A program made the position numbers and the translations under genes. A stretch of 64,000 nt of DNA from positions 1,423,001 to 1,487,000 of the forward strand of contig JACATO010002131.1 of the NCBI GenBank assembly GCA_018389105.1. Reading direction: 5' to 3'. The DNA is from Nautilus pompilius (taxonomy: Eukaryota; Mollusca; Cephalopoda; Nautilida; Nautilidae). The notes beneath the pieces were generated by a model. That model worked only from the letters and a program-made list of their open reading frames with translations, did not search any database and had not been told where the DNA came from. Every line of letters starts with the position of its first letter. Positions within the stretch are counted from its first letter, which is position 1. Below are positions 1 to 64,000 of this stretch, piece after piece.

Positions 1-45
1 TATCTAAAGTTTGATTTTATCATCACCCTTCTCTTCTTTTTAAAG

Positions 46-268
46 CTGGTTTGAGAATGTGCCGGGTAATAGCTCAAGTCAATTTTTCAATTTGATTCCA
101 GGATCTGTAATAGGACAAATTACTGCTACAGATAATGATGGACCAAAAAATATTACATTTACTGTGCAAACAGGAAAAGAATTTGTGAACCTTACTGCGC
201 CTAGACATTCAAAGACCAACAATTGGACAGTGGACATAATACTAATTTCAAAATTAGATCGAGACTGG
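46..268 (+). CDS. CDH23: CDH23 exon 1 of window: first part of EC1
   Basis: Acceptor TTTTTAAAG ends at 45 and donor GTATGT starts at 269. The exon enters with one base of a split codon and leaves in phase 0. It encodes WFENVPGNSS, then GQITATDNDG and SKLDRDW, the DxD and DRE calcium motifs of one EC repeat. The order matches the atypical first repeat of CDH23, so at least one exon with the signal peptide should lie upstream. Confidence 0.88.
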
Positions 269-3200
269 GTATGTTTGGATATTTTTTATTTTCGTTCCCT
301 TTTTCTTTGTACTTTTCAAGTTGGTTTGAGTAATGATCCTGCAGTTACTCAAAACTGCAATAATGATGATGATGCAGAAAAATTTAAAAAAAAAAAAAAC
401 AAAACACTAGATTTAACAGTTTTCCCTATCATCAGTTTCAGAACAATTATTTGCCATTGTGGCTGCATATGGCACTGTTAACTGTGCTTTTCTGATGGTT
501 GAATGCACATTAATTGTTTATAGTGGGAATGGCTTGAGTAGCACCATCCCTCCATGTTCCAGTGACAGGCATGTGAAGGTCAATTGGTAGGGGGTTAGGA
601 TGCAGAAAGTCCCTGCTAGAATTCTTCATTTTCAGGTGTGGAAGGAAAATGGAGAGCCCAGAGGAAGCTCATGCAGCTTGCTGGTAAAGAAGAGCAAAAA
701 TGAAACCATGCTAGGGAGATATTCCAAACCTAAAGCCAGTTCTGACTGGGATTCAAACTTAGGTCCACAACCTTAGCAATCCATTTATCTATAAGCTACT
801 GAATCACCCTCAGAATAATTAAGGGTTGTTGGGGACAGTCACAAATTCTTCTGGTTATCCATAGTTAAAATTACTAGGGGGGGGACAGGATTATAAAATG
901 GCTAAAGTATCAGTTCAGCTTTTTGTTTGTTTGGACAAAGGATAGATGAACAGGATAAACTACTTGTATTATTGTTTAATAGTGCTAGTATAAATTATTA
1001 ATTCTTTAGACAGGTAAACATTTGATGACTTAAATCATAACCACTTAGACGATTTTTCAGAGTCTTTCTTACTACGAAGAAAGTAATAGTTTTTTTATCA
1101 TTACCAAATTTGACAAAAAATTTTGTCAGTCCTAGCTCTGTAACACCAGTGTGTGCATAGCTAAGTAGATATTCTGTCATTGTTTAGACAAAGCATTAAG
1201 GATATCTTTTCCAACCTGGAGAAAGGGATAAAATAAAATAGTTGATACATTTCCTGTGTATAGGGGCTTTGTATAAGTCCAAGATGGCTCCTTGCCTCCT
1301 TGTAATAACTAAACTAAACTAAACTAAACCAATTTAGCTGCTCAGTTTTCCCTACTCACTCTAATAAATGAGGGTTTTATATTTGACTAGTGTTGCCAAA
1401 AAAACCAAAGTTCATGATGTAGATCTGGCACTTTACAAATGAACTGTTATTTGCAATAGAAAGAGCAACATATTATTTTAATAATCAGCAGACAGAACTG
1501 TTTCAGATTCTCTGCTTCGCTTTAAGTAAGATCTTGCCTACGCATGTGGTGTTCTTACTTTAAAACCGATTATATAGGGGTTTTGTGGTGTTGACACTTT
1601 GTCGAAGGACATGTGACTGAATGGGAGTAAACACTATAGTTTTATAATCATTAAGCTTTTTGCTTTGATATTTTTAAGCTGTAAGAGCAAAGTGTATTGG
1701 AGATAATAGTTTTTACAATTTGAATATATTGAGTCGTAGCAACTGTACAGTTGTTTTGTATTGAACAGAGCTTGCTGTTGCTGGTTGTAAGGCCATAGCC
1801 AATTGAAGCGAAACCTGGCACTATGTCAGTGACAACAAAACTAATGTCCGCCAAAAAGGAAATACAGCAATTTATCAAACTAGGCATAATTATTAACATC
1901 ATGAGTGAGAGAACCAGTTGAAAGCTGGTGTAAAGTCACATCACAAGTAGTCTGTTTAGATGTATTGAACTGCCAAGAAACTTGTAAGTAGACCTCTGGG
2001 AAATTCTTGTCATCTGAAGTGCAAAAGGTTTTTTTTTTCTTCTTCTCAGCATGCAGCTCAACTGCTGACTCTTTGAACTCTTGACCTTTTGAGAAGCGTT
2101 TAAGCCATAAAGCCTTGCATGCTCACTTACCACACAGGCAAATATCAATTAATCTGGGATAAATTTTCTCTGTGGGAGAAACCCAGTTGATCTTCTGACA
2201 GAAGCCGATTTACCTGGTGCTGGAAGAGATTAATTTAAAAAATGGTGATAGCTGACAAACAGATTGATTAATACTATACTTGGTGGATTTTTATTCTTTT
2301 TTTTTTAAGTTTTATTTTGTTAATTTCCTTCTGGAAAGCTGCAGAATGTGCATGGTTATGAGATTCTGATGGGGGGGGGAACAGTGAAAGGCTGGAAAAG
2401 GGCTTTTAAAGAGAAAGCATCCAAAATACAAGGTCATTAAGTCTTTTGCACCACATTATGTGGCTTGATTAAAAAGAAATCTTTAAAAAAAGATGTTGCA
2501 TAAGAGGTTTCACAGATGGCTAAATGTGGCTCTTTAGGTCAATGCAAGCTCAGCACTGGTGATCGATCACAAGCGTTGTTTGAAATGATCTAGAAGCATC
2601 ACATGTCAATTTAATCAGTTAAGTGTGGAAATTCAGACAAGTTTTAATTAGATCCTTTTGTTTGTCACATCCATAGGCTGAGCTGATAAATGTGAGGTAC
2701 TTACTGCGCACATTCTGGTTTCCAAATTGTTGTCTCAAGTTTTTTTTTTTTCTTTCCAAAACTGAACATTTGATCTTTGGGAAACTGCTACTTTTTTTTT
2801 TTTAACAAGATAATAATAACGTATTGTATGCATCTTTCTATTGATTGCAGGCTCCTGCTTCCTAGAGATGTTTACAATGACAGATCACATGGTCTAAGAG
2901 CTTCCCTTCCTGTCATGATTGATTTTTTTTTTCACACGGTCTATTAATCCGTACAGCCATCGTCATATATAAGCAAACATTGGCTGTATCTAACAGTACA
3001 TTTTTTTACTTTCCAAAGTTACAAAGGAAAACTGATGTTGTCACACCACACCTTCAGATGCTCTGTGGCAGCTGTTTTCAATCTTTTTCTCACTGTGGTC
3101 CTATTAACTCATAAGACCTCATCTTCCAGCAGCACCAGGCACAGTGCCTGCCCCTTGCCAGAATGGTCTGTAGGAATGCTTGCCCTGGAACTTTAAAAAA

Positions 3201-6200
3201 AAAAACACAGGAGTGAGATAATGCAGTTGCTGCATCTAGACCACAGCGTAACTACAGCTAAAGGTGTCAGTGAGGGTCTAAGTGTACACTAATGTGGATT
3301 ATCAGTCAAAAGATGAAATGTCACACAAAAATAGTTATAAAAGTGACCAACTTTGCAACTCTGTCCCTTCTTGTTGTGATCTATGTTTTTGGGAACTGCT
3401 CCCCCTTTTAGGTTTCAGTTCTCTTCATATCATCATGCAATTAAATATTTTAGATATTCTGTGCCTAAAATAAGAGACTCCTTCAATTTATTTATTGATG
3501 AAAGAGGAAATGAAGACTGGACTGGTGTGCAGGGCCAGTTCTAGAGTTGTCAGCACCCCAAGCAAACTGAATCTCAGCGCCTTTAAGGCCCTACCATTCC
3601 CTCATGCCTATTTGTGATAACATGACCAGAGGCTGATGTCCATGACACTTTCCTTGTCTTTCCACACAAAAGCAAGAATCACACACTCCCTAACATTTTG
3701 ACCGCCTGTCAGATAATTTTTGTATTTTGCCCCCCCCTTTTTTTTTACTTAAATTTTTTCTCTCCCTTTTTGGTTCCCCCCACCCCTCCAGCTTGTGGTG
3801 TCTTAGGCGACTGCCCAGTTAGCCAGGGGGGTCTTCGAACCGGCCCTGCTGATGTGCATGAGGTGAAAACACCAGCGTTTTTTTTTTTTTTTTAGTGAGA
3901 GCTGTTTATTCTTTAAGCTGTGATATCTTAACCTTTTGATTATGGGGAAAATGATGATGTAGGATCTTTTTTAAGGTAAAAGGTCAAACTACTCTTCAAA
4001 ACTGAACACCTTTGAGTGGTTGGGCAAGATTGATTATTGGCTCTTGTTGACATACTAGAGAAACACACTCTCTGAAAGGTCTTTCTATATTATAGTTTTT
4101 AAAAAAGTGTTTTTAAATTATTTTGTTTTTTCTTAATCCCATGCTAACATATTTTAGTCCAGATATTAAAGCTTATGTGTTTATAATGAATCTGTAGCTG
4201 CCTCACCCATTTTGTATTAATATCATGAATTGCTAAATACTAATTACTTTTCCAATATGTGTCAACGCCAGATCTAGTACACCCAGTACTTTAGTTGGTC
4301 TGGGTACATATATCTTTATTTGTCTGTTTTATGTTTGTCTGATTTTAATTAATTCACTGGATTTTACGGTGTTACTCTGATGTTTTTGCAGTCTTTTCTT
4401 GCAATAGTACGCTATATGCTGTGATTAAGGTGTGGAGTGGATAACCGATTAATTGGACTGACATGACTAAGCTGGAAATATTATATCAATGAAGATCAAT
4501 ACACGTGAAGAAGTAATGTGTTCTATCACAGTTTCATACCTACGATTAGGAAAAAAAATCATCCGAACCTACCTACAAAAAATACTAATACTGGAAATGA
4601 AAAAGGGGGTATTGGGATCACACACAAGAGATGCATTTTGGGAAAACAAGACAAAATTGCATTTGTTCGTAGTATGCTAGCCTGAGTTGAAATTATCTGG
4701 CATATTTAACCCAGAATATCATCCACGCCCCGTGCTGGGGCGGAGCTCTCTCTCTCTAACAGAATATTTCTTAGCATCGCACATTCTTGCATGCTGTAAC
4801 TGACCCAGTCTCTTGTTATAATCTACTGTGAATTCAACTGATTTGTCTACTTTATTATCTGTTAGACAGTCACTTAGTTACAGTATGGTACATAACTGTA
4901 TCAGAAAATAAATATTAAATTATTTTTTTAAAATTGCAATATTCGTCTTTTCAAAATTTTGTGATCATTAACATCCTTTTACCACTACAATGACAATACC
5001 TGAATATACCTTTGGTACTGTATCTATATATAATTTTATGTAAAGTGAGGTTTCTTGGTTAACAAATATAAAAATAAAAATTAGAGTTTAAGAGCATCTT
5101 TTCTATATAGAAGACTTCTGTGGTAGTTGGCTTAGCATAATACATAGCAGACAGGATGATGTTTGCTGTGGTGCTGCTGGTTTTAGTATCTTTTTGGACC
5201 AAATGGTTTGGTTCTTAGCCACTTGCAAAGCTTTTCAAGTACTCACCTTGGTTCCCTCTCTTCCTTTCTTTCACTGTTAATCAGAAAAGTTCTGGTAAAT
5301 TAACGTGACTCAGGTCAAAGTACATCCAACGGTTTTGCAGCAGTGACCGGTGTATTATGTTACCCCCAATCCACTTGTCCAGTGTTCTAAGGCAAAGGCA
5401 AAGTGATAGATAGCCCCGGACACATGACAGTATAGTCTGTTAGACAAACTCTACCACCAGTGAAGGGAGAATTGTTGGTGTAGATAGCTGGATGTGCATG
5501 GAACAAAACTTTATTTCGTTTTGAACTTGGTCACATTATAGAAATTTTTATTTTGAGTACGAACAGTGCGTGTGTGTACATGCACTGATATGGGAGCTCA
5601 GCAGTGGAATAATGTTAATTTGCATGTTCAGTAGCATGGGCATTTGCAGGACCTTTTCTAATCGGGGGAGCAAAATGACAAAAAAAAAAAAAAAAATGTC
5701 TGCAGAATAAATTGCAGAGATAGGGGGCACACACACACACACACTCTCTGCCAGTGCCTTATGTTTTATTTTCCTTTATTCCCGCTTTCCTCCCAGCCTT
5801 TAGCTGGGTGCCATCGATCGGACTTGCTATTTCTCTCCTGATTAACTGCGCACCATCGAGCACAGTAAATCTGGCAACAACAACAAAAAAAATGCCATCA
5901 TTGCCCTACCACCACCAACTTTCATGACGTGGTTAGTTTTGGTTTAGTTTGGTTGATACGTGTGCGCGTGTGAATGTAAAATTGTCTGCTGCTGTTATGT
6001 TCTCTAAAGGCAGACCAAAAAAAAAAAGAGTAAAGTTCTTTTTGTCTTTTTTTAGCAGAAGACGGAGCAGACTTTGGTCTTCAAGATAACAGACAGTGAA
6101 AATGAGGCAAATATGAATTACCTTTTTTTTTTTTTTTTTGTACTCCATACAGCACCAGAACCCCAGTCAACCAACATCCTCTCTCACCTCCACTCCACCC

Positions 6201-9200
6201 TTCTGGGAAGATCTGTCATTCTGTGATCTTAATGTCTGCGATCTGGACTAGAACAGGGGTTTTTCTGGTCAACATTTACTGTTTTCACATTGCTAGTTTT
6301 TTCATTATGCGGCCTGGACCCGCCTCAGAGACTGGGGGTCTATGGGGGGGGTCTGTGATTGCGTATGCGTGATATGTTTGCAGCGGTACATCTCAGAGCC
6401 AACGAGCTAGAAAAATACTGCACGTGTCGGAGTAGAGCATCTTTATGCCACCTCTGCTTCCTTCAGTTAACGTTCGGTGCTCGCTATCGTCTGCTTCCTT
6501 GGCGTACAAATTTCAACACATTAACCGGAACAAAAGGCTGACGAGGAACTCCATGTGTAAAACATCATGTTTTAAAACAAACCGATGTTTTTTTAAAAAA
6601 AAAAAAATAGCTAGTACTTATTCACACTGCATTCTGAAAATGCCAGCAGACATTTACATCTCAACTCTCTCATACTTCCTCCTTTAAAATCGTGAAGCGT
6701 GTATGAGAGTTAAAACTTCAAGAAACATGTATTTATGTCATAACAAACAATTAGAAAACAAGGTTTGTAAAAAATATATATATATAATAATGTAGCAAAT
6801 AATTTTATCATGAAATTTTAAGAATGATGTTTTTTTTTAAATTTTGGATGTCTAGCTTTAGCCGGAACTGCATGAGAAAAATTGGCTTTTATAAAAAAGG
6901 TTTTATGTCAATTTGAAAAACAGAAATTTCGTTTGTTTAAACAAGCAGTCATAAATGAACATTGAGTTGATGCTAATGATACATTTCTTTAACATTCCAT
7001 AAGTTATACACTTAAATCTAACTTTGTTCCATAAGAGCCTCTTTATGAACAATGTTTTTAGTTTTTCCTTTGGGTGAAAAGCAAAACAGATTTGTTTTGG
7101 CCAACTGTTGAGCATCCAACACAGTTGTCCATGGGGGAAGGCAGAGACTATCCAAATTCAGGCCAATGGACCCTGTCTTTGATCTTGAGGTACTTTCATT
7201 ATAATTTGAGGCTGGTAGGTCACCTATTTTGAATGAGTGCAGTGAACTAAGTGTAATCTATAAGGCTTTTGAGAAGCGTTCCTTGGTGGCCTCAAAACGG
7301 CCTTCAAGGCCAACATGCAGTAGTTTAAACCTCTCCCAGGTTCTGAAGTACCTACACCCAAAATTTGGGTTGGTTCAGCTGTGAAAGAATAACAAACAAA
7401 CAAACAATTGAAAATATGCATTTGATTTTAGGAAACTATACAGATATTTAAAATCTTTTTTATTTAGATTATAAAAACAGTTATATTGTACATACAAGAT
7501 GTGAATGACAATGCTCCAGAATTTCGGAAACTTCCTTACAAGGCCACTGTTTCAGAGGTAGGTAATGGAATTTTAAACTTTATATTCATATATATATATA
7601 TATATTCATGTATGCATTATTGTAAATAATTGAGGCAGATCTTATGGTCAGTTGTAGACATGTAAAAATGGAGCTAAAAATGTCAGAGAAGGGATTTCTT
7701 CAGCAGTGATTTTTGTTTTTTTCTTTCAGGAGACAGATCAGGAAGTTATCTCATCATTTCTTTCATAACAATCCCTGAGTAAAATATTGGTTTACTATTT
7801 CAGGATGCTGTAAAAAACACCTTAATAAAGAATGTGACAGCATCTGACCCAGACAATGGACCTGGTGGGACAGTAACCTATTCCATGAAGGTAAAGTTAA
7901 TTGTTTAATACATTCTTGCATTGCTAAGCAACACAATTATCATTACAGTCATCTGGAATCCATTAAAGGAAGATGTAATGCTTTCAGAAATATTTGTTAG
8001 GAAAACAGATAAAAAGGACTTTTCTTTAGAATAATTAACCCCAAAAGTCCAGAAACTGAGTTTGAATAGTTAACTGAAAAAGACAGGAGACTCCTATGAT
8101 TTATAGAAGGTACCTTAAGTGAAAGATGGTGTGATTATTTACTTAAATGATTAATGCTATCTCTACAGCAAAAATAATTCTACATATTTGTCCACTATTT
8201 TTAATATCAACCATTGCTGATAATTTAACTGATTTATGGTTATTTTTTGTTGATAATTGAGAAAGTTTTGGGTGGAAAATGGCTATACAGGCTTTCTGTG
8301 GCTGGACTCGTTTGGTAAGCCTCACATAGATTATTTTTTCCTCATTCTTCTGTATCAGTCCATCAGCATTTAGGCACTTTAGTTTTTTTTTTTCCCACTG
8401 TTAAACACAGGAGTTCTGGTAGGAGCTTTCCAATTCCTACTGAAGAGACAAGTAACAGGGCCCCTATAATGGACGGGAATGGCAGCACTTGTTAGTGGCA
8501 CTACATAATCTCCTCATGTATCTCTACAGCTGTAGATGATGCTCACGGGAGAAAAAGAAAGTTAACAGTTAGCGATGCAGATAATTTTTTTAGTATCCAT
8601 GTCATATTTCTCTGAATTAAACCAAGCCTTTTAATGCATGGCTTTCAAAATTCTGCAGATTCTATGCTGAAAAGTTGTTTTTGTGTGGTGAATGAATGAC
8701 AGATTTGGGTTGTTGAAAAATCAAAAATATCGTGTTGAAATTGTGCCATTTAATTTTTTAAGATTACCAGGTAATAGAGAAGTGAGCGCCCAGTTATAAA
8801 TTGTTTTTAAATTTTTTTTTATGCCCATCACATTCCTTGTCGTTTCTTTATACAGTATATAAGCTATCTTGCTGTGTATAAAAATAATTTGAAATCTGTT
8901 ATCAGTTATTAAATCAACATTTTATTGTTTGATCTTCTTTTTTTTTTTTTTAGGCTATAGCCCAGGTAAGTTAAGTATACCGCAGATGCTTGTCTGGTTT
9001 AGCTCACTTTTACTTGATTGTTTAGAAACAGCGGGATGTTGTTATTGTGTAATGAAGGCTTTGTTGATGTGCTTTGTTCTGATGCTTTAGTTAACTGGAT
9101 ATAATACAGGTAAACCGGTTGAGATCAAAATATAAGCCAAAAGGAAACTCGGGGAAACAACATAATCCCCCTCTCCACTGCTTAAGCTTATTATCTCATT

Positions 9201-12200
9201 TACATGGATTTTTTTGGGATGGAGATTTTCTTTTTCTTTTTTTTTTCTTTCTTAAAGCTTAAACTGTAATCTCAGTTGTGGAATCTGGCTGTTTGACTTA
9301 GTAGAGCAGGATTGAGTCATGCAGTAGTTATCACCACATGGTAGCTTTCTGTTTTGTTAGTGCACTTAGCAGCTGTCCGTTGTGAAACAGTTCAAGTACG
9401 TACTTCACATTAGTTCCCTTTTATATATATATGTATATAAAGCTTCAGAACTTGGAATACAACTCCATTATGTGCTATTTGTGTTTTTCGATGAATCAGA
9501 GCAGCCGACAGATGTCTGGAATGATTTCGCAAAAGTGCTCTATTGTGATAATTTTCATAACCAGCGACAGGCGATGACGACAGCAGCGTCTCTTTTGTGG
9601 TTTTGTGGAAAATGGAGCTGTTCCGCAGAACGAAAGGTGAAAAACGCTGCTCTGCTGTCACACTCTAGAGAAGCTGGTGTGTCCGTTGGCTGTGTTGCAT
9701 CATTGGACAGCCAAGTATAACTGTTCTGCCGTCTGGACAGTTCTTCATCTAATTTGCCTAAAACTGAAAATAAATCAGTGATCAAACATTGATTAGTTTT
9801 GCTGAAGCAAATTCTCAGCTTTAAATTGTAACTATTTGCTCCATCAGGGCCTGGCTCAAGTGTTGTTGGCGTCCTGGATAAATTGAATGTCAGCACCCTT
9901 AAGACTTACCATTTTAATATTTTTTTCTTTGTTTTTGGCAACCTTCCACGCACACACACACAGCACCCTGGGTAATCATCTGGTTGGCCAGCCCTGGACA
10001 CCATTATCTTTGGCAGAAAAAACGTTTCCATGAAGAAAAAAAATGTCCTTAGTAGGTTGGGGTTGGGAAGGATGTAGTTAGAGAGCAAATTAAGTTTTCT
10101 TTTGTACAAAAAGGGGCTGGGGGCGGCACAGCACTAACCACCAAGGAGCATCTTGGGAGGGGATGTAAGAAAACAAAAGGCGAGCAAGCAGATCTTGGAA
10201 GATCCATGAATTCAGTCATATAGTGCATAATACATGTGCTTCATCAGAACATTCTGAGTATTTTACATAGACACAGTTGGTATTTGTCTGCACTGCTTAT
10301 TGTGAAACACTGTCTCTGTTTAAGCTTTTTATAAAAAAAAAAAAATGTAACTGATTTTGGATAGCGATGTTTGGCTTAATTTTTATTTTTTAAATCAAAA
10401 AATGCATGAAATCAAACTTCTTTCTCGGAAGTAAAGAATTACTTTGGGCATTTCCCACCATCTTATCAGCGATATCTTAACTAAATAACAAACCTATTTT
10501 TCAGCGAATTTTTTTTAATTTTGGTTACCTTAATGGCTCCATTAGGGTTTAATTTTGAGAACCACTGTTTTACAGGAGTTTCTGGTTTCAGACTGCACAG
10601 GTAGCCTGTGTTGGTCTCGAACCAGCGTACTGTCAGCATAGTTTTTAAAGTTAGTTTTTGACCTCCACTTGGTGTTACTGTGGCAGGAAAATATTTTCTA
10701 AATCTAGGTCCATTACTTAGTTTAGCTACTAATGAAAAAGGATGACTGGAAGTATCCCAACTAATCCTCTACTTTCGGTAAATATCTCATTACCAGTAAC
10801 TTTCTAGTCCAACCTTTCTTCTACCAATTATTAAGGAAGTGGTTTGCACAGTGCAATGCTACCAAAGCTGATTTCTTCCAGAATAAATGTAGGCAAAATT
10901 TGTTGGTTTTGATAGTTGAAGTATTCAGTATCGGCACCATCAGCCTCTAATGTTGTTTTCTGTTTCTTGTTCGTCGTCGTTTTAGTTGAGTTCCACAGAG
11001 CAGAGTAGTATGGCAACTTTCATGGTGTTGCGTTCTTGGAAAGTTTTCTTGCTTATCAGCTGCTCAGAAACTCATACCACATATCATAGCCTTTATTTAA
11101 CCTGTCTTATGGCCACATTGTTTTTTTTTAAATGAACTATTGTGCTTATATTTTTCAAAAAAAAGGAAGCAAATTGAACCTTAAAATTTATTATTTTAAA
11201 TTCCACCTTCAACAGAATTTTCTTTCATTGACTGCTTTAGCATGTATTAAAGTTTAAAATTAATTTAAAGGTAATCTTTAATCCACTGTATATCACCTGA
11301 GGTGCATTTGTCCCCTATAATCCTTCAAATCTGTATTGCTCAGCACATTTTGAGCCATTGGGGGTACCTTCCTTATTAACATAATCCTCTGTATTGACAG
11401 ATATATCCATATTGCCCAACCCTGTGTGTTTTGTACTAGATGTTTTGACTAAATATAGGGCAGCCAGTTCAACACAAATACTAACTACAGGTTGAGAATC
11501 CCTTATCTGAAATTCTTGGAGCCAAACATGTTTTGGATTCCAGAATTTTTCAGATTTTGGAATATAAATATACCAGCATAATTTGGTAGCTAACCCAGTG
11601 GGGACTGGGGACTGGGCATGAGTTAATTTACAACATTATAACTACATATGGATACATATAGCCTACAGGTAGTTTTATGCAATATTTTAAAATCATTTTG
11701 TGCATGAAACCATAAGAAAAAGATGTACATCTAACCATCAGAGAGGTAAGCTATCACTACAGTAGATCTACCGGTACTGTAGGGTTGTTTGCAGGCCTTT
11801 TCAACCTTTTCAAAGTATATTCACACCAGCAACAAAGCACAGAAATTACGGTGAGTGATGTGCATACGTCAAGTGTGTTCGGACTCGCCCGTTGCCCTGG
11901 AATTTTCCACTGAAGGCACTCTAAAAATATTTCGGATTTTGGAGCCTTTCGGTTTCCAGAATTTCAGATAAGGGATTCTTGACCTTTAGTGCTTCTAGGC
12001 TGCTGGTATAAGGCAGGTAAAAACTGATATGGTATACATGTGGTTAAAGCAAAAATGATGGCTAATAAGGGCCAATTGAAATAAGGGTGGTTTGATGTGG
12101 CTCTAGTTTTTTTTTTTCTGTTTTCTTGACAATTTTGAAAATTTATAGCCTAGCAGAAATTTAGGAAATTTAAATAAAGGGGAATAACAGAATTTAGTAA

Positions 12201-15200
12201 AAATAAATGATAAACAGTTTTTGTATTTAGTTAGTGGATTTTGTGTGAGGTTCCTTGTCTTGTGCTGAAGTGTATTTCGGACATTTTTTACAGTTTTGTA
12301 AATATTTTTATTTTTTTCCATTTTTCTTGCAGGCACCGACACCAGAGTACAGCACTAAATTTAGAATTGACACAGTATCTAATATCGGGGAGATTAGGCT
12401 AAATGAGGCCCTGGACTATGAAACTCATACGTTTTACCAGTTTGAAATAACTGCAACAGTAAGCATTTGTTTTCTTGAAATATTTTTTCTGTGGGCAATG
12501 GCAAGTATAAGGAGAGAGGGGCATGGAATAAAAATACATAGCATGTTAACCTATTTCCTACTGGATTCATATAGTACCTCTGAAAAATATTCCATCTCAC
12601 TTTTTTGAATCCCCTTTTTCTTGGACAGGAATGGTCATCATATTATCCACCAACCAAATAAGAGACTGACTACTTTATTTTGACATATTTGGCCATTTTG
12701 GAATGTGTCAGTGAATTCTATCTGATAGGAACCATCTTAGCTGGCAATTGTAGCTATGATAAAACAGTTGTCAAGAAAAGACAATAACAACACAATGAAA
12801 AAAAATCTGGTTAAAACAGAGAATCTTGTGGCGTGGAACCCTTTGTCCTTTTGAAATAATGAGATGTTAATCCAGTAGCGGTGCCGCTACAAAATGTGAC
12901 ACCTGTGGTGCTGCAGGAGGGTGAGAAAACTCCCAAAGGTAATTTAGCATGATGACTGAAAAAAATTTAACTTTTCACAGCTTTGTTATTTACTTAATAC
13001 ATTACAATTTTAAATGTGATTGGAATTGTCTTTTTTGACATCCTCTTCAGAATTATTTACTCCCTCTTCTATTTTAAAAATTAATTTGTAACTTTTTCTT
13101 GCTTTCGTCTTTGGATCCACCTAGAAGTGAAAACAACAATCTGACAGGCTAAGAGGCATAAAAAAAGTTTGTTTTTTTTTTTTTTTTTAAATAGCAGAAA
13201 CATATTCATAAAATCAAAATAGTTTGTGAAAAACATGTACTTGTACATTTGATAAAACTTTAAATATCACCTACCCTCAAAATTTTAGTTTTTGTAATGA
13301 TAGTGATGTTGGGGGATGTGAGAAAGCCAAGGCTCAACCGCAACTGAATGCAACTTGGTAGGCTGGCTGGCCCACTCCAGCTGTTTGCTGAAAGGTACAT
13401 AGTCTATCACAATTCAATTACACACACACACCATTTGTTAGCAATTTCAAAATGTCTGGGGCTTCTCACACACTACCCAACCATTTCTGGCTTAATTAAG
13501 GACTTTATTAAGCAATAACCCCCTCATATAAAATCATAGCACAATAATAAGCCTGAACAGATTTTTTTATATACTGGTTTGTTTTGTTTTTTTACATTTA
13601 TCTAATTTCCTTTTGATAAATTTCTCTTTAATAGGTTCCTTTTGCTGGTGTATTATGTGAACACGATCATAATTAGTGTTCTTCATGGATTCTCTCTCTC
13701 TCTCTCTCTCGGATGCTTCTTTTCGGAAGTGCTAATCATTGCAAATCAACTTCATGGTAGCAAAACCTTGCTTGTGTGCACAAATTCTTGTAAAATAAAC
13801 ACTTGATGAATGGCCAAAATTATTGTATCACTTGGAATATGCTTTCTTTTTTACCCCTATAGTGTAATTATACTTGCCATAACTAATACTATTTTTTGTT
13901 TCTATGTTACCATTTATGTATTTTAGTTAAAATAAATATTTTTGAGGAAAAAAACAAAATTGTGGAGTTTACGCCATATTACTTAATTTATTGTAGAGAT
14001 ACAACCATTAATACATCAAGGGCATTTACTCCTGTAAATGTCAGAATAATACTTAATTGGCTTGATTACATCAAAACTGCATTTCATACATTGTCATGTG
14101 CATGATAAATTAAAAAAATATATGGTCATGCAATGATTTTGATCATCACTTTATGGTCAGAAAAATAGATATAAATTTGTTTGTTTGTTTGCTTTGTGCT
14201 ATTTTAGGTTCACTTGTTACAAAGGATCCATAGCTTGAACCTTTATAAATATTTTTGTAGGCTGGTTGCCCATCCATTGGCGTTTCTCTTTTTTTTTTTT
14301 TTTGTTTGTTTAATAATAGAGCAGCAGATAACTCCTGGAGCAGTTTGCTGCCTAATGCGGTTATTCATTTTGATTGTCTATTTAGTAAAATACTTTGGAC
14401 AGATATTTTGAAAGGACAGAGGCTTTATATGAAGCTTGAAGACTCTCTGCATCATGTGTACTGTAGCTCACCATAACTATGGCTGATTACTGAATTTTGT
14501 TTTTTTTTTTTTATTACTAAAGCAGAATTAGATTATATTTGTTATAAATGTCCATTTCTTTTTTCTTTTTTCTCTCTTGCTTTTTAAATTTAGGACGGAG
14601 GTAATCTGAGCAGCAAAGCAGATTTTGTGGTCACAGTTCTGGATGTTCAGGATACTCCACCGCGTTTTGTCAACCTGCCTTACAGCATACAAATCTTGGA
14701 GAACGTTTCTGTTGTATGTTGTGCATACGATTTTCTGTTTTTGGTCCTTAGTTCATACATTGCTACTGTTGTGTACGTAGACTTTGCTCCATCGACATTA
14801 CCGCCACCAGGGAGGGGTGACTGAAAGGAGAAGGAAAAAAGAAGCAGTTAGCTCTATCAGAAGTTAGTGAGTTGGTTCAGGCTCCAGTCACTTTATTGGT
14901 TGGAATACAACTAACCCTGCCCTGCATTTCTGTGCAGTGTTATTTTTGGACTATTCAAGTGTATGGCAAACCAAAAACAGTTCTCAGAAACAGGCTCTGC
15001 TGATGATGAAAGAAAAAGATTACCAAAACATGGATTTGTTAGTTGCATTAGTAGTATGAAGATGATTGCAAAAGCCACTAATGTCCATTAACATCACATC
15101 ACCTCCAATATTTTGCCATTCTTATTAGGCAGTCATTGGAAAGTCACGGTTACTGTGCTCTATTAGACAAAAATGTCTCCCAGAAAAATTACTTGAAGAT

Positions 15201-18200
15201 TGAAAATAATGAAATAGTGAAGACTTATGCACAGACACACAGACAGACAGAGAGGCATAATGTTCATGCATAGATACATACATGAAGAATGCCAACTATT
15301 ATGGGCAGTACACAATTGAAATATTCTATATATCTAGTACATGAATGAATGTGTTGCAGTAAGTTTGTTAGAACTTTATCACTTGAGACATTTTTTATCA
15401 GAATATTTCTTCTTAATTTTCATTGCAGAATCCATGGTTAAGGATGCTGGTTTATATATTTCTTAAAAAATGTGTTATGGAAGGTTAGAAATATAAGCCA
15501 TTTTATTAGCCTTGACTAAGTGCATTCTATATTTTAAATGCTTGCTACATTAAAGAAATCAAGATTTTGTTTTTGATTATTATTGTTGTTGTTTTTATTC
15601 TTATACTAAATAATGGATGCAGATTTTGTGGAATTTTTTCATGGACAAAAGTATTTTAAAATTTAAACAGCAGTAATATAGTTTTTAAATATTCAAATGA
15701 CTTGTATATTGTAATTATTATTATTCTTTTGGCATTTAAAGGCCATTTGCTGGGGGGGTTAGGAAAAATATCAAAAAATTCCAAATTTTACCTTTAAACA
15801 GACAAGATTTGTTTGACTGCATCATCTTAAATATTAATATTATTAATAATAATAAGTTCCTTTTTCTAAAATTTCAGGGTACAAAAGTTCTGCAGGTAAC
15901 TGCAATTGATGGGGACAGAGGTGTGTCTAATTCTCTTACCTACAAATTTGTAGATGGTAAATATTTGTTTTTTTCTGTCTTTGTTTTTAAATACAAAATA
16001 ACTGGACACTTTTACTTACTTATTTTTTTATGGGGAGGATATTTTTTTTTTCTATTTTATTCTGTTTTTCAGTGTTCTAGTTAGTTTAGCTTTTCTCTGT
16101 TGGTTATCTGTTAAAAGAAGAAAAAGTGTCAGAGTCATTCCTGCACTCTCAGGTGTCAGTGTCGTTTCGTGACTGGCTGCTTCGTTGTCGCAGGTCCTGT
16201 GTTGTTCTCATTCTTATCAGAGTTATCACTGTTGTATTTTGCAGGAAAGTTTGAAAACTTCTTAATTAATCGTACCAGCGGGTGGATCACCGTGAAGAAT
16301 ACACTGGACAGAGATTCCAAAAAAATTCAGAACACGGGTGGAGTGTACGCAATGACCGTCATGGTAAGGTTGCACTGATCGTAGCTTCTGCCACTTAACT
16401 AACTACAGATTTGTTCCATTTTAATTTTCTTTAAAATTGCTTTTTAACAAAATGGAATGAATGAGACTCTTGATTAAACATTGGAGACCATGCTTTTTTA
16501 ATGTATATCCCTTCTTCAAGCCTGCATGTCAACACCAGCACAAAACACCTGATCTAGTTTCCTAAAACAAATGGAGGACAGCAGAGCACAGGGCTTACCT
16601 GAAGTCCTTGCAAAAAGTCCATATTAGAACCTTTCTTCTAGCTGTTGGGGGGAAACTGACATGGTCCACTGGTGAAAAAGACAGAAGAAATCATGCCAGA
16701 GAGGTACATGAGAAAAGCAAATCCTGACCAAAACTCAAATTGAACTCTAAATTCTGGCAGTATTTTGAGTTAACCACTGGACCACCATATCCCACAATGT
16801 ATATCAGTACCTTTTCCGATTCTTACTGCTAAACACAAACTATTAAATACATATAAAAATTTTATTATTTATTCTCTATTTTATATACACAACATATGAA
16901 TAACATGAGAAACATGCATAATTTTTTTAAAGCACAATGGCCAATTTGCTCATGCTTAATGAATTGGTTTGAAACCCAAAACCAGTACTAAAAAGTCTCT
17001 CTCTCTCTTTCCAGTACACAAATATCATTTCAGTTGTAACACACTTGTTCTCTGTGTCATAAATTTTAACATCATTTTTTGTTGTTTGCATTATTAGGTT
17101 TGGCATTTTTTTTACCGAAGCTCTACTATGCTGTTAACTTTTAGTTCATGGTCTTCTGGTCAGATTCTGTATGCTGCCACGTTAATGAAGAACAAATATT
17201 TATTATTCTCTAATTAAGCTAATTATCTATAATCATGAACCTGTTCTTATGCAAGTAGTGGTTGCACAAGGTGGGAGAAGAAAAAAATTGCTGACTAGCT
17301 ACTTAATCTCTTAATATGTATAGCATTATCATTGTTTACTCCACCGTTGACTTTTTTTCACAGTTATAATCATTTTTAATGCTGTAAATCATTGTTTTTT
17401 GTTTTATATTCTATTTAAATATGTTATACAGTTTTATTATAATTTTTAGGTTTATCTATATGATTATCTCATGCTATTTACATAGGCAGAAGAAGGCAAT
17501 GAGACCCAGCCTCAACATGGTAACACAACAGCCATTACACTAGTGAAGATTACCGTGCTTGATATCAATGACAATGGTCCACAATTCAACAAGCAGTCTT
17601 ACACAGCCAGCATCATGGAGAACCTTCATAAAGGGGTTCCAATCTCGTTCAGTGCAGGCACAAATATGAATGTTACTGATCGTGATCAGGTTTGTATGTT
17701 GGTTTTTCAATGAAAACCTGCACGGGAAAGATTCATTTCTTTGTGGTTTGACAAGATTAACCTCCTCCACCAGTTACAACTTTTAATGGCTGCCTTGTTT
17801 TAAAAAAAAACATTTTTCTAAAGCTTCATTTAGATGTAAGATTGAATGCCAATATAAATAATGGGAGGCTTGCATATATGTGTTTAAATTGTGCTTTTTT
17901 TTTCCCTCAGAGTGCATAATGCCTATATAGAGACTTGACATAAGTAAATAGACACTGCCTGTGACTCAGATAGGCAATTTCTTTCATATGATAAGCAAAT
18001 GATTGCAAGATATAAGAACAGGCAGACCAGGGGAAGCATCAGTCTGCAGACACCAATGATATGAACAGGAATGGAACTTGTGGACTTTTGAAAAGGATTT
18101 TATAATTGATCAAACAAATGTATGTTGGTAGGAGTCAGCAAGAAAGTTTCAAGGCACTGGATATTCTGCCATTGACTTTTAACAGGGTGAATGGCCAGTT

Positions 18201-21200
18201 TAAAAGAAGCCACAAAATGTCTATTTATACACATTCTAAATGCCCTACTTTATCCTGTGGAGAGGAGTGTGGAAGTTAAACTCTGGCAATTAGCTGTAAA
18301 TATCCAGGTGTCCACAGGAATCATCAGGTTATCTCAACAGCATAAGGCTGAATAGAAGAGCAGTAAGATGCAAATCACACTTTACCCCATGTAATATCAG
18401 TCATTGACTGCAATAGGCAACACATATGCTTACCATGTTCTCCTGTCTTGGATCCAGTTTGATGCAGTTCTCAAACAAGGTTGTGGATGGGAATGGTGTG
18501 CCCAACACTGGAATTTTCATTATTAAACTATCTGCAAGCCAAAACAAAATATGGCACACTGCCTGTTATTGTGATGGATGCAATTTTGGCTACTGGGCAG
18601 TTGCAGTTGGTCTGTGAAAGAACTGTAACCTCTACTCAATACATCAGCATTTTCCTAGAAGGATTTTTGCCTCTTTATAATTGCTAACTGTCTAAAGAGG
18701 GCAGTATTTATATGGAAGATAGTGCCCCAGCTTACATCACCTGTCCATTGATAGGATGGGGAAAGAGTCAGGGATTTACAACTGTCATAGCCAGGCCAAT
18801 CACTGGACATAAACCCGACCAAGGCTATCATTAATCAATTCCTGTGAACAAAAGTGTCTTCATTAATCTACTTCTTGTGAATGAATACAGTTATCTGCCA
18901 AGAATACACTGCAATCTCTGCAGATTAACATTGCTGATCTTGTCAATACATTATGTTGCTGTTTTGCATAAGGAAAATGGCTGCAACACAAAGTATTCAC
19001 TCCACTCATATTTTACTAGCACTATTCATTGTTCCCGAATTAAATAGGTGGTTCTTCCAAACTTGGATGTCTATTTACTTAAGTTTAATCTCTATTCATT
19101 TCTTTTATGGATGGGGTCATTTGGTGAGGACATCAGCTCTAGGGACCAGTCATGTTGTCTTGAATGACTGATGATAGAACCCATGTAATGTTTTTAATAA
19201 AAGACATCACTCATGATATAGACTTGTCCAACAAGTAGTAGCGAAAGATCTTTCACATTTGTTTCTGGATAGAAAAGCAAAGTATCCACAAACAAGAAAA
19301 ACCTTTTTCTTTTTCTTTTTTTAAAGAAACCTTACACACATGTACTGGTACTGTAAAAAAAGCCATGTTGTTGCCAAAATTAAATGTTTAACTCAGCTCA
19401 ATCACATAGTGAGCCAATACACTTATACACTTCAATTTCACTGCTGGATCTTTACTATTAACATATCTTTTTTGTCTTTTACCTGATTATAGTTCATCAG
19501 TCACTGATTTTTTAAATGAAAAAATTTGTGAATAAATTCATTTTTGTTTGTTTTCAACTGAAACCAAGTGTATTTTTTCAGTTTTAAAAGTTTTGATTTT
19601 TTTTTTTTTTTGCTACTTGTTTGTAGGGAAGGAATAGCCATTTTGTTTTAACTGTGGAGAAGAATAATAATTTTTATTATGACTTTGCGCCACTTCAAAG
19701 AGAGGTATTCGGTGAGACAACTGTTCTTCTGCGGGTTAACAACTCATCTATTTTGGATTATGAAACAACAAAATTCATTACATTTCAGGTTGGTTAAAAT
19801 TCTCATTTCTGCTCCATCAGCATCTCATTGTATCAGCCACTGTGACATTATCTCAATGCAGAGGAATTGGAAAGTATCCTATAAGGGCTAACAGTGGACT
19901 GTTAAGTCATCTGCACTTCATCTTTAATGACTGCCACATGGAACCGAAAAGTCCATTTTGACATGGCATATACTTGATATCGAATGTGAAAAATAAGATA
20001 CTAAATAATAAATAAAGATAGCCTTTTGGTTTATTATGTTGCCAGTCATTAAAGTTCTTTTTTAATGGTGTTTCCCTCCCAAATGCTTAAAGGGTGATAG
20101 ACCTTTTTTTTTTTAAAAAAGAAAAATTTATGCATAATTCTGCTATTTTTTTCTTTTCTTTTGCTTAAATACAAAGAAGAATTTGTAGAACTATTTTGGA
20201 TGGCTCGCTCTGACGCAGGTGAAGTCTCAAATATATGCCAAAACAATAGACCACATGCTCATCAAATTTGCACTCAGAAGACATAATATTGTTTTGTTTC
20301 TTGACAGTTGAGTTTAAATGAGTCATGACTAAAAAATTCACCTTAAAATGTATTTATTTACTACTTTTTATTTTGTAAGGTGGTGGCTCGTGAAGTTGAA
20401 ACAGCTGAGAGAAGATCTAGTACGGCGACTGTGTCATTAACTATTGAAGACATGAATGATAATGCACCAGTGTTTAGCAAAGAAACCTATTTGGAGACAG
20501 TCAGAGAAGATGCCATCCTTAACTTCTCGATCTCTACAATAGCTGTAAGTATGAGGTGTTAAAGGCTATAATAATAAACTGATAAGAAGGATTCTAGGAT
20601 GCTGGCACAGCTCTAAGAAGAGAAAAATTTGTTATCTGATCACTTTTTGTCTTTTTTTATATTTCATTTTCCTATCCTGAGGGGCTGTGAAGGATGGGTG
20701 GGCCTAAACCCACTGAAGGATAGCACACAGATGAGGAGTCCATCAGAAACACCTTGAGGTGTGTCTGAAAGTGGAGTGGCAGCTAAACTTCAGTAATACA
20801 ATACAGGCTTGTGCCTCTGCAATTATTTTGTGATCCTGACATACCAGCAATAACCAAGTATTATTTATAGATTTCTCACAACATAAATGGATTCTCTGAG
20901 TTTGTTTGTTTGTTTTTCTTTCTGAAATTCCACTGCTTAGGTTGACAATGTGATTAGATAGAGATGAACGTTAAGAAATTACCAATAGATAAATATGAAC
21001 ATTGTCTGCTGGTCTTGTTTTTAGGTTTGATCCTAAAATTTTTATCTGTTCCCTCTGTGTTCAAATGGATGAAACATCCAGGTTCACTGTGTACAAATGC
21101 ATTAATAACAGAGTTTGTTTTCTTGTAGGCTACTGATGCTGACACTGGCTCGTATGGAGAGATCACTTACTTGCTTAAAGGGGACAACAGCAAGTAAGTA

Positions 21201-24200
21201 GAACATGGGAGAGTTTACACGTGAATCAAAATCATCCTTGAAATAAATGGAACTCCAATTTTATTGATCAGGTAGCAAGTAAATGCTGAGTTTCACAATT
21301 ACTGCGTGTAGGTGCCGGTCTTCTGATGCGCATCACATTGTGGCCTCATTAATGGCTGCCTACAAAACAGGTGAAAGCAGCCAAATGAAAGAAACTAATT
21401 TCATCATTGTTGTTGTATTTGTTTTTGTTTAAAGTTAATCTGTACACCTTTTCACTTAACAATCAATAAATATGCAGTTTTCTTTTTTGTGGAAGAAGTT
21501 TAATTCAAAAGGAACAAAAAAAATTTTTTTTCTGTATTTTAATAAGCAGAAATATAATGTTAATTATTTTTTAAACTTAATCTTAATCCTTAAATAAGCA
21601 TTAACCAGAGTCTGTTAAGCTTCTGTATAGAACCTCACCCAACTACCCTTAAAATCTTCAGGTTGAGCCATAGGGGGCTGTGACCTTTTGTAAAGACAAG
21701 TGTATCACTCCAACTCCATGTGTTAAGTGTAATAATTTAGACTAAGTCTGACTTCCTTTAAAAATAGCTGGGAAAATAAATACTAAGAAAATCAGCGGAA
21801 AAATGTGGCTGTGTTAGTTTTCCATGGAGGTAAGGTTAGCTGGCCTAAACAGTTGTGACCTATGAATGATATAGATGCTTTTCGTGCCTGTTAATTCAGC
21901 AGCATAGCCAACTGAATAGCTACTCACAAATGGTTACACTTAGTTACACAAACTTGCAACAAGATAAAGAATATTATGCTCTACAAATTTTATAAACTTC
22001 CTTAATTTTGCATGTAATCTATTTCATTTTTTTTTTTTTCCAAACAGGTTCTCTGTGTCTCCAAAGACTGGAGTTATTTCCGTGAATGGCATTCTTGATC
22101 GAGAACTGAGAGATGCTTATTATATGACCCTTGAAGCCAAAGACGGAGGTGGATTTCGCACAGCAGTGCCATTAACGATTAACATCGAGGATGTCAACGA
22201 CAATGCCCCCATCTTCAAAAGAACTGATTATGGTGACATTGTCCAGGAAGGAAAGACAAGATTTTCCCGTCGCTTGGCTGTTGAGGTGTGCTTGAGAAAT
22301 ATGCACGCAAACCTGAAACACCTCACCACAGATTTGCTTTAGATGACTCAATGTTCTGACCCTTTTTTTTTTTCAGTGATGTACAGCTGACCTGAAACTG
22401 CAGAAACAGATCTTTAGGGAACTGTTTCTTTTCTCATCTGCTGCCTTTGTTAGGGCAAACTGAACTTGGAGCACTGATTAACTATATTTCTGTTTATTAC
22501 CAATTCAAGTGCCTAGATGCTGTTTATAATGATACATTCTGAGATATTGGAGTCCTGGTCAAAGGAGTTGTAATTATCATCCAGCTTGTTCAAGACACTT
22601 TCATGCCGCTGAATGCATAACATACAAACCACAGTCTCATTTTTTTTGTATTTGTAGTCTTAGCTTTTAGCAGTTAGCTTGAAGTATTAAAATTTTTCTT
22701 GTAAAGAAAATAGAGACAAACAGGCATATAAAATATTTCAGGTTATTATCATAAGTACAAGTCAGAAAGCAAGCACTGTCAACTAATTAAATCAGAAATA
22801 TTTTAGTAAATATGTAGCATCTGCATGGGATGCTTTTCCAGGTTAAGTAATTGATGTGGAAAGTTTGGAAATTTTGAAAAAAAACATTTAATTTTCTCTT
22901 GTTTTTTTTATACCAAAGGTGGTTTTGTATTGTAAGTTCCCTTTGATAAGTACACCCGTGAAATATACAGGAAAGCTCCTCAAAGATTTAAAGACCTTTG
23001 ATCTGTCTGAATATCTACTTTAGTTGTTTGTTTGTTTTTTTTTCAAATAAATCTACTGAAACTTGTATAGTGTATTAAATGGAAGTGAAATCCTATTCTG
23101 GTTCCTCTCTACCTGTTTGTTTATTTGCTATGTTCTTGGACTAACTAACTAGCTATATATATATATATAAGTTGCAACTAATCAGGACACTTCCTCTCTA
23201 GGTTTAAAAATTTTGAAGCCAAGACACCAGATAAACTGAATAATTTGTTTCTTTCTACAAGCTTTAAACCGTAATGTTTTTTAACATCTCGATATGATCC
23301 CTTCTCAGACATCTATAAACCAAGCTAGGACGTCGTAGCCATGTTTCATAATCAAAAGATTTGAAGCTCTAGAAGTATTCTACTAAACTAGCATTGCACA
23401 CTTTTGAATTTAGATGCCTTTTTTTAAAAAAAAAAGTAATATTATTTCAGTTCTTTTTATATAAGGGGAAACTAACTGGTTTATAGATGTTTTCACTGGG
23501 ATATGTCTGAAGCATTCAACAAAATTATTGACAAAGAAGCCATAGATAGGTTGTTTGTTTGTTTTTTTAACTTCAGCTTTAAAGCATGTTTGTACACACA
23601 TTGTTGTTTGTTTGTTGTTGGTTTTTATAATGAAGAAGTTTCTGTAATTTCATGAAATATTTTGTTTATTTTTATTTAGGCCATGGACAATGACAAGCCC
23701 GGGACAAATAACAGTCAGGTTAAGTACAAGATAGCTTCAGCTTCCAGGAATCTTCACACCAACTTCTCTATTAATGAAGACACAGGGGAAATAACTCTCA
23801 ATTCAGCATTAGATTATGAAAAACTAGATAAAACGCTGAGAGGTAAAATAATCCTTTCAATCATCTGCCATGATCTTGGTGTTCCACAAAAATCATCAAC
23901 TACAAATTTGACAGTTACTGTTGAGGCAAGTAAAATAGACTTTAAGTAAAAAATTTTTGTTTTTTCCTTATCTTTTCTAAGAGCTTGTGGTGACTATAGG
24001 TTATCATTCATTTTATGATTGTTATTAATTTTATATATTGTGGGAATCTTCCTACACTCATGCATGTTACTGCTGTGTTGATATAATAGGGCTCTATGTG
24101 CATGGCTTTTACATGAGTGAATATATGTCATCCCCACTTCCAGTGAAAGAGTAGATTTTTTTAAAGAAATAATCTGAATACCCCAAAACTAGAGCCCACT

Positions 24201-27200
24201 CTTTACATTTTTGGCTGAGTCAATTAATTAGAAAAGTATCTCAGTTTATGAATTCATGTTAGGTCCAATGGTAGAATGCTAGTCAAGTGAGTTGAAGGCT
24301 CAGGTTGGAATCTTGACTGGGACCAGTCTAGGCTTGGCACAGCATAGTTTCTCCTCGGCTTTTTCCCCAGCCAGCTACTTGATTTTTCTCTGAGCTCTCC
24401 ATTTTCATCTTACATCTAAGAGATGAAAGGTTCTAGTAGGGACTTTGTGCAGTAAGTGCATAGCATCTTTCAAATCTTGTTCCCCCTCTGCTTGGTTTAG
24501 GAAACTGATACGAGGGTGTTTCCTTAGGTGCACCAATGTCAGCACGCATGTTTGAAGATGATACCAGCAGAATTGACCTGGTCTTTGAAAAATACAAACA
24601 AAAAAGGACTTTAGTTCACAGCTGGTGTGAAGTTTTGATTTGGTACTAGAAACTGGTTAGAACTTTGATTTATTTTATTTTTTAAAATTCTTTCTACAGG
24701 GATGGAGTTCATTTTTTAAAGTAGCAATTTAGAACAATATTGCAGTGTTCTTCTGTGTGTTATCATCTTTCTCCAGATTGTACATAAAACTATTTTCATT
24801 CTGTAAAGCACAGGCATCTATGGATTTCTTTTTCAGGAGATGGGGCAAAATGACAACATAGTTACAGGATAAATTAAGTATGGGAGGGGCAGTGCCTTGT
24901 ATAGTATTTTTGTATGTCGCTACTCTCTTTCTGGCCTTTTGCTGAGTACAGTCAGTCTCATGATTTCTTGCCCAATTCATCGTGCACTAGTGAGTGTGGT
25001 GAGCCGGGCAAAAAATATCATCATCATTACACTATCACCACCAACTTCCCACCCCTCTTGTGGGTGCCCATGCTGCAAAATATATTTAATATAATCAGTA
25101 AAAATGGACTTTTAGCAGCTATGTCAGCTTTGTAAGTAAATAAGATGACAATGAAAATAGAAAGTTTTACTGCTGATGTTTTACATGGATCCATAGTTTG
25201 ATCTGGAAGGGAGATAACTCATTTCCTGAAGTGTAATAGAGGTTGAGAAATGTACACTTAGGTTGTGTGAAATGGATTTTAAACATTAATTGCCATATTT
25301 GAATAATATTTAAATTTATATAAAATATTATCATCTGACCTTTTACCTCTGAAAGGAGCTCAGAACATTCATGCAGTGTAAGGATATATTACTACTATTT
25401 ATAAGTCAATGCTAATCAAAAATGCACATAAATAAATAATTAAATATTCCCATATTGTAACTTTGCAGGCACCATTGTCTATTCCAATTTTAACTTTTTT
25501 GAGGTAAGAGTTAAAAAAAAAAAAGCAATGACATTAGAACTTGTAGAAACATCTCACAGTACATTATTTTGCATAGCTTTGACTCTATGTAGCATTATGC
25601 ACAACGGTGACACATACAAAGTTGCTTGTAGTCTTCTTGGCAGGAGAGCTAAGGTATGCATGTTTCAAAAAGTATCAGTAGTGAAAATCTCTTAAAATTA
25701 CCATTATATAAAGGAAAGTTATTACAAATGCTTTTCGTTATGCAGTACATTAAGTCAATTTTGTTATGGTAGTTTTAACACAGTGCTCTAGTTATTTAGT
25801 GCATCTATTGATCAGAAAGATAAAATAACCTTTGATAAAACCTAAAATGCATTTTAAAACTAGATACAAGTAAAATTTTGGGGAAAGAGTGATGCTCGGT
25901 TAAGCCATATTTGTTGCTGACTATTTTTGCTATGTAAGCAGTCAGGCCCCAAAAATTTGTTTTGTTGAGTGGGGTTGTGGAATAGAAGACTGAAAGAGCA
26001 ACAGGGGAAACTAATAAGTTTAGTAATCAAGCATGGTGCAACCAAAACATGTTAATAAACATACTGAAAAAGTCACTTATTAGGTCTTGGTCCCACTATA
26101 TATTGACATTAGTTATAAATGTTTTCCCATTTTTAATAGTTAGTTTATTTATTTATTGTTTTCTTAATCTCTATAAATTATAAAGTATAGTAATATTTGA
26201 GAGCAACCAACCAATTTCACCAGCATCACATTGTTCTCTAAAAATGCTTAGCAGTATACCCTAAGGAAAGTGTGGAATGGTGTCTTTTGTTTGTTTTATT
26301 AAACAAATGTTTCTCATGATTCTTTAACATCCTAGGATGAAAACGATAATGCACCAACATTTTTGAGGCCTCTCTATAAAGCAAACGTATCAGAAGGTGC
26401 CACTCCAGGTAAGATTTCGTTAATGATTATCGCATACTTTTAAAAAAAAGGTGTTAACATTTGGCAAGAGTTGCCAGTAAACTTATCAAGTCACACATGT
26501 ACACGGTGAATGATTGTGTCACTAATTTATAAGGTTTTACAATGTTTCATGCACACAAGTTGTTCCCGCCCATTTGCACATACCAGATTTCAGTTCAGTT
26601 TTTGTCTCTAAGATTTAAACTCGATTCTCAAATATTTTGTCACATATTGGAATAAAATTGTGGATGTTGGTATGTGAGACTAACTTATGATATTTTGAAA
26701 ATCATTCATTGCTTATTTCTTTTCAATGTTGAGGGTTAATTGCTGGGCCAAAACTAAACTGGAAAACATTAAATTACTATTAGATTTTAAATTGTATTCA
26801 GTGTGAAAGATGTTTCCATTAATAATCCACATGATCACAGGTTTGAGATCAGAAGGATTTTGTGAAAATACCTAATAGAATTTTAAAACATGATCATTTT
26901 CTTATCCCATCCATGATGACTTTCTGCTCTCTTATAATTAAACTTAAAAGAAAAATCAGCTTTTGTAAAAGGTGGACCTGCCACGTAGTCAAATTTGGAG
27001 GAATACTGCACCTGCCTCTCTCACCTAAGAGGTTTCAGAACTATTTTCTTTCTAGACGTTTATGTGGAACACACTCTTACTAACGACATTATTTGTAACA
27101 AAAAATATAAAAACAAAGTTGGTCTGGAAAAAACTTTTACAGAGATACTTCATCAGTGTCAATGGTCCATTGTTGGGCTGCTGGACTCTCCTTAGTTTTC

Positions 27201-30200
27201 TTCCAATCTGAAAATGAAGAGTTCTAGTAATGGCTTTTATGTACAGGTTGTGTAGGTTCTGTAGGTAAATCCTGATTGGCTTACACTTTAATCACCACTC
27301 AAGAAGCTTCTAACCATACCTGGGTAACTGTTCACTCTGTTGGTATCCTACACCTTTCCCTTCCATCTCCCTGCTGCGAAATGTCATAGAGACTTGAGGT
27401 CAGAACAGGGGTTTAGCAGGGAGATGGTGATCAATGCCAGCAGAATAATTGTCTAGCATTTCACTGTATTTTACTAGTAGTGACTAATAATAGTCTGTTG
27501 CACTGACAGAAAAACAAACAAACAATAATTTTAAGCCATTTATTAAGAAAAGAGAAGAAAATGCTTGACACATTCAACGTTCACAGTAGTAATTCCCTAT
27601 GATGCAAATAATTGAAGCTACACAATATGCTCCAGACAGGTCAAAACTCTCTGGACACGAAATGCAGTCATCATTATTAATAGTTGGTAATTTCTCAAAA
27701 AACATTTTTTTTTCTGCTCATTGTTTTCAAGTATGTTTAACTGGAAGAAAAAATGTTTTTAGAAAGGGAGATGGTGGAACTAGAAAGTACAGCAAGTGAG
27801 GTCACTGATTAAAAACACATTATTGTATAATTGGGCAAGCTAGCAGGTATATTTCTAATTGGTACAGTGGGTTTACAAGAAGCTTGCTCTTCCTCTCATA
27901 AGAGACAAAAGTTTTTTTTAGTCTATTTTTAAATGTTATTAAATCTCTTCCTGACATTCTCTCACAATTCTTATATTTACAAAAAAGAACAAACAGTTTT
28001 TAAGTGGGGTCTTTCTTTGCCACTACTGTTCCATGGTTGCTGACTGGATGACATTTTTCTTTAGATATTAAAAATAATTGTATTTTCTTATACCATTGTT
28101 GAAAAATGGCAACAGCATTAGTGCTATCATCAGTAACCTAATGTAAACATGTATGGTTAACTTTAGGTACCAATGTGACAAGGGTGAAGGCAGTTGATGC
28201 TGATACTACCAGTCCAAATAATGAAATCATCTACCGGATTGACAATGGTGCCTTGGACAAGTTTCGTATTGATGCCATAACCGGAATAATTTCTATTGAA
28301 CACGGTGCCACCTTGGACAGAGAAAATAAAGATTCTTACATTTTAAATCTATCTGCAATTGACAAGGGTACCCCACCAAACTCTGGAAAGAGTTTGGTGG
28401 TTATAAACATAACTGATGAAAATGATGAAAACCCATATTTTGAGATGTCAACACAGTCAGTGTCAGTCAAAGAAAACCAGATGCCGTCAACAATTCTCTT
28501 GACAGTCACAGCAAAAGATGATGATGAAAACAGTGGACTTAAATATTCTGTCATGAGGCAGGACATTCAAGCGTTTAATGAAAACAACAAGGCAGTGGAC
28601 GCAGCTACACTGCAGACAGTTAGGGTAAGCTTGCTCGGTACAGAAGTTGCTAAGAGAAATAAATACAAAAGAAAATCAGTTCCATTTTTGTTCTTTCGCA
28701 ATGTTTTCAGTTGGAAAAATGAGTATTTATGATAAAAACAAAACAAGAAGATACAACAAAAATTTCAGCCTTCTCTCAGGTAATAACCAAGAAAATACTT
28801 GTAATGCTGTGACCGAAACCCATCCAAACCTTTTTTTAATTAAACATGGGCACATACAATCCTCTCTCTGTGCTTTCTTTTAATTGTAAAATTTAGAAGG
28901 GCATTTATTGTATAGTTTAGCTGCTTATTGGGGAGGTCTGTTAGGTAATTTTCTTTTTTTAAGTCAAGAGTTCTGTAAATGTTGATGGGCAAACTGTGCA
29001 TGAATTTATACAACATTTTCGTGGTTTAGGGCTTCACTAATTCTTACTTAAAACACTGGCAGAGCCGTCTGCTGCTTTACATTTTGAAAGTTATTTCCAG
29101 ATTTAAACAATAATTTGTGAAATCCCTTAAAAATGATTATTTTTTTTTTATTACTGTTATTTTAGAATTACTTTGATGTTTATCCTGACAATGGGACAGT
29201 ATACATAAATACAAGTCTTGATCGAGAAACAGCAGAGACGGTTGTCTTACCGATATTAGTGACAGATACAAATAGCAGGAAGGCCGTGCAGACTGCCACT
29301 GGTGAGTTGCCAAAACGCTGTTGCATTCAAAATGAATGCTGGGGCTTTTCCCATCACTTGAATGGTTGTATTTTTATTGACGCTTTAGTGAGCTTTGACC
29401 ATCTGCATCTTAAGGATGTGGCAACATGGAAAGCTTCCTGAAACATCCATAAAAATAGGATCTTCTGAGCAGTGCTGGGGCCCCAAGGAATCACATCGAA
29501 CACAGACAGCTTCTCAAGGAAAACAGCAGCAGAAATTTGGCTTCTAGGAACAATTGGGTGCAGCAGATGTCTTTTTTTGGAATCTTTATGCATACTGAAA
29601 ATGACCTAGTCTGTGTCTTGCAGAAAGTAATAAGAAACAGTGGTGACTTTTTTTTTTCAATATTGGAACGAACAATTTTACAAATGTATAAGAAAGAAAA
29701 TCAGCAAAATCTGGTTTAGTTTTTGTTACAAGAGAGCAACTACTACTACTTATACATAGAAGTCTGTGTGGGTTTAGACCTAACCATTTATTAAATGGAT
29801 TACATAGAAAAAGCCTATTCATGTTTTAAATTTGCTTAGTGTTGTTGTAAAATTTTTTCTTTGCATTTTATTACATTAGTAGTTACCTCAAAGTATAATC
29901 TACAGCAGTTATCTTTTTAAATAATTCTTATACAGTAATTTTAAATGTTAATTAGTTTATTTAATTAATTTTTAATACTCTCTCTCTCTCTCTCATCAGA
30001 AATGGCTTTTATAAAAATACAACAAATGTCCTTTGTTATGTAGAGTTCTAAGAATAAACAACTCTTCCCCTTCTTTATTTTATTGTGAGGGAGGGGAGAG
30101 TTTTTTTGGTCCCCTTGACACATGCTATATTTGAAATGCTTGGTAAAATTGAAATTTCAGTTTCGCTGAGAATCACGATCCTTGATGTGAACGACAATTC

Positions 30201-33200
30201 TCCAGATTTTATTCTCAGCAATGAGTACTATCTGAATGTTTCTGAGGATCTACCTTTGGACGCAGAAGTGTTCCGAGTGGTTGCAAACGACAAAGACAAA
30301 AACCAGGCGGTCAGTTTTAGGATTGGATCAAATATTAATGGGTACTTTAAGATCGAACCATCTGGGCAGCAAGCAGGTGAGCAATGGTTGGATATGGTTT
30401 TATATTGAAAAAAAAATAAAAAGAATTTTTAGTGCATTATTTATTTAGAAAAGGAGAGAGAAAAGACAATGGGGAGAATTAATTAAAATTGTGTATTTGT
30501 GTGAATGGCCTCAATTCATAGAAGATTTTCCACTTAACTTTTACTGATGTATGCAAAATGCTGCAGAGGGAAAAAAAGCACCAGACATATAGCGAGTAAA
30601 TTCAAGAAATGCATTCTGGGAATTTATGTTATTATGCTTTATCATAGAATAATGGTTTGACGTGATACAGATAGGAAGAAAATGTAAACTATTAAAACGA
30701 TTTTAAAACCTTTTTTAAAAAAAAGTAAATAAATAAATTAGAATTGTCATAAATTGGCAAAGGTATGATATGGAATTAGTTATCATAAGTTAGAATTATG
30801 TATAGATTCTGATTTCATGATCACCTTCAGGTAAATATTTTAGATACTTTTTAATTGGGTTTTCTTGATGCTGCAGTCTTATAGGGTTTATTTTTAATTT
30901 TTATAGTACCCCCATGTGGAAGATGTGTAATCATATGATTTGATCTCACAGCTACAGCACTTGCTAGAACTGATGAATCAGAGATGATAATCTTTTGGCC
31001 AATCTCTAAAGCTGCACTCTAAAGTTTTTGGTCATTTTGAGAGAGGAACAATAGACAGACCTAAGCCTGGTGCAAAGTGTTGGGAAAGGTTTTTTTTTGT
31101 AAATTTCTGAAGCAAAATTTTGTTTGCTGATGTGCATATTAAAAGACATCCAAGGCATGCATATACAGCTAGACTAGTTGCATTTTTTTACCATTGTAGC
31201 TGTTTGCAAGTGAGGTCATTGAATGCATTTAAAATCCCATAAGAGTCTATGTTGTTAAGAGGTGAGCCAGCTAGTTGGTGGTGTATGAAAGAAACACTGT
31301 CATGACATATCATCACTCATACTACAGCATGTTACATTGTCTCTACAAAAGTTAATAAATTTCTTGGCACAAGTTGAGTGTAGACAGAAAGATGTCCAAC
31401 AGAGGACCTCAGTTGAATTTATGACACAGGAAGAGAGGATTTTCTGTGCCCATGTGGCCACATTGCATGACATTTTACTACAGTAAACATTTTCTTAATA
31501 ACCAGCAGACACAAACTTTTTTCAGGTTTAAGATACAGAACTTTCCAGTGCCATCTTCTGACAATGATACCCAAATATATTCATTCATCCAACTGTTTTT
31601 GATTTCTTTTTTTCTTAATTTAAATTGCCATACAGAAAGGAATAATTTGTAAATATATTCATTGTGTTATTGGTAAATAATAGTAGTTTGAATTTTGGTC
31701 ATATAAAATTTTGAGAGGGTTGACCCTAAAAGAAGGGTTACTTTGTTAATATGAGACCCTAGATTTTGTCCACAAAAATTTAATTTTTTCTTTCTTTCTT
31801 GTAGCTCTTTTGATTAACATCATGATTTTATAGATATCATTATTATCATCACTTTATTGAGAAATCATTATCAGAAGATTGACAATCTGGTGTCCATTTA
31901 TAACTAAAACATCTTGTAAATACAAAAAAAAAACAAGCAATTTGTATGCATCTATATTGTTTAGTCATCTGATATACATTATTATTATTTCTTTAAAATC
32001 TTTTGCAGGGGCAGTGCGACTTGATAAGAAGTTAGACAGAGAGAAGGTTGAATTTTTACAGTTTACAATTCTAGCCATTGACAACGCACCATTACCATTG
32101 ACATCCACTGCAACAGTGCACATAAAAGTGGTAGATAGCAATGACAACAAGCCTGAATTCTTTCCAGCAAACTCCACATATTGGATATCTGAGGATGCTG
32201 CTGTTGGAATGCATGTCTGCTTCATCAATGCCACTGACAAAGACACGGGAATATTTGGCAAAATTTTCTTTTCTTTGGAGAAAGATAACATGCCTTTGTC
32301 ATTTTCCATAAATGAAACAACTGTAAGTTCAGTTAGAAATGATTATCTCCTGTAACACAAACTAGATATAAATCATAATTACAGCTCCATCCGTTTGTTT
32401 GTTAGAGTCAAACAGGGAAACTAATAGAAATAGAGACTTAGATTTTAAAAATTTATTTCAGATTTAAGGAAATTTTGTAAATTTGAGCTTAAATGTCTTT
32501 TAAGAAGGTGCCTCTACTATATTTATTTATTTATATTTCCTCAGGGAGAGATCAAAGTTGCTCAGCAATTGGACAGAGAAACCAAGGCTTCATATCCTTT
32601 AGTGATTATTGTTAAGGACAATAAACCAGATTCAAAAAACCAAAGGACAAATCACAAGAGAATAACTGTTAATCTTCTGGATGTCAATGACAATGCACCT
32701 GCATTTATCCAAAAGGATAGTCAGATTCCTCAGATCCAGGAAACAGCTAGCATTGGATCTGTTATTTTCACTGTATCTGCTCAAGATCCAGATGATGGCG
32801 ACAATGGGAAGATAGAATTTACTCTGGGTCAATCTACCAATGCCACTGGACTTTTTGCTATTGATCCAACCACTGGAGACATACAATTGAATTCCAGTCT
32901 GCAGGAAAACATTGGTGTTTACTATCTAACAGTGATAGCAATGGATAAAGGAAATCCAGCTAAATCTAACTCTACTGTGGTGTTTCTTGAAGTTTTAGAT
33001 GTTAACCTTCACAATCCAAAATTTGTGAATCCATCTACGGATTCACCAATAGTACAAGTGAGAGAGGTAAGAAACAACTGCCATTTTTTTTAATCTCTCC
33101 GTTTCTCCACACAAAAAATTAATAATAATAATAATTAGTTTAACTCAGTGACTCCTGGTGTCACCTTTACAAGTCGCCATTTCATGTTGTTTACTCCCAA

Positions 33201-36200
33201 CTGTTGCCTAAATGCACTCTAGTTTGCTATGTTGAATTTGTCAGATTTTGTGTAAAAGCAGCATTTAGTTGTTAAGAAAATCAGTTAATAATGGCTACAA
33301 TTGGTTGGGAATAAACAATACAAAATGGTGATACATAAAGGCGATACCTGGGGTCAATGAGTTAAAGCTTAACTAAAATTTTGTACTGTTAATTTTTAAC
33401 AAGGGAAGTAATCGTGTATGTAACATCTTTCTTTTATTAGTGAAAGCCATTTGTATGTAATGTTCAAGTTTGACAAGGGAGGTAATCAAGTATTTTAATT
33501 AATTTTATTATTTTGGCAGGGGGGGGCAATTATGTATTTAGAGGATGAGCCCTTTCTATTGTCACGGATTTAAGTTTAACAAGGTAGTCAATCATGTTTA
33601 ATTTTTTTTTTCTTCTATTAAGAGTCAAGAGCCATTGTGTAACATTCTTAGAATAAAGTTTAACAAGGAAAGTAATCATATAGAGGTATGTTTATAATTG
33701 CCTCCATCAATAAATATTTGACTGGGAAAAGCAAAATAATATACAGTAATACCATGATATATGAAGTAGGTGCATTCCTGGAGCTTTGTCCATATGTTGA
33801 AACCTCATATATTATAACGTTAGTTATATGAGGATGCATTCCTAGTCTTTATAACTTAACATTTCATAACTCACCATTCATATAGTAAACAAAGACAAGT
33901 TATACTGAAATTAATATTTTTTTTTACTATGTAGAATTTTAATTAGAAACGGGCATAAATAAAAGAAACAGTGGATGGTATAATATATTTACACCTACTG
34001 GTGTAAGTTTAGGTGCAGCCATCAAGTTTTGTTGCCTAACAAACACCTTAGTTCTTTAGATGCCTTAGGAGTAAGAAAGGATGGAAATTATTTGTGTGGA
34101 GAACTGATGTGATCCATCAATGATGTGAGTGTAGGTTGCAGCTTTCCTTCATCTATTGATTGATAAAGAAGAGCATCGATTTATAAAGAAGTCATGAAGT
34201 GTGGACTATTTTGTCTTCTCACCAAGAATTACATTGTAGCAGTTGATGTCATTCATAAGAGCCCTCTTGATGGCACTGCTTCACTCCTATGCAGTATAAA
34301 TTTGATTTAAAGCCTCAGAGAGAACTTTGGTTGTGAAGTTTCAACATTGTCACTGTCGTCTTCTACAACTCTGTTTGTCCAACTCCTTAGTGATAACTTG
34401 GCTACTTCCCATGGAGCAAGAGACTGTCCATTTAACAGGATGATCCATCGGGAAATTCTGTCGTGTCAAACGCTTTGTTCTATGAGGCAGAGAATTAGGG
34501 AGAGTTGGATGATGATGTGGAGAGAGAGAGAGAGTACTTTTAGAAGTCAGGGGGGTTACTACATACAATGAGTTACTAACCCTATCAATTCAGATGCTGT
34601 GGGTGACTAACAGAACTTACATAATTCAGGAGCATGTGACAGGTAGCTGGGCTTTTTATTATAAGTGTACAGCAACCTGATTTTTATAAGAGACAATTTC
34701 AGTGTATTTATATATTATTTTACTTTATTTTTAGCTTTCTATATAAAATAATGGTAAAAAATATAAAGTTTGTTATACCAAAACTAACTTTTAAAACAAA
34801 ACTATATATAAATGTTGAGATAAATTATTTTGTATGTGGCCGATGTTTTAGATTCATTACTAAGATTTCTTTTTTTCCATTTTTTTAAAAAAAAATTTCC
34901 CAAACAGCTACAGATGTGTATTTTTTCAATAAATTATCTTATTCCTAGGAACAAGCAAATGGATCACTGATTATGCAAGTGTCTGCCACAGATGATGACC
35001 ATGGCTTGAACGGCCAGGTAAAATATGAGCTGCTACTGGACAATAAAAAGGACTGGAAAAAATTCCATCTTGATAAAGACACTGGACGGTTGATCAATAC
35101 AGCCATTTTGGATAGAGAAAAACAAAAAACTTATGTGGTATGTACATGAAACACAAGGAATCAGTGAACTTTTGCACAAGTGAACAGCAAACTCTGATAT
35201 GTGCAGTATGTGATAATGATGCTCAAATACAGAATAGAAATTTTAGCCAAGAAAACATTTCTATGAAGATGTTATTCACTTGGGATGGGTTGTGTATATG
35301 GATTATAAAGTATGTGGAAGTTCTTTAAGACACACAGATAAACAGTTAAGAAATAATGGAAAGTTATGCCCATACTTGCATTCTTCAATACCCAACAGGA
35401 TGTTTTCATAAACAGAAAACAAACTTGATATTTGTGTGAAAGCTCCATTTCTAAAATGCACAAAGGTGGTAGTCATAAGCTAAGGAAAAAAAGAACAAGA
35501 GAAAATTGTCATGTACACTGATCAAAACATACATATATGAGTTGTACACATTTATTGAAGATAAAACATTTGCATGCAATTCCAAATTGACCATGAAGTT
35601 TGGCAGTTTATTTTGTGCACTATTTGGACATTGTTTAATGCATTTAGTGACATGAGAACAGTCACTGTCTAAACACCTGGAAGTCACTTGACGTTTAGTG
35701 TTGCCTCTGGTTTGCACTGCAGTATTCTCCCCTGTGTCTCTCACTGTTCAACAGATGTCTGATGCTATCTTGTGGCAGGGCATTCTATATTTGTTTAGTT
35801 ATGGAATAGTCCCAAGAGCATGTAGTCACTGTCCAATGCACCTACAGAGCTATGCCAGACACATTTTATGGTGGTTTATATCAGGGTAATGAGCAGGCCA
35901 GGAAAGATGTTGGATGTTTTCCTCCACAAAAGCAAATGATAACTAACTTCATTCAAATGCTATAACAAATCTAATGACCTTATCCAGATTGCACTGATCT
36001 GTAGCAGTTCCATCAAAGAGAATCGGTTCACTTTTATGGTCACGTGATGTATTAGAATAATGCCACTCTCAAAACAGTCCCTTTCTAACATGTTACAAAC
36101 AGCACTGTGTTGTTTTGGGTTTTATCAAGCATGTAAACAGCCATTGGTGAATTGAAGATTGGTGCAAACTTTAATCTGGTCTATGGCACACTGATGTTAG

Positions 36201-39200
36201 GGATGTGTGATATGCTGGACAGGTAGCATGTAGATTGGCAGAGCCTAGCTTATTTTGCATAATCTGGTTGGAGATACAGTTTCTATGGATTTGCTGCAAT
36301 TTGTTCTGAATGAAACATGCCATGGTAGTGTAGTTATGTTTAGCCAGATAGATGGTGTAACAATTATTGTGATGATCAGTACTGCTGTGGCACTCCCTAC
36401 CAGGTCTTTCCTGAACTGGACTGGCTTCTCTGTATCTCTGCCAAAGTTGGCTCCTAACTCCCTGCGCAATACCAAGTTTAGCATCTGTCTGTCCACTTCT
36501 AGTTCACAGCCTAGTTATGGCTAGCTGTCACTGCTCATTGATAACCTCTTGTCCAAGCGCCATACTTTCAGTATTTGATAACATGACAGGTTTTAAACGA
36601 AATTTGACCATTTTCATGCAGATTTGAAATCATCTGGCAGTGATGTAACTTTTGTGGGTAGGAAAGACTGGGACCAGGCCATTGCAGGGATAAGTTGCTT
36701 CAGTACTGGTACTTTTTAATTAAATGTACAGATGAGCTATAATAAGTATGAAGTTAAAAGCATATGATGTCAATTATAGCTTCTCTAGTCATTTAATCAA
36801 GAATTACCAGTGCTGTAACAAGTAGTTCCTGTCTTCCCTACAATCCAATCCACTCAGAGATAATGCAGCACTTAAAGGCCTGTCACATGACTCAAGCCTT
36901 AGGTTGACAAAGATTTCAAGGATCATATGATGTCCTTTTTTGCAATGGCCCAGGTGATTCCAATTAATTGCATAAGAGCTCTCTATTTTTTGTTTTTTTG
37001 TTTAGTGAACACAAAAAGGTAATAAATAATAAATACATCTAAAAAATAATGATGCTAAGATGTTACTTCAAATTTTTAGCTAGTTTTGAATTATCTAAAG
37101 GAATACATTGTGGTTAGTGGATTCAATCCTCTAGGAAAAAGTTGAAATTTAAAGTATTTAAAATAAAGTTTTCATCATGGAATCACCTGAAACATTTTAT
37201 GATCCAGAGAACTGACAGCAATTGTAGCTAATCTGGTTTTGATACTTTAAATACAAATTGGTTTCTGTGTTGTTTTGCTTTTTTTCTAACATATTTTTAA
37301 AAATTCATCTTAACATTATTTTCTAAAATTTGATGACTTTTTAAAAATATTTTTATCTTTTTAATATTTATTAATTTCTTTTATCATTTATCATGAGATA
37401 TCTGTTAAATCAAAGTTTTAGTTTGTAGCTTTTCAAAATTTATTCTAATAATGTTAACTCAAGTTCTTTCTCTCTTCCCAGCTTCAGGTTGAAGCATACG
37501 ATCTGGGCAAAGAGACACGAAACAGTAGAGTCCACTTGACGATTGAGCTGTTGGACATGAACGATAATCCGCCATTATTCAATAAGGACAAGTATCACAT
37601 GCCTTATGTCCTGTCTGTTGAAGAGGAACAGGATTCAGCCTATGTGGGTAGCGTTGCAATAGCTGAAGATTCAGACAGTGGCAACAATTCCCAAATCTGT
37701 TACTACATCAAAGGTCAGGGTCTTTACCAAAGAATTCATCCTGTAAAAATTATGTCACTCTCTGATTTTAATGCAAAAAAGAATAAGTTTAAACTATTTT
37801 CCTCATATTGTTTGGCAGACAAGTCATTCTTATTTCCATGTGAACTGGCCAGGTGTGTTTCGTTAGACTAACTTCAAACAAAAGGCAAATAAATCTATCT
37901 TCAGTGAAAAACCAATCAACAACAAAGAAAATACATCCCTGGAATTAATGTTTTAATTTTAATTTTTTTTTGTGTATGTAGAACTAACTCAAAGTTACTA
38001 TGTCTGTCTCTGTGTGTGCGTGTGAGAGAGAGAGGGAACATGCAAGGAGCAACCAGTATCTGCAGTCAATGTGTCTCACTGCTGTGTAGGAACTAATGGA
38101 ATATTGCCCACTTCATTTATGAAAGAATCAACCAGAACTCTCCTGATTAATTAGCCATGTGAGAAAGGTTCAGAAAAGTGAGGGAAAAGACCAGGCCCGC
38201 CACTGCTATATAAAAGCAAACCAGTTAAAACATGGGTGGCTGATTTTTACCAATATCATTTGGGAAGATCGTTTATGGAAGATAATGGGTTTCTAAAATT
38301 TTGGGCTGGTGGTGTATAAAACAATTAAGACAAAGATGTGTAGAAATAATTGTTTGTTTATGATATCAGTATATTAAACTTAATGTACATACACTATTAT
38401 TATTGTTAATCATTGAATAATTATGAAAGTGGCGAAGCTATAAATATTTTTGTAGTAAATGAGTACGGAGGGATTTTTGTTGACATCAGAGACATTGAGT
38501 CACTCTCTTCCAAACTTCAGAATCGTGTGTTGTCTACAGCAGGTATTTGTAAAAAATAGTGAAGGTAAATTTGAATTTTTTAAAAAAATAAAATACTACC
38601 ACCATTTGCTTAGCTGCATTTTGCTTTGCTTTGTTTTTTCTTTGACTGGAAAGTGGCAAAAGAGACTAAAAATTTAAATACTATTTTGAGGTTCTGATTT
38701 AATTACTGTTTGGTGGTTGGGTGTACTGGAGCTTTTGAAGAGCACAAGGCAGATTTCCGTTATCTTTGTTGAATACTACAAACACTGGAATTTAATGCCA
38801 TCGAGAACCTGTGGGATGAAATAGAATGTGCGGTCAGAGCTTCATCTCCACTGCCATCAGCTTTGCCTGATTTCTTGAATGGGTATAAATTTAATTATGT
38901 CCCTTGGAAACTTGTGGAATCCGTGTCACAGTGAAATCTGGCTCACTTCAAGGTGTGCAGTGGCCTAATACACTATAATGTAGTGATTTCTAATTGCTTT
39001 TGGCCAGACAATGTAAACTCTATGCAAGCATAATGCATTAAGTGACCCCCTTTTTTTTTCTTGATAGGAGGAGAAAAGTCTAACCATTTTAGCCTTAGTA
39101 AAACATCTGGGAAGCTCTATCTTCAAAAGAAGCTGGATCGTGAAGAGGTGCCGAATGTAAATCTGGTCATACAAGCATCCGAGCATTGTTACCGCAGCAT

Positions 39201-39395
39201 CAGTGGTTCACGGAAGAAGAGAGAAGTGGCCCATCCTTCAGACTACAACTCCAGTGACCCATCTCTGCTGTGGGTTAAAGTTCAGTTGAAGGACATTAAT
39301 GATAATCCACCTGTGTTCAAATCAAAAGATATAAGTGTAGGAGTGACTAGGGATACACAGTTTGGCACAACCATTCATGAGCTTAAGGTAAGGGG

Positions 39396-39483
<88 letters not shown>

Positions 39484-42400
39484 ACACACACACACATTCT
39501 TAAGCAAAACATTTTGATGAGAATTTTAATGGCAAAAAAATACCCTTTGGCATAAAAGAGCCCAGAAATCTGACTCATTTCTTCCCATCAGTCAGATCAT
39601 AAATTTAAACTATAAAAATACAGGTGCTATCAATTGTAATCAAGAGTTGTTTTACCTGCAGCCATTTTGTATTTGATGACTACTGGCATTTACATTGCTC
39701 AGCATTCAGGTATTGGCAAGCCAACGAATATTTCATTGGATGGTTTAAAAAAGGAAGCAAAAATAATGCGAAAATCTGTTTTGAATCAATCAATTTCAGG
39801 ATGTGAGTTGTCTGGCCATTAAATGAACACATCTGTCTTGTAGTCAGAAATCAGAAAAAGATGAAATAACACATGACTGTGCATTAGATTAATCAATATC
39901 GTGCTAAATGGCAAAGGAACATTATCTCACGTGCTAATTTTGTGTATTAATACTTTTTATCAGCTTTTATGAAACAAGGATGCTTTGGCACCAGGGTATT
40001 TCTGATTCTCAAGTCTTGAAGTTGTTGCATAGTAAACCAGTCTCAACAACAGATATAACATTTCTACATCGGATACAGCCCTAGCAAGGGAGCATAGTGC
40101 CATGGTTACCTGCTAGAGGGCGTTACCCACCTTGTACCACAAGGGACCCAGCACTTTGCAAGGAAAGCCAACTAGAACTCTTCATTTTTAGATGTGGGAG
40201 AAAACCCACATGAATGGATGATGAAGAAGAATGAGAAGAGATGATGCAGGAAGACAAGCAAAACCAGCAGGAATCAAACTTAGCTTCAGCTCTCCTACCA
40301 GCCAGCCTAAGTCTTGAAGTTATGAAGATAATTGTGACAGTCGATAAGAAATGAAGGTATTTTGTACAGCATTTATGATAATTATTTTGCCATTTTAGTT
40401 TTGTAATTTAATTTTTTTTCTTTTTTATAGTATGACATTGAGGACAAAGATATTGGAAACAACAGCATTCCATATTTTAGGCTCAATGGAAAAGTGAAGA
40501 TCAGCAAAAGTCTTGAAAACAAAATAGAAACAGACAGACCGCCATTTCTACTGCTAAAGAATGGTTCAGTCAAGACAAATATGTACTTCCAAACCAACAT
40601 GGAGGGCCACTTCCTGCTACCTCTTGTTGTGGCTGATGTTGGGGGATACAATAGCACAGCGGTTTTTACTGTATGCATTGTCATTTTAGTGTTTATTATT
40701 TTTTAATAACTTTTTTTGCTTATTCTTCAACTTCCTTGGCATAACATTGATTTTATGTTATAAAATGTGTGTCAACAATAGGTGACCTGGGTCACTCTGG
40801 CAAGGTTTTGGCTGTATTTGATCAATTCTTTTTTGTCTGCACTTTTTGTAATTTGGATAAAACTTTTATAAAAATATTTAACACCACTATGAAGAACATC
40901 CATCTGCTATCCTCAGTGTTCTTCATCCAGTCTACACAAGATATGCCAATCATAGCAGTATAAATTTAAACCAAACAAATTTTGGCGAGTCAGATTGTGA
41001 GGTCACCATTTTTCTCACGGAAACTACCACAACTTTAGATTTCTGTCAGGAAAATGGTTACTCTGGTAGTTGCATAATATGGATGCTTTTATCTATTCTT
41101 TGGGTGGTTAGTTTTTTTTTCTCCTAGTCTCCTCTTTCATCGTGGATAACTTCCGAAATCATAAGAATTTGGATGCTTACGGGGCAGGTTTGCGGCATAT
41201 TGGTCTCCTGTGGCGGAGGGTCTCTAGGTGGATTCCTCTTAGTGACCAACCTGTAGCAAAGTTTCTTCTCACTCTACTGTATCAGTCTGTTGGTGAGGGA
41301 TTCCCCTCAAAAGTTAACAGATCCGGTAGGGATTTTGCATCTTCTACCGCATATAAAAGTACCAGTTCTGTGCAACTTAATCAAGTATGTCTACAATTGT
41401 GATTACGATGATCGCAGAAGTGCATGAAATAGTATGAAACAAGTTTCAATATGACATTGGACTGCGTCGGTCCCACCCACTATCCGCTAGTCATATGATG
41501 TGTGATCCATACAACTAAATTCAAAAGTTTCAAGAATCAGCAATAAACCATATGGTCTGATCACACAGAGTCTCTCAGTGCTCCGTGTCAGAGAGCACGT
41601 GTTTGAGATGGAACAAAAACTAAAGGTTTAAATAATCCTGAACGTTATGAAAGTTTGAACCAAACTATTTTGGCACAGTGATAACTTACTTTGTCCAGTA
41701 GGTTGAATACTACATTGCAAAAACCAGCTATTGTAAAACACGTAGGTGGAATCACTTGATATAGTTCTTTTTCCCTAAAAAAAAAAAAAAAAAACTCCCA
41801 CTATAGGGCATGGATGTTAGTATCAAAATACATATCTTATTGATTGGAATTTGGGGATCCAGAAGACAAAAGATTAAATAGTTAGACCACAAAGCTTTTA
41901 ATAAACCAGCTTATTTGTTGAATTTTTCTAATTTTTTCTTCCTTTGCATATTCAGTTTCAACATCTTTCTAGCTCCTGCCTGCTGTTAATTGTGGATTTT
42001 ATGATCTTATGTTAAATCTCTCTTCAGATTCACTTGATTAGTAATGATCAGAGAATTAAGGTGATTTTTAGACTGTCTGCCTTTGCAGTACGGGGTCTTA
42101 AAGATCCCTTCACTCTGTAAGTATGAACACATTAAATTTATTGTAGTGTACTTTAACTTTAATGGCTTGCTCACTTATATATATATATTTATTTTTCTTT
42201 TCTTAAAGGAAAAATGTAGGCTTGTTTTTATTTTTATCTGATACTGTAATTGGCTGAGATCATTTCTCAAATATTTATTCTCAGCATAACCCAAAATTCA
42301 ACTTAGAATTAAATAATTTGGGGAGTACTGGAGAAGGTTCCTCTTAGCTGCTAATGAGGTGGTAATAATTACTGCGTATCATAATTTAGGGTGTGGTTCC

Positions 42401-44392
42401 CTTACAATGTACAGCACATTGGTTATCTGAGAGAAGGCTGTCCTTTTTCTAGAATTTATTGTCATGAATGATTGTTTTTGTTCTTAATATTATTTAGAAA
42501 CACTTGATTATTTTCAAATACAGGTGCTCCCCGACTTACAACCGGGTTCTGTCCCGACCAACCGGTCGTAAGGCGATATGGACGTAACTTGAAGACCTAT
42601 ACGTATTTGACCTTTTTTGGGGAGGTATTTTATATTAATTACTAGTATGTTACTGTACTATGTAATACATTTTATTTTATCTCCTGTTACTCGGACATTA
42701 TGCAGATTGTAAGCGATTGAACCATCCATTGCTTGCTTGAAAGTTGTCCTTGTAGTCATCTCCTATTCGTTCCTTCAAAGTCTCGAAAATACTTCTAGCC
42801 TTAGTTTGAATTGTTAGTAGGCTTACGGGTACATGTTTTTGTATCTGGTCTTCCATCCAGAGCATCAGCAATTTCTCCATTTCGTGGATAGGTCCTTGTC
42901 GATTCTTTGTTATTATCGTTAACCGCATGGCGGCCGAACCTTTTACTGCGCCCAGACTCTTTCCTTGTCCTTAAGAATGGTGGAGATCGTTGAATAGGAC
43001 AACTGTAGATCACGTGCGATAGCATTTACTTTTTCCCACTCCTTCATGTTGGCTAATTACTTTCATTTTAACTTCCAAATCAAGTGACTTCCGCTGTTTC
43101 CTCCCTGGTGTATTGGTAGATGGAGAAATCTTCCTTTTGCACGACATCTTTGGGGGTGGTAAATCCGTAGAAGCTAAGCGAGATACTTGCGATATGACTG
43201 CTGAAGTATAACTGATGCCGAGAGAAAACGGGATGCTGCTGCTGCTGCTGGGAGATGCGCGTGGGAATATTTGAATTTCTTTTTACACATGGAAGTAACT
43301 GGTTGGTTGTAACTGCTGCTGGTCATAAGTCGGGGAGTATCTGTATTAATTTTGCCATAATTTCAAAATCTGGCTTTAATGCTGTGCACAAGAATGATTT
43401 ACCCTGATTGCAGTAAAAGTATTTTTTTTTAAATTGACTTGACTTTTGATGCCATGCAGCTGATATGAAAAATGTACAGTGCTGATCATGTAAATAAGGC
43501 AATCAGCTAACATAAGTTTTTAACTTTTCAGTTTGAATTGTTTTGTTTTTTTTATTTATCTGCCTGAGCTTGTATTTAATGTACTTATTACTGAGTTTGA
43601 AATTTAAAGTCTAGCATTAGTTAAGAAAAGTAAAATTTGTACTAACCCTTTATACAGCATCTAACCCAGCCTGGTCGAACAAGTTATTATTTGTGTTGAA
43701 CTGGCTGTGTATTTATTCAACACACTCATAATTCAGAACAAATTTGGTTGGAGAGATAAGGAATTATTGTTACAAAGGGTTTACATTAATGGGGAACATA
43801 GCCTCCTATGGCTCAACCTGTGATAAGTAATACAAACTTGAAGGGTAGTGGGTTGCAAATGCTTTCCAGATTGTATACAGAGAGCCAGACTGAGTTTCTC
43901 TTGTATTTTGTATTTTATTGTAAATAATATCTAGATAGTCACCATAATAATTTGGTGCATTTATTGCATGATCCATGTACCATAACTGTTTGAAAATTTG
44001 TTTTTAAATGTTTAGACATTGAATTTGTACTGACCAGCATGATAAAAAAATATCTGAGAGAAATTCATTTTATACATGTAGCCTTACTGATTTGCATAAA
44101 TTGAATAAACATTTAGTTTTGTTTTGTTTTTTTTTAAGGCAACTCCAGAATTCTACTGGATATAAAATTATTGTTGACAAAATACAGACTCATGAAAATG
44201 CATTAGGGAAACCAGAAGTGGACAAGTAGGTTTTTGTTACTCAAAATATTCTCTCTCTCCCCCCTCTCCCTCCCCCCTCTCTCTCCCCCCTCTCTCTCCC
44301 CCCTTTCCCCTCTCCCCGCTCTCTCCCCCCTTTCCCCTCTCCCCCCTCTCTCTCTCCCGCGCTCTCCCCCCTCTCTACCTCCCTCCCTCCCT

Positions 44393-44439
<47 letters not shown>

Positions 44440-47400
44440 GTACCACTGATAATAAAAAAAAAAACAATGCTAAACATTTTATAAGTTTAAACTGCAGAGG
44501 AATTTTGGTGATTGAAATTCAGGGAATATATGTATACATACTACCCACAGAAAAAAAATCTAAGTATTTTGGAATTTACTGTCAGCTTTTATTGAATATC
44601 TTATTTCTTACTTTCAAAGTTCTTAAGTTTTAAATCAAGGTAAAAATAACACTGATTTCAATAAATTCAAAATATGTACTTAAATATTTCAGATAGTGTT
44701 TGGGATATCAAGATTTATGTTAATGAAACCCAAATAGTTTATAATTATGAAATATGTATTCCAAATTTTTATAAAACATTTTTATATCATATATATAGAT
44801 TATAAATTATCACAAATATAATGAAATCCAATTAAATTTAAAATTTATACATAATATTTAATTTAAATATTGTAATAAGAATAAGAGGATATACAAGTTT
44901 AAAGTCTTCCCAAAAAAGGTTGAATTACATTCCCCTTCATTTTCTTTTTTTTTAACAAAAATATAACTTTTATGTAACAGATTCAATGAAGTTTTAGAAT
45001 AATTTGGGAAGATTTGAAATAATTGTATCGAGAGCATTCTGCTTCATTTCTTTATTTTTTGTGCAGTATTACAGGCGAATCTTTAAAAAAAAGAAAGAAA
45101 TCAAAACATTTTCACTTTATCTTTCAGGACTGATATGCTAATCCATGGAATAGATTTAAAAACCAATGAAGTTGTGGATGCAAAAGTACTGCTAAGGTAA
45201 TGGCAAGCACTGGCCTGAATAATGATACAAACCCAAAGTGGTCACCACAGGTCATGTTATCAATTGCAAACAAGCGGTTGACCCTTTTTTCCTTTATTCT
45301 TGTATTCAGTAGTTGTGTGTGGTAGGTACACTGAGAAAGATAGTGTTGTGCAGCAGATACAATTTCACCGGTTACAATTTGGCAGAAAAGAATTTTTTCC
45401 TATTTGTGGACAAAAACATTTTGCAAAATTTTTGCACATTATCAGATATCAGAAAAGCTGTGCATGATGATGGTTTTAGATCACTGTTTCCTTACAACTT
45501 TTACGTGGACTTCATAGTAATGCTGTTTTTAAGAAGGAAATTTCAAGATGTCAGAATATGTAATATTTTTTACCTACAGGCCTCATCAACAGTGATTCTG
45601 GTTCATGACAGTTTAAATTAGTGTATTGTGACATGGGAATCACACAAGTGTCATATTTTATAGTCTTTGCAGCTACAGAGTTGTAAAAAACTGTAAACTG
45701 ACATGTTCACTACAGGTGGCTTTTCTAAAATGGTTTTAGTACTGATAGTAGATTATCTGCTCATTGGCTGTTCTTATTAGATGAAAATTCATATAATAGT
45801 AATCTTCTTATTTTTCTTCTTTTAAAGAGCAGTTGACTTCAACACAGCAAACCTGGTCAGCATTCTGAATAATTATAATGTACTCGAAATTGTGGTGAGT
45901 ATTACAGACGCAGACACACACACACACACACACACAGAGACAGAGAGAGAGACAGACGGAGAGAGAGAGCAGGGTTAACTATTGGCAGTAATGAAAGGGG
46001 AAGTTAAGGCAAGCTCTGAAAATAAAACACTGTAGGATCAGAGAGTAACACAGTGGTAGTTTAAAAAAGAAAAGAAAAAAGCGTAGGTGTAAAACCTTGC
46101 AAAATTGCACGATCAAGAAGGATAAATGTAATCACTGGACCAAAAAATTAATTTTACTTCATCTTTTATGATCATCATAAAGAACCAAAAAAGATGGTAT
46201 TTACATGAAGATGAAAGATGGTTTATGCTATGTAAGGGTGTCCTTTTGTCTCTAGTAAAGGACAGGTACAAGAATCTCTTTTGTCCATTGATTCCTGACA
46301 GTAGAAGACCTCGTTTCATTTAATAAATAATAAAACGCCTCATCCATTTTGATTCACATTACATTGTGGGAATGATTGCTTGATTTTGAGTAGAGAGAAA
46401 CTTTAGTCTTTTGCCACATGCAATGGCCAGTGGCTTGAATTTTATGAAGTCATCTCAATTTGTCAAATTGAGGACATCTTTATGTCAATACATTTTTGTA
46501 AAGCATTTATCACTAAATCTCAGGATTTGTTTCATAAAATTCATATTTGTCCTTGAATTCCAGTGAATATCATATAAAGACGGACTTTATTTATTTTTAT
46601 TGAGTCTGTCATGATGCTAATTCCCAAGTCCATTAATTAAATTCATTTATATTTTAGCCTTCAATCAAATTTATTGTGCATTAAATTTAGAGTAAACTTC
46701 ATGTTGTCTGAGTGTCTATGAACAGTGAAAACATCATGTATAGTGTAAATGCTACAACAACAGAACTTTATCATAGCAGTTATCTTTTTCCTTAACCAGT
46801 TTATCCTGATGATTCTGTGCTAAATTATATCTATGCATCTAATCACTAATTGTTTTTCTTTCAGCCCTACACAAGCCCTCCAGACAATAGCACCACTGAG
46901 CGAGACCTGAAGCTTGCTCTCATTCTCATTGTCATCATCCTGCTGGTGTTGCTCTTTATCCTGATAGCCATCTTCTACATGAGCAGACAGAAGTGAGTTG
47001 CTGTGATTTGGTGGTGGTGGGAACAGGTTGGGTTAGATGGCTGGCTACTGGAAATAAGAGATTCGGGGTTTGACTAAAGCAGTTTCAGTATAGAAAGAAA
47101 GGAAATCATTCAAGTGTGAGATAAGTTTTTTCTGAGGTGTATTATTTTTCGAGGATGAATGATTCTGTTACCCCTGTGCCCTTTTTTATTGTATCATAGT
47201 CCTGTCAGAGAAAGACAGAAAAAAACAAACCTGTAGTAACTTTAAAAAGTAGGAAAGGCCCACACCTTGATACCTGTTGCACAGAATTAATTCATTTAGT
47301 AGATAGGTATTCCTTGTTCTTTTAGAATGTTTAAATATCAATTTTGTTATTATTTACACACTATTTCAGTCTACTGTTGATTTTTTTTTCTTCTTCTGCT

Positions 47401-50400
47401 TGGAAAAAAACAAAAAATTTTTTACAAATTATTTTTTTAATTTACACAACTTCTGGGTTAATATGAACCCCAAAATAAATCTGTAGTTCACTTTATTGAT
47501 TGATCTCTCACTCAACCATGTATATAAAATTTTTTTACAGGTACATAAGAAAGCTGAAAGCTGCCACGGGTAAAAGCTATCATTGTAAGTCGGACATTAC
47601 TTGTAATATTTTTATGAGATGTGAACTACAGCATGTAGCTCGCCATTCTCCATCTATGTGATTCAGAAGAACCAATCTTTTAACACTCTTACCTGCCTGC
47701 AAATTTTAATGGCAGGAGTGAGGAGGAGGAGGAGGGGGGATTGTTTTGAATTTGAAGAGGAACTTGATTCTTCCATACTCCTCTGCTTGGAAATGTTTAA
47801 ATATGAAGTTAGGTGGTTAATCATTGAAAGACAAAGATTCTCCAAATGGCTTGTTTGTTTCTTTAGATTTCTGTTCAAAGACAGAAACAAAGTAAGTTGT
47901 ATTGTTTGTAAATGCAGGGTTGGCATAAAATTAACAGGGATATGGAGCTTGCATCCCACCTTCTGCGAGCAAAAATTGCTAATGCTAAAAGTATGTGTAT
48001 GGACCTTGAGAGGACACTGTTGCCATTTTGCACATATCATGGGATGTAGTATACACATTTATTTTGCCAGTTCTTCTCTATTGGGAGAGTAGCAGCTTTT
48101 TAAATATTCTTCTAAAAATGAGTTGGTGTATACGTAGGTTATAAGTCAGTGGAGTATAAGTCAAATAGGTTGATTTTCCCATTTTCCAAGCCTTCACTCA
48201 CATATAGGTCAAAGTGGTGCATAAGTCAATGGTACAACCGTAATTTTGTACAGTGATAACAGTATAAAACTTCTGTCAGGGTTATAAAACAGCGGTGGTG
48301 ATTAACATCAAAGCAAGAGATTTGGAGAAGGACAGAATTTTAATCAAAAGAAAGAGAATGAAGGCTGAATGAAGAAGCTTCAATCCATATGGAGCACAGT
48401 TTGATATGATTTTTACCTATCAAATAAAAAGTTGCATCATGTCACTTTGCAACTGCAGCTTGCTTGCTTTTTTTGTGTTTTTTTTTTCAGTCTGTCATAA
48501 TGAATCCTTCACTTTTTTGCCAATCACAAACACATTTCTCACTAACGCCATACTGCCGTTCTGCTGCCATATTTCCATTGTTTTCAGCAAAATTCACCAC
48601 TTCCAGTTTAAAAGCTGCAGTATCTGCTTTCCTTTTCTTTATAGCAGGCATTTTCAAGTAAGGGCTGATACTTTTTTTCCAACTTTTGTGAATTGAAGCT
48701 CCCCTAACACAATGATATCTGTGCCCCCTAAGCACTAAATAAAAGGGAGATAGCTGAATCTGAGTCAGCATGCACTCACACACATGCGTACAATCATACA
48801 AATTTTCCCCTGGTACTTAAGGGTCCCGTGTTCCCGGTATCGTGATTTCATCCGTATATAAGTTGGAGTGTGGAGTATAAGTTGATGGTCAGGTCCTTGC
48901 AGAAAAAAGCGTCAACTTATATGCTGAAAAATACGGTATCTCAAATTAAAATTTAAAGTGGAGTTTTCTTATGCTACACATTTTATCTCGTCTCACCTTC
49001 ATGAAATCCTGTAAATGAAATTGCTCTCAACAGGGCTTCATTTTAAGATTTCATCATGGTGTGTCATCCACCATGATGATACATCACTGACTCACCAGTA
49101 AATGGCTAAACCAGATTTTTACCATGATAACAGCACCTGTATTAAAAAAAAAAAGAGAGAAAGAGAAATATATTTCATGACTTGCTGCAATTACTCAGAT
49201 AGATATTTACTCACACTGGTGTTTTATAGTAATTTTTGTTTTTGCAAATAATTTTTTCCAAAGGGATGTAAAAAAACAGCGTATATTCAATTACTTTTTC
49301 ACCAGTTTTGGGGGGAAAAAATGTTGTTTTTTTTGCCCATACCTCTGATATTAAGTTTTTGAAAGAAAACTCTTTCTTGGTTGCTATTTTATTAGATGTA
49401 GTAAATCTTCGAGAAGCTAAAGTAAAATGAATAATGAATAATTAAATATTTGTTTCAGTTGTTTTCTTTGATTTCTTTCTCTTTTTTTGCAGACATTCAT
49501 AAAATAGGTAAAACAATAACTGTTTCTATAGTGTACCTTCTCTCTGCTCATAGATCTCACTACTTTAATTTTCTGCTTCTCACAAAAATTTCATGCTTAA
49601 CTATCCATAGTAAACTTTCTATCTGCAAAGTAATAACTTTTATTTTCAAAGGGTACTTTGCAATGATGATGAGATGTATATATATATTATTTAAAACTGT
49701 ATTATTGTAGAGCATTTAAATGAAACTATTTTAAAGTCTGCTGTAGTACTCTGCATATCTGCTGTTTCATTTGATTACTCAGATATATTCTGCTGTCTAC
49801 ACAAGCTTTGCTTTTACTGTATTTGTACTCTATGCCTAAATGAGCTCACTCCATTACTTCTGAAGCAGGGATGGAAGAGAAGGGATAACTAGTTGAAATT
49901 TTTAATGATATGGATGATTTAATATTTTAAACTTAACTCTCTTCTCTTTCTGATTGCAATTATAACTTGTCTTCTTAGTGGTAACAAAGTAACAATGCAA
50001 CTATCTTTATTCTCTGTATAACTTTTGCATTTGTGATGTAGTTGCACTGCACAACATTATTTAAGTCGTCATCTGGCACATGTATGTAAAATAATATGTC
50101 ATTGGTGAAAAAAAAACCAATAACTTTCTAACCCCTAGCAAAATTTCTGCCTAGATTTGCCACTTTCATTAACTGTTAGTGCTTGTACATCAAAGTATTA
50201 GATTAGTATATGTGAAATGTCCGTGACTGGTCAGGAGACTTCAGCGTTTCAGATGTTTTGTTCTATTTCTTTTTTTGTTTGTTTTGTTTATGCTCTTGTT
50301 GTGTTTTATCAAATTCCAAAATTTAGCTTTATAGCAATCATTATGTGCTAATAAGATTGATTAGTCTGACGAGAAAAGTTATAGTTTATATTATAGAAAT

Positions 50401-53400
50401 TTTGAAACAAAACCGGTGAGTCAAGGGCTTTAATGACAGTGTACCATAAGGGAATTTTTCCCAGACGTCTTGATGCAACAAACAATTTATCAGTGAGAAA
50501 TAAATGTATTTATTACATCTATAATTTTCAGCTACAATTATGGTCACCACTGTAATGTCATCTTAGTTACATATAAATATATTCTTCAGGATACATTGGA
50601 AAACTAGACAAAATGGTAAAAAAAGTGTTTGGTACAACCATTTACTGTTGTGAAATTGAACAACATAGATAACTTTTTACTGTATACACAATTTATCATT
50701 ATCAACTTTGAAAATGTAAAGCATAAATTGCCATTCTACTTTGAAAAGAACCAATGTCTGATTTTAAATAACAAAAAAGAGAATCTTATTTGGACTCAGT
50801 CTGTTAATGGGATTTTGAGCCTGTACATGAGCTATGGCCAATAATAGTTAGACTACTAACTCTACCACTTATAGTTGTCTGTTCAGAGGCACAACTTTTA
50901 AGGCTTTCAGTTATTGCAAGATATTTGCAAAACGTTCCATTGTTTCTTTTACATTCAGACTATGACGTTTTGTTTACTTCTATTTGCTTATTTGTTTTTT
51001 TTAGCTCCTCTGGATACAGATTTGCGCAAGGGAGATGTTCCAGGAACAAATATACATTCGTATGAAAAGTATGTAACCTAATTTTTTTTTCCATCTGCAG
51101 TATAGAAATATTTAAATATTTATTTAAAAAATTAATGTTAATATGTCATTGCTGCCACATTAATCTCCTTTTGTGTTCTTGATGTTTATTTTCAGTGAAG
51201 CATACAAAACAGATTGGATCAAAGTGGGATTTCAAAGTAAAATTTCTAATGTTCATACTTTAAGAGAATTAACCAATTACCATCCCTTAGAGAAATCTAC
51301 TTAACTTTAAAAAACATCAACAAAGAACATGCAAACTTTGTTTCACACTGTCTCAGATTGTTCCTTGTCCTCGTTATTTTTTTCAAGATATTTTGTTTTT
51401 TAAACATGTCATAACTCCAAGTTCCCAGTTGAGAAAGACGATTACTTCAGCCGCAGCTCAACGAAAGTTGTTCTGTGATGGACCAAGACCCAAGTTGACA
51501 TGGCCCTAATGTTTAATGCACTAGCAGCTCTAGTGTTGAAAATTTTTAGGATAATTGTTCATGATCTCTTATTTGACAACTTTCCTTCAATTAGCAAAAT
51601 ACTCATAACCCTTTCAGTATCATACTACCAAAGTTACTCCCCATGATACCTGTTACTTGCTGAGAATAGTTACAAAATTTACCATTTTTTTGAAAACTTT
51701 GCAAGCTTCCTTAGCTGTTTGGAGCTTAATATCAAAAATAAAAAAAATCCTGTAGAATGCAGTGTGCATGAAAGGAAGCAGTACACAGAGACTTGATTCA
51801 AATAAAATAAAATAGGCCCTCTCTGACATTAAAATAGGCTGTTCTAGTCACATGATAAGTACACAATTACCGTAAGCTGTAAGATAAGTATGAGCCAAAG
51901 AAGCCCTCAGTCTGAAATCAGTTATGCTAGTGATAATATGCTGAAAATTCTGCTGTAAACTGTTATCACCATGACTGCCCAGTTCAGAAAAAAGCATACA
52001 AACATTGGTGAAACTGAGGTCGGGAAATCTACATCAGGGCCAGCTCAAGCAACTTGGGCAATTTTTTAAAAAAAGACAATACCTAAAAGCACCTGCTGCA
52101 AGTAATTGCAGACCTTCTCAGGACTAAACTCTGATTGATGATAGCATCAGAAGAAATGTGGGTTCATCAGTTAGTTATGTCACTACTAATAAGTTGATGG
52201 GAAATACTAAAAATATCCCAACTGTCAGTATAAAAATAAAATTTTGCACAGTTCAGATTAGTTTCTACAAATTGTATTAAGGGCATATGTTAAAAGATAC
52301 TGTTCATTTAGAGACATTGCATCATTTCTTGCATTGATACTTTCAGATCTATTAGTCATGTTACCATTGCCCTCTGTATCGTCATTGTTACTGTTCTGTT
52401 TGTAATTTCATGTGTGGATGTTAGGAGAAAAACTACAGCTTATCTCTTCAGCTTCCACGTGACAGGCTTTCTCTTTATTCTAACCAGCTCTTACAGCTGC
52501 TATTTACATAAAATCTAAATGGTCTTGTATTCCCTTACTGTGTATACTGTAACTATCCACTATAATGTATTATTCAGTGAAAAAAAATATATATATTCAT
52601 TAGGAGGAATTAGCTATAGATTCTATTGTTTTATCCTTTTATTATCATGTGTACAACTATAGATAATATAAACCTGTGTATAAGGACCAAACCAATCTCT
52701 TGGGTAGTCATTATAAATGGGTTTTCCTGTTATCCCTGGTAGTGCTCGTTATTTGTTATTATGCTCTCAATGCTACTTGTTAAGTCCCTTTGGAAATATT
52801 CCCTTCTTTTCACCCCAACCAGTTATAAAAACTCAGTATGCTATAAATTATCTCCTTAAAGTTCCATGTAGGACTCTGATTTCATTATGCCTGCTAAAAT
52901 CTGGAATACTCTGGATTCTTTTAAAGCCACTACTGGGAATTTAAAACTCAGCTGTTCAGATTTATCCACAAAGCAGAAACAAAAACCTGAAATACTTCCA
53001 CCCTTAACCACAAGCAAGACGAAAATCGATAAACCCAGAATGTTCCAGGTTCTGCACTACCAGGGTCTGAACATTTCCAATCATGATTACCAATTAAACA
53101 AATTCTCTTGACTGAATACTTTGTTTGCTCTGCTTTTGACAGACCAGTTAAGGAGGGCAACACACGGTTCTAGGGTAAAATTTTATGCTTGTTTTTCTTT
53201 TGTTGTGGTCTCCTTGCCCCACCGTGTATCTGTGTCCCGTTGTTGTAAACATGTTTGTAGCTAACGCTTACGCAATAGTAATGTTAGACGACACCATGCA
53301 ATGCAAGACCTACCCCACGAGAAACTCCTGCAAAGGAGGAGGATTCACTAGCTTACAGAAACTGAAAACCATTTTTGTTTTGTGTGTCTATTGATGTATG

Positions 53401-56400
53401 AACCTGCAGGAAAGTTCTTTGTTTGGAAATAGGCTAATGTTTAGTGAAACAAGTGGAATGCAAATAATGCCCATAGCCTTTTACTGCTTCACTTTAGTTT
53501 AACTTCACTCCAAGCATCTTTAACTTCCCGTTCCTTTGAGAGTGATTTTTTTCTGGTAACTTTTGCAGATGTCTCTTTTTAACCTTATAATGCTTGTCTT
53601 ATTTAATTAAGACTTGTGCCACTTCAAATGTTTTACCTCAATATTCTCCATGCATAGCAGTCTTAAAGGTCACATTTAAAATGTAAAACCCATTACTTGG
53701 CATCTGACTCTTAAAAGCATTAGCTACTTTTACTATCACTTTGCTTTGTCACAGACATTTACTGACTGGAATACTGAAGAAAAAAAAATTTCCTGCCTGG
53801 TCTAATGTTTAACTTGTATTGATGGCCAGAGGTTGTCAGTGTATTATCTACGTCAAAGAATCTCCATATAACACTTTATCTTTAACCCTGCAAAAATGTC
53901 TGAATCAATTACATTACTGTATTATAAAGAGCCTTTGTGGTTTTTTTGTTTTTGTTTTTGTTGAAATCCTAAATTGTGCACATCTCCAACCATTCTACTA
54001 AATATCTTTTTAATCTTCACCAAATATTTTGGCTGGATGTGATAAGATTATTTATGAAATGTAGATGTTATGGATACAAAGTAACAGATAAGACGCATAA
54101 AGTAATGATGTTTTGCCATTTCAGAGAAAAAGAAAGAAACGTCAGTGTGCAAGTGAAATAATGTAAATTATTTCTCTGACTTATGTGGAAAAGATGATGC
54201 TTATTTCCAGTTCACTCTGAATTTAACTTTCTGGTTTAAACTGATGCAACCAAATTTCATCATTTGCAATGATAGACTACAGAAAGTCATCATCATCAGT
54301 ATGAACTGGCAATTATGGACTATTCTATGCCATGTATAATGCCATTCTCTGGACTGATACTGTTTAATAATACTTACTGTTCTGTAGAATTATGCTTTTA
54401 TTTGCTCTATGGTGTCATCTGTTGCTATAGAGACAGACCATTTATTGTATAGTTTGTAAACAATACTAAGGCATCTACTCTTGAATTTCTCTCACCACAT
54501 ATATGTGAATTGGTGACAAGCAGTTTCTGCCATGTTGTGCAGGCATTTTTCAATTTACTTCACTTGTTTTGGTGTCTTCAGACACCAAAAATTGTATCAC
54601 ACATTACTGCTCTAAAATGGCAAATATCAAAAACAGTGTTGCCATTTAACAGCATCATCCGTGATGCATGTGACCCTTTGAAAACATCCATGCCAGCAAG
54701 GCAGGGTATATGATGACAAAAATAACATGAACTTTGATGACATGTTTAAGGAAATTTAAGCATAAAGTTAACTTGGTGGGGACTCTGAATGAAAGATTAT
54801 AATTAATTGCTATTAAATAGAATTGAAAAATCAGTGGAAACAGAGTGAATCTTTGGTAACATTTTAATTTTATATTAGTCAAACTAGATGAATATATATT
54901 TTAAAAATGGTTTTGAAGAAAAAGTTGCACAAAAATTTGTTTTTGATTAAGCAGATCAAGGGTCCAAGTTCTCTTCCTGTTGGAATGGCTCAGTTTGACA
55001 TACCACCCCCTAGCATGGTTTCTTCTTTCTATTATTTACCAGCCAGCCTTGTGGGTTTTCTCCCACATCTAGAAATAAAAATAGGTTGTTTTTTTTTCTT
55101 AGATTCCTTTGATAAGAAACAGTGCTAGTGACACCAACTGTCCAAGTTGCCATTTTAGAGGACTCCGCCTCCTATCAAGGGCCTATGTTTATTGGCCAAA
55201 GACACAATGCTGAGGCCATTTGCATTTTTCCATTGTACACGATGGCTCATACTAAGTTATGCAACTTACAGACAGACTGACTTGATTACTACAGTCACTA
55301 TTAAGTATGCTCGCCGGCATTTGATTTCACTCATTAACAAAAACTTATTTTCTGATATAAACCATGCTGGAATCTAATTCAGTAATAAAATTAAATGTTA
55401 ATGTATTTATAGCATAGTTTTTATATATTGCATATGAGAATTAATATCAATTTTTACACACTTTTCTGTGGCCAAAAGATTGAGTACAAATATTGGCCAT
55501 CTTACAACAGCTCATAAAAGCATGAAGAGCAATATTTATTTATACACCAAAATAATAATTCTTCCTTTCTTTTTTTTTTAGAAAATACCTACCTTTCAGG
55601 TCTTTGAAGCCTAAGACACCAGTATCAAGCTTTTGTATTTTTCTGTTTATGGATTGATTTCAGGCTATTTATCATTTGTTTTCTTGCATTACTTAAACCG
55701 GTACTAGCACACAAGAAATGCACCGAGTTATCCACCATATTGTTTTTTTTTTGGGGGGAGGTTGGCAACAAGTATGGAATTTTCCATTAAGCTGAGACAA
55801 CTCCGGCTGTCAGACTGTACAGTAGGCTGATTGCCTTTTTATTTTCTTTATTTAGCTAATTTCAATACTATGGTTTTAGAAATCTGTTCTTAATTTTAGA
55901 TTTACGACTGCAATTAAATTCAATAATGTTTTTTTAAAAATTAAAACTTTGATATACAATCATTTTAAGCTAACTGTTCACCTCCTCTAATGACGATTTT
56001 ATAATCTTTTGTTTGTTTGAAATAATTATTATTGACAACTTTATACATTCATCATCCTTTTATTGTATTTCAATATTACTTAATACGTATCCTACACACA
56101 GTGTTTTCATTTTAACAATCATTTTTGAAAACCTGTAGGACCGCCAAAGTTACAGGGGTGATTTTGATCCTTAGTTGGGGTTAGCTTGGTTTGACGTATT
56201 CTTTGACATGATTTCTTCTCGCTTTTTCTTCACCAGTTGGATGTACGGGGTTCCTCTGGGCACCCCAGATCTAAAAATAAAGAATTCTAGTAGGGATTTC
56301 TCCACCAAAGTTAGCAGTGACAGGCTTTTATGGTGCAAGGTAATGCTTCCTAATAGATAACTGCAGCACTCTGCTCCCTTGCCAGAGTGGTGTCCCTTGT

Positions 56401-59400
56401 AGAGACTGGTGCACCTTGTTACTAAAAAAATCATTATTCCTTATTAGATGTTACCTCCTAAACACCTCCCCCTCCCAAAAAAATTTTAAAAATTACTGTG
56501 GTTTTTAAAGGCTTAATTAATCTTTTATACTTTGAACTTATCAATTACAACTTTTCAAATGTCTTTAGATACAGTACAGAACATTTTCTTACATCTCCCA
56601 TTAAACTGATTAATCAGTTTTGTGAAGTTATCAGCACCCTTCTACACTCTAGATGAACCTCTTTACACCCCTGCTTCCCCGTTACTCTTCCTCTGTCCCT
56701 CAAACAAGACAAAGTCTTTCTTGTGTATTTGGGTTTGCATAGTTATTGCAGGAAGCCACAAAGCCATCCTTCACAAGGCCACTGAAAGAAAATGGATTTG
56801 ATTTTAAACTTTATAAAATCATCACTATTGTTAGCTGTTTATTTCATTCATTCGTGCTAAAAATGTTGGTATTTTTTTCTAATATCAAGTCATGCTGATA
56901 CTTTAGCCACTTTATAGGTTATGACACCTCATATGTCTAAATGTAGATATTAAAAAATATCCTGTATTGATATTGGTTTTAAAATGTCTACCAGTCTTCT
57001 CTCAAATCACTGCTATGTAAGCTGGGTAAATTTAATTGACTATAATAAACAGTGTTTAATTTTACATGCCAGGGGCCAGCTTTCTATGAGTTGATACAGG
57101 GGCACTGTCATAGGGTGTTTTGTCCAATGTGTTTGTTTTTTGCAAGGTAAAAATTTTGCAAATTTTATCTTTTTGCAAAATTCTAAAAAATTGTTATGGT
57201 ATTTTATGTAAATCTATATTTTTTCAATTTTTCTTATATGTTAAATACATAAACCCTCAAGACATTTTGGATAATATTTGTTAGACTCTCTAATATTTTA
57301 GTATTTTCCCATAAACATAAGCTTCATGTCTGTAAACATAGTATACTTTATTTATGGAAATCTGATGTTGTGCTTGAGATTCATCTACACTTGAACAGTT
57401 GTATATTTGCTGACGTTTTGGTAAAGTATTCCAGTAGCCATCTTCAGCAAAGTTCTAATGATGTCTGCCTGTTTGCAAAGCTAATTAACTTAGGTTTCAT
57501 CTATCATCTTACATCAAATTAGTTATCTGAGAGATCCTGAGATATTTCTCTTTACCAGTAATTCTGAAGATGGTAACAGGCTGTTTTTCTGAAATGTCAA
57601 AAAAAAATCTCAATGAATACAATATCTTGCATTATTGGTTTTTTTTATCCTTCTGCATTGTTATAAATAGACACAGAATTCATCTTTAGTGCAACTTTGC
57701 CAGAAAGTTGGAGCAACACAGGGTGATGCAGTTTGGTAGATAGAAATATCACTACTTGACGATGGCACACTTTCAGATATGCAGTAACCTTTTATTTTAT
57801 ACTCTCCTCTTGTTTATTTCCAAATTTCTTCTCTTTTCTTTTCTTTAGCATATGCAAACAGTTTTATATTAGAGGAGCAGTGCATCTTATATAATTCTTT
57901 TTCATGACTAATTTACTCTAGTGCAAATCCGATTTACTTGGAGAAGATCATCATGGCCGATCTAGATGATGATGGGTAAGTAAAGGAGTAGATTGACTGT
58001 TAAATAATAAACTATCAAAGATAAATATAGTAATTAGTGCTGCTGCCATAGATACAATGTTACCCTATCATTTAGTTCAGTTTGATTTGACATCCAGACT
58101 AAGAAGAGCAGGATTTCCTACTTAGAGGAACCTCAAAGTCCATTAATGAACAAATCATGCAAAAACAAAATGCATTTCTTTCGCAATAACTCACTTGTAT
58201 CATTAATTTAAGTAAATCTAGAACTTTCCATACTTTTCTTTTTTAAAATACATATGCAGTGGTATATTACTGTTTTGTCAAGATCACAAACTTTGTGCAT
58301 CTTATAGTTGGGGAAAACATGGCTGCCACCATGACCCGGGAGCATCATGCTACATGTTATGCTAACCCACCATCCTATTATTTGACTATAAAACTATAAG
58401 TGTCACCTTTAAAAGAGAAACAATACTGAGGAACCATTGATCAAAAGAGAGTGGACTTTGAGCTAATGTATATAATCAATTTTTGTTAAGTTTCTGAAAC
58501 TGTATGAGAAATCTTGTCACATATTTATATTTTAAACTCTAGCGCTATTAAGTAAAATATTGTGATTTATACCTTTTATTTTGTAGCCACAAATCTTTAA
58601 AAAAAAGGGGGGGCAAACAAATTTAAATACTGTAGACGGATAAAGAAATGAAATGTAGTGAGATGTAATTTGGTTTACTGTTTAATTAATGGATCTATGC
58701 AGAAAAAGACTTTGTTGACAGTGCTGTGTGCTAAACAGAGAGGTATGGTTCCTAAATGCTCACCATTCTTGACTTGCAGAAAGTTTTAGATTCATTGCAT
58801 TCGTCCCATTAATTATAGGTTATCCGCTGTATGATGCATGAAGGTAAGATTTTTTTTAAAATATAGGCAGATTGCTTGTAGTATCTCTGGTGTTAATGGG
58901 TCTGTAGGATTGAGAGTCTGGTGTCCTTAGCACCAATGAAGTATGTTAGACTGCACATTTTCACACTGGATGTAGCCATCCTTTGGTTTTGTGGGCTTCA
59001 CTGAAACTTTCTCTATTCCACCTCTATTCTTTATTATTGCTAACTGACCTCTTTTTCTAACAAGGACTGATCTCTAACCCCTAACTCGCTAATTTTATTT
59101 TGCTCAATTTTGTTATTGAGGGACACAATGTATTTATAATATTTTGGCACACATCCAGAATCCTGCATTAACAATTATGAGAATTTTGGTTGTAAAAGTT
59201 CTTTTTCTTTGAAATAAATACCATGTTTTAGAGCAGTGGTTCTCAACCAGGAGCCATATGGCCCCCTATGGGGCCATGTCACATTGATGGGGGCCAGCTG
59301 AAAGAAATAGTATATTAGGGAGCCACACACATTTTAATGGGCCATACCAATTTAACTTCAGGGCGTTCAATTACTTTATCATAATCCTCACATTGCATTG

Positions 59401-62400
59401 TGTTAATTTAATGAGCTATGTTATTCAACATTATGACTGCTCTGCTTCCGTACTATTTAGCAATGTTTAATTATTTCAACGCATCCGCTCTTGGAACATT
59501 CGGCAGTAATTGATCTTCGTCTGTCATTGACAACACTGGAGCCAGATATTAAAAAACTTGCGGATCTGCATCAGCCACAAGGATCACATTGAATGAATAA
59601 ACAACGATAAAAATGTTTTGTTTTAAAGATTTCTTATGAATATAGTGCACATTATAATAGGTCTTTGGCAGTCCTTATATGTATTGTAGGTTATGCTACT
59701 AGTGCACATTCATGTTTCATAGAATTTTGTTTGTTAAAACATGAGTTTATTTGCGTAGAATTGGTTGTTTTTGTAAGCTAAAACAAATATTTTTGTTTTA
59801 TATAATACAAGTGCAACTCTATATATACTGTAAATAGTAAAATAAGCTTTTTTTTTTTTTTACTTCTAAAGGCTATGAGGGGGCCACCAGAGTAAATTTT
59901 GAGTCAGATGGGGCCACTAGCAAAAAAAGGTTGAGAACCACTGTTTTAGAGTTCTGATAACAGCTGCAAGTTTACCTTGAATTTATCGGTAATTAAAAAG
60001 TAAGGCCAAGAATGGTAAGCAATTTTAATGTTTAGCATTGCAGCTTTCGTTTTAATTTGTGTGCTGAAGAGATGTTTCCATTTGTATGCATAAGTTCTGT
60101 CCAAAAGTTTGAGAACTAATTTTGAGGTTGATGATCAGCTGAAATCATTCGATTTGTATTGATCAAAACTCCAACTAAATGCATCTCTCAGATACCCACA
60201 CAGCGTTTTGCTGTCGTGGCACTGCTTCAACCCAGGAAACAAAGAATGAAATCATTTGCTCAAAAAATGAAAAACCACAGGAAGCAATTCATCACCCTTG
60301 TCATTGATGGATTCATCAAAACCTCCATGAAACATAGACCCAGATTTGGTTGACTGATTACTTCCTCAAAAAAGAAATTCTAAAATATCATAGCCAGTCC
60401 ATAAGAAAAATGGCCAAAAGATTTCTAGGTCATCTGCAAAGTGTTCACAAAAGTCCTCAGATTTTATCCTTACAAATTCTGGAAGGACTGCTGCTGGTTG
60501 AATGGAAAGAAAAGCAGCTTCTGGATTGTTCTTGTTGACTCAAGACCTGGTATGCAAGTTGCCATCATTCACACATCCTGATTTCAGGTGGACAATTGTT
60601 AGTGATTGAATAGTCATTCAACATTCCAAATGATCTCATTTTATCCCCCCCACCCTCCCGGATCTTCCTCTGTCTGTCAAAATTTAAAAAAAAATATGTT
60701 AAATGCCAAAGGTGCTTTCTGTAATGGTTTCAGATGGCACTGGTGATGTGCTCATGGTTAAATCCTATTGGTTTTGGGTTTTCAGGACATCAAAATCAAT
60801 GCCAAAATCTACAAAAGAGATACTGTGGATGTCAAAATGAAACCTGAGGGCTGGACATCTACCCACACAGCCAAAAAAAGACAATTTTCCAGATTTGATA
60901 GGCCAAGATGATTAGCTGTCATTCTCGCCTGATCTGAATCCATTGGATTTCATTGTTTGGAGAATTTTTGAGAAAAAATGCTTGTTTTAAAGCCCCACAA
61001 AAATCTAAAAGTGCCAAAACAATTGTTGTTTAAGAAATGAGAGAAAATAGGTCAAGAACAGCTCTGAAACATCATCATTGACAATTTCCCATGATTCTCA
61101 GACCTACATTAAATCCAGAGATGGATTCGTTGAATGATTTTAATGTCATTATAAACTAGAGAATTTGAGCTTTGATTGAGGTATAATTCAATGTTTCCAT
61201 TTCTGCTTCTGTAGAAAATAAACCAACATGTTTTGGACAGAACTTAAAACACTGTGTATATACTGTCAGTATGGACCCAGCATCATTATGATGACATACT
61301 ACTTTAACATTTGAATATCATACGGTCACAAAGATGTATTCATGATAGCATTCCAAAAATGAAACATTAAAACATTAACTGAGAAATACTGGACTTTTAT
61401 TTAATTTTTGTTTTTTATTATTATTATTATTATTAATGTCAGTTTGGTTTTAACGTCAAAAACTTTTTGTTGTTGTTTTTTTTAGTGTTACCAAACTTTT
61501 CTTTCCTTCTTTCTCCCTTTTCATTGGCAAGCATTACTGTGTGATTGAATCGTTGACTCCCATTGAAACTGTGACAAATTCTTGTGACCCCCAACTTCTT
61601 GCCTCCTTAATGTAAGCTGCAGACACAACCTGCTAGGGGTCCAGGGGAATGCTAACCCAGAATATTTTGAAAAAAAAAAGTCAAATAATGCAAATCCTGT
61701 GGTTTAAGCCACAAAATGGCTGTATCTTGAGGTTTTGTGCAGGCAATACACTGATGTGAATTATACTGTACAGAAAATAGGATATATTTACATCAACAGC
61801 CATCAGAAGATTAAATGTTACATTAAAATAATCGTAATACTGGCAATCTTCACAAATACATCCATTCTTTTTTTCTTGTAACTCCTAAATTTGAGAACTG
61901 CTACTCTAGTGTCTAGTTGTATGATAGCTCACTAGCATAGCATCATGGGAATGTTGCCTTATCATAGGACAAACTTATTTCACATTCTATACATTCTTGT
62001 TCAGCACAGGATTTTACCTGAAAAAAGGTAAAGTACAGCACTACACAGGCTTGCAGAACTCTCTACTCCACAAACATTAAGCATCACCAAGTATCTTTAG
62101 ATGAATTCTCCATTCAAAGTACCATAGCATGAGAGCTCAACCATATCCTTAATTTTTGTCTTAATGTTTTTAAGCAAGATGTATACTATACTTTGGCATT
62201 AATATAGGTAAAGAGAAAAAAGACACAAAACACACTGGTCTGGTACTTTGGCTATTATTGGGTTTTTTAATCTATATCAGACTTTTTTATAACATGCACC
62301 TCTATTTTAGAGATTGTTTTGTGTCAAATTTAAATTTTAATACTGAATATATGGCAGATAATCTAGTCCTGAAAGTTAGGTCTTGGTGTTGATGACGACA

Positions 62401-63157
62401 AATTCCCCAGAATAATAGGCAGAATAATTACATTCAGGCATGGAGACTTTATTCAAGAAACAAAACTGAAATAGTAGAGAGTTTGAAAACTAATTGAGAA
62501 TATGGTGAATTATTTAAAATATTAATTTCAATTAGATTAGCTTAATAATTAAATGTCAGTAATTTATTTCACTTATTAGAACTTCTATTACTAACACTGT
62601 GAACTAGCATTGTACAGTTATTAGGTTTATCTCAAAGTAGTGCCAATGCAGTAGTGGTGTAGTTATTTCCACATAGTAGTTCTTGCAGAAAGCAATCACA
62701 AGAACCATAAGTATTTCTTTTTTAATTACATTTTATGCCATGGATTTATTAACCTATGGCTAGTTCATTTACAGCTGACAACCATATACATAATACCAGT
62801 GTGCTGTGTGATTTCTTAGTCTTTGTATCAGTCTACATTTTTTTAAAAAATTACTTCTGCTTTGCTTTCAGTCCTTATTCATTAGGTGAAGCTGACTCTA
62901 AACAAAACAATGGCTATGACGAACGCGAAATCTCTTTGGATTTATACGATGATGAAATGGACTACCTACCCATGTCTTCATCACTGAGTTCATCTGACTG
63001 CATACTGGCAGCTGCTTTGTATGAACATGATATTTCAAAGAAATCACAACTTAATGCAGTGTTACCAACTGTAAGTAAATCAGTATCGAACAGCTACAGC
63101 AGCAGAGATTCAACTCCTTCGTCACATCCCTATCACAGGAATGCAACGGACATATGA
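46..63157 (+). CDS. CDH23: Cadherin-23-like gene, 34 coding exons, 5' end outside window
   Basis: A calcium-dependent adhesion protein of the plasma membrane; in vertebrates CDH23 forms the upper part of hair-cell tip links and binds protocadherin-15 and harmonin. The joined exons total 5572 bases, one base of a split codon plus 1856 codons and TGA, and every junction keeps frame. Visible are 14 EC repeats with DxNDN linkers, DxD and LDRE/LDYE motifs, a SEA-like membrane-adjacent domain, one hydrophobic helix and a cytoplasmic tail ending T-D-I. The CDH23 assignment rests on recalled similarity: EC1 strand spacing, the DVQD linker after EC2, an LQ in place of LDRE in the fourth repeat from the membrane, NDQR.KV before the membrane-adjacent domain, NYNVLE at its end, and the tail motifs. 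The start codon and signal peptide are upstream. The main oddity is length, 14 EC instead of 27. Confidence 0.93.
540..812 (-). repeat. tRNA-derived SINE-like copy
   Basis: On the minus strand the element opens near 812 with a tRNA-like head. An A-box-like GATTCAGTAGCTTATAG is followed by a B-box-like AAGTTTGAATCCC (748-760). A central part contains AATGAAGAATTCTAGCAGGG, which recurs in other repeats of this window. The boundaries are approximate. It is a degenerate insertion, not a functional tRNA. Confidence 0.55.
3530..3848. mobile_element. Small non-autonomous hAT-type element
   Basis: The ends are inverted: CAGGGCCAGTTC at the left and GAACCGGCCCTG at the right. The flanks are a near-perfect 8-bp duplication, CTGGTGTG (3522-3529) against CTGATGTG (3849-3856). 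An 8-bp duplication with CAGGG termini is typical of hAT MITEs. The 319-bp interior has no coding capacity. A related end may occur at 9845. Confidence 0.7.
5742..5925 (+). repeat. Dispersed repeat, copy A
   Basis: This stretch shares an ordered series of short blocks with 24890-25060: GCCAGTGCCTT, a CTTTC block, CCTTTAGCTG, TTTCT, a GCACCA/GCACTA block, then GCAACAACAA or GCAAAAAAT and ACCACCAACTT. The shared order suggests two diverged copies of one repeat. I do not recognise the family. Confidence 0.4.
6059..6106 (+). CDS. CDH23: CDH23 exon 2: central strand of EC1, GC donor
   Basis: A 48-nt phase 0-0 exon encoding KTEQTLVFKITDSENE. Without it EC1 lacks the strand and loop between LDRDW and the DVNDN linker. 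With it the spacing from LDR to DVNDN equals that of human CDH23 EC1 as I recall it. The acceptor is a tandem TAGCAG, so use of the first AG would add one Gln. No in-frame GT donor fits; the donor must be GAG|GCAAAT at 6107, a GC-AG intron. Confidence 0.7.
6107..7467 (+). other. CDH23: Intron 2 (1.4 kb, GC-AG)
   Basis: The intron starts GCAAAT and ends TTTATTTAG. It holds a poly-T run near 6123-6139 and a short TA tract near 6775-6786. No gene or recognisable mobile element was seen. Confidence 0.6.
7468..7557 (+). CDS. CDH23: CDH23 exon 3: EC1/EC2 linker
   Basis: The exon lies between TTTATTTAG and GTAGGT, phase 0-0, 30 codons. It encodes VILYIQDVNDNAPEF, the canonical DxNDNAP calcium linker closing EC1, then the first strand of EC2 ending in TVSE. 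Confidence 0.92.
7804..7890 (+). CDS. CDH23: CDH23 exon 4: first half of EC2
   Basis: Acceptor TATTTCAG, donor GTAAAG, phase 0-0, 29 codons. It contains ASDPDNGPGGTVTYSMK, the DxD-type EC motif followed by the Y-S strand. A 246-bp intron separates it from exon 3. Confidence 0.92.
7891..8953 (+). other. CDH23: Intron 4 (1.1 kb)
   Basis: AT-rich sequence. It has a weak match near 8410-8432 to the SINE-like motif GTTCTAGTAGGGACTTT and a long T run before the next acceptor. Nothing else was recognised. Confidence 0.6.
8954..8965 (+). CDS. CDH23: CDH23 exon 5: 12-nt microexon
   Basis: A T-rich tract and TTTTAG precede GCTATAGCCCAG, followed by a perfect CAG|GTAAGT donor. The four codons (A-I-A-Q) are in phase 0 and join YSMK of exon 4 to APTPEYSTKF of exon 6. 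The insert falls in a surface loop of EC2. Skipping also keeps frame, so it may be constitutive or alternative. The call rests on splice-site strength and frame only. Confidence 0.6.
9845..9996. mobile_element. Possible 152-bp hAT-like MITE
   Basis: The ends CAGGGCCTGGCTCA and TTGGCCAGCCCTG are imperfect inverted repeats and resemble those of the element at 3530-3848. The flanking 8-mers TGCTCCAT and GACACCAT share 5 of 8 bases, a weak duplication. There is no coding content. Confidence 0.4.
11488..11986. mobile_element. Tigger/pogo-type MITE
   Basis: The left end CAGGTTGAGAATCCCTTAT reappears inverted at the right as ATAAGGGATTCTTGACCTT. TA dinucleotides flank both ends (11486-11487 and 11987-11988), as expected for Tc1/mariner/pogo transposition. 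The interior repeats TCAGATTTTGGA-type words near both ends and has no coding capacity. Confidence 0.7.
12333..12458 (+). CDS. CDH23: CDH23 exon 6: second half of EC2
   Basis: Acceptor TTTCTTGCAG, donor GTAAGC, phase 0-0, 42 codons. It encodes FRIDTVSNIGEIRL, then ALDYETHTFYQFEITAT, with LDYE in place of LDRE. Human CDH23 EC2 also has LDYE as I recall it. Confidence 0.93.
12459..14593 (+). other. CDH23: Intron 6 (2.1 kb)
   Basis: AT-rich, with a CT microsatellite at about 13690-13710 and T runs near 13163-13180. No gene or mobile element was recognised. Confidence 0.6.
14594..14713 (+). CDS. CDH23: CDH23 exon 7: EC2/EC3 linker
   Basis: Acceptor TTTAAATTTAG, donor GTATGT, phase 0-0, 40 codons. 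It begins with DGG and encodes FVVTVLDVQDTPPRF. The linker DVQDxxP replaces DxNDNAP. Human CDH23 has the same DVQD variant at its EC2-EC3 junction as I recall it, which supports the assignment. It ends with YSIQILENVSV, strand A of EC3. Confidence 0.92.
14714..15877 (+). other. CDH23: Intron 7 (1.2 kb)
   Basis: AT-rich sequence with a short ACAG-type tract near 15232-15256. Nothing else was recognised. Confidence 0.6.
15878..15956 (+). CDS. CDH23: CDH23 exon 8: first part of EC3
   Basis: Acceptor AATTTCAG, donor GTAAAT, entering in phase 0 and leaving in phase 1. It encodes GTKVLQVTAIDGDRG then SLTYKFVDG, with the DxD motif of EC3. Its last base joins GA of exon 9 to give Gly. Confidence 0.92.
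16245..16363 (+). CDS. CDH23: CDH23 exon 9: middle of EC3
   Basis: Acceptor TTTTGCAG, donor GTAAGG, entering in phase 1 and leaving in phase 0. It encodes KFENFLINRTSGWITV, then NTLDRD and GGVYAMTVM. The residues between LDRD and the next strand are longer than usual, as in human CDH23 EC3. Confidence 0.92.
16364..17485 (+). other. CDH23: Intron 9 (1.1 kb)
   Basis: It holds a minus-strand SINE-like copy (about 16555-16800) and a short CT tract near 16996-17008. The rest is AT-rich with nothing recognised. Confidence 0.6.
16555..16800 (-). repeat. tRNA-derived SINE-like copy
   Basis: The minus strand opens near 16800 with TGGTCCAGTGGTTAACTC (A-box-like), then GAGTTCAATTTGAG (B-box-like). Farther on it carries GGTTCTAATATGGACTTTT, a variant of the GTTCTAGTAGGGACTTT word shared by several repeats here. 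Boundaries are approximate. Confidence 0.5.
17486..17689 (+). CDS. CDH23: CDH23 exon 10: EC3/EC4 linker
   Basis: Acceptor TTACATAG, donor GTTTGT, phase 0-0, 68 codons. It encodes VKITVLDINDNGPQF, then SYTASIMENLHKG and NVTDRDQ. There is a slightly extended segment between the glycine and the DxD motif of EC4. Confidence 0.92.
17690..19626 (+). other. CDH23: Intron 10 (1.9 kb)
   Basis: Most of the intron is a decayed plus-strand Tc1-like transposon (about 17930-19250). T-rich sequence leads into the acceptor TTGTTTGTAG. No host exon was found. Confidence 0.6.
17930..19250 (+). mobile_element. Decayed Tc1-like transposon
   Basis: Plus-strand translation, interrupted by stops and frameshifts, gives fragments in Tc1 transposase order: a GVMVWG-like block near 18550, then TQYISIFLEGFLPL (about 18635-18680), YMEDSAPAY (about 18710-18735; cf. 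QQDNAPCH) and RPITGHKPDQGYH (about 18794-18832; cf. WPxxSPDLNPIE). Terminal repeats were not resolved, so the ends are approximate. No intact transposase remains. Confidence 0.5.
19627..19788 (+). CDS. CDH23: CDH23 exon 11: EC4
   Basis: Acceptor TTGTTTGTAG, donor GTTGGT, phase 0-0, 54 codons. It begins GRNSHFVLTVEKNNNF and later gives LDYETTKFITFQ. The LDYE motif and the long segment before it match human CDH23 EC4 as I recall it. Confidence 0.9.
19789..20379 (+). other. CDH23: Intron 11 (0.6 kb)
   Basis: AT-rich with T and A runs near 20105-20120. No repeat or gene was recognised. Confidence 0.6.
20380..20544 (+). CDS. CDH23: CDH23 exon 12: EC4/EC5 linker
   Basis: Acceptor TTTTGTAAG, donor GTAAGT, phase 0-0, 55 codons. 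It encodes ATVSLTIEDMNDNAPVF, then ETYLETVREDAI and STIA. This is the canonical calcium linker closing EC4 and strand A of EC5. Confidence 0.93.
20545..21128 (+). other. CDH23: Intron 12 (0.6 kb)
   Basis: AT-rich intron sequence. Nothing was recognised in it. Confidence 0.6.
21129..21193 (+). CDS. CDH23: CDH23 exon 13: first part of EC5
   Basis: Acceptor TTTCTTGTAG, donor GTAAGT, entering in phase 0 and leaving in phase 2. It encodes ATDADTGSYGEITYLLKGDNS, a textbook DxD-G-Y cadherin motif. Confidence 0.93.
21194..22047 (+). other. CDH23: Intron 13 (0.9 kb)
   Basis: AT-rich with homopolymer A and T runs. Nothing was recognised. Confidence 0.6.
22048..22285 (+). CDS. CDH23: CDH23 exon 14: rest of EC5 and start of EC6
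   Basis: Acceptor CCAAACAG, entering in phase 2 and leaving in phase 0. It encodes FSVSPKTGVISV, LDRELRDAYYMTLEAKDGG, then INIEDVNDNAPIF. The donor GAG|GTGTGC is weak, but joining here gives LAVE|AMDNDKPG, the expected LxVxAxDND motif of EC6. Confidence 0.9.
22286..23679 (+). other. CDH23: Intron 14 (1.4 kb)
   Basis: AT-rich with a TA microsatellite at about 23153-23169. Nothing else was recognised. Confidence 0.6.
23680..23925 (+). CDS. CDH23: CDH23 exon 15: EC6, GC donor
   Basis: Acceptor TTTATTTAG, phase 0-0, 82 codons. It encodes AMDNDKPGTNNSQVKYKI, FSINEDTGEITL and SALDYEKL, then TNLTVTVE. The donor is GAG|GCAAGT (23926), a consensus GC-AG donor. The nearby GT at 23930 would put a stop codon across the junction with exon 16. 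Confidence 0.9.
24260..24530 (+). repeat. tRNA-derived SINE-like copy
   Basis: The head has TCCAATGGTAGAATGCTAG (A-box-like) and CAGGTTGGAATCTTGACTGG (B-box-like). The middle reads TTTTCTCTGAGCTCTCCATT, then GGTTCTAGTAGGGACTTTGT. This is the clearest forward copy of the family seen at 540, 16555, 40130 and 56225. The central part recalls the Meta-domain of MetaSINEs, a comparison from memory that is untested. Confidence 0.6.
24890..25060 (+). repeat. Dispersed repeat, copy B
   Basis: This is the partner of 5742-5925. The blocks GCAGTGCCTT, CTCTTTC, CCTTTTGCTG, TTTCTTGCCCAATTCAT, GCACTAGTGAG, GCAAAAAAT and ACCACCAACTT occur in the same order. The family is unknown to me. Confidence 0.4.
26336..26408 (+). 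CDS. CDH23: CDH23 exon 16: EC6/EC7 linker
   Basis: Acceptor ATCCTAG, donor CAG|GTAAGA, entering in phase 0 and leaving in phase 1. It encodes DENDNAPTFLRPLYKANVSE and ATP, the linker closing EC6 and strand A of EC7. Confidence 0.93.
26409..28166 (+). other. CDH23: Intron 16 (1.8 kb)
   Basis: It includes a fragment near 27185-27240 with GAAGAGTTCTAGTAATGGCTT, similar to the SINE-like family. No exon was found, so no extra EC repeat is hidden here. The rest is AT-rich. Confidence 0.6.
28167..28624 (+). CDS. CDH23: CDH23 exon 17: EC7 and start of EC8
   Basis: Acceptor ACTTTAG, donor AGG|GTAAGC, entering in phase 1 and leaving in phase 0. At 458 nt it is one of the two longest exons. It encodes VKAVDADTTSPNNEIIYRI, FRIDAITGIISI, GATLDRENKDSYILNLSAI and ITDENDENPYF, then QSVSVKENQM and TAKDDDENSGLKYSVM. 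EC7 has the extra residues before LDRE seen in human EC20. EC8 opens like human EC21. Confidence 0.93.
28625..29165 (+). other. CDH23: Intron 17 (0.5 kb)
   Basis: AT-rich intron sequence. Nothing was recognised. Confidence 0.6.
29166..29301 (+). CDS. CDH23: CDH23 exon 18: middle of EC8
   Basis: Acceptor TTATTTTAG, donor GTGAGT, entering in phase 0 and leaving in phase 1. It encodes NYFDVYPDNGTVYINTSLDRE, then LPILVTDTNSRKAVQTAT. Before LDRE lies the longer insertion also seen in human CDH23 EC21. Confidence 0.92.
29302..30160 (+). other. CDH23: Intron 18 (0.9 kb)
   Basis: AT-rich with a TC microsatellite at about 29979-29994. Nothing else was recognised. Confidence 0.6.
30161..30376 (+). 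CDS. CDH23: CDH23 exon 19: EC8/EC9 linker
   Basis: Acceptor AATTTCAG, donor GTGAGC, entering and leaving in phase 1. It encodes SLRITILDVNDNSPDF, YYLNVSEDLPLDAEVFRVV, ANDKDKNQAVSFRI and YFKIEPSGQQ. This closes EC8 and gives the DxD region of EC9. Confidence 0.93.
30377..32008 (+). other. CDH23: Intron 19 (1.6 kb)
   Basis: AT-rich sequence with A and T runs. I recognised no mobile element or exon. Confidence 0.6.
32009..32322 (+). CDS. CDH23: CDH23 exon 20: EC9 end and EC10 start
   Basis: Acceptor TTTTGCAG, donor GTAAGT, entering in phase 1 and leaving in phase 0. It encodes AVRLDKKLDREKVEFLQFTI, HIKVVDSNDNKPEF, NSTYWISEDAAVG and NATDKDTGIFGKIFFSLE. It joins the linker DSNDNKP to EC10. Confidence 0.93.
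32545..33066 (+). CDS. CDH23: CDH23 exon 21: EC10 end, EC11, EC12 start
   Basis: Acceptor TTCCTCAG, donor GTAAGA, phase 0-0, 174 codons, the longest exon. It encodes LDRETKASYPLVIIVKDN, LLDVNDNAPAF, SAQDPDDGDNGKIEFTL and FAIDPTTGDIQL, then SLQENIGVYYLTVIAMDKG. Here LDRE is replaced by LQEN, and the closing linker is DVNLHNPKF, not DxNDNAP. Human EC24 also lacks LDRE, having LQSYE as I recall it. Confidence 0.94.
33396..33690 (+). repeat. Degenerate tandem repeat, about four units
   Basis: The motif TTTAACAAGGgaGTAATCAtGT recurs at about 33396, 33469, 33573 and 33655. Two units also share the preceding text CTTYTATTA...GCCATTTGTATGTAA or GCCATTGTGTAAC. Unit length varies from about 70 to 105 bp. 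Confidence 0.6.
33743..34600. mobile_element. Candidate Tigger/pogo-like relic
   Basis: The left edge reads TACAGTAATACCATGATATA and continues into GTGCATTCCTGGAGC, the style of Tigger-type termini. I could not find the matching right repeat, and no transposase motif is clear. Family and right boundary are guesses. Confidence 0.3.
34949..35137 (+). CDS. CDH23: CDH23 exon 22: EC12
   Basis: Acceptor TTCCTAG, donor GTATGT, phase 0-0, 63 codons. It encodes MQVSATDDDHGLNGQVKYEL, then DWKKFHLDKDTGRLI and AILDREKQKTYV. The DW..F and GLNG pattern matches human EC25 as I recall it. Confidence 0.93.
35138..37481 (+). other. CDH23: Intron 22 (2.3 kb)
   Basis: About half of it is a decayed minus-strand Tc1-like transposon (about 35500-36640). 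The remainder is AT-rich with nothing recognised. Confidence 0.6.
35500..36640 (-). mobile_element. Decayed Tc1-like transposon
   Basis: Minus-strand translation gives ENIQHLSWPAHYPDINHHKM (about 35858-35917), a decayed copy of the Tc1 catalytic block DNIxxLxWPAxSPDLNPIE; the final Glu is lost. Downstream, ALGTIP (about 35809-35826) and a TVRDTG segment fit the Tc1 C-terminus. Many stops and shifts remove any activity. TIRs were not found and the ends are approximate. Confidence 0.6.
37482..37713 (+). CDS. CDH23: CDH23 exon 23: EC12 end and EC13 start
   Basis: Acceptor CTTCCCAG, donor AAG|GTCAGG, entering in phase 0 and leaving in phase 1. It encodes LQVEAYDLGKET, HLTIELLDMNDNPPLF, VLSVEEEQDSAYVG and EDSDSGNNSQICYYIK. 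The donor is weak, but the frame into exon 24 (GGEKSNHFSL) is right. Confidence 0.92.
37714..39067 (+). other. CDH23: Intron 23 (1.4 kb)
   Basis: AT-rich, with a short GT/GA-rich tract near 38008-38036. Nothing else was recognised. Confidence 0.6.
39068..39387 (+). CDS. CDH23: CDH23 exon 24: EC13 with a furin-type site
   Basis: Acceptor CTTGATAG, donor AAG|GTAAGG, entering in phase 1 and leaving in phase 0. It encodes HFSLSKTSGKLYL, KKLDREEVPNVNLVIQASEH and VQLKDINDNPPVF. Between them lies a long polar loop holding RKKR (39211-39222), a proprotein-convertase-type sequence. The A.D motif expected after the LDRE strand is replaced by ASEHCY, so one calcium ligand seems absent. Human EC26 has a loop of similar place and length. 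Confidence 0.92.
39399..39496 (+). repeat. (CT)n(CA)n compound microsatellite
   Basis: About 14 CT units run into about 35 CA units with one interruption (ACCACA near 39480). It sits 11 bp downstream of the donor of exon 24. Confidence 0.95.
40130..40320 (-). repeat. tRNA-derived SINE-like copy
   Basis: On the minus strand the B-box-like AAGTTTGATTCCTGCTGG (about 40263-40282) is followed by TGTGGGTTTTCTCCCACATC and then AAAAATGAAGAGTTCTAGTT. The central text matches the copies at 24260 and 54975. The A box is degraded. Confidence 0.55.
40431..40670 (+). CDS. CDH23: CDH23 exon 25: EC14 (membrane-proximal)
   Basis: Acceptor TTTTATAG, donor GTATGC, phase 0-0, 80 codons. It encodes YDIEDKDIGNNSIPYFRL, then FQTNMEGHFLLPLVVADVGG and NSTAVFT. 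It keeps DxD but lacks LDRE, as does human EC27, the last CDH23 repeat, as I recall it. Confidence 0.92.
40671..42027 (+). other. CDH23: Intron 25 (1.4 kb)
   Basis: It contains a poly-A run at about 41777-41794. I recognised no gene or mobile element. Confidence 0.55.
42028..42116 (+). CDS. CDH23: CDH23 exon 26: start of membrane-adjacent domain
   Basis: Acceptor TCTCTTCAG, donor GTAAGT, entering in phase 0 and leaving in phase 2. It encodes IHLISNDQRIKVIFRL, then AFAVRGLKDPFT. DDQR.KI at the same place is a hallmark of human CDH23 as I recall it. This begins the SEA-like membrane-adjacent domain. Confidence 0.92.
42117..44138 (+). other. CDH23: Intron 26 (2.0 kb)
   Basis: It holds a decayed Tigger-type transposon (42521-43343). 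The rest is AT-rich with nothing recognised. Confidence 0.65.
42521..43343 (-). mobile_element. Decayed Tigger (pogo) DNA transposon
   Basis: The termini CAGGTGCTCCCCGACTTACA and, inverted, CAGATACTCCCCGACTTATG flank the element, with TA on both sides (42519-42520, 43344-43345). The minus strand carries a broken transposase N-terminus: RKSLDLEVKMKVI near 43080, NAIARDLQLSYSTISTILKD near 43000, and CENP-B-like SLLTIQTKARSIF and FQASNGWFNRLQ near 42702-42830. There are frameshifts and the catalytic region is missing. At 823 bp it is an internally deleted copy. Confidence 0.85.
44139..44225 (+). CDS. CDH23: CDH23 exon 27: membrane-adjacent domain
   Basis: Acceptor TTTTTAAG, donor GTAGGT, entering and leaving in phase 2. 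It encodes QLQNSTGYKIIVDKIQTHEN and ALGKPEVD, the strand and turn after NxTG typical of the CDH23/PCDH15 membrane-adjacent domain. Confidence 0.9.
44226..45127 (+). other. CDH23: Intron 27 (0.9 kb)
   Basis: It begins with the donor, then a 174-bp pyrimidine tract and a TA microsatellite (44250-44440). The rest is very AT-rich. Confidence 0.65.
44250..44440 (+). repeat. Long polypyrimidine tract followed by (TA)n
   Basis: Nearly pure C/T from 44250 to 44423 with only about four purines, in blocks of CT, CCCCCT and CCCT, then a run of TA. It starts 24 bp after the donor of exon 27. Confidence 0.95.
45128..45196 (+). CDS. CDH23: CDH23 exon 28: membrane-adjacent domain
   Basis: Acceptor TATCTTTCAG, donor AAG|GTAATG, entering and leaving in phase 2. 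It encodes TDMLIHGIDLKTNEVVDAKV and LL. The T.LLIHV...TN.I.D pattern is that of the CDH23 membrane-adjacent domain. Confidence 0.92.
45197..45827 (+). other. CDH23: Intron 28 (0.6 kb)
   Basis: AT-rich. It has an open stretch of about 100 codons at 45313-45621 that resembles nothing I know and has no splice context fitting the gene. Confidence 0.5.
45828..45894 (+). CDS. CDH23: CDH23 exon 29: end of membrane-adjacent domain
   Basis: Acceptor TTTTAAAG, donor GTGAGT, entering in phase 2 and leaving in phase 0. It encodes AVDFNTANLVSILNNYNVLE then IV. NYNVL at this place is shared with human CDH23. Confidence 0.92.
45895..46864 (+). other. CDH23: Intron 29 (1.0 kb)
   Basis: It begins with the donor, then a CA/GA microsatellite (45906-45970). 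The rest is AT-rich with nothing recognised. Confidence 0.6.
45906..45970 (+). repeat. (CA)n(GA)n compound microsatellite
   Basis: A CA run passes into GA/CAGA repeats, starting 12 bp after the donor of exon 29. Confidence 0.9.
46865..46992 (+). CDS. CDH23: CDH23 exon 30: transmembrane segment
   Basis: Acceptor TTCTTTCAG, donor GTGAGT, entering in phase 0 and leaving in phase 2. After PYTSPPDNSTTERDLK comes an uninterrupted hydrophobic helix of 23 residues (46913-46981), followed by SRQK. The basic stop-transfer residues put the C-terminus in the cytoplasm. Confidence 0.95.
46993..47540 (+). other. CDH23: Intron 30 (0.5 kb)
   Basis: T-rich toward the acceptor TTTTTTACAG. Nothing was recognised. 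Confidence 0.6.
47541..47584 (+). CDS. CDH23: CDH23 exon 31: juxtamembrane cytoplasmic segment
   Basis: Acceptor TTTTTTACAG, donor GTAAGT, entering in phase 2 and leaving in phase 1. It encodes YIRKLKAATGKSYH, a basic stretch; human CDH23 has HKRKLKAI at the same place as I recall it. Confidence 0.92.
48095..48945 (-). mobile_element. pogo-like DNA transposon fragment
   Basis: The minus strand from about 48654 reads MPAIKKRKADTAAF, then KLEVVNFAENNGNMAAERQY and GVSEKCVCDWQK. This is the N-terminal Brinker/CENP-B-type DNA-binding helix-turn-helix of pogo-family transposases. Sequence around it repeats ATAAGT(T/C)(G/A) words on both sides, and the right end reads AAAAATACGGTA. No catalytic domain is present. 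Ends are approximate. Confidence 0.6.
49493..49507 (+). CDS. CDH23: Candidate 15-nt cassette microexon
   Basis: A strong pyrimidine tract and TTTTTTTGCAG precede ACATTCATAAAATAG, followed by GTAAAA. In the phase set by exon 31 it reads Y-I-H-K-I plus one base and enters exon 32 in frame. It would add five residues to the cytoplasmic tail just inside the membrane. Exons 31 and 32 also join correctly without it. Confidence 0.35.
   Translation, partial: TFIK
51005..51068 (+). CDS. CDH23: CDH23 exon 32: cytoplasmic tail
   Basis: Acceptor TTTTTTTAG, donor GTATGT, entering in phase 1 and leaving in phase 2. It encodes PLDTDLRKGDVPGTNIHSYE plus a split AA. P.TN.(H/Y)S is shared with human CDH23. 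The split codon becomes Asn with either of two downstream acceptors. Confidence 0.92.
51196..51304 (+). CDS. CDH23: Possible alternative last exon of CDH23
   Basis: Acceptor TTATTTTCAG, then T completes Asn, then EAYKTDWIKVGFQ, continuing open for 22 more codons to TAA (51302-51304). AATAAA signals follow at 51737, 51801 and 51806. Used after exon 32 it gives a protein of about 1779 residues in this window, without the harmonin-binding motifs. The only other route, a weak donor CAAA|GTAAAA at 51237, leaves phase 1 and cannot join exon 33. Confidence 0.5.
54975..55085 (+). repeat. SINE-like fragment
   Basis: It carries ACCAGCCAGCCTTGTGGGTT and TTCTCCCACATCTAGAAATA, matching the central text of the copy at 40130-40320. 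The head and tail are not clear. Confidence 0.45.
56225..56345 (+). repeat. SINE-like fragment
   Basis: It contains GGTTCCTCTGGGCACCCCAG, then TCTAAAAATAAAGAATTCTA and GTAGGGATTTC, the shared central word of the SINE-like family. It lacks a recognisable tRNA-like head. Confidence 0.5.
57411..57600. repeat. Imperfect inverted repeat
   Basis: TGACGTTTTGGTAAAGTATT with CCAGTAGCCATCTTCAG (57411-57447) is approximately the reverse complement of CTGAAGATGGTAACAGGCTG with TTTTTCTGAAATGTCA (57563-57599). The spacer is about 115 bp. The words CTGAAGATGGC and AAACGTCA recall the ends of Penelope-like or LINE relics, from memory. Confidence 0.45.
57922..57975 (+). CDS. CDH23: CDH23 exon 33: cytoplasmic tail
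   Basis: Acceptor TTTACTCTAG, donor GG|GTAAGT, entering and leaving in phase 2. It encodes ANPIYLEKIIMADLDDD. Joined to exon 32 it gives TNIHSYENANPIYLEK, which aligns with TNKYSFDGANPVWLD of human CDH23 as I recall it. Without splicing, the donor itself would read as a TAA stop. Confidence 0.9.
59234..59943 (+). mobile_element. hAT transposon relic with perfect TSD
   Basis: The termini are CAGTGGTTCTCAACC and GGTTGAGAACCACTG, perfect inverted repeats. An identical 8-bp duplication TTTTAGAG flanks both sides (59226-59233 and 59944-59951). A transposase C-terminal fragment lies at 59482-59592: HPLLEHSAVIDLRLSLTTLE, then PDIKKLADLHQPQGSH and a stop. This resembles hAT/ZBED-type proteins. At 710 bp it is a deletion derivative. 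Confidence 0.92.
60093..61244 (+). mobile_element. Decayed mariner-like transposon
   Basis: The ends AGTTCTGTCCAAAA and TTTTGGACAGAACT are perfect inverted repeats, with TA at 60091-60092 and 61245-61246. Plus-strand fragments include GFIKTSMKHRPRFG (about 60310-60350) near the expected DNA-binding end and FSPDLNPLDFIVW near 60920-60960, the usual SPDLNPxD catalytic block. Stops and frameshifts interrupt it throughout. Confidence 0.85.
61413..61437 (+). repeat. (TTA)n microsatellite
   Basis: About seven TTA units within intron 33. Confidence 0.85.
62872..63157 (+). CDS. CDH23: CDH23 last exon: harmonin-binding tail
   Basis: Acceptor TTGCTTTCAG; the first base completes Gly. It encodes PYSLGEADSK, an acidic stretch (SLDLYDDEMDYLP), a serine-rich stretch, CILAAALYEHDISKKSQL (62998-63051) and a Ser/Thr-rich end closing in N-A-T-D-I and TGA at 63155-63157. 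The helix aligns with the internal harmonin N-domain-binding peptide of CDH23 (YLRAAIQEYDNIAKLGQ, from memory). T-D-I is a class I PDZ ligand like T-E-L of vertebrate CDH23. Confidence 0.93.
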
Positions 63158-63896
63158 ACAGATTTGTCTCTTTATGAAGAAGAATCTTGTGGACAGAACT
63201 TATCTTTTCTTTCCAGGCCAGAATCTTTGCATAGCCTCTTATTCATCATTTCTGTGTTCCCAAATTGTGCTTGGATTATAGCCAAATCCACAGAGGGGCT
63301 TTTGGACACAGGAGCCCAGCCTACATCTGGGATGTAGGTGTTGACAAATGCTATAACTGCAATGCCAGTGCAAGAGCCACTACTGGACTTACCCTTATGA
63401 TATCCTTTTCACTACTGGAAAGTCCATACTAGTACCACTATTTAGGTAGGCAGTACCTGGAGTGTCTGGAGGAAACTCCACACAATGAACTGGTACAGAA
63501 ATGTGAGATATCATGCTACAGAGCGTTTACTTGTTGGTCACAGCAAACTTGTAAAATATGCACTCAGCCATTTGCCACCTGCTTAGCCTCAATAAGGTGC
63601 ATATTGCCAAGCGTCACAGTACTAAAGAGATCAATTAGTTAAGGGCATTGACATCCTTTTCTCCGTTAAGCTCTAGCATCCAGATTCAGATGTGCCCAAC
63701 TTTGCATGGATAAAGTAATGAGAAGTCTATACCAGATTTCCAGAGTTCCCTTTTTTAAGGAAGAATTCATTGATGCAACATTACTCTGAGGCCTTAATAA
63801 TAATTTTAAAAATATCTAATTATTTTTTTTCAGTATTACTCTATCAGCTTGGTGTTCTTTTTAGACTGTAGTGAAACATTTAAACGTATGAATAAA
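63158..63896 (+). other. CDH23: 3' UTR of CDH23 with poly(A) signal
   Basis: Noncoding sequence follows the stop, with AATAAA at 63891-63896. The cleavage site would fall shortly after, about 63910. No other gene was seen. Confidence 0.6.
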
Positions 63897-64000
63897 TGTT
63901 ATACAGACATCCTCCCTGTAATAACAGTAAGGGTACCTTCCTAAGAATCTGTAGTAGTATGAAATGTTGTTATACAAGCAATTGAAAGCCATTATATAAT
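63897..64000. other. Downstream edge, possible transposon end
   Basis: The text CAGACATCCTCCCTGTAATA followed by GGTACCTTCCTAAG and GTTATACAAG recalls pogo/Tigger termini, cut off by the window end. This cannot be confirmed without the flank. Confidence 0.25.

Follow-up and report, generated by a model that had tools for sequence, protein, structure and literature searches.

The window analysed here, a stretch of 64,000 nucleotides, contains a plus-strand gene that fills nearly all of it (33 exons from 46 to 63157, with phase kept throughout). With a probability that we put at roughly three in four, this gene encodes a CDH23-type (Cr-2) cadherin whose 14 EC repeats correspond to vertebrate EC1-6 followed directly by EC20-27, with a CDH23 MAD, one transmembrane helix and a tail resembling that of CDH23 behind them. 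Four observed features underlie this reading: the gene structure, the order of the repeats, the MAD, and tail motifs that resemble those of CDH23. CDH23, a long adhesive thread that contributes to hearing by hair cells, makes up the upper portion of the tip link by which the hearing channel is opened; to our knowledge the reason for its 27 repeats is not settled. We read the encoded protein as a shortened CDH23-type cadherin, probably of the tip-link or intermicrovillar type. Among the open-licence papers searched, no description of a 14-repeat CDH23 or of an EC1-6 plus EC20-27 form was found.

Gene structure and repeat count

The gene model was built from stop-free stretches, inspected splice sites and a search for small exons in the gaps, followed by joining (Table 1). 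The joined exons form a coding sequence of 5,548 bases without a stop or phase break, which encodes 1,848 residues and ends in a TGA (63155-63157). 30 of the 32 introns are GT-AG, and the remaining two, after exons 2 and 14, are GC-AG; the GC donors at 6107 and 23926 thus place two GC-AG introns within one gene. The least certain exons are exon 2 (51 bases), which is the weakest of those carrying EC sequence, having been picked for its phase and its fit to human EC1 and missed by the EC profile, and exon 30, which is firm only at its start and has its donor at either 47569 or 47584. We also looked for a micro-exon in the intron that follows exon 9 and rejected it, the direct splice (DRDQ to GRNS) being already complete. 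The model enters in phase 2 inside EC1, and the signal peptide and first EC1 strand therefore lie upstream of the window.

Cutting the spliced protein at its linkers yields 14 EC repeats and then a stretch beginning NDQR, so that the encoded order is 14 EC repeats, CDH23-like MAD, transmembrane helix and short tail. The continuous exon phases and EC linkers and the count of 14 repeats put forward in the first-pass annotation are borne out by these 33 in-phase exons. Its statement that both ends of CDH23 are kept holds for the MAD, helix and tail; the first EC1 strand and the signal peptide fall outside the model.

Unused EC exons were sought by running, over 3,579 six-frame pieces, a profile that combines the 27 human repeats with the 14 of the gene itself, whose exons therefore match it by construction. 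All matches with E<1 lay inside modelled exons, and no unused EC exon was found among these pieces of the window; the best match outside the model (minus strand, 47856-47921) reached 5.8 bits at E = 3.3, in keeping with the earlier claim that no repeats are hidden between introns 14 and 18. Exons 1-24 hold all EC sequence except the last strand of EC14, and the profile recovered 21 of these 24 at E<1, with exon 3 at E 7.9, exon 6 at E 1.5 and exon 2 unseen. Lone small exons could escape such a profile; thirteen extra repeats hardly could. With 14 repeats and no unused EC exon found, the gene does not count as a canonical 27-repeat CDH23.

The window is free of any N and has a GC content of 34.6%. 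Between 269 and 63157 the observed/expected CpG ratio is 0.25 in introns and 0.42 in coding exons. Such CpG depletion is unusual for a mosaic-methylated invertebrate genome; by the general rule, the base composition and the intron value of 0.25 suggest a strongly methylated genome, though they point to no particular phylum. Two transposase-type fragments lie on the minus strand in introns, one with a Tc5-type DNA-binding domain (42701-42970; PF03221, E 1.3e-10) and one with a Brinker-type domain (48490-48816; PF09607, E 3.6e-7). Runs of TC and CA dinucleotides (39399-39496) begin 12 bases past the end of exon 23.

Table 1. Features of the modelled gene, in positions of the window
Feature	Position	Strand	Basis and remarks
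Exon 1, most of EC1, ends LDRDW	46..268	+	Joined model; acceptor ttttaaag, donor gtatgt; enters phase 2
Exon 2, EC1 strand QKTEQTLVFKITDSENE	6056..6106	+	Gap search, joined model; GC donor gcaaat
Exon 3, EC1 end, DVNDNAPEF linker, EC2 start	7468..7557	+	Splice sites, joined model
Exon 4, EC2	7804..7890	+	Gap search, joined model
Exon 5, EC2 with LDYE	12333..12458	+	Splice sites, joined model
Exon 6, EC2 end, DVQD linker (human DMQD), EC3 start	14594..14713	+	Splice sites, joined model
Exon 7, EC3	15878..15956	+	Joined model
Exon 8, EC3 with LDRD	16245..16363	+	Joined model
Exon 9, EC3 end, DINDN linker, EC4 start	17486..17689	+	Joined model; weak donor gtttgt
Exon 10, long EC4 with LDYE, direct join to exon 9	19627..19788	+	Joined model; weak donor gttggt
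Exon 11, EC4 end, EC5 start	20380..20544	+	Joined model
Exon 12, EC5, 65 bases	21129..21193	+	Gap search, joined model
Exon 13, EC5 end, EC6 start	22048..22285	+	Joined model
Exon 14, EC6	23680..23925	+	Joined model; GC donor gcaagt
Exon 15, EC6/EC7 linker DENDNAPTF and first EC7 strand	26336..26408	+	Joined model, repeat placement
Exon 16, EC7 (matches human EC20), EC8 start	28167..28624	+	Joined model, repeat scores
Exon 17, EC8 (human EC21)	29166..29301	+	Joined model
Exon 18, EC8 end, EC9 (human EC22 by order only)	30161..30376	+	Joined model, repeat scores
Exon 19, EC9 end, EC10 (human EC23)	32009..32322	+	Joined model
Exon 20, EC10 end, whole EC11 (human EC24 by order), linker DVNLHN, EC12 start	32545..33066	+	Splice sites, joined model
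Exon 21, EC12 (human EC25)	34949..35137	+	Joined model
Exon 22, EC12 end, EC13 (human EC26)	37482..37713	+	Joined model
Exon 23, EC13 and EC14 start, RKKR at 39211-39222	39068..39387	+	Splice sites, joined model
Exon 24, EC14 (human EC27, without LDRE)	40431..40670	+	Joined model
Exon 25, EC14 end, MAD start NDQRIKV	42028..42116	+	Gap search, splice sites, joined model
Exon 26, MAD	44139..44225	+	Splice sites, joined model
Exon 27, MAD	45128..45196	+	Splice sites, joined model
Exon 28, MAD end, NNYNVLEIV	45828..45894	+	Splice sites, joined model
Exon 29, transmembrane helix	46865..46992	+	Splice sites, joined model
Exon 30, juxtamembrane YIRKLKAAT, alternative donor 47584	47541..47569	+	Gap search, joined model
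Exon 31, tail motif DVPGTN	51005..51068	+	Splice sites, joined model, tail alignment
Exon 32, tail motif ANPIYLEK	57922..57975	+	Splice sites, joined model, tail alignment
Exon 33, tail end, LAAALYEHDI, C-terminus RNATDI, TGA at 63155	62872..63157	+	Joined model
AATAAA, polyadenylation signal candidate, ~730 bases past stop	63891..63896	+	

Placement on the repeats of human CDH23

PDB cadherin-23 chains confirm 86% of the 3,038 residues of the human CDH23 reference used here without a register shift (1-320, 534-969, 1178-1605 and 1607-3038); residues 321-533 and 970-1177, EC4-5, EC10-11, the helix and the tail lie outside this confirmation. With row- and column-centred scores and jumps free anywhere, the best order-preserving path runs through human EC1-6 and then EC20-27, at a score of 882 against a mean of 391 and a maximum of 654 in 1,000 shuffles. 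Placement with a single jump gave the same winner, with the break after repeat 6, breaks after repeats 5 and 7 scoring 833 and 822. Repeat lengths correlate strongly between window and human (r = 0.94, EC1 left out); this length fit tied for first among 1,106 one-jump placements, and none of 20,000 random ordered subsets fitted as well.

For 11 of the 14 window repeats the collinear human partner is the best of all 27, the exceptions being EC1, where it ranks 3, EC9, where it ranks 4 and the best single match is human EC10, and EC11, where it also ranks 4. In the reverse direction, the collinear window repeat is best for 10 of the 14 matched human repeats (not for EC1, 22, 23 and 24). The order-preserving placement supports two earlier assignments, of EC1-6 to human EC1-6 and of EC8-14 to human EC21-27. 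The human repeats without a counterpart are EC7-19, which are thirteen, as the annotation had roughly estimated, and EC7, which it had left unassigned, falls on human EC20.

EC7 scores 199 against human EC20 and 146 against the next best, human EC12. The best CDH23 chain for EC1-8, PDB 5tfk (154.5 bits), aligns window residues 636-893 with chain residues 93-342. This single stretch sets the last part of EC6, EC7 and EC8 against the last part of human EC19, EC20 and EC21, which agrees with the pairing of EC7 with EC20. Human EC7 is a slightly better fit (+21) for the opening 13 residues of EC7, and human EC20 for the remainder; a stretch of 13 residues is too short for an exact join position within EC7 to be claimed. 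Exon 15 is the site at which the 13 human repeats have no counterpart. Several oddities are common to both proteins: the linker after EC2 (DVQD here, DMQD in human), LQ instead of LDRE in EC11 and human EC24, and the lack of LDRE in EC14 and human EC27, both of which are the final ECs.

Matched repeats are 35% identical (526 of 1,492), compared with a mean of 30% for other pairs, and single repeats are for this reason weak evidence. A repeat tree of 41 rows and 105 columns, holding only window and human CDH23 repeats and with a bootstrap that had not settled, gave little resolution. It pairs seven repeats collinearly (EC1, 2, 6, 8, 12, 13 and 14; starred only for 2, 13 and 14), flagging the EC1 and EC8 pairs as joining long branches and supporting the EC6 pair at 91/1. 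Four take contrary places (EC5 with human EC11 at 96/68, EC9 with human EC10 at 90/87, EC10 with human EC18 at 86/33, and EC4 beside the EC6 pair at 89/6), and EC3, 7 and 11 are left unplaced. This is the tree that the first-pass annotation had proposed as a check.

Membrane-proximal region and family identity

The comparison with FAT and dachsous used PDB scores, the domain content and the MAD only. By summed PDB score, eight Celsr1/protocadherin chains rank above the best CDH23 chain for EC1-8, five chains of other cadherins rank above CDH23 for EC1-3 and one (Celsr1) does so for EC8 to the end. EC similarity alone does not mark the gene as CDH23.

The membrane-proximal region is more specific. 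PDB 8tri, which covers the four last domains of CDH23, aligns with EC12 through the MAD as a single stretch covering 458 query residues (222 bits, E 1.1e-64). The MAD alone matches CDH23 (8tri) at E 4e-13, its sole significant match among chains that do not include the PCDH24 MAD; the best PCDH15 chain comes next at E 0.059, and the MAD12 of PCDH15 (Cr-3) is thus not recognised. A Pfam search of two pieces without EC9 found no EGF, laminin-G, seven-pass or catenin-binding domain at E 0.001, its matches being cadherin repeat models (some named FAT4 or CELSR2), RET_CLD1, RibLong and Fibulin_C. On this domain content, EC9 left out, the gene does not have the make-up of a FAT, dachsous, CELSR or classical cadherin. 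Collinear repeats followed after the last EC by a CDH23-type MAD are the features of CDH23 (Cr-2). A further one, the elongated N-terminal strand with calcium site 0, would belong to the first EC1 strand, upstream of base 46.

The alignment runs on through the helix into what we take to be the human tail, with RKLKA, D.P.TN and ANP..L common to both. By eye, the ATDI end and LAAALYEHDI of the window tail resemble ITEL and LRAAIQEYDNI, presumably their human equivalents. The protein is like vertebrate CDH23 in the order of EC1-6 plus EC20-27, in repeat lengths, MAD and single helix, and perhaps in a PDZ-binding-like end. It differs in having 14 rather than 27 repeats, a degenerate EC11/EC12 linker, RKKR in EC13, a shorter tail and an identity of only ~35%, a level that argues against a vertebrate CDH23. 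Pattern searches of viral contigs and of genome contigs without animal genomes returned matches and no relative.

Drosophila Cad87A, with about 14 cadherin repeats, may be the same short form; if it agrees repeat by repeat, the short form is already on record and the novelty of the present gene falls. In the accessible parts of the papers concerned, CDH23 is stated to be deuterostome-specific on the basis of a 2023 survey that took in fly and oyster (PMC10734073), a planarian cdh23 homolog is named (PMC12626421), several CDH23 transcripts appear in a Hydractinia preprint (PMC11014542), and the fly candidates for CDH23 have DIOPT scores of 3 for ds and 2 each for cad87a, cadN and cad88c (PMC10898740). 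The Nematostella homolog is, in the available text, named CDH23-like and located in hair bundles, but it is predicted to have 44 repeats and three membrane helices (PMC3899209). A natural short CDH23 is described in the available part of a mouse study: Cdh23 isoform b (Cdh23_v2) has seven ECs and is without the 20 ECs encoded by exons 2-46 (PMC2743805). Like the window gene, this isoform keeps the membrane-proximal repeats, and the membrane-proximal half is thus a separate unit in vertebrates too. But the isoform comes from an alternative promoter and has no N-terminal tip, whereas the present gene retains EC1-6 and owes its short length to the genomic exons themselves.

History of the middle repeats and proposed function

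The first-pass annotation had left two histories side by side, a short ancestor later expanded or a loss of the middle, and the tests run here pull both ways. We lean slightly toward loss of the 13 middle repeats in the host lineage, as a preference and not as a result. A serious contender, to which we nevertheless give rather less than an even chance, is that the 14-repeat form is ancestral, kept here and perhaps in fly Cad87A, and that the vertebrate lineage later gained the other 13, placed between EC6 and EC20. As this concerns history, it is compatible with the CDH23-type identity of the protein. The middle human repeats score a mean of 133 against their best window repeat, which lies close to the value for orthologs (mean 141) and exceeds the 115 of flanking repeats without the ortholog, as expected of copies made after the split. 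They are also more alike among themselves than all 13 flanking repeats (100 versus 83, EC1 left out), but when EC4, 21, 26 and 27, the oddest and picked post hoc, are dropped, the flanking value becomes 114 versus 100. Consensus-like middle repeats would account for both the high mean of 133 and the greater mutual likeness. Copies made after the split should further resemble the flanking repeats of human more than those of the window. But the human-over-window excess is 11.6 for the middle repeats against 11.2 for the flanking ones (169 and 156 comparisons; 4,496 of 10,000 permutations as high), and the middle thus shows no sign of being young. In a coarser test, 11 of 13 middle and 9 of 13 flanking repeats score lower than the ortholog pair, which says little.

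An 8-repeat periodicity in human CDH23 speaks weakly for expansion, as 40 of 5,000 shuffles equalled it at that offset and 429 of 5,000 over offsets 1-13. Offset 8 is the highest, yet with this latter count a duplication of an 8-repeat block is not claimed. Expansion is also favoured by fly Cad87A, a weak CDH23 candidate (DIOPT 2) with 14 repeats, and by a report, as far as its accessible text goes, that the ends of CDH23 are more conserved than the middle (PMC8691648). The 44 repeats given for the anemone homolog in the available text (PMC3899209) argue against a short ancestor, provided that the anemone gene is a true ortholog.

It is unlikely, in our judgement, that the gene predates the separation of CDH23 from PCDH24 (CDHR2), as an invertebrate Cr-2 cadherin co-orthologous to both. 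PCDH24, itself Cr-2, does have a CDH23-like tip and a membrane-adjacent domain like the window gene, but the accessible description gives it 9 repeats (PMC8691648), followed by MAD10, and the window gene has 14. Moreover, the EC1-3 chain of PCDH24 reaches 118.7 bits, below the 143.4 of a CDH23 EC1-3 chain, and eight repeats match CDH23 EC20-27 in order. That the middle repeats are present in the animal and were dropped by a wrong assembly join is very improbable, as the window has no N, the flanking introns (2,410 and 1,758 long) are ordinary, phases run through, and EC repeats, judging from the human ones, are probably too different to collapse.

Returning to loss, a fuller version of it is that a CDH23 clade outside vertebrates, possibly in protostomes, where the 2023 survey reports none, lost exactly the 13 middle repeats and kept the half that binds PCDH15, the half next to the membrane, the MAD and the tail that binds the scaffold, giving a half-length tip-link-like filament; we hold this version only tentatively. 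Going by CDH23 biology, the protein would form a filament, stiffened by calcium, that connects microvilli or stereocilia-like projections. Its EC1-2 tip may pair with a PCDH15-type cadherin, its membrane-proximal part and MAD may set the geometry at the membrane, and its tail (ATDI end, LAAALYEHDI) may attach to a harmonin-type PDZ scaffold that myosin VII links to actin. An EC repeat is about 4.5 nm long, and the predicted filament would measure ~63 nm versus ~120 nm for 27 repeats, so that any link made with this protein would be shorter. At the EC11/EC12 joint (32899-33015), LQEN replaces LDRE and the linker reads DVNLHN, both calcium motifs being degenerate; human EC24 has the LQ in common with EC11 but not the degenerate linker. 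Judging from these residues, the joint probably binds calcium poorly and could bend. The furin-type cleavage motif RKKR (39211-39222) lies in an inserted loop of EC13 and is presumably lacking in human EC26. Ectodomain cleavage near the membrane is possible at this motif.

A natural form that joins the two functional halves of CDH23 without the middle would allow the binding and anchoring parts to be told apart from the spacer. If the host is a protostome, the gene bears on the published deuterostome origin of CDH23, as stated in the accessible text (PMC10734073). The 14-repeat form also predicts a link length that can be tested and is relevant to the evolution of length in threads of this kind, and if the middle repeats were indeed lost, the CDH23 middle would be a removable spacer that sets length.
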